A stretch of DNA of 64,000 nt from Limonium bicolor (Eukaryota; Streptophyta; Magnoliopsida; Caryophyllales; Plumbaginaceae): assembly GCA_023374045.1 (NCBI GenBank), contig CM041779.1, positions 301,764,167 through 301,828,166 of the forward strand, written 5' to 3'. The position numbers were made by a program, and so were the translations under genes. Below are positions 1 to 64,000 of this stretch, piece by piece. The notes beneath the pieces are model-generated. The model was not told the origin of the DNA. It made no database searches and saw nothing but the letters and a program-made list of their open reading frames with translations. Every line of letters begins with the position of its first letter. The first letter of the stretch is position 1.

Positions 1-2104
1 AGTGTTTTGACTTCCATGCGGTCTATTACACAATGGATTCTGATTAGAGGATCTTAACCATATTGGCGCTTTAGTCCCTAAACCAAGAATTCACATTGGA
101 GTTCTAACTCATAACCGGTTTCGGTCCTGGCCTATGAGGCTTTTAGGCATTGATAGCTAGCCATTTATTCATATTCACCATGTATATTCAGTATCTGGTG
201 TATGGGCTCCTTGGCCTCTGTTGCGCAACTCTGGTAATTATAGATCTAGTTTGCCCCATTCGTTACTATTACTGTATTATGCATCTCTAATGTATTACCC
301 TTATCTTGGTAATAATGGTTTCTCAACCGACGCATGGTATCTCTGACCCTGAGCGAATTCGGTGAGTTTCACAACTTTCTATCCACTTCCATAACAACTT
401 ACTGTGTATACAGCTATGTATTTCACAATGATTGACTTGTTCCCTTCCGACTTACTGTCGGTTGAGATTGAGCTACTACCTAGTGTGTAGTGCTCTCTCA
501 GCTATTTACAACATTTGGGGTATATTCCATACTGATATTTGGCAGTTAGTGCTACTGTAGTCACTTACTGTTAATCATGTCTCCACCTTTGGTTTTGTAC
601 ATGTATTCTTTCATTGGTGCGGCCTTGCATTACCTATGCATCGGCCATTATAACATTATTCCCCACAATTACCATGCTTCTGATTCCTAGCTATCCCATT
701 TGATCATTACTGCACAAGTGCAATACCAAAACACTCAGTCATACAGAGTGCAGAGGCGTAAACTCTTGACAGTAAATCCCTTATGCGATTCGCCATGGAA
801 TTCACACTGAGTTCCTTATCACACAGTACCTACCACTGGCTTATTGCCCAGTCTGTTTAACATCGCTTATCTTGCATCTCTACTAAGTTTAACTCATAAC
901 TGGTCTTATCTGCCACATTATCATTCAACAATACTTATACAACGGTCGCTTACTGCGCACCGTGCTTATTGTATAACATAACACTAACTTGCATGGTATT
1001 TACTGTCACATTAACTTCCACACTTTACTTACATTATTCACATTATGGTTCTCATTCATTTGGATGACTACCGAATGTTCCTTGAGCGTTGCTCACTCGA
1101 GTCACAAACCGGCGTTACTTAGCTCGGTGCTTCACTTTATACACACATACTACTAAGCTAACTGCTCTCTTTCAATAATAACGTCGTCCATCCTTAACAT
1201 ATTTCTTGAACTTGATTCACATAACTACCGCTCCTGCGGTCTCACAATATCGAGAGGTATCCCCACTCTTAATGCAGTGGTTCGTTTTCCACTCTATTAC
1301 TTGTATAACATATACTTCTGCAACTGATCAAATTTACATAACACAAGTTGTTGTGGCTTATAAGCCTTACTGTCACGATTCCTTCCAAGTTATCTCTTTG
1401 GCAACTTAGGGTCCTACTGTTAAGTGGGTTTACCTTCAGTGTTTAATCCGGGTAATTGTTCCAAATCTTGTGTTTCTGTTATATTGCTCCATCTAACAAT
1501 GTTTAATCCAAACACCCCTCAAGGATTGCTCCTGGGTGTTACTAACATATGCCATTACATCTGGCTTGCACTCATGGGTACATTCAGTAACTACGTCTTC
1601 TTACGTTCTTAGTTGGGTATTCGTTTCTGCTATCATGTCATATCCCTCAGACTTCTCAAGTCATATGTGATGCCTTTACATAACAGTCTGTGCTCTTCGC
1701 ACTTCTTGACTATATACATTTCCTTGACCAGGTTTCTTTACTTCAACCATTCATGGTAATGCGTCGCTCTTGTTTAACTCACACTGCTGATCGTAGTACG
1801 GAGTCGACTACTTCCCGTGTTTCGGACTCTACTCGTATACATATGTGGGGTACCCTACTGATACATTACTACTTACCCAACTAACCCATAAGTAGGTCTG
1901 TCAGGCCCACAAGCTCCTATCGGAGTGCGGTCGTCCCACAATTCAGTTGGTACACTCGTAGTGTCCGTCACACGCCTAGGTGAAGTATTCTGTTGTCAAC
2001 TCCCTTATATTGTCCCGTGACAATATTCATTCCTTGCTTCCCGAACTTAATCGAGGGAAAGTTTATCCACTGTTGTATCTTTATCAACTGCCCTTGGTTT
2101 TACT

Positions 2105-2208
2105 GGTTTGGTTTAAAAGAAGGTTGGAAAGAAGTGTTGGTTTGAAAGAAAATTTTGGTTTTGAAAGAAAGAGTTTAGATTAATCTGGGTTTGAAAGAAA
2201 ATTTTTCA
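2105..2208. repeat. purine-rich imperfect direct repeats (GGTTTGAAAGAAAATTTT-like)
   Basis: About four imperfect copies of a GGTTTGAAAGAAA-type unit lie within 104 bases, ending in poly-T runs. They stand out from the mixed-composition sequence around them. Function is unknown; a decayed polypurine tract or simple slippage are both possible. Confidence 0.5.
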
Positions 2209-3176
2209 TGGTTTCACAACATCTTCTTACCTTAGCCAAGTCTAGCTTCTTGCTGACTGGTGTACTTACAATTACAGAGGTTAGGCTAGCAGGCCCTTCC
2301 ACTGTTATGACGATCACATTTAACTTTATGGTACTTTTCCAAGTACTTTGTAGTGGTTATAAATTTCCCGAACTGCCCTGTTATAGTAGCACTTGCTATG
2401 GCAAGTGCGCCATGCTAACTGGCTATCGGTTTAACACATACCGGTTGTGGTATTGTTTTTACCCATACTGTCATCAGTGGCCTTGTTGGCCCTCACTGAT
2501 CTTGCTGCCTTGATAATAACTCTTCTAGGTGACTTCTCACTGTCTTCACATGACGATCATCAACTAGGGTGTTTCCCATTCTGGGAGACCCCTTTTTCTT
2601 AGTATTGTATTCTCTTTGTAGCCCGTTCCATGTATTTGGGCACTACGTTGTAGTTCCCTTGTCGGTTGGTATACCGTTGGTGTATTATTTATCAACTGTG
2701 GTCCCGTAGACACTCGTCTCGGGTTTCACTAATCCACTTCTTGCCTGTTGCACGGTTGGTGCGTTGCAAGCTGGTTATTCTCGACTGCTCGGCATGTCGA
2801 CCCAGGTTGCCGGAAATTCTATTCTCCTATACACGAGATTCTTCATTCTTCGCTATGAAATGCGGTTAACATTATTCAGATGGGAACCGTCTCCGGGATT
2901 CCCAGTTTTCGGGATCTACCGTATGACAGGTTCTCCGTACCTTAGAGGTGTTTAATAACAGCCAGATCGGGTATTCCCGAGTAAGAGAGGACTTCCATCT
3001 CTCTGGCGTTTTTTCCCAAGTTATAAAACAGGGACTGTGGAGGGTGGGATGGAGATTGTAGGTTTCCAGTACACACTGGTAATTCCTATCTAGCGTATCT
3101 CTCACGCTATCACTCAACCCTTAACCCAAAGTACTTAAATCCTAACTCGGTACTTCCTAAGCTCGGTAATTCAGTC

Positions 3177-3204
3177 ATCAGAGCGATACTTCGCTCTGAT
3201 ACCA
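3177..3204 (-). promoter_or_regulatory. tRNA-Met-type primer-binding site inside a 10-bp hairpin
   Basis: Read on the minus strand, the LTR end (...GGGGTGTTACA) is followed after five bases by TGGTATCAGAGC (3,193-3,204). This is the usual initiator-tRNA-Met primer site of many plant copia and Tekay/Del-type gypsy elements. The primer site runs into a perfect inverted repeat, ATCAGAGCGA / TCGCTCTGAT with a 4-base loop (3,177-3,200). Half of the priming site could therefore be paired in the RNA. The site fixes the LTR boundary and the minus orientation. Confidence 0.75.
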
Positions 3205-5162
3205 CTTTTTGTAACACCCCATCCAACATTGACACACTTATAATAAATTGCAGCGGAAAGCAAACTTCATCACATTACTTATCTCTTGGTGTCACACGCC
3301 GTTAACCACCCACGTGGCTAACAAGGCTATTACATATACATTGTACCGGTCTGATGGACTAGATTCCCAAGCGACTACACATTATTATCCCTTAACAACA
3401 ACCCATATACTTTATACATTCCAACCGTACCGAGTATTTACAAACTAATGCCGATAACAATTTCGGTCTTACTACGCTTACAATGCTTACGCCATTTAAA
3501 TGGCTACCCATGCGTGAACATCTACCCCGTCCTACTCTCGAACGGCTTCCAGCTCCTTGTACCTGAAATAGAAAAGGAGAGAAAGGGTGGCCCCCAAGGG
3601 GCTCAGCACCTTTGCTGGTATGGTAATCCCGCAGCCCACATGCTACCGGGCCACGCGCAACTAATTGTCGTCTTAGCATGTGATTGATTATATTTAAATC
3701 ATGCATGCAACTGTAAACACACAACACAAAACATTTCACCTCAATGGGCTCAACAAACGGATAATACATCCTTACTTGATGAGTCACTCATGGTATTCAT
3801 TATCCTTAGAGTGTTCCTCCTCTAACGGAGCTACTTCCTTAATAGATGACACTTACCCTTAAATCGGGTTATCCTTAAACACCTCTTGTCACAACTGGGA
3901 TTCATTTCCATGATCCACACACTTCATATCTTACAATATATCACATTCCTCACATAACAAAACATAACAACACTTTTCTCGTTTCGACGTACACATAATA
4001 ACATCGCATTCATTTTAAACATCTAACATATACATATCATAGCATAGCAAGGGAAATTGCCTAGCACAGTATCAACACAAAACACATAAGATCGGTTCAC
4101 ACAAGGAACCTTCCACCATAGTTAGTATACATAGTGAGCCTAGAGATTATTGCCAATCTCATGCTAAGCTCGTTACCAACCTCGTTACCGTCCAGTTATA
4201 TCGAACGGTTAACTTAAACCCAAGGTGTGTCGGATATAGTAATCCCAAGCACACCGAAATAACATTGTATGCCCCTGTGGCCTGACGTGAGTCAGTAAAC
4301 TAGCTTTGGATAAGCTAAGGGAAGGTCGAAACCAAATTGGAATACAACATATACATACACCAAGAGAGCCGAACCGATATGACATCGACTCCCGTCCTCA
4401 CACGCGTGGCCGGAACATACCGGACTCCTCACCCCCCATTAGTACATATATACTTTTAAATAAGTAGTTAGAGACCCATTATGGAGCCTACCACATCCAC
4501 ACACCATACGGTATCATAACCGAGTTAAGCACACAAGGGAGGTTCACACACTTGCATACAACAACAATATCCAACTAACTCACACATAGCCGTGGTTAGA
4601 ACGTTCCCAAGGTTTGGGTCGTTAACTCCGAATACCGATCTCTCATGTGCTCCTAGTTCTAGTTAGCTAAGGTTTAACACTTATTTGAGGTTAAACGGTA
4701 TCGGAGATTAAAAGCGCCACATAAATGAATTACTGTAAACTCATTACACGTTTTTTATCTTACAAGGTGGCAAACACTCAGCAAAATACATTGGCATACA
4801 AGCCGGTGTAATCCGGTAGGACACAGGTTGCAAGAAACCATACCTGTCACCGGGGTCCACTTTATCCTGTCCACTTATGTTCCTCGAGCAATCTCGGACA
4901 ACTGATAATATTACATGTACTTTGATTAACATCGGGGTAGCACGATTACTTAATGTCTAATGCTTATAACTTTTTCCCCGTTAACTTAGTTACATAACTT
5001 CACTTTTTAACTTGTTTTACTTTTACATTTCAATACAACTTTTCACCCACTTAATTGTCCTTAAAACTCACCTAACATGTCCTTAACAACTTTATAACAT
5101 CATTACTAATCAATCCCCATCATTACATATCATTTCATAACCTTAACCCATGTTTTTGGTCC

Positions 5163-5480
5163 GACCGAACTTACCGACCGACCTTGCACAAGGTCGGTCC
5201 ATTCCAGAACACTTTACCGTAAAATTTCTACTCCGACCGACCTTGTAAGTTCGGTCGCATGTTCGGTCCATTCCCGAGAGTTTCTTCCCTTTGAAAATTC
5301 AAGCCCGACCGAACTTGCCAAGTCCGGTCCCATGTTCGGTCGGTTCCAGAAACTTAATCCGTACACAAAATACAAGCCCGACCGACCTTGCAAGTCCGGT
5401 CCCCAAGGTCGGTCCATTCCAGAAGCCAATTCTCGCAGGGTAAACTGGGCTCGACCGAACTTGCAAGTTCGGTCGCAAGT
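5163..5480. repeat. 73-bp tandem array of palindromic GACCGA...TCGGTC units
   Basis: Five units start at about 5,163, 5,235, 5,307, 5,380 and 5,453, spaced 72-73 bases. Each has a near-perfect palindrome with arms GACCGAACTTG / CAAGTTCGGTC; it is perfect over 22 bp at 5,453-5,474. A further half-site (CATGTTCGGTC or a variant) and ATTCCAGA-like sequence usually follow. The array is G+C-rich inside a very A+T-rich LTR. It lies in the transcribed part of the LTR if the TATA near 7,095 is the promoter. Confidence 0.85.
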
Positions 5481-7091
5481 TCGGTCTACCCTAGACCCTT
5501 GTTTTCCTTTTCTCATTCAACTCCAAACTTCACCCCATATATCCTAGTACACCCTAACCTCATTTGGGCACTTCAAACACACCTTTAGCCATGTACTAAA
5601 CTCTCTAAATCACACACCAAAACCATCTTATCATTCACAAATTCCTTACAAAATTCTTAGCACTTGGAATGCTTCCTCCTTAAGATTCCTAAGTGGTATT
5701 TCACCAATAATGACCACTATACCAAGGTGTTTCCTCTACACCTTAACATCATCTCCCAAACTTCTTTTCTTACTAACTAAACCTCCTTTTTCACATCTTA
5801 CCTAAACATCACTTATTCCTTGGATATCAACATTACCTAAACCTTAAACAAACTTCTCCAAGACTTAAATACATTCTCAAAACACACATTGAATTCCTAG
5901 AACTTCCAAGATAACACCTAAATCCTTGCATCACTCTAAATCACCTTAATACATGTTTTCTTCCCAAGTAAAACATTTGTTCACCTTTACACTTCTTAGT
6001 TCACCAAAACTTACTTAAAACACTTAGAACTTCTTACACATTTTCCAAATTTTGCCATAGCTTCTCTTGTATATACTCACATCCAAACACTTAGGTTTTT
6101 ACCTTATTTCATTCAAGAACACCTAAAATCCATCAACACATTTTTATACACAAACTTCACACATTTAGCACTACATCACAATATAGTGCATAACTTAAAT
6201 TGCTTGGCACTTAGGCCCTTAAATACATGGCTCTTAGGCCCTTAAATAACATAAATCTTAAACACTGAATTTCCCACATAAATAATGCCTTTGACCTGCA
6301 AATACACCCAACAATACATATGCCCTTAATAAACTCCTTGAGAGCATTTTACTAGCTCATTTGCCATTGGCTCCTTAGGTATTTTATAAGCAAATCAAGC
6401 TCATTTTCCTAAGGCATTTAAACTACATTGAGATAGTTTGTTTACCTCTTTTTCCTCACAACTTCTTTCTTGTTTCCTTGTAAAACCGGTGGGATGTTTG
6501 GTTGTTTGTCAACTTCTAAACAATGTACACATAATAGAATGAGTATTCAAGCATCATGATTCATCTCATTGTAAACCCTAGTTACCTATATTGTTTTAAG
6601 GTATTAAAATGATTGTTTTACCTTGGAATGGAAAGAGCTTGAATAAGTATTAAGAGAGGACTCCTCCTAGCCCTTGGAAGATTCAAATGAAGCTAAAAAA
6701 GACAAGAGAAGACACCATTACAAGGTGCATTTTCGGTCAACACCAAAAATGAAGGAAATGGAGTTTCTTTGGTTTTTCCTTACCTTGAAGCAAAGGTGAT
6801 CAACAAGGCATGAAAATATGAGCTCAAGCTCCTTCAATGGTGAATCTCCATGGCACCGAAATGAAGCTTTTGACGATTTGAAAAGATAGAAGTGAAGAGC
6901 TTGGTCTAACTAAGACAAATATGGTCTTAGAATTTGATTTGGAGCATTAATGAACATTTGGTGAGCAATTGAAGTTAGAGAAGAGAGGGGCTGCAAGCTC
7001 GGTTCTGGTTGGGAGAATAGAGGAAGAACATGGTGGGAAGGCAAGGAAATGAAGAGGAGAGGTGAGAGGTGAGAGGTCTCACTTTTGCAAG

Positions 7092-7099
7092 ATATTTAA
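7092..7099 (-). promoter_or_regulatory. candidate LTR TATA box
   Basis: TTAAATAT on the minus strand is followed downstream (lower coordinates) by a C+T-rich stretch to about 6,990, as in plant LTR leaders. It would transcribe towards 3,210 and the primer site, which fits the LTR orientation. It was picked by composition and position only. Confidence 0.35.
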
Positions 7100-7899
7100 G
7101 CTTAAAAGCAAATAGTAACTTTACTTTATTTCTTTTTTCTTTTCTTTAGTTGGATGACTAGGTTGGTGACTCCCCACCTTAAAACCGTGGCCCCTTCAAT
7201 ATATAACATATATATGGCCTTTGTTGATCAATTAAACAACTTATGTTGACTTATAACTTAAACTAGCACTATTTGAGCACTATTCACAAAACAAGGCACA
7301 TATTTGTGAAATTTTTTATTTCCCATTGATATAGACTTCCAAATGTGATACTATATAGTACACATGTTAATTAAAGAGTAATGATGGACATTTAGCCATT
7401 CAAAACTCATTTACAAGACAATTTTTCAAAAACGTGCTTTAAGACTCCTTAAAGCACTTTTGTGTCTTAGCTCGTTTTCAAGCTTGGTTTTCTTTGGTAA
7501 TTGATTTAATACGTTCATTAACATATTTATAAGGTATAGGTATGACCATTAGGTCTTATACAAATTTATCCCAAGCTTAGAGCATATTTTAGCCCATATT
7601 GACCTTAAGGTATTTATTTGTGTTTTGTTTGGTTTCATTGTCTACCAAGGTTTCCTAAGGACTTAATTAGCCTTATAAAATCATAATTAAATATTATCCA
7701 GTCTTGGTAGGCTCTTTGGGTCCTAACCAAGTTCACTCCGAGCTTAGAGCACGTTTTTGCTCAAACCGTGTCTTAGTGTTTTATCGTGCTTTACTATGGT
7801 TTAAATTGTACACTGATGTTTCTAAGGCACTTTTTAGCCTTTAGATGCCATACTTTAACATTTAAACAACATACCAAGGTTTGAGGTATTTCAGGTCTA

Positions 7900-8891
7900 G
7901 TCTAGACTCGAGCAGAAAACACATGTAAACGGATTAAGTACGAGGAATAATAATTTACGTCTGAAGGAATAATTAATTAGTCCAATCAATTTATCCACAG
8001 ATACAAATTCACCCAACCAATCTATTTATCACTTGGTCGGATCATAATAGATTTAGTAAAGCAGTTCAATAAACTCATGAAATTTATTAAAAAGCGCAAG
8101 AATAACATTAATCGTAACAATCCGTAATTAATTAAAACTAGAAAATATAAATTACTTAATTAAAACAAACTGAAATAAACCATCCCCAGAGTAAATCCTC
8201 TAAACCGACATAATAAATAAATTGACAGAATAAGAAATCATCTTATCTGACACCTGATTTTACTTTGTTATTTGAACTGATAATATATCGGTTTATAGGT
8301 TGGATAAATGGGTGTGAATGGATATATGAATGTGTTGTGTGGTCTAGGATGGAATCGGTGTGTGTTGGTGTATCGTGGAAATAAAATGGGTGAGATGGGA
8401 TGGAGGTGTGTCGAATGGAGAGTGAGCAGGTGGAGGAATGATAGTAGTAGTGTACAACACTACGTACTTGGCGTCTCTTCTGTTCGTACTGGTGGGTATT
8501 TATAGAGTATTAGTGATTAACTCACTAATGATGAAGCTTGATGGTGATATGCTGGAAAGTAAGCAAATGAACGTGGGCACAATTCTGGAAAGCGAAAAGT
8601 AACATGGTGCACTTGCTGATGTAACATGCTGGAAAGAGTAGACATGCAGCTGGGGTGGTGGTTTAATTTTCGATCGTGAGAGCAGCAGGAATTGGTGTGC
8701 TGTGAGTGGGCTGTCAGGTTGCTTTAGAAACTTTTTTTTCAATCTTGACAGATCAAACCGACATGCTCCTCTGTACAATGGTATGCAACCTCCAATATTG
8801 GTGTGCCACGTGAGATTGATTAATTCAATCATGAGTGCATGGCCATCAAATGAAATAGATGATCGTGATGGTGGTGTTGTTTACGTGCTCC
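7900..8891 (-). other. A+T-rich non-coding stretch with a minus-strand TATA-like box; possible LTR remnant
   Basis: No convincing coding frame. CTATAAATACCC at 8,494-8,505 on the minus strand precedes a long A+T-rich transcript-like region with poly-pyrimidine tracts. This resembles in layout the minus-strand LTR at 53-54.6 kb. No terminal TG...CA pair or target duplication was found, so it could equally be a gene 5' region or unrelated repeat DNA. Confidence 0.25.
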
Positions 8892-8904
8892 CACTACAAC
8901 ATAT

Positions 8905-9575
8905 AAGTACAGTTGGGGCAATTTTTGTTGCACCAACAGATCAATATTTGCACTAATAAGATATTCGGTGCAATTTTAATATTGCTCCAGGTTGCACCGA
9001 TTGATGCGCACCAACAAGTCATTGGGGCAAATTTTTAGCGTGCACTATCTTAAAAGCTCTATGGGTGTAAAGATTACTTGCACCAATTGATATAATTCTA
9101 ACAGTGCACTTAAATGTTGCACTAAATTGTACTAGTCTATTAGTGCATGTTTGCTAGGTTGCACCGTTTGATCAATAGCAAAAGGTGTGAATTATTTTGT
9201 TGCACTATTTGAGCAATATCAAATAGTGCGAGCTATTTTATTGCCCCGTTTGACCTCCTTCTACTACAGGCAAAGTCTATTTATTGCACCATTTGATAAT
9301 TAACATTGGTGCAAAATATATTTCTTGCACCGTTTGATGGTTAACAATTGGTGCAAATCTATTTATTGCACCATTTGAAGTTTACAAATAAGGCATTAAG
9401 GACATTGCACCACTTGGTGCATAAACATGCTAGCATACACTAAACACTAAAAGAGCAAACCTTAAGAGTTGCACTATTTGATAGCCTTCCATTAGTGCAT
9501 TTCGCTGTTATTACTCTATTTGATATCACATTTGGTGCAAATTTGAGTTGCCCTATTTGATCTTTTAGATTTGAA
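8905..9575. repeat. left subterminal array of TTGCAC...GTGCAA hairpins
   Basis: About ten imperfect units, roughly 50-60 bases apart, each of the form TTGCAC(C/T)(A/G)TTTGAT, spacer, then (A/T)GTGCAA. Some are near-perfect hairpins: near 9,208-9,232 the arms are GCACTATTTGA / TCAAATAGTGC. Others have arms GCACC / GGTGC, so paired bases change together between units. Arrays like this bind the DNA-binding transposase subunit in En/Spm-type elements; whether these do is inference. Confidence 0.7.
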
Positions 9576-9599
9576 AAAAAAACAAAATCCTAAATAGGT

Positions 9600-12340
9600 A
9601 ATTTTCATATAAATACCATTAGGAGATGAAGAATCCATAAATTCATTTATTATGCCTATCTGAAGCATGTCTTTAGATAAATGAATGGCTGAGAGGGAAA
9701 TATTGACAAAAATACTATTTTATATAATGATGAGTATTTGTACAATAATGAAGAAAATAAAACAGTATAGATGCACAAACACAGTTCTGCTCAATGACTA
9801 TAATCAAAATGACTACAAGATGCTAAACAGGCTAAATGATCCAATCAAGGTCAATTTTGATCATACTCTAATGCTAAAGTCATCTTGGAAAGGCTCTGAT
9901 GTTGACATAGAACTGATCTCCGTTGCTGCAGAAATGCAAAAATTCTCTGATGCTGCAAAAAAAAAGTGTACATTATGTAAAGTGAGCAGATGCAAAAATG
10001 GATCCAAATTTGAGTAGCTTTACAACCAGCAAAAACTCACTGAAAAATAATGCAGCTACTACTTTAAGTAAAGTTCAGTAAGACATATCCTTCTAGCTCA
10101 AAAATAATGCAGCTAGCCTTCCTTGCATTCATCACCCACTATTAATGGTACTTTAAACTTCTGATGCAGATCGGAATTTTCTCCTAACATACTCATTATC
10201 ACAGCATGGCAATATGGTTGACAAACAATCAATATAAGACCTAAAAACTACATTGTCAAAGCTATTTACAGTAGAAAAAATAGAAACAATATAATTTAAC
10301 AATTTAGCGAAGAAATCTAGAGCATGAATTGATAAAAATATAATGTAACAATCATGAATGCATAGGGATGCAACATTACCATATTGATATAAAATTAGCT
10401 GAACTTCAAGGTGTCGGCTCTACATCAGGAATCCATAAATTACTATTAGAGTAGTGAAGCTACTAAATCATCTAGAAGTGTGGCTATTCTCAAAGTTAAA
10501 CTAAAAAACCAGAAATAAACACACTGATCTCACCTGTGATGCCACCTTCATTGTGAATATGAGTGAGTCAGGAGCTTCACGCTGCAGTTGTTTAAACAAT
10601 GCTCTAACTTCAGCATTATGAACCTGAAATTTCAATCGCATATAGAATTTTTTTCAGTAGACTGTCATGGAATTTTTCCAGTAAAAATAACCAGGATTTG
10701 GAACAACTTTACAAGTCAGCAGAGAGAAGATTCATACTGACAAACACTATGGATATATTTTACAACTTGATAGCTTGAATTGCTTCCTCTGTTGTAAAAA
10801 CACAAGCTTGCCTGTATATTTCATCGAGGATGATATCCAAGCAACTTTGTGCAGGAACTTCAACCTACATAATCAAGTTCGACAACAATTAACTGGTGTA
10901 AACCTATGAAACTAAAAAATTCTCGGATAGTAGATTTAAATACATGAGAACTCATCCAAAATTGGTAGAGCATCAGGCATCCTTATAGGTATAGCTCCAT
11001 TTATGTAGCCATTGTTGAGAGCATCAGCTGCAGCCATTGCTTCAGAGACATAGAGACATAGAAGTAGGCAGAGCCAACAAATTTCTCACGTAGATATAGC
11101 CCATGAGTAATCATTTTCAGACCAAATCTAGTTAACAGTAAATTATAACCAGAACGAATTCCAATGCAGAGGAACCCCACTAATACCGGAAGACTGAAGA
11201 ACAAAACTAGGATGAAAAACTCAGGTATCAATTATGAAGATCCAAAGGCCGGAAGAAAGTTTTTTAGCATCGAAACCCAGTAAATGTGTATCATTAAGAA
11301 GTAGTAAGCAGACATGAACCATTAACTTGGAGAACATATTATAATAAGAACAAACAGATGAGGATGAAAGAGGGTGATGATGACATATATCTGCCTCGAA
11401 TTACCAATAGTACGCAGCTCACAAGTGGCAAACACACAAGCATTTTAGTTAATGACATCTTAGCTCGGGTTAAGGCTAAATGCCATGAGAGAGAAAGATT
11501 ATCTCCTGTGTAGAGCTAAAATATACACAAAATAGCAAACATGTTAGCTTGTAAAATAATCTATTGAATAGATTGAGCTGAATACCGAGAGTGTGAGTAT
11601 GAGTATCCCCTGTGATGAGCTAACAACTTACACGCAAAGCAATGAAACATGTTATTTCTTAAAGTAACCAATTGAACAGATTAATGATGAGAAGGTGGAT
11701 ACGACCTGCAAGACCGTCGAAGTCAGTCATGAGAAGATTTTGAATTTCCTGCAAAAGAAGTACAAGCGGATCACAGAAAAGAAAACACAACTCTAAGGTT
11801 ACTTACTCTCACCTTTAAGTGAGGAAATCAGATCCCAGCCTGGGCAAATATGATCCCCCTAGGTTCGCTTCATTTGGTAGCACACAAAATCGGTTTCAAG
11901 AGCATTAGGGACCAAGCCAGATGAAATCTACATATGGAGATGAAAGCAGAGAGAGCCTTGTGTGCGACAGAAATATTATTGAAACGTAACGATACAACAC
12001 AAATATAAACTAAAAAAAACTGAGATGCCTCAATAAATTATTTCTTTGTAAGAGAGTAAACACATATGTAGCAAAAGAGACACAAGAGCAGTTCAAACAG
12101 GCTTTGAACTATATTCATGTTCCGATGAAATCTGTGATGCGTGAAGGACTTGGAGGTCCTTAGAGCAGAAGGAATCGACAGAGAAGTATTGAGAAATTAC
12201 CGTGAGTGAAGATTGAGAACAACAGTCGCAGAGCATGGAGTTCCTTGTCCGCAAGTTCAGATTGTACAATTACCGTGAAGAAGGAGAAGAGTTAGGGTTT
12301 GAAGAGAAAAGGAGATTACCGGTCATTTAAAAAAAATGAA
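9600..12340 (-). pseudogene. gene-like exon fragments inside the CACTA-like element, product not recognised
   Basis: Minus-strand pieces read like separate exons. Around 10,960-11,100 there is a frame encoding ...ADALNNGYINGAIPIRMP..., interrupted by an 8-base duplication of TATGTCTC. Near 10,800-10,860 a frame reads VEVPAQSCLDIILDEIYRQA. Near 10,540-10,625 a frame reads VHNAEVRALFKQLQREAPDS. At 11,706-11,748 a 43-base exon, EIQNLLMTDFDGLA, is bounded by AG and GT. A leader-like segment with AAACCCTAAC lies near 12,290. A plus-strand open frame of 110 codons at 9,685-10,017 is also unexplained. I do not recognise the protein. Capture of a host gene by the transposon is my preferred reading; an unrecognised transposon gene is the alternative. 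Confidence 0.4.
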
Positions 12341-12344
12341 ATTT

Positions 12345-12985
12345 AATGTACTATTGGTGCAACTAAATAAAGTTGCACTATCAAACACTAACAAATTGTG
12401 CAAAAGGTTAAGATGCATTATCAGACACTAACAAATAGTGCAAAATGTTAAGATGCACTAATTGAATTTCTCTATTGGAGTGAATATTTCACTTGGTACC
12501 GTTTGTCCATTTAACAAATAGAGCGATAGGAAAATAATTGCACCATTTGATATGATCTATCAGTGCCCTGGGAAATGAGCACCAACAGATAGTCTATATT
12601 AGGGCAAGTTTTTCTTATTGCCCCTACTGATCATATTTTAAATAATGAAATTTAATGCACTTTTGGTGCGACTAGATAAAAATGCACTATTTGATAACAT
12701 CAATTAGTGCAACCTATGATATTGCACCTATAGATATTTTCTATTAGAGTAAAAATTTTGTTCTGCCCTGTTTGATCATTCGTATAGTATGAATAGTTTT
12801 GAGGTGACATCAATAAATAGGGCGACTTAAAAATTTGCTCTACTTGATACTATCTGTTAGTGCAATTTTTTTTTGTGCACCTTTTACTATGGTCAAGTAG
12901 TGCACCATAATTGTGCCCTATTTGTTGTAACATTTAAGTGCAACCTTTAAAATGCACTAGTTGATAGTCTATAAGTTGCCCCAAA
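12345..12985. repeat. right subterminal array of TTGCAC...GTGCAA hairpins
   Basis: The same motif family as the left array, in both orientations, with units such as GCACTATTTGAT...ATCAATTAGTGCAA near 12,684-12,715. Two tandem copies of an ACACTAACAAATxGTGCAAAA unit lie at 12,385-12,445. The array ends near TTGCCCC at about 12,980, mirroring the GGGGCAA next to the left terminus. Confidence 0.7.
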
Positions 12986-13090
12986 AATACAATATTGTGA
13001 ATGTTAACGTGAATGGCTGCACGATGAATGATGAGATCATTTAAAACAAAAAATAATAATGAATCACGAGGCTCTCCCCTGCTATCCGAA

Positions 13091-13145
13091 GTGCAGTCGG
13101 TATATATATAGACATATATATATATAATATGTATATATATATCAT
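13091..13145. repeat. TA microsatellite
   Basis: Nearly uninterrupted TA dinucleotides with a few GA/GT interruptions, just inside the proposed right end of the CACTA-like element. It may have displaced or blurred that end by slippage. Confidence 0.85.
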
Positions 13146-13439
13146 CGTTTGTTGTGTTGTAGTCCGCATAAGAAATTCTATGTATTTTCTACTTTTTCCT
13201 GCATTAGACACATAAAATGTATCAGTTCATATCAAAACATAAATCTAAGGAAAACATATGATAAGTGAGAAATATGACATGAATTGTTATAAAAATGGGA
13301 AGAATTAAATCTCTAAAAGTATATATATTTTGCACTTATCAACAAATGCAAAGGAACTAACTCACTTGTTTTATGAAATTCCATTACGACGTTCAAACTG
13401 TGGAGTTATGTTATTCAGTGGTTAATATGTTCTATGCTG

Positions 13440-13943
13440 TTGTACTTCGTATTATTATTGTATGTGTAAAATTAATTGCATGTATACGACAAATTAGTTG
13501 TGTATAGCCCTATTAGCTTAGGGCCTGCACGTTTATCATACCAACATAGGTGTCGAGCACCTCGGGGCGTCCATATTATTTTCAGGTAAGCAACAGAAGA
13601 TGACCCATCCTAAGAGTAGGAGCAGGTAGACATACTTTGAGTTTCACTTTTGTCATACAAGTTGTGCATGTACACTCGTATTGTAAATAAGTAGACGGTT
13701 GTAGTATATTGTGTTAGTATGCAATATGTGATACTAGGTATGTATTTTGGTGTAAGTATTGCAAGTATTTAAGTTCGGTATATTCGGGTCCATCAAACCG
13801 TAGCTTGAAACTGGAATAGGCCAAGTTAGTCACGTGGGTGACTAGGCGGTAACACCAACTTAGTAGAATTTTCCCCTGTGACATTACAATTATATTATGG
13901 AGGTTTATGTGATATTCCATGTTTTAGTAGTCGGGGTGTTACA
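13440..13943 (+). mobile_element. Tekay/Del-like LTR end (solo or truncated)
   Basis: Ends GGGGTGTTACA at 13,943. Upstream is the shared block AGTTAGTCACGTGGGTGACT followed by a GGTAACACC-type tail (about 13,828-13,858). Further upstream is a TTTTCAGGTAAGCAACAGAAG...CCTAAGAGTAGG segment matching the 28.1-kb copy. No TGGTATCAGAGC primer site follows the end, unlike the copy at 3,210. This is therefore a solo LTR, a 3' LTR or a truncated copy. The 5' end of the LTR was not located. Confidence 0.55.
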
Positions 13944-14797
13944 AAAGGGGAATTTAATGCCCTACAGTTGGGGACGACTACTATATTTGGTGACCCGTCC
14001 TTGAATAGGGGTAAGTAATTGGTTAAGCATGTCGCCTTCTAACACGACGATTGTCAATGATTAAGAGTTAAGAGAATGGAATAGTTAGACATTAGCTAAA
14101 CATTAGTACGAGAATTCAAGTAACTCTCGAAAATTTGGATAAATGAACAAAGGCCTTAAAGGCCGGATAACGAGAATCGTTCAAAGAAAACAACTCTTGT
14201 ATCATTATTGTATGAACACGTTTATTATATTGATTATATGGATCAGTGTTTGTGGAATTGTGTATATGTATGTTGGATGAATTGTTGATTGTTTAAGATA
14301 TGTTTGTTATAGTTTTGTTATGTAATATGGAGTAACATGGAACAAAACTACATGTTAACTCGACCAAATAACTCAAGGCGTCTGAGGGCGCATGATGGTT
14401 GCATAATAGTTTACTCAGCAGTTGTGCTAAGCCTTTATGGCCAACATATTATAGGTTCATAGGTGACGATGGAGGCAGAGTGCATGATTGGGTAGATAAC
14501 AAAGACTACTCGCTTTTTGTTGTAATTCGGTTTGTATTATGACTGAATATTCGGATGTATTATGATGTAGTTAGATGCTCAAGTGTTTTGATAAGTATTG
14601 TAATTTAGGAATAGTTATCTAGTCATCATAGCATTATTGTAAAGTGTATTATTTTGGATTGCCTTGTTACTCACATGGGTGAGTAACGGTAGTAGCACCG
14701 GGATTGTTTTGGTTATAGTTTAAATTTCGCTACATAAGAATTGTTTATTTACGCCAATGGTCGGATTATGAGTTAAGTGTGGAGTTTGGATGTTACA
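13944..14797 (+). mobile_element. second, more decayed Tekay/Del-like LTR end
   Basis: From about 14,390 the sequence follows the same order of landmarks as the copies ending at 13,943 and 28,501. These are TTTACTCAGCAGTTGTGCTAAG, a GGTGACGATGGAGGCAGAG stretch, then TTGTTACTCACATGGGTGAG with GGTAGTAGCACCGGGA. The end reads GGATGTTACA (14,797). The C-rich terminus is eroded and no primer site follows. 13,944-14,390 is unassigned. Confidence 0.4.
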
Positions 14798-15035
14798 TTC
14801 TTGAAGTTGGAAAAAGTTCTATATAGATTTGGAGAGAAGGTTGATTGAGTCCAAAATGGGTAACGTAAATGGATGTGAAAGAATATTAGTCCACTACGTG
14901 GTAAGATTACGCTTTAAATAGAACGGGAAAATGCATCCCAAATTCTTTGGACCTGGAAGGTAATAATCAGAGTTAGAAATGTTTCTTAAATGCTAGCAGT
15001 GCCCATGGAGTGTCATGTACTGCATGTTGTACATG
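14798..15035. other. unassigned left flank of the Tat-lineage insertion
   Basis: No coding frame or repeat recognised. Joined to 25,475 onward it forms the pre-insertion site, with the flanks reading ...TACATG|TTTTA|CATGCATG.... Confidence 0.4.
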
Positions 15036-15040
15036 TTTTA

Positions 15041-15458
15041 TGAAATGGTAAGGATCTCGTGCTCAGATAGAGGTTGCAAAGAGAGTACCAAGTGTTGTAT
15101 TGATTAAAAGCGTGTCCAATTACATAGCTTATGATTCTTATTTATAGGCCCCCTTATAGAGTATAACCGTTTCTGCGGGCCTACACCACTCTAGAATATT
15201 CTTAAATATACAAGGCTTTCCTATAATTTTACCCCCTTTTGCCAATAATTACTCCCAGTCTCTCGGAGAGAGCCTTGCTTTGCTTCGGAGGCGATTTTTC
15301 TTCCGCAGTCTGTCTGAAGTATGGCTCTATGGTCGCAAGGGCCCGATCGTTGGGGTCGGAAGGGGACTTGGTCGGAAGAGACCCTTCCGTTGTCTCCGCA
15401 GGCAGCATGTATCCTCCGCTGGTCTCTTGGTTGATACGCGTGGTGGAACCCCACTTCA
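15041..15458 (-). repeat. 3' LTR of the Tat-lineage element
   Basis: 418 bp. On the minus strand it begins TGAAGTGGGG (at 15,458) and ends CCATTTCA (at 15,041). It is nearly identical to 25,050-25,469. Confidence 0.93.
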
Positions 15459-15460
15459 TC

Positions 15461-15605
15461 AGTCCCACAAGATCTTTTCTTGTTCCGCAAGGAAAGATCT
15501 TTTCGTTGTTGCTTTCTCTTCGTTTTTTAAATTTTGGCGTTCTGCTCCACTCCTCCTAGTCCCACAAGACCTCTTTTTTTTTTAGAGAAAAAGAAAGAGG
15601 TCTTG
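15461..15605 (-). repeat. duplicated polypurine-tract/hairpin module next to the 3' LTR
   Basis: Two copies, 97 bases apart, of AGTCCCACAAGA(T/C)C start at 15,461 and 15,558. Each is followed by the other arm of an inverted repeat. Copy 1 has arms AAGATCTTT (15,469-15,477) and AAAGATCTT (15,493-15,501). Copy 2 has CAAGACCTCTTT (15,565-15,576) and AAAGAGGTCTTG (15,594-15,605). In the element's own sense, the module next to the LTR places TTGTGGGACTGA directly against the LTR start, as a polypurine tract would be. Confidence 0.7.
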
Positions 15606-15770
15606 GAGTTGTTCCCTTTTGTTTGGATTTCCTACCGTTGGAGATTTACCGGAGGCTCAGCAACGTGCCTTGCTTCAACTGTCGCCTCCTCGTCTTCTGA
15701 GGCTACCTTTCCTGACACGCTTGCAGTAGTAGGCGATGAGTACTTTTTGGTAGAGCGTGCCCAATTTCCG

Positions 15771-15780
15771 CCTATTTAAG
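15771..15780 (+). promoter_or_regulatory. TATA-like box of the antisense gene
   Basis: CCTATTTAAG is followed by a C+T-rich leader (15,781-15,925) and an ATG at 15,928. The position suits a promoter for the plus-strand gene inside the Tat element. Inferred from composition and spacing. Confidence 0.45.
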
Positions 15781-15927
15781 CCCATCCTCCTCCTTTCTTC
15801 TCTTCCCTCTACTTTTTCAAACTTTCAAACTTCTCTGAGCTTTCTCGCATTCTTTCTTCGTCTTCTCCTTTGTTCCCCAATTCCCTGTTTTTCATTCGCT
15901 TGAATCTTTCGACTTTCTCTGTTCGTA

Positions 15928-18900
15928 ATGGACTTGTCAAACCAAGATCCTCCGTCCTGGCGCCGGCGGGATCGACACTTTTTACTAACGAGGAAAACTG
16001 CGTTTTTGAAGATTCTACTATCGCTTCCGAAGATATCGGCGGGGACTACCCTCGCCAGGGCACCGACTCCAGCCTTTCCGTGAAAGATTTGAAAAAACTC
16101 ATGAAAGGTGTGCAAGTCCCACTGGGGTCGAAGATTCGTGTGCCAGAGCCGACGGCGCATCCTTTTAGCTACTTTAGGGATGGTTTCGTGGTGTATCGGG
16201 AGCATCTGCACCGTGGCCTGCGCTTTCCCCACACCCTTTTGTTCTCGGTTTCCTTTCACGTCGGCGATGTACTCTTGCCCACCTGAATCCCAACGCCTTA
16301 GGCTGTTTGCACGCCTTCCTCACCGTCTGTGCGGAGAATGACATTACTCCCGATGCGCAGGAGTTTGTAAATTTCTTTACAACCAGGGTGAACACCACTA
16401 CTACTACGGAGGAGGACATCTCCGTCTTGGCCGTGTCCGGGTACTCCTTTTTCAAGCGTGTGAGCCTAGAGAGCGGCTGGTCCTCCAACTGGTTTGTTTT
16501 TTATCCGCCGAGGGGCTTTTATCGGAGTCTCCCACATTGGAGACATAGCTAAGGGGCAGCTTGCCGCTCCGCTACCTTCGTCCGCAAATTCGTCTCCAAT
16601 TGGAGACATACTTAAGAAGCTGAGTTCATCAGCGCTCCATCCTATCACCTTCTTCCTCTCCGAAGAGAAGTTAACAAAACTTGGACGAAGATTGACCGTA
16701 CGTGTTTTGCCTGTGTGCCTTCTTTCTTTGCTAGTTTTTCGGATGTTTTCTTATTTTTTCTTGTTTCCGTACGCAGCTTTTGTTCAATCGGCGGGAAATT
16801 CTCCCTCCGGTACAACTGGGAGCTTGTTGACTACAGGGCCACCGAAGAGAAAAAAGGAGCCCTCCCTGTTCCTTCCGGTGAAAAAGTCCGAAGTCCCTCC
16901 GATAGCAAAACTACTGGTACTAAAAGGAAAGCCCCCGAGGGGCCCAGAAAAGTTGATCAGTCAAAAATAAAATTAGTGCGAAAGGAAAAGCATGTTACCG
17001 AAACTGGTTCCACCGGTCCCCTTGCTACTGTCCCTCCGGAAACAGGTACTCCCGTATCTACTCCTGCCTGCAGTCCGGGTAGAGTTAAAAAAGATGTGGA
17101 TTTAACTCCCATATCGTCCCTCTTCCCTGATCTGCATGGCTTTTTTTTGCGTAGACGAAGCTTTAACTCAAAATACCGATTCCATTTTTTCCACTGGTAT
17201 ACCTTTCCGCAGCCTTTTTTCCTTTTGCTTTTATCTTTGAATTTGTTTGATTACTTATGATTTTGCCTCTCGCAGCCACTGTTCCGTCCTCCGTAAACCC
17301 TGAGCCTGAACGGGCGTGCCGACCCGTGCGTGGCGTTACAATAAGAGGGTGGAGCCCCGGAGGGAAAAAAGTCTCGTGAAATTCCACCCGGTAAAGGCAA
17401 AGGCATTGCCGAGGATCACGCGGAGGGAAGTTCTCCTCTCGGAGTCGTCCGACGCTCCTTCCCAAGGGGCCCCTCATTCCGGAGTCAGGAGCAAGCATGC
17501 GGGCGACATATCCTCTCCTCCTCAACGAGCTGATCCCTCGATCTGCGGTCCTTCTTCAAAACTGGACTGGGGCTATCACCGTGGAACCCGATTCCTCGCA
17601 TTCCATACGTTCGTGGAATGGGTTACAAGACCCTCTGGTCTACCGCTGCGGAGACGGCCAAAATGATAACGGCATTTTTGCCCCTGCCTCTCATCTGACT
17701 CCGTTGAAACAAAAACTCCGTATTAGGGAAGGTAGTTCTGACGCCATTGTCCGCCACTCTCTTCCGGAGAGAGAGGCTTTTGAGCGCCTCTAGAGTGCTT
17801 TAATTCAGGTTTGACTTCTTTGCATATATTTATCTTGTAAAACCTTATGTTTTTTATTCTGACACTGACCCCTTGCCCTATAGGCCATGGCGATGGCTCA
17901 ATGCGTTGAGACCCAGTCTCAATACTCTTCCCAAGCCCTCCGCTCCCATGGGGCCTGAGCGAGAGATACAAGAAGTTGTCGATGAAGAAAAGGCCAAGGC
18001 TCAAGAAATCCTTGCACGAGCGGAGGCTCAATTTGAAGTCGAAAAGGCCGCCCTCCGGAGGAACTCCAAGAAGCTGCATCCATCGACCAAGAGGATGCTA
18101 TCAACAAGCTGCAGGCTTCTTTTGACGACCAGAAGCGGGTATTGGAAGAGGAAGCTGGAGACGTTCGGAAGGTTGCTGAAGAGATCCGGAAATCTACCGA
18201 GGATCTTCGGTCTTCCCTTGAGTCAGAGTTGGAAAAAAGGAACCAACTCTTGCAAGCGGCTGAGGCCAAACAAAATGATCTCCAAGCCAGCCTTGAAACG
18301 GAGAGGCAAAAGCTCGCGGAGGCTGCTTTTCGAATTAAAGAGCTTGAGGCAGAGCTGGAAGCTCAGAAAAAAAGGCTTCCGGTAATTTTCATATCATCGA
18401 AAGCTTCCTTTTTTCCTTTTCTTTCATGTTATTCTTGCTAATCCTTTGTATTTATGCAGAAAATCCAAGTCCTTCGTCGGGAGACTGTCAGGAGTTCCGA
18501 CTTTTGGCTTAAGAAAGTGTCTGGCCTTAAAGCTTCATTAATCACTTCGGAGTCGGAGAGGGAACGATACCGGAGCCTTTCCCTATTCCTACGAGAGCCA
18601 GGTTGCGAAGTTAAAGGGGGCTCTTAAGAGACGCAGTCGGAACTCCAGCGAAGGACCGTACTGTTTCAGGTCTTAAAGAGACACTCTCTTCTCAATGCCG
18701 CAAACTTGCTGGGGAGGGCCAACGTATTGTATCGGAGTTCTTCTCCGAGAAGCAACAATCCATGGACGAAGCCTTTACGAAAGTTTAGAGTTTGAGGCTC
18801 TTGCTCGCTCCACCGGATATCACGAAGAGCTGGCGAGGTTCTCCGACCCGCAGGGAACACGTGCTTTGCCCCGTCTTTTATGGGATCAGCCATTGTACGG

Positions 18901-19030
18901 GCCGAAGTGATGCCGCTCTTACTCCGGTAGGTAAGCACAAGGAAGACTCCGGAGGAAGCACCTCAACCCTTCAGAAGCGGTCACAAGAATCTGAGAAGCT
19001 TGCGGAAGACCCTGCAGGGCCTGCATCATA
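15928..19030 (+). pseudogene. antisense multi-exon ORF of the Tat element (plant 'gypsy-type transposon' N-domain plus coiled coil)
   Basis: The gene runs opposite to gag-pol, between integrase and the 3' LTR, where Retand/Grande-type Tat elements are known to carry antisense ORFs. Proposed exons are 15,928-16,697, 16,777-17,196, 17,276-17,808, 17,884-18,381 and 18,460-19,030. The introns are 75-79 bases with GT...AG ends. Exon 1 encodes SVKDLKKLMKGV, PHTLLFSVSFHVG, then (after a frameshift near 16,270) LNPNALGCLHAFLTVCAEND and FKRVSLESGWSSNWFVFY. This resembles the 'putative gypsy type transposon' domain family. Exon 2 is basic and Pro/Ser-rich. Exon 4 is a long Glu/Lys/Ala coiled coil. The start is uncertain, because the ATG frame and the conserved frame differ by a shift before 16,000. 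Exon 5 has stops. Function of such proteins is unknown. Confidence 0.65.
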
Positions 19031-19712
19031 AACTATTTTTTTGTTACAGCTTTTGTTACAATCATTATATTATACTTTGTTTCGGGGTACTTTTGCTTTG
19101 TAAATCGCATCCCTCTTTTTAAGTAGATCTACCTAGATCTTTCGGGCATGACCGGAGCGACCGGTCTCCCGAAAGTCGGAGACTTTTGTTAATATGGAAT
19201 CTTTAAACTGCTTTTCACTTTTGTGAAGATTTCTTTTCGGTAACCTTTTAGTTACACTTTCACACTCTACCACTGTACACATGGTGAGATCGTCGATTTA
19301 ACACTCTACCGACTTTGAGACGGTGAGATCGTCGGTTTAACACTCTACTGGCAGTAAGGCAGCGAGATCGTCGGATGAAATACACTACCATCGTTGATGG
19401 TAGATCGTCGGATACAAAACACTCTACCATTGCTCATGGTGAGATCGTCGGTTACATTCTTTGTCTTTCTTTTCTTTCTTAAAACTCTTTGCTCCTTGTC
19501 TTTGAGTAAGGGAAAAATTGTTTTTGCAACGTTTTTGTTTTTGTCCGAAAACTTCATACACCATTACCGGAGAGTAAAACGTTTTGAAAACAAGACAACT
19601 GAGACCGTCAAGTAAACGCTTCATTGCTACTGCTTGAGATCTTCAGACATCCATATGAGATTATTCCTGCGCTTTTAACAAACAATTCATTAACTTGTAT
19701 CCGAAAAAAATT
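19031..19712. other. convergent 3' untranslated regions of the antisense gene and pol
   Basis: Between the end of the antisense gene (stop near 19,029) and the integrase stop (19,713) no coding is visible. The stretch holds the 39-bp hairpin array (separate entry) and the A+T-rich tails of both transcripts. Variable tandem repeats are known in this position in Tat/Ogre elements. Confidence 0.6.
19263..19455. repeat. 39-bp tandem array of hairpins with covarying stems
   Basis: Five units start at 19,263, 19,302, 19,341, 19,383 and 19,420. Each is CACTCTA + hairpin + GAGATCGTCGG (unit 4 reads CACTA...TAGATCGTCGG). The stems are ACCA/TGGT, ACCG/CGGT, (A)CTG/CAG(C), ACCATC/GATGGT and ACCAT/ATGGT. 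The flanks are almost invariant while both sides of the stem change together. Confidence 0.85.
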
Positions 19713-20782
19713 TTATACATAGAAACTTTTTGAGGCATTCAGCGTGCCAGGAATGTGGCAGATCACTCCCGTCCGCATTTTGAAGCCTATAAGATGCTCG
19801 ACCTGTCTTAGCCTGAACGATATATGGGCCTTCCCACTGAGGTTGTAATTTGCTGGTTGCTTTACCTCCCGAAGTACCAAGTCACCCGCGGAGAAAGATC
19901 GTTCTCTTACCCTTTTATTGAAATGACGTTCGATTCTCAATTTGTCATTTTGATTTTTTAAATCTGCGATCATCCGTTTTTCATCCAAGACATCCAACTC
20001 ATCTCGGATGCCTTCGTCGTTCTCTTCTTCTTCGTACCCTTCAATCCTTTTTGACGGTATCATAATTTCCGCCGGTACTACCGCCTCCAGTCCGTATGTC
20101 AATCTATAAGGGGTTTCTCCGGTTGGCCCTTTGACAGTCGTCCTGTTGGCCCATAGGACTTGCGGTAGTACCTCCGCCCACCTTCCTCTTTTACCTTCCA
20201 ACTTTCTTTTCAGAGCTTTTACAATTTGTCCATTTGTATTTTCAACCTGGCCATTTGCTTGTGGGTGAGCTACAGACGCGAATCTCAAGTCAATCTTCCA
20301 TTCTCGCAAAACTCCCTAAAGCTTTTGCAATTGAACTGCGCGCCGTTGTCCGTTATGATTACCCTTGGTATGCCAAACCGACACACGACGTTCTTCCAAA
20401 CAAATTCCTCTGTCTTTCGTGCAGTTATACTTACTACTGGAAGAGCCTCTACCCATTTGGTGAAGTAGTCTACCGCCACATACAAGTATCTATACCTTCC
20501 GGGAGAGGCCTCTGGAAATGGTCCGACGATATCCAATCCCCATTTCGCAAAAGGGACCGGAGAGGTGATAGATTTCATCTCCGCAGGTGGGTTTCCAACC
20601 CTTGGACCGTGTAACTGGCACTGCGCACATTTCTTAACATAGTCTCCGCACATCTTTTGGATTGCCGGCCAAAAGTAACCCATCCTTAAAATTTTATGCA
20701 TTACCGCCCTTCCTCCTTGGTGGTTGCCGCACACCCCGTCGTGGACTTCGCTGACAAGCTCTAGTCCTTGACTCTCCGTCAA
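19713..20782 (-). pseudogene. integrase of the Tat element (1-nt frameshift)
   Basis: Integrase inserts the cDNA into host DNA. In the part starting at 20,782 the zinc-binding H-H-C-C residues are visible as EVHDG, CGNH and CAQC (residues 14, 21, 52, 55). The catalytic core has D in WGLDIVGPF (codon near 20,533) and D in ITDNGAQF (near 20,350). After a frameshift, E follows in NGQVENTNGQ (near 20,243). The D-to-E distance is 107 nucleotides; the family's D-35-E spacing predicts 108, so one base is missing. The C-terminal part continues to a stop at 19,713 (FSAGDLVLREV). It lies downstream of RNase H in the usual gypsy order. Not functional as read. Confidence 0.9.
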
Positions 20783-20999
20783 ACACTTCAGTGATGGTCT
20801 GCCAAAAGATCGTTTGTATAGCTGGCCGTTTTCAAAAAGAACGACGTTGCCCTTCTATTGTTTTGGCCTCTTTCTCTTCCTCCGGTAGTGCCCCTTGCGG
20901 ATGTACCGGACAATCGGGGTCATCCATGATTCATTCAAATCGGCTATTTCAACTATCATTGTCTCCGTCTTACCTATACTCGAGTATTCCTTTAATTGT

Positions 21000-21550
21000 A
21001 GCTGGACTTCCGCCGGTATTCCTTCCGCTATACTTGCTAGCTTAGCCAGTACATCGGCCTCCGAGTTTTGGTCTCTGGGTATATGTCGGAGATTGCATTT
21101 AGAAAATCTTGCCCTTAGATCTTGTACCTTTATCAAGTAAAGTTTCAATTTTCCTCCTTGGTTTCAAGATGTTCTCACTTTGCCTTGCCACAAGCAAGGA
21201 ATCAGATTGTATTTCCAGCTCCGTCACCCCCAGAGCACAGGCTATTTCCAGCCCCTGTATTAACGCCTCGTATTCTGCTTCGTTGTTCGTTACTTACTTC
21301 AAACTCCAACCTTACCGCATGATTCATTTTCCTTCCATCGGGGGTCTGGATTACAACCCCAACCCCTGCTCTGTTTTACACCTAGCTCCATCCACCCACA
21401 TCTTGTACGGGACTTCCCGCTCTTCTTGACGGAAGAAACTTGCCTCGGTGATGAAATCAACCAGGGCCTGGGCTCTTATTGCTGTCCGAGGAACATAATG
21501 GATTTCAAACTGAGTAAGCTCTACCGTCCAAGTAATCATTCTTCCGGAGG
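21000..21550 (-). pseudogene. second (archaeal-type) RNase H region of the Tat element
   Basis: Fragments in shifting frames read KMWVDGARCKTEQG (about 21,370-21,415), NNEAEYEALIQGLEIA (about 21,240-21,290) and a DSLLV motif (about 21,205). This is the D-E-D pattern of the archaeal-type RNase H that Tat-lineage elements carry in addition to their own. A connection stretch (LTQFEIHYVP...ALVDFITEA) precedes it and a spacer to integrase follows. Stops near 21,350 and 21,160 break it. Confidence 0.8.
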
Positions 21551-21669
21551 CGTTCGGATTATTGGTGATTTGCTTTAAGGGCCAATTGGTTCGGACGGTG
21601 ATTCGGTGCGACTGGAAGTATGGTTTCAGTTTCCTGGATGCGACACCAGGGCAAACAAAACTTTTTCGA

Positions 21670-22730
21670 TATTAGAGTATCTTGTTTCCGCGGTTTAAGA
21701 TCTTTCCGGTAAAATAGACAGGGATTTCCTTCTTTTCCTCTTCCATGACTAGGACCGCTGCCACCGCCCATTCCGAAACCGACAGATATAGGAATAAATC
21801 CTGGCCTGGAGACGGAACACCAAGCTTCGGAAGTTCCTGAAGCATTTTCTTGATTTGCTCGAAGGCGTCTACACACTCCATATCCCACTGGAACTTTTAT
21901 TTTTTCTGGAGGATATTAAAAAATGGGATAGACTTTTCTTGAAGCTTGGGGCAAAATCTACTTAAAGCAGTGAGCCTTCCATTCAGGGCTTGCACATCCT
22001 TGATGTTTCTTGGCTGTGGAAGATTGAGAACTGCTTGAGTTTTTTCTGGATCAACCTCAATTCCTCTCTGCCTGACTATAAACCCCAAAAACTTTCCTTG
22101 AGTGACCCCGAAGACGCATTTTTCAGGATTTAACTTGATCTTGTATTTATCCAGGGTATTGAAGGTTTCCTCAAGGTCTTCCATGTGCTGGGCTATAGAA
22201 TCACTCCTCACTACTATGTCATCCACATATGCCTCCACATTTCGGGACAACTGTTCCCGGAATACTTCGTCAATCATTCGCTGAAAGGTTGCTCCTGCAT
22301 TTTTTAATCCAAACGGCATGACCTTGTAGCAAAAAATACCGGTCGAGGTGACAAAAGATGTTTTCTCTTGGTCATTTTTGTTCATCATTGTTTGGTTATA
22401 CCCAGAGAACGCATCTAAAAAGCTCATCACGCTACTCTGTGTTGTTGCCTCTACGAGCTTATCTATGGAAGGTAAAGGGTAGAAATCTTTCGGACAAGCT
22501 TTATTCAAATCTGTGAAATCCACACACATCCTCCATTTTCCGTTTGCCTTTTTAACCAAAACTACATTCGATAGCCATTTTGGATAAAAAAACTTTTCTA
22601 ATAAAACCGGCTTCCAGCAACCTTTCGACCTCCGCCCGGCAGCCTCGTCCCTTTCTCTTCCTACAATCCTCTTCCTCTGTCGGATGACAGGAAACTTCGG
22701 GTCGACGTTCAGGCTATGCTAGATAACGCT
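21670..22730 (-). pseudogene. reverse transcriptase and first RNase H of the Tat element
   Basis: The RT copies element RNA into DNA; the RNase H removes the RNA strand. The frame enters near 22,730 (LNVDPKFPVIRQ). The longest open part (22,559-21,897) contains WRMCVDFTDLNKACPKD, FLDAFSGYNQ, MPFGLKNAGATFQR and the catalytic AYVDDIVV near 22,210-22,230. It continues with GFIVRQRGIEVDPEK and the thumb/connection NIKDVQALNGRLTALSRF. A stop at 21,897 follows LQKK. The next frame (CVDAFEQIKKML...LYLSVSEWAVAAVLV) begins the gypsy RNase H. The RT catalytic core is open and looks intact; the joins are broken. Confidence 0.92.
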
Positions 22731-22920
22731 GACGTCCACTCCGGGCATGTCTTTTGGACTCCAGGCGAACGTCTTTCTTCTTTTTTTCCAAAAATCTCAT
22801 TAAGCGAATCTACTCATCATGGTGAAAGCATTCCCAATTTTGAAAAATTTAGAAGGATCGGCATTCAAGGGTACCTCTTTTGGTTGTTCCGCCGGTACCA
22901 CTACCTTCTCTGAGGTTTCC

Positions 22921-23771
22921 TCAGGCATCCGTGCTCTGGCCTCTCCCTCTCCGTATTCTCGACTGGAGCCGACCTCTTTGACTACGTCCTCCTCTCCGAA
23001 AGTCCTCGGTGATCCGCACTTCGCACACCCTTGCTGTTTTCTGGCTTCCGGGGATGGATACCAACCTTCCGCCCCTCGTCAAGTATTTGAGCTTGAGATA
23101 ATAGGTGCTACAAACAGCTTCGAAAGCATTGATCCCGGTTGCCCCAAGTAGACGTTGTACCCGGACAGATCTCGCATGATGTACAAGGTTATTTTCTTTC
23201 TCTTCTCCGGTCATCCTTTTGGCCCAACGTCATTGTGACATCGACACTCCTCCGTTGGCCTGAGCTGTGATTCCTCCGATGAACCCTCCGAAAGTAGCAG
23301 TAAATGGTTTGACCTTTTCGTCCGGGATTTCCAGTTTCGGAACGCCGCAAGGGAGATCACATTTGCTCCCGCTCCGCTGTCGACAAGGATGTTTCCTACC
23401 ATCCTATCATTGATTTGAGCCCGAATGACGAGAGGGTCGTTATGGGGATAGTAAACTCCCACCTCGTCTTCCTCCGTGAAGTAGATAGGCGGTAAGGGTT
23501 CCCTTTTTTGGATCTTCTTCTCTGGTAGCTTCTCATGGACCTCGTGCACATGTCTTTTCTTTTCTTTTGCCGTGAATGGCCCCTTTTCTGAGAACAAACC
23601 AGTTATGACCCCAAAATCGAAAGATTTGCTATGGTCTAACTCGGGGTGTTCCTCATTCCTCATGCCACCTCCGTTATGCCCGTAACGAGATCGGTTTTGG
23701 TAGTCGTTGTTATTCTTTTGCTGTTTGGAAGCTTCTTGTCTCTGCTTTTTTCTGTTTCCTCTTTTGCTCAT
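22921..23771 (-). pseudogene. aspartic protease region of the Tat element
   Basis: The frame at 23,771-23,211 contains PPIYFTEEDEVGVYYPHNDP followed by the catalytic ILVDSGAGANVISL (D-S-G). The reading then jumps frame; the downstream part (23,214-22,921) carries GATGINAFEAVCSTYYLKLK, typical of Tat protease-RT linkers. The gag frame overlaps its start by about 60 bases. Confidence 0.85.
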
Positions 23772-24965
23772 CGATTTTGTTCAGTTCTCTTGACAATGTC
23801 ACACAATTGGTCGTCCTGTGGTTGAAGTGCCCGTGGTATTCACAATACGCCAATGTGTTCTCTCCTGAGGCAGGCTTCTTAGGGGGCGGAAGATAGCCTT
23901 CCCTTACCGCGGCTGCGTACCTCCCTGGAGCGATAGTAATAACTTTTGCTCCATACGTCGTCTTGCCTCCAGTATGGGAAGTCATGACTGGATCTTTCCC
24001 ATACGGCCTGTACCTTGCTCCCCAAGGTTTCGAAGCAGACGTCTCCCCATAACTCACGCCAACAGACAGCGCTCCTCCTTGCTTCTTCTCGTGTGCCAGC
24101 CTGAAACTATTGGCCAATTCTTTTGCCTTATTTTCCGCAATCTCCGATTTCAAGAAATCGTGCAGCATTTCTGCTAATTCTCCGTGAGTTTGTGGTGCTT
24201 TGGTAGCAATTTTCCCTGCCAATCTTGGATTTGCCAATCCATTCCCGAAAGCTTTTACCAGTATTTTTTCATCCACATCGTCTACTTCAGCCACTTGCTT
24301 GTGGAAGCGCTCGCTGTACTCCTTCACCGTCTCTCCCCTTCTCTGCCTGCCTGATCCATCAGTTCGATCGTATCTTTCTGGATCTTTTTACTCGCCGCAA
24401 AGTAAAGTTGAAATTCCTCTGTAAGCTGTTTGAAGCTTGAGATGGATTGCGGTTTCCGAGAGGAGATCCAATTTAGAGCTCTTTTAGCGAGCGTTCCCAA
24501 TTGCAGAGGCGCCTGGGAGCTGATTCCTTGAGTGTTCATCGCGAAGATGAACTTCTTGATGTGTTGAGCGGGATCCCCGGTTCCGTCGTACTTCTCTATT
24601 GTCGGAGCGACAAAGAACGGTGGGAGCTTCGCCTTCCAAATATTTTCGGTGAAGGGATACAGCGACATGTCGACGAGGTCTTCCTCTGCATCTTTTGGTG
24701 GTGAATTCTCTTTCCGGCTTTCTTCACTCTTTGATCCGCTCTTCGCTTTCAGGTTCTCAATTACGCTCGCTATTTCGTCGATCTTCTTCTGATGTTCTAG
24801 ATCTCTATCCGCCAGCTCTTGTTGGAACCGTTTGTTGCTTTCAGCGATTTTCTCGTTAACTTCCTACGCAAAACTCCTCATCAGATCGGTAAGGTCTTCC
24901 TTTGAGAACGAGCTTTCTCCGGTTGCAGCCATCTTCCCCTTCCCTTTGCTTGATCGTGGTGCCAT
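23710..24965 (-). pseudogene. gag of the Tat element (one premature stop, one frameshift)
   Basis: gag forms the virus-like particle. The start chosen is the ATG at 24,965 (MAPRSSKGKGKM), which matches the second copy at 26,340. A TAG at 24,864-24,866 replaces a glutamine codon (CAA in the second copy). Open frames then carry the retrotransposon gag domain (FTENIWKAKLPPFF, then ALNWISSRKPQSISSFKQL at about 24,480-24,420). After a shift near 24,325 the frame reads FHKQVAEVDDVDEKILVKAF. The C-terminal CEYHGHFNHRTTNC (about 23,850-23,810) is a zinc knuckle. Confidence 0.9.
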
Positions 24966-25029
24966 GGTCGAACGAGAGACGAGAAACGTGATTCTGTGGA
25001 TTGGATCGCGGTTGTCTTTCGACGTTCGT

Positions 25030-25049
25030 TTCCCACAGACGGCGCCAAA
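25030..25049 (-). promoter_or_regulatory. primer-binding site of the Tat element
   Basis: Directly after the LTR end (...CCATTTCA) on the minus strand comes TTTGGCGCCGTCTGTGGGAA. This primer-site form is common in Tat-lineage elements. A variant (TTTGGCACCG...) follows the LTR at 26,264. Confidence 0.85.
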
Positions 25050-25469
25050 TGAAATGGTAAGGATCTCGTGCTCAGACAGAGGTTGCAAAGAGAGTACCAA
25101 GTGCTGTATTGATTAAAAGCGTGTCCAATTACATAGCTTATGATTCTTATTTATAGGCCCCCTTATAGAGTATAACCGTTTCTGCGGGCCTACTCCACTC
25201 TAGAATATTCTTAAATATACAAGGCTTTCCTATAATTTTACCCTCTTTTGCCAATAATTACTCCCAGTCTCTCGGAGAGAGCCTTGCTTTGCTTCGGAGG
25301 CGATTGTTCTTCCACAGTCTGTCTGAAGTATGGCTCTCTGGTCGCAAGGGCCCGATCGTTAGGGGTCGGAAGGGGACTTGGTCGGAAGGAGACCCTTCTG
25401 TTGTCTCCGCAGGCAGCATGTATCCTCCGCTAGTCTCTTGGTTGTTCCGCGTGGTGGAACCCCACTTCA
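25050..25469 (-). repeat. 5' LTR of the Tat-lineage element
   Basis: 420 bp, paired with 15,041-15,458. On the minus strand it starts TGAAGTGGGG at 25,469 and ends TCA at 25,050, next to the primer site. A minus-strand TATA-like box was not identified with confidence. Confidence 0.93.
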
Positions 25470-25474
25470 TTTTA

Positions 25475-25803
25475 CATGCATGATTTTCATTCCTTACGTG
25501 AATGTTGCTTCCTAATTATGTGCACATGGTTGCATACTTACATGATGAATAATTTCCTGCGATAACACAAATGAATTGGCGGCATTGTATACGTGAATGC
25601 TGAGCATATCTTACACACATGGAGCTGCACTATGCAAGCGTATGTATGTATACCTATAAATAGGGTAGAAGTATATAATGAATTCAACTTACGTGTTTGC
25701 ACCAGAGATAGTAGAGATTAATCTCACTTATGCAACGAGGAACATTCCTTGAGATATAGGATGAAAACATTAAAATGATTAGTCTAAGGTCATAGATGGT
25801 TAA
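25475..25803. other. unassigned spacer between two head-to-head Tat elements
   Basis: The right flank of the Tat insertion. No coding. TATAAATAG at 25,655-25,663 (plus) followed by GAAGTATATAATG suggests a promoter or LTR fragment, but no LTR ends were found. Confidence 0.35.
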
Positions 25804-26264
25804 TGAAGTGGGACGCTATCGGTCAAAATAACTGGGTAACTATCGGGCGCAACAGAAAAACCTCTTACCGGTAGAAATCGCGTAATAACTACTAGGCATA
25901 GTGAGATGATTCCCTAGCGATAATATTGTGTAAACTGACCGGTCCTGACTAAAATGACCGGGCGATTAAAGATAAAGAAAGGAACTACTAGTCTTAAATG
26001 TAAAGGTTAAGGAAGGTATAAAAGAAGGTTATGTGTAAAGTAGGTCCCAGCATGTTGTAGAATATTCTAGAAAAGTAGGGCACACGATCATGTAAGAACG
26101 GTTATGCTTACATCACGATGGGCCTATAAATAAAGGCCTCAGCCATGTAAGAATGTCCATGCTAAATCAATACACTTTGGTCATTCTAATTCTCTGTCTA
26201 TTTGTTATCTTTAGAGCACTGCGAGGAATAGGAGACGGAGTGGAGTCCAAAATTCTTCACTTCA
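25804..26264 (+). repeat. 5' LTR of a second Tat-lineage element
   Basis: 461 bp beginning TGAAGTGGGACG, like the first element's LTR start, and ending CTTCACTTCA. A TTTGGCACCGTCTGTGGGAA primer site follows at 26,265. TATAAATAA at 26,125-26,133 is a likely promoter. It contains several CCGG(T/G) motifs near 25,870-25,970. Sequence between the ends is clearly diverged from the first element. Confidence 0.75.
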
Positions 26265-26339
26265 TTTGGCACCGTCTGTGGGAAAGATCGGTCGAAAGAC
26301 AACCACGGTCCAAATCACAAAATCTTCTTGATTTAGGGA

Positions 26340-27690
26340 ATGGCACCAGGAACCAGATAAGGGAAGGAAAAGGCAGTTGAAGCTGGGGACGATTCCATTT
26401 CAAAGCAAGATCTCCACGATCTGATGAGGAATTTTGCCCAAGATGTAAATGAAAAGATAGCCCAAAGCCACGAAAGGTTCCAGCAAAATCTTAGAGAGAG
26501 GGACTAGGATTATCAGAGAAAGATGGAGGAAATGGCTAGTGTAATCGATAATCTGAAAAGCAAACACGCACCAAAAAGCGGAGAGGGGAGCAGGAAGGGA
26601 AATCACCAGTGACCATCATGGAGGATGAAGATACCATAGATATGACTTTGTATTCCTTCACTGAAAACATCCAAAAGGCTAAGCTACCGCCGTTTGTTGT
26701 GACACCTATGATAGAGAAATACGATAGAACTGGATCGGCGCAACATGTCAAGAAGTTCATCTTTGTGATGAACACTCATGGGATCAATCCTCAGGCCCTC
26801 TATAATCTCTTTCCGGGAACTCTTACAAAGAGCAATTTAAACTGGATCTCCTCCCGAAATCCGCAGTCTATCACGAGTTTCAAGCAACTCACTAAGGAAT
26901 TTCAGCTTTACTTCGCAGCAAAGTAAAAAATCTATAATGATACCATTAAGTTAATGGATATCAGGCAGAGGAAGAGAGAGTTGGTGAAGGAATACAATGA
27001 TCGGTTCCACAAACAAGTAGTAGAGGTGGATGATGTGGATGAAAAGATATTGGTGAAAGCCTTTAGAAATGGGCTAGCTCACCCAAGGTTGGCTTGAAAA
27101 ATCACCACCAAAGCACCAAAATCCCATAAAGAACTCGTAGAGATGTTACACGAGTTCTTAAAATCAGAGATTATTGAGAATAAATCAAAAGTGCTAGCGG
27201 CCAGTTTAAAAAGAACAAGTTAAAAGAAGCCAGGAGGAGGAGGCCTGCCCAGTGGAGCCACTTACGGAGAGACATCAAATTCTAAGGCTTGGGGAGTGAG
27301 GTATAAGCCCTACACCAAGGATTCCTCTAATTTCACTAGTAACAGGTCGATGTTTGGGGCAAGGGCTATCACGATTGCGCCCGGTCGATATGCGGCCGTA
27401 GTCAAGAAAGGATATCTGCCACCACCGAAGAAGCCTACTCAAGAAGAGAATTTGGTGGCACACTACGAGTTCCACAACCACTATAACCATCGAATGACTA
27501 ACTGTGCTACATTGTCAAGGGAATTAAACAGGATTGATGAGCAAAAAACCAAACAGATGAGACAAAAGCAAGAAGCTACCGGGCAACAAAGACCTAATAT
27601 GCGGGCACAGTCAAGAAGCTATTGGACTACATTTTCCTGTGGGGTTAACTACCCACTTACAATTCATGAGAGTCCCAATCTCGTCTGAAG
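26340..27690 (+). pseudogene. gag of the second Tat-lineage element, decayed and truncated
   Basis: ATG at 26,340 (MAPGTR, then a stop). Conserved pieces parallel the first element's gag: DLHDLMRNFAQDVNEKIAQS, FTENIQKAKLPPFVV, NWISSRNPQSITSFKQLTKE, FHKQVVEVDDVDEKILVKAF, APGRYAAVVKKGYLPPPKKP and the knuckle region YEFHNHYNHRMTNC (first Cys lost). Several stops (near 26,358, 26,505, 26,924, 27,098) kill it. After the RELNRIDEQK motif the sequence stops resembling Tat, so protease and pol are absent. Confidence 0.85.
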
Positions 27691-28501
27691 GGCTTATTCA
27701 TACCCGACCTAATAAGCGTCTTCGAGATGGTGATTCATTAAGGTTTACATACCCATCTAACTCAATTTATTACATTTGTGTTGTATAACCACATTGATTC
27801 AGGAGTTGACAATCCCACTGTGCTGATTGTCCTCAATAGGTGAATAAGGCCTATAACGAGATCCGATTATTCTCAAGGCCAATATTAGAACAAAACACTG
27901 ACCCGACTTACTATTGTCTCATTTATGTTCAGTGTATTATCACCTTGGTGGATTGGTTGATTTGTATGCTTTCATGTTGCGTGTTTATAGCTTTATTTAT
28001 AATAATGTAAAATGAATTGCACGTTAATGACCAATTAGTCGGTGTGGCCCGGTAGCTTGCAGGCTACACGTTTTCATCATACTACTGTAGTTTGCTGAGC
28101 CCGTTTGGGCACCCCCATTTCAGGTACTGGATGCTGAGGAGACCCGAACGAGAGTAGGCGGGTTAGATATAAGGTACAGGGTATGCTTTTGTTTTTTTTA
28201 TTATACCTTAGCTAGGTTATACCCTTATTTTTGTATATGGAACTTGCATCTAAAATATGTATATGTTCCAGCACATTGGAAACTCGGAATGTAATCCTTT
28301 TGGATAGGTTTTAATTATGGAAGTTAACCGTAGTGTATTCAGTTAGTCAGACCGTTACATGGAGTTGGTAAGGCCTAGTTAGTCAAGTGGGTGACTAACG
28401 GCGGTAGCACCCGGGAGTTCTTTATTATTTTCCGCTATGATTTCTATTATGTTGGGTGTTGTTAATTACTGTTAAATGTGAATTAGTGGTTGGGTGTTAC
28501 A
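27691..28501 (+). mobile_element. Tekay/Del-like LTR end (solo or truncated)
   Basis: Ends GGTTGGGTGTTACA at 28,501. It carries the full landmark set: CACCCCCATTTCAGGTACTG (28,109-28,128), ACGAGAGTAGGCGGG (28,149-28,163), AGTTAGTCAAGTGGGTGACT then AACGGCGGTAGCACCCGGGA (about 28,378-28,415), and ATTTTCCGCTATGATTTC. No primer site follows, so it is a solo or truncated LTR. The left edge abuts the Tat gag remnant and may be truncated. Confidence 0.6.
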
Positions 28502-29281
28502 CAAACTTGTTTTTAGGCTTAAGTCCTTCATTAAAGCTTAATATTATGTTAAAACCATTAGTTTAAACCACTTACTGTTGGTTTTGGTGAAAGTTGAGTT
28601 TTGAGGTCTTTCCAGGCCTTCTATGGCCAAATTTGACATTAAAAATCAGGGATTTCTATTCTTGAATCTATTTTCATTTTTAAATCTTTAATGGCATTAA
28701 AGGAGTATAAATAAAGGTTTATTAGTGAGTTGAAGACCTAAGGTGACTTAGTGTCTATTTTAGATGAAAGATGAGTCTATATTCTGGCTTTATCTTTGAG
28801 CATTGTTGACTGGTTATTGACTGTGTGCTTCTGTTTGAATGCTATGTGATCCCCTAGACATTGGGGACAACAATAGAGCTTGAGCTAGAGGACAAGAGCA
28901 AGGACCCAAGCTAAGTTGAGGAAAAGGTAAACCTAAATCTACCCATGCGTGTTATATCTGTTCATGATACTACTCCTCGTGTGGTTAAAGGATGTCGAAG
29001 TATCTGTTAGACCTTTGAATGGTCAATGAAGAAAGGTAAAAGGCATGGTAAGATCTTGTGATCAATGCATGAATTTGAAACTATGTGCTTGTGGATTGAT
29101 TGAAGTTACTTGTGTGGAATGTGGATAAGAATATGAAATGAGTGTGGATAAACTGAATACATAAGTGATGCTTGAGAACATGTCCCATTGACACCTCCCT
29201 TGTGAAGTGTGTGAGGAAATTCTTAGGAATGTATCCCATTGACACTTCCTTGTGAAGTGTGTGAAAAAATGCTTGGGAACG
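28502..29281 (+). mobile_element. older LTR-like sequence, left part, split by the Athila insertion
   Basis: No coding. It is contiguous, in the pre-insertion state, with 47,270-48,641. Those parts contain an AATAGGGGGTGTGCACACTT segment also present inverted at 63,040-63,060 inside the Tekay-like LTR at the window end. This suggests the Athila target was itself such an LTR in plus orientation. Confidence 0.4.
29175..29281. repeat. 50-52-bp tandem repeat at the Athila insertion site
   Basis: Units start at 29,175 and 29,227: GAAC/TATGTCCCATTGACAC..., then ...TGTGAAGTGTGTGA and GCTTGG or TTCTTAG. A third unit begins at 29,277 (GAACG) and continues after the insertion at 47,270 (TATCCCATGACACC). 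The target duplication is the first five bases of the third unit. Confidence 0.8.
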
Positions 29282-30482
29282 TGATGCACTGATTATTGAT
29301 ATATCTTTTAGTGCTTAAACCCCTTATCTTTCTTATTTTTTTCCTAAGTTTATGATTATATGATGTTTTTATCTTTGTTAAAGTGAAAATACCTCACACT
29401 CGATTGTTTTGGTGTTTTTATAACTTAGGACATGATCTGGGAGAAATTCGGTACAAATGGGCAAAACTGGGTCACATCCGGACTTACATCCACACCATTG
29501 CCCCGGAAGCGTTGTTCTTGTCCGGCTAACTGACCCGGATAGAGACCCGGATGTGAATAAACTCCCACTCTTCGAAGCTTTCAAGTTTCTGGATGATATG
29601 TCCGACCCTGTAACCCGGACGTGCTTAGAAAGACAGAAAATATTTACGACCACGAGTGCAGCGCCGCGGGATTTCTATTATATTTCATCAGTTTGTTCAA
29701 CCCTACGACTTGCAAATCTTCAGATTAACTAGAGATGATTTCTACACCTTCTTCTCTTATTGTTTCATCTGTTGTTATGCTTGGCTAAGGGAATAAACTC
29801 CGGGGAATGGTGATTGTAAATAGTTAGGTTTTGTAGTTTTATTATCAGTTGACAAGGATTAATCTTGGGTTTGTTTCAGATTATATCTTGTTTGCGCTAT
29901 CAATAAATTTGCTACTTTATTTTTAGCTCTGCGGAACTGTCAAGATCTGATCGGTGATTGATAGATAGGTCATTATAATCTGTTAGTCTATGGAAAGCTT
30001 TTTCTGATTGACGAGTTTAGCGTTCAGATGAGATTTAAATTCTTGCGCTTAATCCTTTTGCACTTGTTGTGATAAATTCATGATTTGATTTATCGTGTTC
30101 TATGCAGGAGAGTTTTATTTGGCTATGATTTAGTCATTTAGAAACTTGTTAGAATTTGCCGAACCCTATTCCCTAATCAACTGGTGATAGAACTGCTTGA
30201 CTTAACTAGGAAAGATAACCTAAACCCGGAGTTCCGTTTCTCTACTATCCTATTCTCATTTACTTTCTTCTTGTTTTCTATTTTATTATTCTACAACTTT
30301 CCCCCAATTTACAGCCTTTTCTAGGATTAGATTTTTTCATTTAGTCCCCTGCTTCGATGCCCCGTCGCTCATATTACTTTACTGCTACGACCGGGAATTA
30401 TTTTACAACCCGTAGGTTTATTTTGTTTATTAATTTCTAGGATTAATTTCATAGTTTTTAATATATCAAAATACTGTTTGCA
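29282..30482 (+). repeat. 5' LTR of the Athila-type element
   Basis: 1,201 bp. It lacks a ~263-bp segment present in the 3' LTR (46,201-46,469), which includes the only TATA-like box seen (ATTTTAAAGG near 46,354). Contains GTCCGGCTAACTGACCCGGA-type motifs at 29,474-29,627. Confidence 0.92.
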
Positions 30483-30485
30483 AAA

Positions 30486-30500
30486 TGGTGTCGTTGCCGA
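30486..30500 (+). promoter_or_regulatory. tRNA-Asp-type primer-binding site
   Basis: TGGTGTCGTTGCCGA, three bases after the LTR. The Athila-type consensus is TGGCGCCGTTGCCGGGG, so there are a few substitutions. It sets orientation and family. Confidence 0.85.
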
Positions 30501-30721
30501 GACTAGATTTCTATCTAGTCCTTAGCCTTGGTTTTTAGTTTATTTTGTTTTTATTTTATTTTTACTTTGTTTTCTTTTCGTTTATTTTATTTATCTATTA
30601 GCTTAATTTTTCTTTAGTTATTTAGTTATTTTCTTTTTTATATATCTTCTCCATTATTTATTTTAGTTCTAATTCCCTTATTTTTTGTTTGTTTCTTTTT
30701 CTCATCTTTTGTAGGTAGTTG

Positions 30722-32131
30722 ATGGTACATACCCGTTCTCGTTGGATACTTACATTGATTTAGATAAGGTTCTGGACCCAGAGAACAAGCGTACCTTTCA
30801 GCGGGCGGACACCAACAAAGGTTTCAAAGGCAATTAGAAATGGCGGCTCTTGTAAATGGTGCTCAGGCGATGAGGCAATTCAATTGACCTGACGCTGTGC
30901 CTAGAAGGAGTCCAGTGGTCCTTCATGTGCTTACACCTGCACTTATAGAGGAGTGGAAGGGGCTGAAGCCTTCTCACTAATCCAAGGTTTCTCTGGAGTT
31001 ACCTAGATGCACCTTTGACGAAACCAATCCTAATGATGCCCTAGATCATGTTAATTGGTTCCTCCTCATATTGATCAGATTGGGTAATCTGAGGGTCTGT
31101 TGGAGTATGTAAGGTTGACTCTTTTCCTCAATACTCTATCTGGAGAAGCGGTGAATTGGTTTTATCGTCTTCTGTCTGATATTATCACGACATGAGAGCA
31201 GATGACTACCAGGTTCTATGATATATTAACCTATTTCTAGAACTATTGACTTGGTAGCTGTTTTGCTTGCTTTTAAACAGACAGAAACTGAGACGATCTG
31301 TGAGGCATGGGATAGATTCAAGGAGATGCTCCACCAGTGCCCATACCATGGCCAAGATTTGACCTGCATATCCATGATGTTCTTCCACGGGCTCCACCAT
31401 ATACATAAGGCTGAGGTACGGTCTGCTTTAGGAGGTGACATTGTCAACAGATCTGGCAGTGACTTCATGGCGGCCATGGAGATCTACATTGAGGAGGTTC
31501 GCCAGTGAGGATCTGAAGGTAGTAGGATTATGTCTGTTGGAGTGAAGGGTGTGCAGAATCTTGATCCTCGGATGGCATACATGGACGAGACCCAGGCACA
31601 ACAGACTACTTTGGTAAGCTCTCTGGTTAAAAGATTTGATCATTTTATGATTACTCTCACAACCATTGCAGCTGGTAAGAGGATGCCTATTAGCTCATCA
31701 GATCCATTTTGTTGTCAATGTGGAGGTACTCATGCTTTTGAGATGTTCTCACAATTGGAGGAGATGAGAACAAGCTGAGGAAGATTACTTTGTGGGGCAG
31801 GGGAATTACCAGCCTTGGAATAAGAACCACATCCCGGCATCCAAATCTTAGGTATGGTAATCCCAACAATGCTTTTAACTCTAACCTTTTGAAGGGCAAT
31901 CAGTAGGGACCACCTGGGTTCGCTCGACCTTCTTATAATCAAGCCTGCCCATAAGGCCAGTTTCAGCAGGGCCATAGTTCATATCAGCCAGTTGCACCTC
32001 AACAACCTGCTAAATCCTCCTCTGATGCAAAGATGGACCAACTTCAAGAATTGATTGCATCCATGGCGAGTACTCAGAAGACTCACACTAAGACGCAAAA
32101 CAATATCAATCAATCTATTGAGACGTAAAAG
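30722..32131 (+). pseudogene. Athila gag, N-terminal part, interrupted by copia
   Basis: The likely start is the ATG at 30,722 (MVHTRSRW). Fragments in several frames match the gag domain: LPRCTFDETNPNDALDHVNW (near 31,000), TICEAWDRFKEMLHQCPYHG (31,296-31,355) and MMFFHGLHHIHKAEVRSALG (31,374-31,433). Later come QTTLVSSLVKRFD and a Cys-rich CCQCGGTHAFE. At least five stops or shifts interrupt it. At 32,132 the copia LTR begins; the gag C-terminus resumes at 38,054. Confidence 0.85.
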
Positions 32132-32959
32132 TGTTGCAGAGATAGTCAGTCACCTCGACGGAGTCACTCGTCCTCGACAAAACACAAAGAACGAGCTTCA
32201 TGCCAAACTACAGAAGGAGTCTGCGCAACTGACGAAGTACCACAGACCCTTTCATGTCGTTGTGGATATTAAGGAATGAACTCGTCAACACTCCAACGCT
32301 CCAACAGTTATATCACTACCCCAGTCGTATCTGAAGTTCGCGGCCAAAGTTAGAATACCACTACCCCAGTCGTATCCGAAGTTCACGACCCAAGTCAGAA
32401 GACGTTTTCCACTAAGTTAGTTCCGACAATTTCGGAACTGACTCCTTCGAGCCGTTGCTCTTAGAACCGGTATAAATAGTCATGTAATATCTAGTTTTCA
32501 GATACGCTTTTAGAGAGAAATATTCCAGAGATTAGAGAGAGAATACCATTATAATTCAGAGAGAGAATTCCTACCAAATTAGTTAGTGCATCTAGATAGA
32601 CTCTTTCTAGGAAGATCCTAGTTTTACTACACTTACCATTGAGCTGATCAGAAAGTGTATTGGGTGAGTGAGTGAAAACCACGTAGTAGATCTCTTCTAC
32701 AGAGTGGGCATTGTAAGTTATTTTGTTTTGCCCAGAAAAAAATAGCTTATTTTGTGTATCTTGTTGAGTTGCTCAGAGTCTTTCTACCTTTCGAGTGTTA
32801 ATCCATTTTTGCTTCACTAAGTCTTTCGCGCACTTAGTTCGATCAATTCGACTAAATGCATCTGTGTTTCAAGTGTTCTCATATACAAAGTTCAATTGAG
32901 TCAAACCACCTCATAGACTAACACCTTGAGTTGGTTTGAGTCAACCGTCCGATCCTACA
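32132..32959 (+). repeat. 5' LTR of the SIRE-like element
   Basis: 828 bp, ends TACA one base plus C before the primer site. TATAAATAG at 32,471-32,479 is a good promoter candidate, followed by TCATGTAATA. Confidence 0.9.
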
Positions 32960-33004
32960 CGTGGTATCAGAGCCTTGTTTAGGCTGACAGTCAATCAACT
33001 AGCA

Positions 33005-34770
33005 ATGGCATACCACTTCACCAATCAAAATAACAAAATGCACTTCGAGCATCCTAGACTCACCTCCACAAACTACGATCATTGGAAAAATGAGATTGAG
33101 AAACACAATGAGTCAGTCAACTCTAAACTTTGGGAGATAGTCACTGGAGGAGATCTCACAGTCAATCTAGATCGATCCACATGGACTGCTACAGATCGCA
33201 AAAGGTATGAGCTAAATCGACAAGCATCCCGCGCAATCTACACTTGCTTGTCCATTCCAGAACAAAGAAGAGTCAAGCACTGTAAGTCTGCAAACGAGAT
33301 ATGGACTCTCCTTCAAGCTACCCATGAAGGAGTCACTGAACTCAAGAAATGCAAAGCTCAAGAACTTCAAATGGACTATGAAATTTTCTGCAAAAACCCG
33401 GTGAGTCTCTTAAAGAAGTGCTTGATCGTTTTTTTTACTAACAACTACTATGCAGGAAGTAAACATTTTACCATATATAGAGAGTGTGTTGCACAAGCTG
33501 CTTGACAGTCTCAAAGAAGAACGGGTAGAGACGGTAATCTCCACCAAAGCATGCAAGGACTTATCCAAATGGAGCTGCCAAGACTTGGGTTCCTATCTAC
33601 AATCTGTAGATAAGTCAAGAAGAACGTTCGAAAGAAGTGTGGTAATACATCTTCTTCTTCTTCCAGTAAAATTACTACTTTGAGTAACCAAGCCTTGCAG
33701 GTTAATTCGACTCAGTACACTGAAGAAGGAGCCTATGTCGCTGATACTCAAATCAGATAAGCTAAGGCCGAGTTGGTGGATATTATTGTTGAAGAAAGTG
33801 AGGCTGAGACTATGGAAGACTTTGTATTCATAGTAAAGAACTTCCGAAAATTCATGCGTAACCAACCAAATCGACAGAGTCGGTCATTCTCAAATACCTC
33901 CAAACAAGTCTTCAACTCTGTCACCTATTTTAACTGCAACAAACCTGGTCATTTCAAGAAGGACTGCCATTACTCAAAAACCAGTATGGAAAATCCCAAG
34001 GGAGGTCACTAATGGTAGTCGTCGGTTGGGCTGACTCAGACTCTGATGATCAAGACACAGAGTCAAGAGGTCAAGTATGCCTCATGGCACATGATCCAAC
34101 TGAGTCCATGATCCTCGACAATGAGGTAACCCGTTCTCATCTTGAGACAGATCTTTATATTATATCTCCTATGGGCTTTATGACTTTAATTGCTAAAATC
34201 TTCTCTAAGACTAACTCCCTAAAGCTAATCTCACCAACAAAATTTCTGAATTAACTGAGGAACTCGGGATCTCAAAGGGTCTCATGTACGCTTTGAGAGA
34301 TGAAGCCGAGGACACAAGACTATATCTTGCTCACTTAGGTTGGACTTACAGGACTTACGGCGCCGTGTTTGATTCCCTTCAAAAGGAACTCGACGACACC
34401 AAGAGTCTTAGTCAATCCAACCAAAGCAAGCAAGAAGAGTCACTCACTCTAATTGACTCTCTCAAATGTGATCTCACTATCTTTACCGATAAATGTTGTT
34501 CCCTTCAAAATGAGTTAAACACTTCCGAACCCAAAGTCATATCTTTAAACTCCTCTGTCAAACATCTCACTCAAAAACTGAAAGAAAAAGAGCATGCACT
34601 CTCTCTCAAACCAGTCAATTTCATCAAACAAGTCACTTCCACCGAATTACCTGAGTGGGCTAACTCTAAAATCAAGGAAGTCAGTCGAGATCATGATGAT
34701 CTTTGCAAAAATGTAGAACAACTCTCTGAAGAGATCATCAATCTGCAATCTGGAGTTGGATCCACTTAAT
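33005..34770 (+). pseudogene. SIRE-like gag (frameshifted, damaged zinc knuckles)
   Basis: ATG at 33,005 (MAYHFTNQNNKM). The copia gag domain reads LTSTNYDHWKNEIEKH, WTATDRKRYELNRQASRAIY and ANEIWTLLQATHEGVTELKK; the frame breaks near 33,395. Knuckle 1 at about 33,930-33,970 (YFNCNKPGHFKKDC) lacks its first Cys. An acidic stretch WADSDSDDQD follows at 34,028. A long Leu/Lys/Glu coiled region (34,284-34,769) follows, as in SIRE gag. Knuckle 2 is in the next entry. Confidence 0.85.
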
Positions 34771-37262
34771 CCAAGCCCAAGTGGCATAAGGGTAAATTCG
34801 ACATCCCAAAAAATATGTCCAAATCCAACAACATGGCCAAGCGACAACAACAGAAAGAAAATTTTGATTCTTGGTGGAAGGACAGCAAAAATACGTTAAT
34901 CTCCCTCCTACTAAGATTTGCGGTTACTACGGGAGCCTTGGACATAGAGACAGTGCTTGTGATAAATTGAATAGAGATCTTTCGTTTTATCTCAAACGTG
35001 TCAGACTAATTCATGAAGGTAGAGAAGAGTTAAAAAAATCTGGCTAAAAAACGGAACCCAAGTACATCTAGGTTCCTAAGACTAACAAATGATCTTATGT
35101 TTGTAGGTGAAGGCGAATGAAGACTGTTGGTACTTGGATAGTGGATGCTCTCGTCATATGACAGGAAATCGAAATCAATTCAATTAACTTTCATCCTACA
35201 AAGGAGGTAAGGTTACTTTTGGAAACAACAACCAAGGTGAAATCGTGGGAGTTAGCTCTGTAGGTAACCCCTCTAGATTTAAAATTGATGGAGTTCATCT
35301 GGTCACTGGACTTCAACACAGTCTGTTAAGCATTTCTCAAATTTGTGATAGATTCAATGTGGTACTTTTCTCCTCTTCAGATTGTAAGGTTTTTGATGAG
35401 CGTACAAGTTCTTTAAAAGCTATTGGACGCAAAGAAGGAAATCTCTACAAAATGTGCCTAAACTCAATCAATCCAGATGATCAATTTTGTCTAAATGTGC
35501 ATTCCAAAAATACATTGTTGTGGCACTCCAGACTTGGTCACGCAAATCACCGCTGCTGAATAAGCTCAAAAGTAAGAATTTGGTGATTGGTTTACCCGTA
35601 ACAAACTTTGACACAGACTCCGTCTGTAAAGCGTGCATAAAAGGTAACACACCCGAGCGTCCTTCAAAAGTAAGTCAACTCTCTCCACTAGCTCTCCGTT
35701 AGAATTGCTCCACATGGATCTTGTTGGTCCCATGCGTACTCAAAGTAGAAGTGGTAAGGGTATATTGTGGTCATAGTTGATGATTATTCTAGATGGACTT
35801 GGGTAATCTTTCTGTCTGCTAAGGATGAAACCTTTACGGAGTTTGTCAAACTCCATAAAGTACTTATCAATGAATTCTCATTTACGCTAAAAACCCTGAG
35901 AACAGACTAAGGCACTGAATTTTGCAGCAAGTCGTTTGATGAGTTTTGTAGGGATAACGGAGTCGATTATCAAGTTTCATCCGTAAGAACTCTAGAGCAG
36001 AACGGAGTCGTCGAACGGAAAAATAGGACCTTGGTCGAGATGGCGTGTACCATGCTTATTGATAGTCAACTAACTCCATCATACTGGGCAGAGGCTGTTA
36101 ATACAGCTTGCTATGTGCTAAATCGCCCCTTGATCCACCCTTTTCTTCACAAGACTCCTTACAAACTCCTCCGTCAATGCAAACCAAATCTTATTCATTT
36201 TAGGCGTTTCGGTGTAAGTGCTATATACATAATAATGGTTAGGACAACTTGGGTAAGTTCTCTCCCAAGAGTGATGAAGGCATATTCCTTGGTTATTCTT
36301 CTAAAAGCAAAGCCTATCGGGTTATCAATCTGAGAACTCAATGTTTAGAAGAAAGCCCCCATGTCAAGTTCGATGAGTCTAACAATGTTGGCTCATCTTC
36401 TAATCAACTTGACTTTGCTCTAGACGACTTTCTTACTGATCCACACTTCATCACCGTACCCATAAACAGAATCTAAGATTCCCAGTCTACTCCACTTGAC
36501 GACTCCCCAGGAAAGAAGCCAGTCCTTAATTCCACAGACACTGACAATAATTCTGACACACCCCATCCTGAAAATTTGGACTTTGAGTCCACCGACAAAG
36601 AAACTCCCCCCCCCCCCCCCGGCTTCACATCGACAGTTCCAACAAAAATCAGCTCACCCTCTTGAAAACATTATTTCAGACCCTCATTCAGGTGTCCAAC
36701 ACGTTTTCAAGCTATGAAAAACCTATGTGCCTTTGGTGCTTTCCTCTCAAGCATTGAACCGCGAAACGTCAAAGAGGCACTTATGGATAGTGATTGGGTC
36801 ACTGCTATGCAGGAGGAACTAAATTCCCTCCAAGACATGTTGTCTGGGAATTAGTCCCCTAACCCACGCATCAACAAACCATTGGTACATGTTGGGTCTT
36901 TCGTAATAACTTGATGATGTAGGACAAGTTTTCATGAATAAAACTCGTTTGGTTGTCAAGGCTACAATCAAGAAGAATGGATTGATTATGATGAAACCTT
37001 CTCACCTGTAGCACGTCTTGAAGTAATTCACATGTTAATTGCGTTTTGCTGCATTCAAAGTTTATACATTATATCAAATGGACGTCAAGACGGCCTTCCT
37101 TCATGGCTATATTGATAGAGAAGTCTATGTCGAGCAACCCTCAGGGTACACAGACTCCGTCCATCCTGACTACGTCTACAAACTTTGTAAGGCCCTTTAC
37201 GGACTCAAACAGGCTCTGCGAGCATGGTATAAAAGACTCTCTACATATCTCTTGCAAAATGG
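34771..37262 (+). pseudogene. SIRE-like pol: knuckle, protease, integrase, half of RT
   Basis: ICGYYGSLGHRDSAC (near 34,918) is a second knuckle with one Cys changed to Tyr. The protease core is CWYLDSGCSRHMTGN (near 35,130). TLLWHSRLGHANHR (35,513-35,556) is the pre-integrase motif. Integrase residues: D in LHMDLVGPM (35,712), D in LRTD followed directly by a stop (near 35,908), E in GVVERKNRTLVEMA (near 36,010). RT begins RLVVKGYNQEEWIDYDETFS (36,940) and runs through [20 protein letters not shown] and [15 protein letters not shown]. It ends at 37,262, against the 3' LTR. A run of 14 C lies near 36,607-36,620. Confidence 0.88.
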
Positions 37263-37272
37263 GACATAAAAG

Positions 37273-38053
37273 TGTTGCAGAGAAGTCAATCACCTCGACG
37301 GAGTCACTTGTACTCGACAAAACACAAAGAATGAGCTTCGCGCCAAACTACAGAAGGAGTCTGCGCAACTGACGAAGTACCACGGACCCTTTCATGCTGT
37401 TGCGGATATTAAGGAATGAACTCGTCAATACTCCAATGCTCCAACGGTCATATCACTAACCCCAGTCGTATCCGAAGTTCACGGCCCAAGTCAAAAGACT
37501 TTTTCCACTAAGTTAGTTCTGAAAATTTTTCGAAACTGACTCCTTCGAGTCGTTGCTCTTAGAACCAGTATAAATAGTCATGTAATAGCTAGTTTTTAGA
37601 TACGCTTTAGAGAGAAATATTCCAGAGATTAGAGAGAGAATAGCCATTGTAATTCAGAGAGAGAATTCATACCAAATTAGTTAGTGCATCTAGATAGACT
37701 CTTTCTAGGAAGATCCTAGTTTTACTACACTTACCATTGAGCTGATCAAAAAGTGTATTGGGTGAGTGAGTGAAAACCACAAAGTAGATCTCTTCTACTG
37801 AGTAGACATTGTAAGTTTTGTGTTGGCCATAAAATAAAATAGCGTATTTTGTGTATCTTGCTGAGTTCCATAGAGTCTTTCTAACTTTCGAGTGTAATCC
37901 ATTTTTGCTTCACTAAGTATTCCGTGCACTTAGTTCGATCAATTCGACTAAGTGCTTCTGTGTTTCAAGTGTTCTCACATACAAATTTCCATTGAGTCAA
38001 ACCACCATAGACTAACACCTTGAGTTAGTTTGAGTCAGTCGTCCGATCCTACA
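37273..38053 (+). repeat. 3' LTR of the SIRE-like element
   Basis: 781 bp, shorter than the 5' copy by small deletions. TATAAATAG near 37,570. The sequence just before it is ATGGGACATAAAAG, not the G-rich polypurine tract expected of SIRE. Confidence 0.9.
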
Positions 38054-39130
38054 TAATCCATGGCGGCTGGTAAGAAAAAACTTGGAGAACTCAGTTCAGA
38101 GTATGCAGCAGTAGATGAATCAGATGAACCAGATACTCCTTAATCAGCAACAACAACGACAACCTGGCACATTTCCTTCCTAACCTCATCCAAACCCGAA
38201 GGAATCACCTAAGGCGTTGGTTGTTTGTGAAGAGGTGGTATCTCTTGTGGTTGATCTTGAGGATAGGCTCTCATCTTCTGCAGTAACATTGAGAAGTTGA
38301 AGACGGTTGGAAGATAAAAGAAAAGGTCAAGTATTTGATGACCAAATGATGAAGAGATCAACCCTTCTTCTGTTGATGCACTATCAAGGTCTTCAGTTAC
38401 TCTTATAGTGAATTATAAGGAGATCCAGGCTCCTATTCTTCCTACTCCCTCTCCTTCTCGTATTACTATTGATGTCTCTTCTTCTTCTCCTAAGCATGTT
38501 GAACTCTCATTTCCTAATAGGCTGAAGAAGAAACATTTAGATGAACAATTCGCTAAGTTTTTGAGCATTTTTAAGAAGCTAACACTTGATATCCCTTTGA
38601 TTGATGCTTCCAGGATATACCTAATTATGCCAAATTTTGAAGGATCTTCTGACAAAGAAAAATAAGAAAGAGGATAAAGAAACAGTTCACCTGACAAAGG
38701 AGTGCTCTGCTACTCTTCTCGAGCACTTCCTCTTAAGCAGAAGGATCCAAGCAATCCCATTGTCCCTTGTTTCATTGGTGAGGTAGACTGCGGCAGTGGC
38801 TTGTGTGACTTGGGTGATAGCATCAATATCATGCTCTATGCCACCTGCTTAAAGGTAAGAGGAGGAGAGTTTCAACTAGTCCTCTTCAAGCTCTAGCTAG
38901 CAAACAGATATGAGATCAAACCAATGGGAATTGTTCAAGATTTAGTAGTTGGGGTGGACCATCTTATTTTTCCTGCTGATTTTATTGTTTTAGATATGGA
39001 TGATGATGTAGAAGTTCCTCTTATTTTGGGTTGACCTTTTCTAAGTACTGCTAAAGCTGTTATTGATGAGCATGATGGTAAAATTACTTTACGGTATGAG
39101 GATGAAAAGATAGAGTTTGACATGAAGAAG
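38054..39130 (+). pseudogene. Athila gag C-terminus and aspartic protease
   Basis: Gag resumes with a Gln/Pro-rich stretch and GTFPS-PHPNPKESPKAL (38,170-38,220). LSFPNRLKKKHLDEQFAKFL (38,504-38,563) and a KKLTLDIPLIDA segment are the conserved pre-protease block. Protease: VDCGSGLCDLGDSINIMLYA (near 38,790-38,845), where the family has CDLGASINLMP, so the catalytic Asp is kept. Then GIVQDLVVGVDHLIFPADFI and DDVEVPLILG (38,930-39,030). Stops at 38,664, 38,894 and 39,032. Confidence 0.85.
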
Positions 39131-39699
39131 ATGATGAGGTCAACTTCTACTTCTGCCCATTCTGTGATGTCAGTAAGTCTTGTGAATGATGATAGGGAAG
39201 ATTGTAATTTGTTAAATGATGATGATGATATGTATTCTTTTCCTTCTTCCTTATTTACTGTTTCTGAGCCATTGGAGTAGGTTCTTGTTGCGTCTTTGGA
39301 AACAAAGACTCTCAATCTTGAGGTGAATGTAACGCTTGCTCATATGGAGAGAGAAAAGGCTGGTTTTCAAGCTTATCGCCCTCTATTGAAGAGGCTTGAT
39401 ATAGAGATTCAGAGGACTACTCCTTCTGTCGAGTAACCTAGTACTAGAAGCTGCTTATAACTTGAGTTTAAATATTTTTGCTTCTGGTTTATTCTTTCTG
39501 CTGTAATTGTTGCCTGTCATTGTTTCTTCTTTGACTTCTGGGCAGGAAGGTAAATTACTTGAGGTTTGAAGAGGCACAAGAGAGCGATCGGTGGACACTA
39601 GCTGACATTAAAGGCATTGACCCAACCTTCTACACACATCACATCTATATGGAGGAGGATTACAAGCCTGTCAAAACAGCCACAGTGTCGGCTCAACCC

Positions 39700-40985
39700 T
39701 AACATGCAGGAGGTTGTCAAGAAAGAGGTGTTGAAGCTTCTAGACGCTGAGATCATCTACCCTATTTCTGACAGCACTTAGGTAAGTCCTGTACAGGTAG
39801 TTCCTAAGAAAGGTGGGTTTGAGGCTGTTCAGAATGACAAAGGTGAGTCTATTCCTTAAAGAAAGATCACTGGTTGGCGCATGTGTATTGACTATAGACA
39901 GTTGAATTCTGCAACCAGAAAAGATCATTTCCCTCTCCCTTTTATTGATCAAATGCTTGAGAGATTGGCTGGGCAAGAATATTATTGCTTTTTAGATGGT
40001 TCTTAAGGGTACTTTCAGATTTCTACTGCGTCATAGGACCAAGACAAGACCACTTTCACTTGTCCTTATGGTACCTTCCGTATAGAAGAATGCCCTTGGA
40101 TTGGTAATGCTTCTGCCACCTTTCAGCGCTGTATGCAGACGATCGTCACGAACTTCATCGAGTAGAGCATTGAGGTATTTATGGATGATTTTTTGTTTAT
40201 GGCTCTAGCTTTGATGTTTGTTTGGTGCAGCTTGATCAAATCCTAGGCCGATATGAGGAGAAAACCTGGTTCTCAACTAGGAGAAGTGTCACTTTATGGT
40301 CAAGGTTGGGATTGTGCTCGGCCACAAAGTTTCTACTAAAGGGATTAAGGTTGAAGGTGGAGGTAATGAGAAATTTCCAACACCTACTTGTGTAAAAAAG
40401 GTAAGAGCTTTCTTAGGGCATACAAATTTTTATAGACGGATTATTTAGGATTTTTCTAAAATTTCCAAAACTATTGACTGATCTGCTTCTAAAAGATGCC
40501 CCATTTGTTTTTTCTGATGATTGTGTATCTACTTTTGATTTGATTAAACAAAAATTAGTAGCTGCACCCACTATTGTTTTACCTGATTGGTCATTACCCT
40601 TTGAGATTATGTGTGATGCCAGTGATTATGCAGTGGAGGAAGCTCTGTGCCAAGGAAAGATAAGATTCTCATGGTCATTGATTATGCAAGCAAAACTTTG
40701 AATGACGCCTAGAGGAACTACACCACCACTGAAAAAAAGCTCCTAGCTGTGGTATTTCCCTTGATAAGTTTAGATCATATCTTTGGGGAAGTAAAGTAAT
40801 TGTTCACACTGACCACACTGCTCTTAGATATTTATTTGCTAAGAAAGAGGCCAAGCCCGGTTGCTTCGTTGGATTCTTTGTTATAAGAATTTGACATTGA
40901 AGTCAGAGATAAGAGGCGAATTGAATACCGTGACTGACCATATTTCTAGGGTGGTAGTTCCTGATGATGGTGTACTGATTAATGA
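39700..40985 (+). pseudogene. Athila reverse transcriptase and RNase H
   Basis: RT: KEVLKLLDAEIIYPISDST (39,724-39,780), GWRMCIDYRQLNSATRKDHF (39,874-39,933), QDKTTFTCPYGTFR (40,040-40,080), NASATFQRCM and EVFMDDF (catalytic, near 40,172-40,192). A connection and RNase H follow: FVFSDDCVSTFDLIKQKL and LPFEIMCDASDYAVEEAL (40,594-40,647). The tail is VTDHISRVVV near 40,930. At least a dozen stops or shifts are present. Order and motifs are those of Athila pol. Confidence 0.88.
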
Positions 40986-40989
40986 TTAA

Positions 40990-42366
40990 TTTGTTTCCTG
41001 ATGAAACTGTCTTTGTTTTACATAAGATGCAAGAGCCATGGTATGCTGATATGGCTAATTTTCTTGTTTCTAGTGTTGTTCCTCATAATTTCTCCTATGC
41101 TCAGACGAAGAAATTCCTTTCTGATTCTCGTCATTATATTTAGGAAGACCCTCACGTGTTGAGTGGTGCAGATGGTTTGATTCACAGGTGTCTTCCTGAT
41201 GATGAGGTAAGCAGTGTACTCAAGTTTTGTCACTCCAGGGATGCAGGAGGTCACCATGGTTCCCACAGGACAACTGCAAAGGTTTTGTAATCCATTTTTT
41301 ATTGGCCCATTCTTCATAATGATTGCCAAGCTTGTGTAGCCAAGTGTGACAGTTGTCAGAGACTAGGCAACACTTCTAGACGGCACGAGATGCCTCAACA
41401 TGGTATTTGGAAGTTGAATTATTTGCCTGCTGAGGTATGATTTTATGGGACCTTTACCTTCTTCTCAGGGTTACCAGTATATTCTCATGGCAGTGACTAC
41501 GTGTCGAAGTGGGTAGAAGCTATTCCTTGCCAGTGGGTTGATTCCAAGACAGTGGTTAAATTTCTGAAGAAGCACATCTTTACTCGCTTCAGGGTTCCTA
41601 GGGCGATTATTAGTGATGGAGGATCACAGTTCTGCAATCGCTCCTTCGATGCTCTAATGGCTAAGTATGGAGTGTGCCACAAAGTTGCCCTCCCTACCAT
41701 CCATAGACAAATGGACAAGCTGAAGTGTCCAATTGAGAGCTCAAGTGGATTCTTCAAAAGACTGTCAGTTCTTCCAGGAGGATTGGTCTCAGAAGCTCGA
41801 TGAAGCTCTATGGGCCTATAGAACTGCATTCAAGACTCCCATTGGGATGTCTTCTTTCAGGTTAATTTATGGTAAGTCTTGTCATTTGCCTATGGGGTTG
41901 GAGCATAAGGCATACTGGCATACTGGGCACTTAAGTCCCTAAACTTTGATATTCATGTTGCTGGTGAGAGGAGGAAGTTTCAGCTTTCGGTGTTAGAAGA
42001 GTTGAGGGATCAAGCTTATAATAGTGCAAAAATTTACAAATAGCGCACTAAGAAGCTCCATGATGAGATGATCCAAAGAAGGGACTTCAAAGTTGGAGAT
42101 TGGGTGCTGCTCTACAATTCAAGATTGAAGCTTTACCCTGGGAAGCTTGAGTCCCATTGGGCAGTCCATTCAAAGTAGTGGATATTACTTCTTACAGGGC
42201 TTACGAGCTAGAAAATAAAAAGGGTGAAATTTTCAAAGTCAATGGGGCTCAATTGAAAAAGTATATTGGTATTGCTGATGCTAATATTGATTTGCACATA
42301 CTTTCTTTTGTGCAGGATCAGCCGCATGCCCTAGATGCTTCCAGTCTCCCAATGTCGAAAGATTAA
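40990..42366 (+). pseudogene. Athila integrase and pol C-terminus
   Basis: Zinc-binding region: LKFCHSRDAGGHHGSHRTTA (about 41,220-41,280) and CVAKCDSCQ (near 41,335-41,360). Core: a DFMGPLP remnant near 41,437 (two codons before it appear lost), D in IISDGGSQFC (41,615), and E (41,722) in a frame reading NGQAEVSN. The D-E distance is 107 nt, one short of the D-35-E spacing. The C-terminal KVVDITSYRAYELENKKG, VNGAQLKKYI stretch ends at a stop at 42,366. Confidence 0.88.
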
Positions 42367-42480
42367 AAGAATAAAATTCCTTGAGACTTTGATATGCATT
42401 TAGGAAGCTTCAAAATCTCACTCTAGGATGTTATGGTATTTCCAACCACACTCCTCTTCTTTTGATCAGTAAGCTTGGGA

Positions 42481-42530
42481 AGTCTAGCTAGAGACTTTAA
42501 ATCTGGGCAGCTTGGTAGAGGCTACCCACT
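42481..42530 (+). ncRNA. conserved post-pol block with GGTAG/CTACC hairpin
   Basis: AGTCTAGCTAGAGAC, TTTAAA, GGGCAGCTT and then a hairpin GGTAGAGGCTACC (42,514-42,526), about 115 bases after the pol stop. The same order of elements occurs on the minus strand at 55,791-55,840 with a different hairpin sequence. This is a candidate structured RNA element of Athila-type transcripts, classed as ncRNA for lack of a better category. Confidence 0.6.
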
Positions 42531-42835
42531 CTACTTTCCTTTGTTTATTCTCCTTTCGCTTTACTTTTTTCGTGTGGAGTTGATTTTATTGCTTTTCTAA
42601 CTTTTTCTGAGCTTTTAATTACACTTGAGTTCTTCTGGCTGGGTAGTATAAGTTGTGCAAGAACATTTCTCTTCATTCCCAGCTGAACTCAAGTGTATGG
42701 GGCATTCCAAAACTTGCGTGTACTTGTTAGGGGAGTATTTCTGTTTCCTTTAGTTTTTCTTTGTTTGATTGTGGTTTTGTATAGGGAGTACTTGATTTTT
42801 ATTTCATTTTAGTTCCTTAAATCACTAACAAAAAT

Positions 42836-42985
42836 ATAATATATATATATATACGTCCGGATAAGCGTCCGGCTTACTCACCTGGACGTGTTGAATGGAT
42901 TTTTGCCGTGTCCGGCTCGATGATACGGATGTCCCAAATGGACAACTCAAGCCGCGTTCGGCCTTCTCACCCGGACGGAAGACCC
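42836..42985. repeat. TA microsatellite and GTCCGG...CCGGAC motif cluster
   Basis: A TA run (42,836-42,853) is followed by three CGTCCGGCTT...CCTGGACGTG-like inverted pairs, e.g. GCGTCCGGCTTACTCACCTG and GTTCGGCCTTCTCACCCGGA. It is the same motif type as in this element's LTRs and in three other elements in the window. Confidence 0.75.
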
Positions 42986-43130
42986 AGACGCACGTCTTCT
43001 TCCAAAAAATAACACGGGTGTCACACTTCTATCTCTCTTCCTCCTTTCACTAAAATTTTCCTCTACAACTCACTTTCTCCGCCTTTCGCGTCCTGAACCA
43101 GAGCCACCACGCCGCCTTTGCTCCAGACCA

Positions 43131-44465
43131 CCGATGTTACCCACCCAGACCGTCGTCGCCGCTGTTCCTGACGTCGTTGCCCAGCACACTGCCGCAGACC
43201 TCCGCGCCTCACCCGTTCCAGTTCACCGACATCCCCAATTTCTCCACAGTCCAGATGGTCCGTACTTGAGGATAGTTTTGCTGGTTCTTGCTAGGTTTGC
43301 AGTAGCTGTCTGCTCTCTTCTCTCCTCTTGCTTCTGTGTGAGTTTGTTTGAGCGTGACCTAGTTTGCCCAGGGACGGAATTTATTTATGATGAAGAGGCG
43401 AATTTTTGCTGAGGTTGTGATAGCTGCCAAGCTAGATGCACTGTTTAAGCCCTTTGGATTGGGCTAGGTGCTTCGGATGGGCGAGGGCCTCTTTTCTCCG
43501 GCTCTGGTCCATGAATTTTATGGTAATGCACAAGCGAGTGACTCGGCCCATTCTGTCATGTCTTATGTGCGTCATTACCCCATTGAGATCACTCCAGCCT
43601 CCTTCAGCCTTCTGTACGACATTCCAGATAATGAGGAGGGCTACACGGAGTTCCACAAGAATTTTCTACACAGTACGAAGGTGAAGTGCATTCATGAGGT
43701 TGGGTGCACCAGACGCCACAGAGGAGAAGAGAACAAGGACGTTCTCCCTTACTCCAACTTTCCGACTCTTATGCAGAGACTACTGGCAGAGATCCTCAGC
43801 CATCAGATCCGGCCTCAGGCTGGAAATATTCTTCTAACGAGGACTGTTGCTTTTTAACTACTTGGTAGCTGCTCCATCTCCTTCTGCTCAGCGCATCTCC
43901 ATTCCATTCGCCATGTTTCGACAGCTGCATAAGGTGGCCAGCTATCTCCGGTCCAAGAAGAAGAGGGTCACTCCTATTTTCCCTTCTTCATCCATCACTA
44001 CTTGGCCATTATGCTTCCAAAGGACTTCCTCATGGGTCTGGACGTACGCGAGGGGGAGACTCCCATTACATTGAAGACCTTTAAGAGGTGGGGTTTCATA
44101 CATCTCGACGATGGCACATGGGTAAGAGGTAGCTCCATGCTTTTTGATGCTGGATCCTCTTCTTCTAGAGGATCTCGGGCTCGCGCACCTTATACTTCAG
44201 TCATGCAGCCTCCCACTCCCCCTGTGATGGATGTTCCTCCAGAGCTTCAGACGCACCTGAGCGACATATAGAGGATACAACAGGATATGTTTCAGGCTCA
44301 GCATCGGATTTCTGAACGTCTAGATCGTAGTGAGGCTTTCCTGTAGAAGACGTGTCAGCATTTTCAGTAGACTGATACTGTTTAGAGGCAGACGGTTGGG
44401 ATTTTGGAGCGCATCCTCGCTAGCTTTTGTTAGGGAGCTCCACCACCGCCTCCACCACCTCAGTG
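43131..44465 (+). pseudogene. extra ORF downstream of Athila pol (plant transposon protein domain-like)
   Basis: ATG at 43,131 (MLPTQTVVAAVPDVV) in Pro-rich N-terminal sequence. After shifts near 43,390 the conserved core is GLFSPALVHEFYGNAQASDS, MSYVRHYPIEITPASFSLLY and DIPDNEEGYTEFHKN (43,490-43,660). Later come LPKDFLMGLDVREGETPITL, an Asp/Ser-rich stretch, a heptad-like ISERLDRSEAFL, and a final poly-Pro before a stop at 44,465. This resembles a domain found in many plant Athila-type proteins ('putative plant transposon protein'). Athila elements often have a post-pol ORF once called env-like; I see no clear signal peptide or fusion features. Function unknown. Confidence 0.65.
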
Positions 44466-45787
44466 ATCCATCTTTATTATCTTTTTTTTTTATTTTGTTT
44501 TTTTTTGTTACTTTTTTTTGTTCACTTTACTTTTGTATTTTACTTTCTTTCATTATTCATTTTTATTGTATTTTATGTTCTGAAAAAAAAAAAAAAACAA
44601 AAACACGACAACAAAATGAACTCCTTCCAGGAGCACTTCATTTTATGTTATTATTATGCTTGTTACTCATTTTTGTGTTATTTTGTTTCTCTTCTGATTT
44701 GCTTTACAGCATTTTTTTTTTCTCTTGCTACTATGTTCTCTTTCTGCCGGATCATATGTGTGGGAGACTTCTTTCGACTATTGTCTAGAACCTTGGGGAG
44801 TATTATATTCACCATCTGCTTCTATAACTTTGATGTTCCCCTTTGTTTTGCTTTGCTGATTTTCCCCTTTGGATTACAGTCTTTTTGAATTAATTCTTTC
44901 TACGCAATGAGGGCATTGCTTTGATTTAAGTGTAGGGGACGATTGACTCCGTCGTAACTTGTTCTTGCGTTTGTCTTTCTTGCACTTGTTTAAGTCTTGT
45001 TAATGGAGATAACTGAAAGAGAGACATAGAAGAAGCTAAGCAAGTTGACAGGTTTGGGGTGTGAATTATTTTTTATTCGAATTATTATGGTTTATTGCTA
45101 AAATTGAAGTCATGGTCTACCAATGCTAATATGATTGAGAATTTTGCCATCTGAACCTTGTTTTTAACTTTGAGCCTGGGAATAAATGGTATGAAAGGTG
45201 GAAAAGAACAAAGACAAGGTACTCTGCTGATCCTTTAAGGCATTTCCTGAACCTAAAACAGGCCACTTTTACTCGGTTATTAAGACCTTTGGGGTGCCTA
45301 TCACCTAGCTACCTAAGGTTCTCTGAATCTGGGATAGTTGACCCAAAGCCGCTACATAGGTGAAGAGAAAAGTCTGAGGTGAAAGAAACAAATGAACTTC
45401 AATTGAAGTATCTATGCATCTTTTGAGCTGAAAGTTTTCAATAACTTCTATCATTGGGATCATGAGTGTGTGGCATTGAAAGGTAAAATGAAATAAGATC
45501 TTACTTCATGCCCCTTGTCATTCGAAATGGAATGTGAAGGAAATGGTTGTTTGGCTCATGGTTAAAGGCTCAGTTCTTATGGTTCTTCTTCTCTCTCAAA
45601 GCTTTGTATGACTTCTTGTACTTCTTGGTTTGTTCTAAAAATTCTTTTTGCTTAGAGTTGGAAATCTAATCCCCCGGATCGAAAGACGTGCAAAATATTC
45701 TTTGTGCTCTCTCTCTCTCTTGGTTGTATCTATTGGCTTGCTTGAGCTTTTGTTTGAGAGACTTGCTTGGGGACAAGCAAAAGATAA
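44466..45787 (+). other. 3' untranslated region of the Athila-type element
   Basis: T-rich start (44,470-44,580), an A run (44,582-44,597) and no coding. TTTAAGTGTAGGGGACGATT at 44,926-44,945 is a degenerate copy of the purine-rich tract near the LTR. Just before the LTR comes GGGGACAAGCAAAAGATAAG then TGTGGGGG, a hallmark shared by many plant gypsy elements and present inverted at 54,646-54,680. Confidence 0.75.
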
Positions 45788-45800
45788 GTGTGGGGGAATT

Positions 45801-47264
45801 TGATGCACCGATTATTGATATATCTTTTAGTGCTTAAACCCCTTATCTTTCTTGTCTTTTTCCTAAGTTTATGATTTTATGATGTTTATAACTTTGTTAA
45901 AGTGAAAATACATCACACTGGCTTGTTTTGGTGTTTTTATAACTTAGGACGTGATCTGCGAGAAATTCGGTACAAAAGGGCAAAACTGGGTCACGTCTAA
46001 AGTTACGTCCGCACCATTACCAAGGACGCGTTGTTCCTATCGGCTAACTGACCCGGACAGAGACCTGGACGTGACTAAACTCCCACTCTTTGAAGCTTTC
46101 AATTGTCCGGATGACATGTCCGACCCTGTGACTCGGACGTGCTTAGAAGGACAGAAATATTTACAACCACGAGTGCAACGCCGCGGGATTTCTATTATAT
46201 TTTCGTCCAGCCAGGTCGTCCCGTAAGTGACCTGGACACGCGACCCGGACGTCGCACAATGCCAAAAATCTCACGTGACAACTCTATCTCTTGTCTGGCT
46301 AACTGACCCGGACTGGTTAGCCGGACGTGTGTATTTTATGTCCAAAAATTCTATTTTAAAGGAGCGTGTGCGAGACAGAAGAAAACATTCAGAATTTAGA
46401 ATTAAGAACCGCGATCTAGTTTCTTTCTCTGCAGCCGTGCAACCAATGAGGAATCTCTTATCACTTTCATAGTTTGTTCAACCCTACGACTTGCAGATCT
46501 TCAGATTAACTAGAGATGATTTCTACACCTTCTTCTCTTATTGTTTCATCTATTGTTATGCTTGGCTAAGGGAATAAACTCTAGGAAATGGTCATTGTAA
46601 ATAGGTAGGTTTTGTAGTTTAATTATCAGTTGACATGGGATTAATCTTGGGTTTGTTTCAGATTATAAATCTTGTTTACGCTATCAATAAAATTTGCTAC
46701 TTTATTTTTAGTTTGCGGAATTCTGATCAAGATGATAGGTGACTGATAGATAGATCATTATAATCTGTTATTCTGTGGAAAGCTTTTTCTGATTGATAAG
46801 TTTAGCCTTCAGATGCGATTTAAATTCTTGCGCTTAATCCTTCTACACTTGTTGTGATAAATCATGATTTGATTTATCGCGTTCTGTGCAGGAGAGTTTT
46901 TTTTTTTGCCTGGATTTAGTCATTTAGAAACTTGTTAGAATTTGCCGAACCCTATTCCTTAATCAACTGGTGATAGAACTGCATGACTTAACTAGGAAAG
47001 ATCACCTAAACCCCGAGTTCCGCTTTTATATCCTATTCTCAGTTACTTTCTTCTTGTTTTCTATTTATTATTCTACAACTTTCCACCAATTTACAACCTT
47101 TTTAGGATTAGATTTGTTTGCTTAGTCTCCTAGTTCGATACCCCAGTCGCTCATATTACTTACTGCTACAACCGGGAATTATTTTGTAACCTGTAGGTTT
47201 ATTTTATTTATTAATTTTTAGGATTAATTTTGTAGTTTTTAATATGTCAAAAAGACTGTTTGCA
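45801..47264 (+). repeat. 3' LTR of the Athila-type element
   Basis: 1,464 bp, 263 bp longer than the 5' LTR because of the segment 46,201-46,469. That segment holds two more GTCCGG/CCGGACG motif pairs and a TATA-like ATTTTAAAGG. Contains the GTCCGGCT...CCCGGAC motif cluster at about 45,995-46,330. Confidence 0.92.
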
Positions 47265-47269
47265 GAACG

Positions 47270-48641
47270 TATCCCATGACACCAGTGTGCAGTAGAGTCT
47301 ACTATCTACTCTATGGTTTAAAGGTATAATAGGGGGTGTGCACACTTAAGGGTCTAGATCCATGGAGAAATGTTTGGGAATGGTTTTCCCTTTGTGATTA
47401 TTATGGAAAAGGTTTTCCCTTTCTAACTATTATGGGAAAGGTTTTCCTTTGTGACTATTATGGAAAAGGTTTTCCTTTGTGACTATTATGGGTAGTACTG
47501 TCCTTTGTGACTATTATGGGAAAGGTTTTCCTTTGTGATTATTATGCAAAAGGTTTCCCTTTGTGATTATTATAGGGAAGGTTTTCCCTCATGGTTGGCC
47601 TTGTGCCTTTGGAATTTGAATCGTGGGAAAGGGTTTTCCTAGCGGTTGGCCATGCTTGGTTATGGATTGTGGAATAACGAAAGAAAGATTAGAATTGTGC
47701 CTAGTTGTACTCTTGATCTTGGATTGTGCACATGAGTTGTTCATGGACTTTGAAGTGTGGAAATGATCTAATATGGATTGTTGGAAGTGAATTTGGCATA
47801 TAAACATATATGATTCTCTTGGAGAATCTTTGTAATGGTATGAGATATGCTTTATATATGCTTGGTTGGCATTGAAGTCTTTATGATTAACTTGTGCTTG
47901 TGATGATTGTGGCAACGAGGTGAATAATGAAAGATGATGTCCTATAAAGGACACTCAAATGGAAATAAGTTACTGGAAGTAGTGAAAGATATAGTTCTTT
48001 AGTCTTACATTATTAAAGAATAATAGAACTAAATTCGGGTAGCTTAGTGTTAGTTTTATACTGACAATTTATCTTTGTGTGGTGTTTATGTGTGTTTGAC
48101 CTTACTGTAGGTTAAGTGTTATGAGAGGGGGATATAGGGATTTTGAGCAGCTCATGTTTTAAGAGTTTAGAACAAGCTTCTCTCTAAACGGAGAATACTT
48201 TCATTTGCTTTAAAGGCTTTACTATTGTTTCCTAAGGCGTGAATCAATTTGTGAGAGTATTTCACTCATCCGCCCTTTTTTTTGGATTGAAAATGTGTAA
48301 GTATTAATTCCCTCTTTAGATCTTCTCTTTTGAGTTTGTAATTGTCCTCTATTGAGAGCATGTAGCTCTCCTTAAGCTTTGGTTGATGGAATCCTAGTGT
48401 GGATTCCCTTGCTTTTATTTCTTAAACAGGTTCTGAAAGGTGTAGTTAGGAGCGTAATTAGCAAAGATCATGCCGATTTCTCGCAGGATTTAAGGTCATT
48501 AGTTTCCCTTATTCTAAATTATTCAAATGTTTTTCAAATAGCCTTAACAATCGTGAAGGGTGGTGACAAACACCAAGGTTTTATAATTTCCGCTATGTAA
48601 TAAAATGACTAGGGCCTAGAGATTAGATTTGGAGGTTTACA
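47270..48641 (+). mobile_element. older LTR-like sequence, right part
   Basis: Continues the target sequence after the Athila insertion. AATAGGGGGTGTGCACACTT (47,327-47,346) is found inverted in the Tekay-like LTR at the window end. Near 48,540-48,641 a GGTGGTGACAAACACCAAGG stretch, TTTCCGCTATG and a terminal GGAGGTTTACA resemble the last ~100 bases of those LTRs. 47,610-48,530 has no coding I trust; a 73-codon frame at 48,379-48,600 is unrecognised. Confidence 0.4.
47379..47592. repeat. ~30-bp minisatellite (GGTTTTCCCTTTGTGATTAT)
   Basis: About seven imperfect copies of GGTTTTCC(C)TTTGTGA(T/C)TATTATGG(A/G)AAA. Units join as GGGAAAGGTTTTCCCT, a small palindrome, so each junction can fold. 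Confidence 0.85.
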
Positions 48642-50206
48642 AAAAAGGATAAAATAAGAAAAAATAGTCACAAACTAAAAAGGTGGGCCATGCCACCGGG
48701 GCGGACCGTGCCCAACCCGGGGTGCACATGACCGCTAGGTGACAAGCACTAAGGGCATGGCGAGAGGTTGCACGTGGGGTGGGTAGGGGGAGGCGCATGG
48801 GCTTGAGCCCGCATCCCGCTGGCGAACGGCGAAACCTATTGGACCACGGTTGGTCATTAACGATTTTTTCATTTTGATCGGGGAGGAGGTTCGCTGGGAT
48901 CGGATTGACAATCCACGGGTGGATTACTGGGTGCTTAAATTTTTTTTTAAGTGGTGTGGAATAGGCAATAAATGCTTTTCTAATCCTCAAAAAAAGCAGG
49001 CAGCTCCGTCCTTCTTTACAGTCTCTAAAATATTCCATTAAGTCAGGGCACATTCTGGGGGTTAGCAGCGGAAAATTGACCGATCTTGAGGAATCAAAGT
49101 TGAGAGCGAGTCAGATCCGCGTGAGATACTTCTTTTACGATAGAGTGTCGACAAAACGTGGGTGTGAACGTCGCGGATTGCCAATGGTATATTGTCGTAT
49201 AGGGGAACGTACCCTGGTTCATATCCCATCCAGGCTAGATTTCGAAAGAATTTTAATAAACTCAGGTCCCGATTATCCTATTCCCCCGGACAACTTTACA
49301 TAATCCGTGACTTGGTGACGTTTTTTCACTTGACGGAAGATTTTGAAGTGTTTTTCAACAAAAACAATAAGAGTGTGACAGTACAACAAGAGTTTTATGA
49401 TTTCCGCTATGTAATAAAATGACTTAGGGCCAATTAGAGGATTAGAATTGGAGGTTTTACAAAAATAGCGATAAAATAAGGAAAATAGTCACAAACTTAA
49501 AGTGGGTCAAATTATGCCACGGAGCTCAAGACGACGCCACCCAATGTGGGCACTAACACGCTCTAGGTGACATAGCATAATGGGCGAGTGCGAACGACGG
49601 ATGCGGCAAAAACGTGGGTGTGAAGCGTGCGGTCAGGGGCTAGCACGGGACGGGCGCCGCATGCGGCTGGCGTCGTTCGCTGGGCGTCAACGCGGTGACC
49701 GGCGATTCGACCTGGTTGTCTCATGACCGGTTTTGGCGATTTTTTTCATTTGATCGGGTTTTGGATCGCTTTGGTCAACGTATGGGTCATCCCAAAATTG
49801 AACTAATTTTTTCATTTTTTGACCGACCCACTGTGGCGGTTGCCTGGGTCGGTGGTATTTGGTGTAATTTTTTTTAATTTGTTTGGTGGAATAGGCAATA
49901 GAAATGTTATGTTTTATGATGCTTCCTTTGAAAAAAAGGTTCATGGTATTAGGATCGAATTGTCAATCTTTAAATTCTATGTGGTGAATAAACATCTAAA
50001 AATTTATATTATTAGTGTATTGTCAGAGGGAGAAGTGTTTGGGTGACGCTTCTACTTATTCGTTAGAAGAAGTGTACTTAGCTAGCAACGAATCCGTTGA
50101 GAGAATAACAAGTGAAAGGAGTTTAGAGAAGGGTACAACGTGCAATGAGTAGCCTAGGGCTTTGTGATTGTCGATTTTTTAAATTTATTTGGTGGAATAG
50201 ACAAGT
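48578..50206. repeat. diverged 814-bp tandem duplication
   Basis: Unit A begins GTTTTATAATTTCCGCTATG at 48,578 and unit B GTTTTATGATTTCCGCTATG at 49,392. Both continue with GTAATAAAATGACT, GGAGGTTT(T)ACAAAAA, ATAGTCACAAACT, a G+C-rich stretch and TTTTTTCATTT(T)GATCGG. A TTTGGTGGAATAG(G/A)CAA motif occurs at 48,955, 49,885 and 50,190. The G+C-rich part is unlike its surroundings. No coding recognised. Confidence 0.6.
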
Positions 50207-50356
50207 AAAAGATTATGTTATTAGTGCTCCTTTTGTCAATTTTTATAATTAGGAAAATACACCGAATGGATGTCTATACTATTAAACCCTGCAAAAATTA
50301 AGTTTACAAACCACATAAATAAAATTTTACAAAGTATTCAAAAAACTTTTAAATAA

Positions 50357-50980
50357 TGTCTAGTACTCTGGCACTTCTAACACTTCCTACTATTGCCCAT
50401 AACTGCCCCTACCCCTACAGGTTCCATGCCATCACGGTCCCCGCTAGATGACCTGATTAGACACTAAATTGAAATCAGTTTAATATAAATAACTGTTAGT
50501 TTTTCTCACCAACTCCACCACTTTCACCTACTCCACTTGCTCCACCCACTTCACCTACTCCACCTACACCATCATAACCTTCACTTAATGCCTATAAATA
50601 GCCATGTAACAGGCCATTTGAGATCATCCAACTCTTCATACAACAAGAAGAAGAGAGAGTTGAGAGCAATCTGCACTAAGTGCAAAGAGAGAAAATAGAG
50701 AGAAAAATTAGGAGATATTTTTCTAGTTCCTATTATCTATATGTTTCCACATTATTTGTGAGAGAGAGAACCCTCGGTATTAATCCGGAGAAGGTTATTA
50801 CTTTGTAATCCCATTATCATTATAGTGGAAGGATTGGATCGGTGTTTCCGATCCCGAGGTTTTACCCTACATTGGAGGGGGTTTTCCTCGTTAAAAAATC
50901 GTGTCTCATCTCCATTAAGTACTCGGGTATCTCTTTGTTTATCTTTCTTGTCTCCATATCGCACCGTATTTTTCCCAACA
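50357..50980 (+). repeat. 5' LTR of a Tork-like copia element
   Basis: TGTCTAGTAC...TTCCCAACA followed by TGTATCAGAGCC (50,983-50,994), a tRNA-Met primer site with one base lost. TATAAATAG at 50,593-50,601, followed by CCATGTAACA. The 5' end is chosen as the first TG giving a typical length and is less sure than the 3' end. Confidence 0.7.
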
Positions 50981-51075
50981 GCTGTATCAGAGCCGACTCT
51001 CTTAGTAGCTGTGGTGCAGCTAAGCTGATCTTCCACATCAGAAAAGAAAGTTTTGGTCGAGATTCGCATAACAAG

Positions 51076-51855
51076 ATGGAGAAAGAAAACGTTGTTGCCC
51101 ATGATGGAGATATGTTCAAACTAACGGCAGACAACTTCTCCTATTGGAAGCCCATGATGGAAGACCACTTGTACTGCAAAGATCTACATGAGCCGATCTT
51201 GAAGAAAGAGAAGACCGGAGCCAAAACTGATGAGGAGTGGAAACTACTAAAGCGGAAGGGCGGTGGCTCTCATCAGAAAAATTCATCAACAAAAGTTGTT
51301 CGAGCATGTTTCTTCCTACACTAATGCTTATGAGTTATGGGAGAAACTTGAGACGATGATACAAAAGAAAACGCCACGCAATAAGGCTTTTCTGGTCAGA
51401 CAACTAGTAAAGCTTGAATACAAAGATGGCCAAAGCATGATCGAGCATTTGAACAACTTCAAAGGGCTCGTCAACAAGTTAGCGAAGGTGTCAATGACGA
51501 TCGATGAAGAGCCGCAAGCATTGTTACTTCTCAGTTTCTTCTAGAGAGCTGGGATACCTTGGTGGTCACTCTCAGCAATTCAGCCCCTGAAGGTAAAATT
51601 ACCTTGGACACGGTCACTGATAGCCTACTCAATGAAGAGGCTAGAGGAAAAAGAACGCGGTTTCTCCACAATTCAGACTGAGGCGAACGTTGCTGAAAAT
51701 CATGGAAGAAACGAGCAACGGAATAAAGGTCGCGGACATAAGGGCGATCGATTCAGGGGAAATCGAAGTCAAGAAGCCGATTCACATGTTATTATTGTGG
51801 AAAACTGGGCCACAAGAAATCCGAATGCTGTAAGTTCATTCGAGACCAGAAAGTA
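51076..51855 (+). pseudogene. Tork-like copia gag
   Basis: ATG at 51,076 (MEKENVVAHDGDMFKLTADN). Gag domain: NFSYWKPMMEDHLYCKDLHE, then after a frameshift near 51,255 ALIRKIHQQKLFEHVSSYTN, AYELWEKLETMIQKK and MIEHLNNFKGLVNKLAKVSM. Another break lies near 51,540. The zinc knuckle FTCYYCGKLGHKKSEC (about 51,780-51,827) is intact. Similar to tobacco Tnt1-type gag in layout. Confidence 0.85.
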
Positions 51856-52915
51856 GGCAGTACCAATCAAGATCAAGCCGAACAAAGATCAACAACAGCT
51901 GTGGCTTCAAAGGATGATGGAGAGGTCTTCATCACCAAAATTGACGAGTCACTAAATTTAGCTCTTGGTGATTGTTCATGGGTCATTGACTCTGGAGCAT
52001 CCTTTCATGTTCCCCAAATCGAGATCTATTCTCAAACTACAAAGTAATGACTTGGAATTGTGAAGATGGGAAATGAAGGAAGAAGCAAGATCATTGGTAA
52101 AGGAGATGTCGAGATGATGACAAACACAGGCTGCAAATTGATATTGAAGGATGTTAGACATGTCCCTGACATGCGTCTAAATCTCATGTTAGTCGGTAAA
52201 CTTGCCGATGCCGATATGACCAGCAACTTCGGAGGTGGAAAGTGGAAGCTTGCTATGGGAAATATGATATTTGCTCGCACACAAAAAACAAGGCTCTCTT
52301 TACATAATGCATGGTAAACCGAGCAAGGGGGAGATTAATGTAGCTCGTAGTGTGCAGATTTGGAGTTATGGCACCGGTAACTCGGCCATATGGGTGAGAA
52401 GGGATTGCAAATCCTCGACCGCAAGCAACTACTTCCCAACGTTAAAGGTGAAACTCTGAAGCCATGCACCAACTGTTTGGCTGGAAAACAAAATAGAGTT
52501 GCTTTCCACACTTCCTACCGACCAAGTAGAAGAAGAAGCATACTGGAATTAGTGCACACTGATGTGTGCTCAATGACAGAGAAATCTTTGGGTGGTGCAT
52601 TATATTTTGTCACCTTCATTGATGACCACTCAAGAAAAGTATGGTTGTACCTGTTGAGATCTAAGGACCGGGTACGTGATACCTTCAAGGAGTTTCATGC
52701 CAAAGTGGAGCGTGAGACCGGTAAAAAGTTGAAGTGTGTCCGTGCCGACAATGGGGGAGAATATCGTGGCCCTTTTGACACTTTTTGTAGGAGCCTAGGT
52801 ATTAGGCTTGAGAAGACACCACCAAAGACTCCACAGTTGAATGGTTTAGCAGAGCGTATGAACCGAACTATTGTTGAAAGAGTTCGATGTATGTTGTTGT
52901 TGGGCAAAATAGTAG
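51856..52915 (+). pseudogene. Tork-like protease and integrase, truncated
   Basis: Protease: CSWVIDSGASFHV (near 51,977-52,015). A DVRHVPDMRLNLMLVGKLAD stretch follows. Pre-integrase HMGEKGLQILDRKQLLP near 52,388 lost its WHRRLG part to a shift. Integrase core: D in ELVHTDVCSM (52,561), D in VRADNGGEYRG (52,746), E in NGLAERMNRTIV (52,854); all three are present and this part is open. It stops matching after VRCML at about 52,895, where the minus-strand LTR cuts in. RT and RNase H are missing. Confidence 0.88.
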
Positions 52916-52935
52916 TTAAACTATCTTGCTACTTA

Positions 52936-54643
52936 TGAGCAGTGAACCCAATCATTGTAGTACAACAAGGTCGTATCTCAGAGACTTCGCAACTATCTAA
53001 TTAATTATTAAGTTAGTAAATGTACAAGAAGATAAATAAAAGTGCATAAAATTGTAAATTGGGGGTTTAACCAGTGGTAATCTTGGTGTTGGGAAAATAA
53101 AAATAATTAAAAGCTTAAATAAAACTATAGTGTATTGAATGGATGGAAAATGTGCTAAGGAAGGTGGAATCGCCCAAATATACTTCAGACATTAATTATA
53201 ATCCTAATTTGCTCTATTTGTCTGTTTAAGAATTTATTATCTTGTGGCCTTCCTAAATCATAGATAAGGACAACTCTTAATTAATTCAATAGACTTTTTA
53301 CAATCAGAAGAAGTCTAAAATCATTAATTAGCATTAAGCAAGAATTCTTTTTAATAACAGCGATGGATTTTATCTGCTAATCAAGGAGATAATATCTAAC
53401 ATTTGTCTCTCTTTGTGGTCTATTCTCAAATTTACAAAATCATTGAAATAAGAGAAACCGTAAATGCGTAAAAATGATCAGTTCTTAAACATTTAATAAT
53501 TTAGAGAGACAAAACAAATATTTATAAGCAAACTCTGTATTATAAATAAGTCTGAATTATTTGGGGTTAAACACCCATCCTAAGCACAAATATAAAATTA
53601 CTCAGACATTAACACGAATGAAAATAAAATAAAGATAGAAGTAGCCATTGTTTTGGAGACTGCTGGAGGAGACGGGAGTGCGACTCGCTTCTGCTCCAGC
53701 TGCTTCCCTTCTCTTCTTCTTATCGTGCTTCTGCTGAGTGGTGGAATAAAGAATAAAAATAAAATGGAGAAGTGGGGGATAAGAGGATGGAATAGATCGT
53801 CGGTGTGGTTTGTGTTGTGGTCGATGGTCGTGGTTTGATGAACGGTGGTGAACTTTGGATTCAGAGGAAGGGATGATTCATTTGAGCAGAAGGAGTGTGG
53901 GTTTTATAGAAGAAAGGAGGAGGAAGAAGACAGGCTGAAGACAGGCTGGAACACGTGTGAGGAATTTAAGGAGGAGTGCGCCGACTCCTGATATTGCTGA
54001 TGGGGTAGATAGATATGTTTGCAGGCGCCGAAGAAGACGGTCGGCGTAGTTGCACCTCTATTTGTTGTCCGGTCAAATATCCACGGACACATTTCTTCCT
54101 TGCTTCCCGTCCGTGCTTATTTCCACGGACAACCTGTCCTTGTTTTGTTCTTGTCCGCCCTTATTTGCACGGACGTGCCACGGACTCCTTCATCTCTTGT
54201 CCGGCCTTTTCTTCTCGGACAACACACACACACATGGCCGGCCTTATTTCCACGGACAGGATTATCTCCTTGTGTCACGTCCGGCCTTTTTTCCACGAAC
54301 GTGACCCGGACGTCTCTAACACATCAATCCGTGTCACGTCCGGCCTTTTATCCCCGGACGTGACCCGGACGTGTGTATTTGACTTGTTTACTTCTGCGAA
54401 CTTTGACCGGCTCTACATTCTTCATTTGGACTCCGTTTTTCGACCCGTTTGTGCCTACGCGTTCATCTCTTTGTCTACTTTGCTCCTAGCTTGGTTTTCC
54501 TCATGTTTAACCAATAAATCTGTAAGATAACCAATAAAACATAAACTAGAGGAAAACAATCCAAAGTGGAGAAATGAGCAAGAAAAGTGCTAATATAATA
54601 TACGAAATACACCCATAAAACATGCTCATTTGGACACTTATCA
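52936..54643 (-). repeat. Athila-type LTR, minus strand
   Basis: On the minus strand it starts TGATAAGTGTCC at 54,643, straight after GTGTGGGGGTG (polypurine tract). It has a TATA box CTATAAAACCC near 53,900. It ends in the TAATTAGATAGTTGCGAAGTC, TGAGATACGAC, TACTACAATGATTG landmarks typical of such LTR ends (about 52,945-53,010). The lower boundary near 52,936 is approximate. With internal sequence only on its 3'-UTR side, it is the 3' LTR of a truncated element. Confidence 0.7.
54066..54372. repeat. array of GTCCG...CGGAC inverted pairs in the LTR
   Basis: At least six units of the form GTCCG(G/T)(C/G)C-TTATTTCCACGGAC, about 45-60 bases apart. Examples are GTCCGTGCTTATTTCCACGG (54,109), GTCCGCCCTTATTTGCACGG (54,155) and GTCCGGCCTTTTATCCCCGG (54,338). 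The 13-15-base spacer is T-rich on the plus strand. Confidence 0.85.
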
Positions 54644-55850
54644 CACCCCCACACTTATCTTTTTGCTTGTCCTCAAGCAAAACCATGTACCCAAGCAAGT
54701 AGGGAATGCTCAATACTTAACAACTATTATTATGAAGGGTAGGATAAGGAGGTGAACAGTACATGATCTTAAACTTTTTGAGGAGTGTGAGTCATCACCT
54801 ACTGGTGGCATAGGTGTGCTCAGGGTAAAAATAAAAATTAAGAGTTTCGGGGTATGATCCGGAGTACTTCAATGCTTCTCAGTTAAGGTGACTTTGAGAA
54901 CTTTTACCAAGGCCAACTTCTCTCAAGAATGGGCATTAAGGAGAAAACAAAAGGAAAAATAGATTTATGCATTTATTTCACTTTTGCATAAGAGATGAGA
55001 AGATAATATGTAGGCTTCAAGCCTTTGTATTTAAGAACACTCAACTCTCATTTGTTGGTTACCAATGGTGTCTCGCAAGTCCCTTGTTTATTTTTTATAT
55101 TTTAACAGAGAAGCACCCCTTAGCAATCCCTAAGAAAGAAGACAGAAGGAACCCCTGAGCAATAAAAATCCAACCATTACAGATCATTTGGTCCCACCGC
55201 ATAAAAATGCTCCTCAAAAGTAATCAAAATGAAAAATTTTGTACCATTTATCCCACAATTCATAACAGTATTTATTCATAAAGAGAACAACCCACATATA
55301 AAGGGTCCACGATATTGAATTTGGAAAAACGCAACATAAGCAGAGAGATTAAGCATTTTAATCACAAAATGTCGCCGAAAAGGGCACTCCCCCACACTTA
55401 AATTAAACAATGTCCTCATTGTTCACCAGAAAAACAAGGGAATGTTTCAGAAGACCTTTTCGGTAAGTAGATAAAATAGAGAAAACATAAAGGTCACAAA
55501 TAGACATTTTAGCACAAGAGCTCTCTACAGCAGAATTTAGTAAAATAAGAGCATAATTAAAGAAACTGGTACTCCCCTGAGATTATTTTTGCTAGCGTTT
55601 ATAGGAGTTCCCCCACACTTGAGCTTCAGCCTCAAGTAGCGTAGCTTTGTTGCAGTGTAGACATGAAGTTGCACCTGCATAAGACACTAGAAGCAACCAT
55701 ACTACAAACGGGGTTAAGAGTTAGCAAAAACAAAATGTAAAGAGAACCTGAAAATTAAAAGAGAAATAAAACCAAAAGAAAGATACTTTCATCCGGGTTG
55801 CCTCCCGGAAGCTGCCCTTCTTTAACGTCTTTGGCTAGACAGTACCACCG
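54644..55850 (-). mobile_element. 3' untranslated region and pol tail of a truncated Athila-type element
   Basis: Inverted hallmarks: CCCCCACACTTATCTTTTTG and CTTGTCCTCAAGC (54,647-54,680), CCCCCACACTTAAATTAAAC (55,388-55,407), CCCCCACACTTGAGCTTCAG (55,611-55,630), and the conserved post-pol block at 55,791-55,840. Minus-strand frames near 55,850-55,900 look like a pol C-terminus but are too short to name. The rest of the element is absent; the Ogre-like LTR begins 100 bases further on. Confidence 0.65.
55791..55840 (-). ncRNA. conserved post-pol block with CCGGG/CCCGG hairpin
   Basis: On the minus strand: GTCTAGCCAAAGACG, TTAAAG, AAGGGCAGCTT, then CCGGGAGGCAACCCGG (55,793-55,808). It matches 42,481-42,530 in order and spacing; the hairpin arms differ but pair in both copies. 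Confidence 0.65.
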
Positions 55851-55958
55851 TGAAGTCAGCCGGGATCGAATATGAACGTTGAAGTTGGCTTCAACGGGTG
55901 GGTGGGGCGGGCATCATGGATAATTGAAAAATGACCCGGATCAAAAGGAAAAGCTATC

Positions 55959-57696
55959 TGTTATACCCAAAATTTCAACCCCCCGGAAGAGAGTCTATAC
56001 TAATAGGCTAGTAGCGAGGATTCCCAGTTCGATTGGCACATTTCAGAGTACTAGGGATAGCTTAGTCATCTCCAGGGGACTTTTTGTAATTTGTCAAGGC
56101 TCCTAAGCCCCCTATAGGCTTTCTCTCTCCTCCAAAGAAGGGTTAAACAATTCAAAATTCTATGAAATTTTAACCCATGATAGAGGATGACATTTTAAGC
56201 ATAATGGTGTTGGAATTTTGATTTTTCGAATTTCCAATAATTTTCTAGCAATTTTTTATTGAATCTGACGAGAAATTGAATTTAAAAATATTCCAATATC
56301 CAAAAAAATTCGATCCCACTTTATAAAAATCAGAAATATCATCCTTTACCCATGTGTAAAATTTCATAATCAAATTCCTTTTGGAAGCCCTTGAGCTAAA
56401 ACGTCAGTAAATCTCGGTTTTTACTGGATTTTTCTATCTTTAAGGAAGCCTATATAAGGAGCCTTATCCCTTGATCAAATCAGAACCTCAAGAACCCTAG
56501 ACTCTCAAAGAAGGCAGCCGTCTCTTTCTCTTCACGTTTTGAACTCCAGAGCCACAATCAAACACCAAAATCTCACCAAAATCAACACCAAAACATATTT
56601 TTCAATTCCCACAACATCATACATCATCAAACCCTCACCAAAACAGCACCAAAACGTGAAGAACATCAAGAACAATAAGGAGTCAGAAGCTGGGTTCGAA
56701 GTTCTTCCGGATCCGCCATCAACGAGGCCTCCGAAGAATCCCGACGTGAAGAAACACCACGAATCTGAAGGTAAAACATGTTATAACTCTACTTTTCTAA
56801 TTCCCCACAACCTCATTGACTCTCTGTTAAATTTTGGGCTCAAACCACCCCTTTTCGGCTTCTGTATAGCTAAGTACTTTTGCTTCTGCCTTGTTACTTG
56901 TTTATCAAGTTTCGTACATAATTCGACTTCAAACTGCAATCTTTCAATTACTAACATATTGTACATCTTTCAGGCTACACGTGCATAATTTTTTAGCTGA
57001 AAACACCCTCGGGAACCACCGGAAAACCCTTGTCCGTGGGTGGTCCGGGACCACGGACGGGTTGTCCGTGGCCACGGACACCACGGACGGCGGTGGGATT
57101 TTAAATTTTTCAAATTTTAGGTTTTCTCTAAACAATGTCCGGGCCCACGGACATCCTGTCCTTGGCCCCGGACTTCTCAAATTTTGTTTTCTGTTTAATT
57201 CGACTTTTATTACCACATAGAATAACTAGGGTCCGTGGGTACGGACATTAGGTCCGTAGTCACGGACGGAAACAAAATTTGACCTAATTCTGCCTCTGAA
57301 ACCCTAGTTTAGGAAATTTCAACTTTCACTTTTATTTTCAGTCAAAAAATGTTAAAAAACACAAAAAAACAGAAGCTCACGCACTTAGGTTAAAACGACT
57401 CGTAACAAGCCGTAATTAAACTAAGTAGAGGAAAAACGACTTCTAGGGGTAATGAAAGTAATTGAACCCTAATTAAGTCGAATATCAAGCCCCCGAACCC
57501 GAACTCTCCTTTCCTAATTTGATCTAGGTAAAAATTAGGTGGCGACTCACAATAGGTTCCAGTGAGCTAGCTTAGGTTTTAATAATTATTGTTATATGAC
57601 ATAGTTATTAATCCTAGGTTATAAGTGGACCTAAAACCCAACTAGATCCTAATCAACTTAATCAACACTGGGTAGGGTTTAAAATCGAGGCTCACA
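55959..57696 (+). repeat. 5' LTR of the Ogre-like element
   Basis: 1,738 bp, TGTTATACCC...GGCTCACA. Contains the GTCCGT-N4-ACGGAC cluster (57,032-57,267). A 149-codon open frame at 56,539-56,988 lies within the LTR and looks fortuitous. Confidence 0.8.
57032..57267. repeat. GTCCGT-NNNN-ACGGAC palindrome cluster
   Basis: Perfect GTCCGTGGCCACGGAC at 57,064-57,079; GTCCGTgggtACGGAC near 57,231; GTCCGTagtcACGGAC near 57,252; imperfect copies at 57,032 and 57,137. The outer six bases on each side are fixed and the centre four vary. Confidence 0.88.
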
Positions 57697-57699
57697 GAC

Positions 57700-57718
57700 T
57701 GGCGACTCTACTGGGGAC
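57700..57718 (+). promoter_or_regulatory. tRNA-Arg-type primer-binding site
   Basis: TGGCGACTCTACTGGGGAC, three bases after the LTR end. This form is characteristic of Ogre-type elements. Confidence 0.85.
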
Positions 57719-58926
57719 AAAATTCTTAATATTAACTTGTTTAATTTTAAGAAAGAGAGCTTAAGTCGAAAAATTGTTTATTTATGGCTTTATTACTTTG
57801 TTTATTTACTTTCGTGCGCACTTTAATTTTCTGCACCTTCGCATCATATGAGAGCGAGGGTCCACACAAACCAATTTCACCCCGGGACCCGTTTGAGGGT
57901 CCCCTGTCAGGGATTCACACCTTTTAGGTGAAGTGAATAAGCGGGGGAAAAGAGGAGGGTGTCGTCTAACCACACCCCCTTAATACCTGGGCCTTAGCCC
58001 CAAGCGTTTTCCTGGCAGTGTCCTTACCTAGCCTATTGTTTGGTTAGTCAAAGACCCGAACGTAGACGCACACCTTCAGGTGATGTGAAAAAAGTGGGGA
58101 AGCCCAAAGAGAATAGCGTGCAAGCCCTATTCCTTTGAGGTGACCTAGGCCCATGCCCCAAGCACCTCTCCGGATCGATCTATACCCAGTTGTGATTCAA
58201 GCGTCTAGTGAGGACATGTTGAATTTGTGTGGGCCTTGTTTGCTTGTATGATCGGCCCACTACCCAGCCTAGAGATTGATAGGAACTTCTCCTACATCAA
58301 CCTAGCCCAACCCGGATTGGCAGCTCTATTTGTTTGCGGCCCAGAGGCCCCGTTTGGTTTAATGTGTAAGTTATTTGGGTTTCGGCCGAAAAGCCTAGAC
58401 TTAGGTGATTTCTCTTCTGGCCCTATTTAAACTGTCCAATTAGTTCTAGGCCCATAAAAAAGGAATCCACCTGAACTTGAAATAACTCACAGGTCCTGAA
58501 AATAAAGTCTTTTTCAGCTTAGCAACCATCTTCTCTGGCCCAAAGAAAGTTAGGCCCATTTGTGATTTAGGGACCATTCCAGCCCATGTGCTTTACTCCA
58601 GGCCCAAACACATTCCGGCCCAAGGGCTCATTCTAGTCTAGGTAGACTTCTTTTCATGACCCTAACCCAAAACCCTAGATCTAGGTGTCACCTCTCAGGC
58701 CCAATCAAAGCCAACTGTTTAGATTTCAGTCCAAATTCCAGTTCATAGTCTGAAAGATACTTCAGCCCAAACACCTCATTTTCTGGGTATCCTGGCCCAC
58801 TTGCTTTCAGCCTAAGCGTGTCTCGATCTACCTTGTGAAGTGTCATTCTCACCTTAGTGTCTTTCAACCCACTTCCTCTTTAGCTAATAATGGACTTCTT
58901 GGAAACAGGCAAGCCCGAATCCAGAT
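57719..58926 (+). other. leader of the Ogre-like element
   Basis: No convincing ORF. A repeated phrase occurs twice: TCACACCTTTTAGGTGAAGTGA (about 57,905) and ACACACCTTCAGGTGATGTG (about 58,067), each followed by A/G-rich GGGGAAAAG-like sequence. Many GGCCCA/AGCCCA phrases occur in 58,300-58,860. Ogre elements of some plants have an ORF1 here; I cannot see one. Confidence 0.5.
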
Positions 58927-60185
58927 ATGGCAGAAGAAGGAAATCTGATCAACACGGATGCCCAGTTGGCCGCTGTGCAGCAAAGGTGCAAGGTGTTGGA
59001 GTCCGTTGTCGAGGAATTGAGGAGTAAGGCTAGTCTCCAGGAGACAAATCAGCACACTCTGGAAAAGCTTGTGGATGAAAATCTTAACCGTAGTTACATC
59101 GAGATTGACTCTGTTAGGGCCCAAGATCCTCAAACACGTGTGGGGAAGGATGTTCCTGACAACCAACTAGCAGCAGAGGTTAAAAGGGTTTTTAAAAGGA
59201 TTGAGTGCATAGAGAAAGCCAACAAACCAGCTGGCTTCGATTATTTCTCCACGGCGTCGTATCCCGAAGTTGATCTTCCCCTAAAGCTGAAGCTTCCTAC
59301 ACTCGCTTTGTACAAGGGTTCCTCGGATCCACAGATTCACTTGGCTATGTTCGACCGGGAAATGTCCATCTTGGGGCTCAACGACATGCAAAAAGCCAAA
59401 GTTTTCGCACGCTATCTAGACGAGACTCCTCAGCGTTGGTATCTCACTCAGAAGATGAATACCAAAACCTACGAGGAGGTTTGCGAGGCTTTCCTAAATC
59501 ATTTCGAGTATGCTAAGAACCTCGAGGTCACCAGAATCGATCTGGCAGGAACTCGACAGAAAGACGATGAGTCCATGTCTGACTTCATCAAGCGTTGGAG
59601 GAGAAAGGCTGCAGCCATGCCTACCAGAATGGACGAGTAGGAGCAAATCCGTATGATAATTGAGAACATGCGAAAACAACACAACCATGAGCTAAAATTT
59701 ATGTACTTTCCGAGTTTGGACATGTTGATGGGACAAGTCGGTATTCTAGAGGAAAGGATTCATAAGGAGGGTATGGAGCTCGAGTGCTCAAGAAACTCCG
59801 GCAGCGGCTCCAAATTATCTAAGCCAGGACCAGAAAAGGCTTATCTTCAGATAGTAGCTTGTGCTCAAAGCAGTTTCCCAGAAGTGAATGTGGTTCAACG
59901 ACCTAGAGCTCCGCATCAAAACCTTAGGACGGTATCCTTACCATGCCGAGACTCATTGCAAAGGGAATTCACCAACATTGGCCGAGCACCAAGTCAGGCG
60001 TTTCAAGAGCTTCAGAAGAGAAACCTGCTACAGCCCCTGGCCCCTCGGCCAGGAACCACTCATTTGGGGAGACATCTTAATCAATTCTGCCACTACCATC
60101 AGTTGCCTGGCCATTATGCTGACAATTGCCGAGCATTGAAGCACAAGATTCAAGACCTCCTCGAGCAAGGAGTCCAATTTTTCTA
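58927..60185 (+). pseudogene. Ogre-like gag with a single in-frame TAG
   Basis: The ATG at 58,927 begins MAEEGNLINTDAQLAAVQQR, a coiled N-terminus. The gag domain reads KLPTLALYKGSSDPQIHLAM, ARYLDETPQRWYLTQKMNTK and YEEVCEAFLNHFEYAKNLEV. It continues DLAGTRQKDDESMSDFIKRW. One TAG (59,638-59,640) interrupts an otherwise continuous frame of 419 codons to 60,185. The C-terminal FCHYHQLPGHYADNCRALKH is a zinc-knuckle-like motif typical of Tat/Ogre gag. Best preserved coding region in the right third of the window. Confidence 0.88.
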
Positions 60186-62207
60186 AGTATGCAGATCATT
60201 TTATTTATGTTTTCTTGCATCTTCAAATTTTCCTAGTAGCTTATTTTCTTAGTTAGTTTTCAGTCACCTCAGATTGTAATCTTTACGTTTCTTTCATGAT
60301 TCATAAATAAAATCATAGTTCCATTTTCACAATTTCTGTACAAACAATTTTTCATTCATTCATTGAAAAGAAAAAACAAAAATGTTTCTCAAGGAAAAGG
60401 AATCGCGGAGTAATCATTTCCCGACTATGGAACAGAATGATTTGTCTCTTGTTTCTAAAAGTTGAACATGCCACGTTAAACACCACAACTCACCCCATAA
60501 TATCCCAACAACCCACAAAGAGGTTCAAGGTCCACATCTATCGAATTGTTGTCACAAACCCAAAATCAATACTGGGGGCAATCTAAGTTTATGTTCGTCA
60601 TCTTTTATCTTTTGTTTAAATGTGCGAACGAGTTTCTGAGTGAAAATCTCACGAGAGTGTCTTGAGTGGAAAAACCATGAGCAAACGAGTGTGTCATTTT
60701 TACACGACTCCAGTGAGACCACATACAAAGGAAAAAGTAAATGGCATAACTCCGACCGAAGGAGATAATTTGTAAATTTACTCTTAGACCTGCGAAAAGT
60801 AACAAAGAACAGATACACAACTTTCAAGGATGACGAAGCACCTAGGTACAGCACCACATAGCCAAAAGCTTGCAAACCCTGTCATTAAGCCCTAGGCGCC
60901 CCCGTTGAGCCTTTCATATATCCCCTTTTCGATATTATGAACTCCACAAAATAACCCAGCCGATGATGAATTTCCAACCCGGTGACCAAAGGAAGTGAGG
61001 AGCCCGAGTCTCTGATAACATCTTCATCAGTTTAAAGAAGCAATGTCGCTATCAACATGACAAAGCAATCCGCAAATGGTCCTAGAGTGACACAGGATCG
61101 AATAAGCTCACATCAAAACAGCTCTCAAAGCCCAAAATTGGGAAACACCAGAACCCCAAAGGCAAAGTCAAGAAAGGATCAAACAAAAAGGCAAACCCGA
61201 AATGCCTCGAAGAAATCCAAATGACGAAAAGGGAAATGGTGTAAAGGACGACTTCAAAAGCCCAAGTCCAGAAGCTCGAAAACAACATCAACATGAAGCA
61301 GTTAGACGACTTCAAGACAAGGAAGATGAATCTGAGAGAAGACGCAAGTCGCAGCTTTGGTCACCCATTTAAGCTCCACATACCTCAGATATCCCTCCAT
61401 GATCCCGTCGTCTTTCATCACACCCTATGGCCACGTTATAAGCTTTAAAGACTTCCGACTTGATAGTTGTGTATCTAATCACGTGAAAGTAACAGATCGA
61501 ATGCGTAAATCCACCAAATGTCAAATTCAATGGTCTAGAAGTTGTGACCGTGAGCAGAAAATAGGTACAAGCATCAAACACGCTGAGTGTAGGTTAGGAA
61601 GCACCACATCGAAACATAAGCCATGACCCTGTAAGGACGAGACTCGTTCGCGCGTTTAACCAAAGAAAATACTGGGGGCAATTGATCAGAACGATCGATT
61701 GCCATGAACTCTAGCTCAGATTGTCCTAAGGAAAAATACTGGGGGCAATTGTTGGTTCTAACAATTGCCATGTCAACACCAATTAAAACCCAAAGCTTGA
61801 GCACCACCATCCCACCACAGGCACACACAAGCCCTTACCACCACAAAAATATCAGGCCTGTCATAACCCTGACCACCATCCACAATCACAACCCAATCTC
61901 GGGTCTGCCACAAATCCTGAATACTGGCAAAAGCCTTTAGCACCACAACAAACACCACACACTTCCACCAACGGCATGTTCATTTTCTCAAGAAACAAAT
62001 TGCAGATATGAAATTTAGTCAGGAAATGATTTCACTTTCCTTTTTCAGCAGAGTTTTCTCAAGCATTGCCATGTTTGGCACATTTTTCAAGTTCCTTGTT
62101 TTGGCAAGCTTCTAAAAAACACTTTAGTTGCATTTTACAACTTTTGCATAACACCTCAACGTCGCCAAGTTTGGCACCTTTTCCAACAGTTTCCTGTTTT
62201 GAACGAG
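60186..62207 (+). other. non-coding 3' region with three ACTGGGGGCAA tracts
   Basis: No coding found. Tracts at 60,571, 61,671 and 61,738 are Tat/Ogre-type polypurine signals; the last two run into hairpins (separate entry). Phrases with TTTGGCA and TTTTCCTTGTTTTG recur at 62,060-62,200. A 3' LTR should follow one of the tracts but cannot be aligned to the 5' LTR by eye. Confidence 0.55.
61671..61769 (+). repeat. duplicated polypurine-tract/hairpin module
   Basis: AATACTGGGGGCAAT at 61,669 and 61,736, each continuing into an inverted repeat. These are GGCAATTGATC / GATCGATTGCC (61,677-61,703, one mismatch) and GGCAATTGTT / AACAATTGCC (61,744-61,769, perfect, 6-base loop). Units are 67 bases apart; ATG follows both hairpins. 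Confidence 0.75.
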
Positions 62208-64000
62208 TGTAACGCCCCGGTTTACCACCACCATTTACTTAGCCCTTTTTTTTATTCTAGAGAGACATGTTATAACTAAAGTAAACTTATATTATACATG
62301 CGTCAGTCTTCTTTTTACAAAGGTCCCCTAATACTATCACCGGGGGTTACCGCCACACTTACTAACCACTAGTAAGTGTAAGGCTATTACCACCACCACC
62401 CCTACGCTAGCTATCTTACATGCTGTTACTATCAAAAGAGTGACACAACCAACCCGTCACTTTACACCTTAGTACCAAAAGACCCCTTCCAGCCAACTAC
62501 TATGTTAGCTCCTACTCCTATTTTACACCAAAAGTAAAGGGGTATCAAAAGGCTATTACATCGCTAGCATCTAACTAGGGACCACTTGCATATACTCGTA
62601 CACTGTGGAAACATCATGAGTGATGGACTGACTGGTGCCATTTTCCGGGTGCCTAAAACCTTGTATCTTCTTGTTCCACTCATAAATTATCTCGGTGACC
62701 CCAGGCTGTAAACTTCTACGATAGGTGACAAACATGAAAATATAGAAAGTATCGGTGGACTCGTCCTCAGTGCAGAGAAGGTGTCCATCCCAGTTACCCT
62801 GAATTCACAGAATACATATACACAGGAAAACAAACCAAATAAAATCAGTAAAAACTGAGTAACACACACCCCGTAAAAACTTATTTTCTCTTTAAAACCT
62901 TTGTTTCCAGCAAATATTAACATAAACAAATCAGAATAGATCACACACCATTTACCTGTACCAGAATTATCAAGAGATAATAATATCAATACAAGATATT
63001 TCCAAATGAAGTCCACCACCACCACCCACCCTATGTCCTTAAGTGTGCACACCCCCTATTGAAAACTTCTGCCCAATAGGAGTAGATCATAGTGGCAGCT
63101 CCAATTTCATTAGTAGGAGCTTATATTGTTGCCGGAACGTCGGCTTGGCCTTAAAGGCTCTCACAAGAGGCATAGCCTTAGGATAACCATGATATCAACA
63201 TCACACAATACTTTCCACCACCACCACAAGAGGTTATCCTTAAACACATTTGCAAACCATGAGTAAGATCATAACCAAGCTTTACACAAGTAGTAATTCA
63301 CACATCAAGCTCACCACTTGTAAAATAACCTTAATAACATCATAACAATACCATTCAAGCTCCAATAAATCAGAGAATCAAACAATTTCCAAGAAACCAC
63401 CTTAGAAAGCTTAAATTCTTATTTTTAGCCAAAATCACTATTCACCAACTTAAACAACTTCCCAAAGAGTCTCGGCCTAAAATTTAACCATGATCCAATA
63501 AACAACAAGTATCTCCTCAAAATTTCAGCTCAAGATCAATTCGGAAACCCATTCAAACATTCGGAAAGGCTTAAAGCACATTTTCTCATTTTTAGCTTCT
63601 TTACCTTGTCTAACCGACTTAAATTTCTCCATTCGACTTGATTTTTCAACCATAACCATATATTCACTATTCAAGACTACCCTCAAAATTTTAGCTCAAA
63701 CCCATGTCGGAAACCCATCCAAACAATTCCTAAAGCTTAAAGCTCATTTTTCTTCATTTTCAAAGTTCTTTAGTGTTTTCCTACTTCCCAACCTTATTTC
63801 GACTTGATTTTCTAGGATGTTCACTAACTATTCATCCCTAGTTTACTGTAAAATTTTAAGAAAAAGAGATAGGATTCGTAGATAACAAACAGAATGACTT
63901 AAGAAGGAAAATAAGCTTAAAGGGTGAAAGTGATGTGCATAGATGTTACCTGTCCTCTCCTAGCCATTTTGGAGCTTTTCTACCTTGATTATAAGTTGCT
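62208..64000 (-). mobile_element. Tekay/Del-like LTR, minus strand, running off the window
   Basis: Starts TGTAACGCCCCGG on the plus strand. The shared internal block appears as GGGGGTTACCGCCACACTTA then CTAACCACTAGTAAGTG (about 62,341-62,382). CTTAAGTGTGCACACCCCCT at 63,039-63,058 matches, inverted, 47,327-47,346. No primer site lies to the left of 62,208. The remainder to 64,000 is A+T-rich and non-coding. Confidence 0.55.

Follow-up and report, generated by a model that had tools for sequence, protein, structure and literature searches.

The LTRs of Athila-, Ogre- and Tekay-type elements in the window (the whole 64-kb stretch of DNA analysed here) carry arrays of inverted repeats built on the half-site G(A/T)CCG, and we think it somewhat more likely than not that these arrays are cis-regulatory DNA, made of exchangeable dyad sites that a dimeric DNA-binding factor would recognise sequence-specifically. 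The clusters change quickly and keep one word. This points to a single kind of DNA-binding protein as their reader, most probably one host factor or a few related ones. To our knowledge, no plant factor that binds G(A/T)CCG dyads has been described.

Inverted half-site arrays in the window

GTCCG-N(0-20)-CGGAC occurs 14 times in the window, against 0.53 expected from the half-site counts and a mean of 0.20 in 40 shuffles, and GTCCG..CGGAC is its most over-represented 5-mer dyad, second only to AT repeats. All six clusters claimed in a preliminary description of this DNA were found in their places (Table 1). Their CpG content, judged by the o/e ratio and not by a formal island caller, is 1.01–1.29 compared with 0.67 for the whole window, and they hold up to 7 units each, the elements being incomplete. 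Spacing is fixed by family, and the figures of the preliminary description (4, about 10–15) are replaced by the measured spacers of 6 in the Ogre-type, 11 in the plus-strand Athila-type, 12 in the minus-strand Athila-type and 10–12 between GACCGA halves (12–14 between GACCG halves) in the Tekay-type array. That description also called the carrier lineages unrelated, which does not hold for two elements, both Athila-type; the Tekay- and Ogre-type labels come from the same description and are tested only in part.

Table 1. Positions in the window of the elements, arrays and associated features.
Element	Feature	Position	Strand	Remarks
Tekay-type	GACCG..CGGTC dyad array	5155..5490	-	73-bp period; CpG o/e 1.26
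Athila-type (+)	5' LTR	29282..30482	+	duplication GAACG at 29277-29281; without the segment matching 46203-46464 of the 3' LTR
Athila-type (+)	degenerate GTCCG-N11-CGGAC array, 5' LTR	29474..29627	+	
Athila-type (+)	gag fragment	31230..31505	+	PF03732, 30.4 bits, above cut-off
Athila-type (+)	RT_RNaseH_2 fragment	40417..40698	+	PF17919, 38.8 bits
Athila-type (+)	integrase fragment	41441-41800	+	PF00665, downstream of RT_RNaseH_2 fragment
Athila-type (+)	GTCCG-N11-CGGAC-type cluster (post-pol)	42853..42985	+	between pol and env-like/aORF region
Athila-type (+)	ORF fragment	43468..43854	+	downstream of post-pol cluster; weak Transposase_32 (PF20167), E 4.6e-6, 27.1 bits, curated cut-off 45
Athila-type (+)	3' LTR	45801..47264	+	duplication GAACG at 47265-47269
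Athila-type (+)	GTCCG-N11-CGGAC array, 3' LTR	45995..46330	+	about 194-529 bp from LTR start
Athila-type (-)	GTCCG-N12-CGGAC array	54067..54372	-	7 units, 5 exact
Athila-type (-)	polypurine-tract-like AAGTGTGGGGG	54646..54656	-	at LTR start
Ogre-type	LTR	55959..57696	+	starts TGTTATACCC; end CA ahead of PBS-like TGGCGACTCTACTGGGGA at 57700
Ogre-type	TATA box TATATAAGG	56451..56459	+	
Ogre-type	GTCCG-N6-CGGAC array	57032..57267	+	half-sites phased at 10.5 bp

The arrays that we followed up lie in LTRs, and the plus-strand Athila-type element has the additional post-pol cluster. This element, with the PBS-like motif TGGTGTCGTTGCC, has RNase H ahead of integrase, hence the Gypsy gene order, and is the sole carrier in which the order is established here. 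Protein searches gave RT matches and none for its env-like fragment; the domain weakly matched by the ORF fragment (PF20167) is reported in the 3' aORF of sunflower Athila in the accessible part of PMC11728184. Exact GTCCG dyads are weak in this element, with one in the 5' cluster (0/200 shuffles), one in the 3' cluster (2/200) and none in the post-pol cluster. What supports the arrays of this element is a set of eight units, mostly one mismatch away from the dyad and all at N11 spacing, together with enrichment of the 5-mer CGGAC/GTCCG (3' LTR array, P 1.8e-8; post-pol cluster, P 2.9e-5). The 3' LTR array ends about 22 bp ahead of a weak TATA-like TATTTTAA at 46352, read by eye and absent from the TATA scan.

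The five exact dyads of the minus-strand Athila-type array were equalled by 0/200 shuffles; the array lies 273–578 bp into the LTR and 159 bp ahead of TATAAAA at 53908(-), and further copies of AAGTGTGGGGG occur at 55398(-) and 55619(-). The Ogre-type array has seven exact dyads, again equalled by 0/200 shuffles, and sits 581–816 bp downstream of its TATA box, about 1,070 bp into the LTR. Its half-sites all face the same side of the helix (13 sites; R 0.96 at a period of 10.5 bp, reached by 0/2000 random placements); helical phasing as a general rule was dropped, since it is missing in three other arrays tested (P 0.32–0.88). The gag match of this element is below cut-off, no further Ogre-type domain was found and a protein search with the gag returned no match.

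A related GACCGA..TCGGTC array, noted earlier in the Tekay-like LTR, was confirmed by three exact dyads, reached by 0/200 shuffles; it doubles as a 73-bp tandem repeat. We orient this LTR by TGGTATCAGAGC at 3193..3204 (-), which we take to be a primer-binding-site-like motif; GGGGTGTTACA is directly ahead of it and a possible LTR start TGTAACACCCC lies near 13936(-), these limits being tentative. The motif fits Sirevirus too, yet the LTR spans at least 3.7 kb, and the label is tentative. In the related locus L025, past the LTR and in the same reading direction, there are an integrase fragment and an SH3/chromodomain-like ORF; their position is unlike that of the first gene after a 5' LTR, and the label is therefore not settled by them.

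Dyads in the source genome

The 2.92-Gb source genome contains 482,255 matches to GTCCG-N3-15-CGGAC and 242,145 to GACCG-N3-15-CGGTC, a 44-fold and a 33-fold excess over the reversed controls, which contain no CpG and are not CpG-matched; GCCCG dyads reach 3.2 times their own control, far under both. The two halves agree at position 2 in 724,400 dyads genome-wide and differ there in 184,680, and matched dyads occur about once per 4 kb. In 25 unselected 10-kb samples the top CG dyads are the GTCCG and GACCG forms, plus one overlapping frame. Among the 16 NNCCG flanks at these loci GT (33 against 2.6, 9 loci) and GA (28 against 2.5, 10 loci) stand out; TG gave 18 against 0.9, all from one locus, and CCGAC..GTCGG is a further enriched dyad (21 against 0.9, 7 loci).

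The units are clustered. Among the first 100 GTCCG units listed, from one end of one contig, 89 sit in arrays of at least three, and 16 of the 24 arrays of at least three in the same listing have a partner with at least one identical unit 4–25 kb away, a spacing that LTR pairs would show. Arrays of at least two units among the listed GTCCG matches contain 2–7 units. Of 24 loci compared with the LTR flanks of the window, 11 gave no flank match. The matched dyads, array clustering and paired arrays support the earlier claim of a cis-element shared by this genome's retroelements. Two outcomes had been named beforehand as contrary to that claim, LTR motif density equal to shuffled controls and clusters that all trace to one recent insertion; approached through the dyad counts, the samples and the listed arrays of the source genome, neither found support.

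Array turnover and half-site retention

Two relatives of the Ogre-type LTR (L034 and L035) align to it at 76 and 79% and have a TATATAA box in the corresponding place. In two comparisons of Ogre-type copies 69 of 70 half-site positions are identical each time, against 130/173 and 122/173 in the remaining array (Fisher P 1.3e-6 and 4.5e-8), and the copies differ by gaps of about 21 bp, the length of one unit. In the LTR pair of the plus-strand Athila-type element the cluster is 86.9% identical, compared with 93.8% and 90.3% for the remainder; the cluster is no slower to decay than its surroundings, and half-site conservation is thus not a matter of low mutability. Array-specific methylation was rejected as a reading of CpG decay in this pair, since per-site rates are alike (CG 10/35 in the array, 7/28 downstream, 2/8 upstream).

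Tekay-type flanks are 80–91% identical, and the arrays that they enclose have identities of 0.46–0.52 against 0.41–0.43 in shuffles; exact G(A/T)CCG dyads number six in L001, six in L007 and one in L025 (one also in L019). A fourth Tekay-type locus (L024) retains its array at 95%. These alignments show that the array of a Tekay-type LTR can be replaced by one that does not align end to end, with G(A/T)CCG dyads kept. One unit type is common to Tekay-type L025 and Athila-type L045, and the flank at the start of the minus-strand Athila-type LTR, found in four loci (79–92%), is joined to three unit kinds with both half-site forms. No relatives were found among viral contigs. The window arrays of the two Athila-type families match better in opposite orientation (score 39, 0/200 shuffles) than in the same one (20, 46/200), with 0/200 in the spacer test; as proof of orientation independence this inversion was discarded, because the post-pol cluster gives a match in either direction, and the relative L036 matches the plus-strand element in the other orientation, leaving a hint only.

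A mechanism consistent with these data is that each element family fixes the half-site distance, and that arrays may be duplicated, shortened and exchanged inside the LTR as selection keeps the half-site. With such turnover and selection combined, the element would retain its regulator while homology-based silencing would face a moving target. Athila-type arrays, lying between LTR start and TATA, may act as enhancer boxes; a single function for all arrays is an assumption, since the Ogre-type array is downstream of TATA and the Athila-type arrays are upstream.

Alternative explanations

The arrays may act as RNA, either through stem-loops of the transcript for packaging, dimerisation or export, or as incidental structures that feed small-RNA production. 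Three arrays fold as single strands far better than shuffles (z -6.4 to -7.4), as such a role predicts, the Ogre-type and post-pol arrays lie within transcribed parts, and the palindromes of maize Sireviruses are hotspots for small RNAs and are predicted to be strongly structured, according to the available parts of PMC5311732 and PMC10760457. However, units picked by hand from the match lists (22, 22, 20 and 11 typed; 14, 15, 16 and 11 distinct after merging reverse complements) showed the two halves agreeing no more often than by chance at any of 21 inner positions, of which several hardly vary and none reached 0.05. The folds of the Athila plus-strand arrays are only slightly more stable than those of shuffles (z -2.1; post-pol cluster -1.2), the place of the array in the transcript varies by lineage, and 5-bp arms around a constant N12 spacer make a weak hairpin. 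Selection for RNA structure was demoted to an improbable reading because the pair counts lend it no support, despite three strong folds. Among the origins considered in the preliminary description, half-site selection finds support in the Ogre-type copies, as does the exchange of whole unit types across lineages, or their convergence, in L025/L045; the RNA fold, with halves lacking inner covariation, is not favoured.

It is likewise unlikely that an element-encoded DNA-binding protein, for example the extra ORF product of Athila or Tekay, binds its own arrays and lifts silencing as VANC does on VANDAL. Rapid array turnover with array-wide one-base switching resembles VANC targets (PMC5735166, PMC10398659, in the portions available), and in sunflower the aORF proteins of Athila and Tekay are predicted to be nuclear (PMC11728184, accessible part); yet the window ORF fragment matches PF20167 weakly, VANC21 motifs have one orientation (PMC5735166, portion available) as opposed to the inverted dyads here, the half-site is common to Tekay-, Athila- and Ogre-type elements and published Sireviruses, and one unit type occurs in both a Tekay-type and an Athila-type LTR. 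That half-site and unit type cross lineages favours a factor common to the cell. Least probable, in our view, is a functionless mutational by-product, in which G+C-rich palindromes grow and spread by reverse-transcription template switching and unequal exchange. The 73-bp tandem structure of the Tekay-type array, the one-unit gaps between Ogre-type copies and the exchange and sharing of arrays agree with it, but it predicts neither one pentamer among many across lineages nor 99% conservation of half-sites against 71–75% of the remaining array, and the decay of the Athila-type cluster, at least equal to that of its surroundings, speaks against low mutability.

Under the preferred reading as binding sites for a dimeric factor, the half-site common to the three element types is a defined sequence for fishing out that factor, and arrays exchanged at the same LTR site are a natural experiment on what changes and what stays in an arms race. 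If a host factor binds the dyads, much of the genome would be a sink for it. More speculatively, and with considerable doubt, angiosperm LTR retrotransposons (Tekay, Athila, Ogre and Sirevirus) could share G(A/T)CCG dyads as an exchangeable regulatory module that a conserved plant factor recognises, with cassettes swapped between lineages and the A/T switch reflecting two factor specificities.

Comparison with known systems

The VANC target arrays of VANDAL are likewise short noncoding motif arrays with fast divergence between related elements; as described in the available parts of PMC5735166 and PMC10398659, they have one orientation, are element-specific and are bound by their own protein, whereas the arrays here consist of inverted dyads whose half-site crosses lineages. 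Cruz et al. 2014 (PMC4029996) propose that the CpG islands of Del/Tekay LTRs present silencing with a 'moving target'; in the accessible text of that paper 'palindrom' gives 0 hits and the eudicot Del elements studied are without the island, and unlike those islands the variable LTR stretch here retains one half-site. The maize palindrome CACCGGACNNNGTCCGGTG, in the maize data the most abundant structured motif of Copia elements and of Helitrons too, contains CGGAC..GTCCG, with half-site order reversed and other spacing relative to our arrays, and in the available part of PMC10760457 it is not reported for Gypsy LTRs.

The closest likeness is to the RM boxes of Sireviruses which, in the parts available of Bousios et al. 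2010 (PMC2829016), are CGG-CCG-core palindromes clustered in LTRs 200–400 bp from the PPT/LTR junction. There they make up CpG-rich stretches that precede TATA, further boxes lie 5' of the env gene, and each element has at least 8 boxes; they were reported as specific to Sirevirus (Copia) against other Copia, and Bousios et al. could name no binding factor common to them. Palindromic boxes with the CGG-CCG core and CpG-rich stretches are found here too, and 9 of the 12 CGG-CCG boxes in the available published set contain CGG(A/T)C or G(A/T)CCG (a thirteenth, Tnd-1, was omitted as it has no such core). The Athila-type layout comes close to theirs. The Athila-type arrays start 194 and 273 bp from the junction and lie about 22 bp (weak TATA) and 159 bp upstream of TATA, and the post-pol cluster precedes the ORF with the weak PF20167 match. 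The Ogre-type array, by contrast, starts at about 1,070 bp and is downstream of TATA; the Tekay-type limits are unsure. Our arrays mostly have fewer units (2–7, elements incomplete), their hosts are Gypsy (by gene order in the plus-strand Athila-type element, by label in the others) and not Copia, and one unit type is common to two lineages, unlike Sirevirus boxes. A search of literature listings and openly accessible passages gave no report of such boxes in Gypsy LTRs. Palindromic LTR boxes had been described for Sireviruses, and the half-site that most of those boxes contain is present here in elements of the Athila, Ogre and Tekay types.

Inverted half-site arrays and their carrier elements

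The preliminary description had named inverted-repeat clusters in the LTRs and UTRs of several retroelements, and every one of them was found in the window. Among all 5-mers with gaps of 0-20, GTCCG..CGGAC was the top dyad (inverted half-site pair) after ATATA/TATAT, with 14 observed vs 0.53 expected. When at most one mismatch and gaps of 3-16 were allowed, the window held 34 GTCCG dyads, 26 inside the five named GTCCG clusters and eight outside, four of the latter in the Tekay-type array. In the clusters of the plus-strand Athila-type element, Athila(+), exact dyads are scarce (1, 1 and 0), but eight units, most with one mismatch, have a common N11 spacer (11 bases), the same in both LTRs and in the cluster after pol. 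CGGAC/GTCCG ranked second in 5-mer enrichment in the Athila(+) 3' LTR array and third in the post-pol cluster, and was the top enriched 5-mer of the arrays of the minus-strand Athila-type LTR, Athila(-), and of the Ogre-type LTR; CGGTC/GACCG was that of the Tekay-type array. ACCGAC words, seen by eye and uncounted, are present in the Tekay-type array (5163-5484); ACCGAC is the core of the drought/cold DRE element, and a link to stress factors is possible.

Positions of the elements and repeats in the window
Feature	Position	Strand	Remarks
Tekay-type LTR (label tentative)	from PBS-like motif at 3193	-	upper limit unsure
Probable CACTA-type DNA transposon	8892-12902		CACTACAACA... to ...AAGTAGTG; within putative Tekay-type LTR; subterminal 40-41-bp repeats containing TGCAC/GTGCA dyads
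Element with RT and integrase matches	15040-25470	-	ends 97% identical; pol and 3' LTR separated by plus-strand ORFs; 39-bp tandem array 19286-19456
Athila(+)	29282-47264	+	5-bp duplication GAACG at either side
Copia element nested in Athila(+)	LTRs about 32119-32959 and 37260-38053
28-bp tandem array	47375-47587		7.5 copies; immediately outside Athila(+)
Athila(-) LTR start	near 54645	-	adjoins AAGTGTGGGGG, repeated at 55398 and 55619
AGTGTGGGGG	54646-55630	-	three copies, ahead of Athila-type LTR
Ogre-type LTR TATATAAGG	56451		array 581-816 bp downstream
PBS-like TGGCGACTC	57540 and 57700		close to Ogre-type LTR end

The lineage names are presumptive, being taken from the preliminary description and from lineage-typical motifs. 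The gag, RNase H and integrase fragments of Athila(+) lie in Gypsy order; the array begins about 194 bp inside its 3' LTR, and the 5' LTR is without a counterpart of the 3' LTR segment 46203-46464. The Athila(-) array lies 273-578 bp into the LTR and 159 bp upstream of TATAAAA. The Ogre-type element gave a gag match below the cut-off, and no further protein domains were found in a search of this element.

Abundance of the dyads in the source genome

The source genome comprises 2,924,550,425 bases. Each pattern was counted there together with its reversed form, which contains no CpG and is thus not CpG-matched: 482,255 vs 10,844 matches for GTCCG-N3-15-CGGAC, 242,145 vs 7,352 for GACCG-N3-15-CGGTC, and 26,515 vs 8,229 for the control GCCCG-N3-15-CGGGC. 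Mixed halves (GTCCG..CGGTC and its complement) gave 91,672 and 93,008 vs 11,444 and 11,455 reversed, and many of the matches listed are overlapping frames of GTCCGGTC. Among the first 100 GTCCG places listed, a non-random sample from one end of one contig, 89 are in arrays of at least three units, and 16 of 24 unit groups have a partner 4-25 kb away with at least one identical unit.

An unselected sample comprised 25 stretches of 10 kb at preset positions (20 on C4, five on C1-C3; all kept), in which 886 5-mers had any dyad with a gap of 3-15. The leading CG-containing dyads were those of GTCCG (33 vs 1.2, nine loci), GACCG (28 vs 1.1, 10 loci) and CGACC, a shifted frame (32 vs 1.3, 10 loci). 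CCGAC..GTCGG dyads (21 vs 0.9) were spread over seven loci, and all 18 TGCCG dyads (vs 0.4) came from one. When the NNCCG flanks were compared, strong enrichment in many loci was confined to GT and GA; GC reached 4 vs 0.7.

Conservation, turnover and possible exchange of arrays

Selection for stems would be expected to raise the agreement between inner bases of paired halves above that of random pairings. Four sets of units, distinct after merging reverse complements, were compared (14 N6, 15 and 16 Tekay-type N12, 11 Athila-type N12), and excess agreement reached 0.05 at none of 21 inner positions, in small sets with several positions nearly invariant and thus uninformative; the units were gathered through exact outer pentamers, so that the test covers inner positions only. 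Counts on the window units are in line with this result. The half-sites themselves are conserved between the Ogre-type LTR of the window and its relatives at two source-genome loci, L034 and L035 (aligned LTR portions 76% and 79% identical): 69/70 half-site positions are identical in each comparison, vs 130/173 and 122/173 in the remaining array (Fisher P 1.3e-6 and 4.5e-8), in an alignment partly anchored by the half-sites and with two mutually non-independent loci.

At the Tekay-type loci L001, L007 and L025 the flanks are 80-91% identical to the window vs an end-to-end array identity of 0.46-0.52 (shuffles 0.41-0.43); L024 retains the window's array at 95%. L001 and L007 (339 and 9994 of C1) are probably one LTR pair and were counted as one case; about 155 bp past their arrays are also unmatched, and each has six exact GTCCG dyads where the window has GACCG dyads. 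Unit-level similarity persists, since the window and L001 arrays gave a local score of 46 on opposite strands vs a shuffle maximum of 25. L025 has GACCGACCC units, one exact. Out of 24 loci compared with the window flanks, nine match a Tekay-type flank (four on both sides), four the Athila(-) flank and 11 neither. The Athila(-) flank adjoins GTCCG-N12 units in L036 (92%), GTCCGAACC-type units in L029 (90%) and GACCGACCC-type units in L045 (85%) and L019 (79%), L036 and L045 having been chosen for their dyads.

Among 12 arrays, 20 of 66 pairs beat all 60 shuffles, about one being expected by chance. Within these 20, units of Tekay-type L025 and Athila-type L045 align across 40 bases (53 vs 25 in shuffles), and those of Tekay-type L001 and Athila-type L029 across 37 bases (34 vs 25). 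Judged from these alignments, the units common to both types of array point to exchange or close convergence.

Comparison with known elements

The layout of the minus-strand element at 15040-25470 resembles that of Retand as outlined in part of PMC11963269. According to sections of PMC2829016, Sireviruses have multiple PPTs, and Athila4 and Calypso one extra PPT each. In Del LTRs, Cruz et al. (2014) described variable CpG islands, with palindromes not reported in the portion available (PMC4029996).

In the same sections of PMC2829016, Bousios et al. (2010) report palindromic boxes of the CGG-CCG kind, located in the LTRs of Sireviruses and also 5' of env, and term them Sirevirus specific relative to other Copia elements. 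CGG(A/T)C or G(A/T)CCG occurs in 9 of the 12 CGG-CCG consensus boxes given there, where random flanks expect one in eight (P 1.1e-6, or 4.0e-5 with two similar pairs merged, boxes treated as independent). The elements described here thus take this known kind of cis-element beyond Copia. A host rather than an element origin is favoured for the putative array-binding factor, because the half-site is common across lineages and unit types are shared. To the known boxes our data add, from one genome, that the half-site is a common one, that it is conserved, and that arrays are exchanged.
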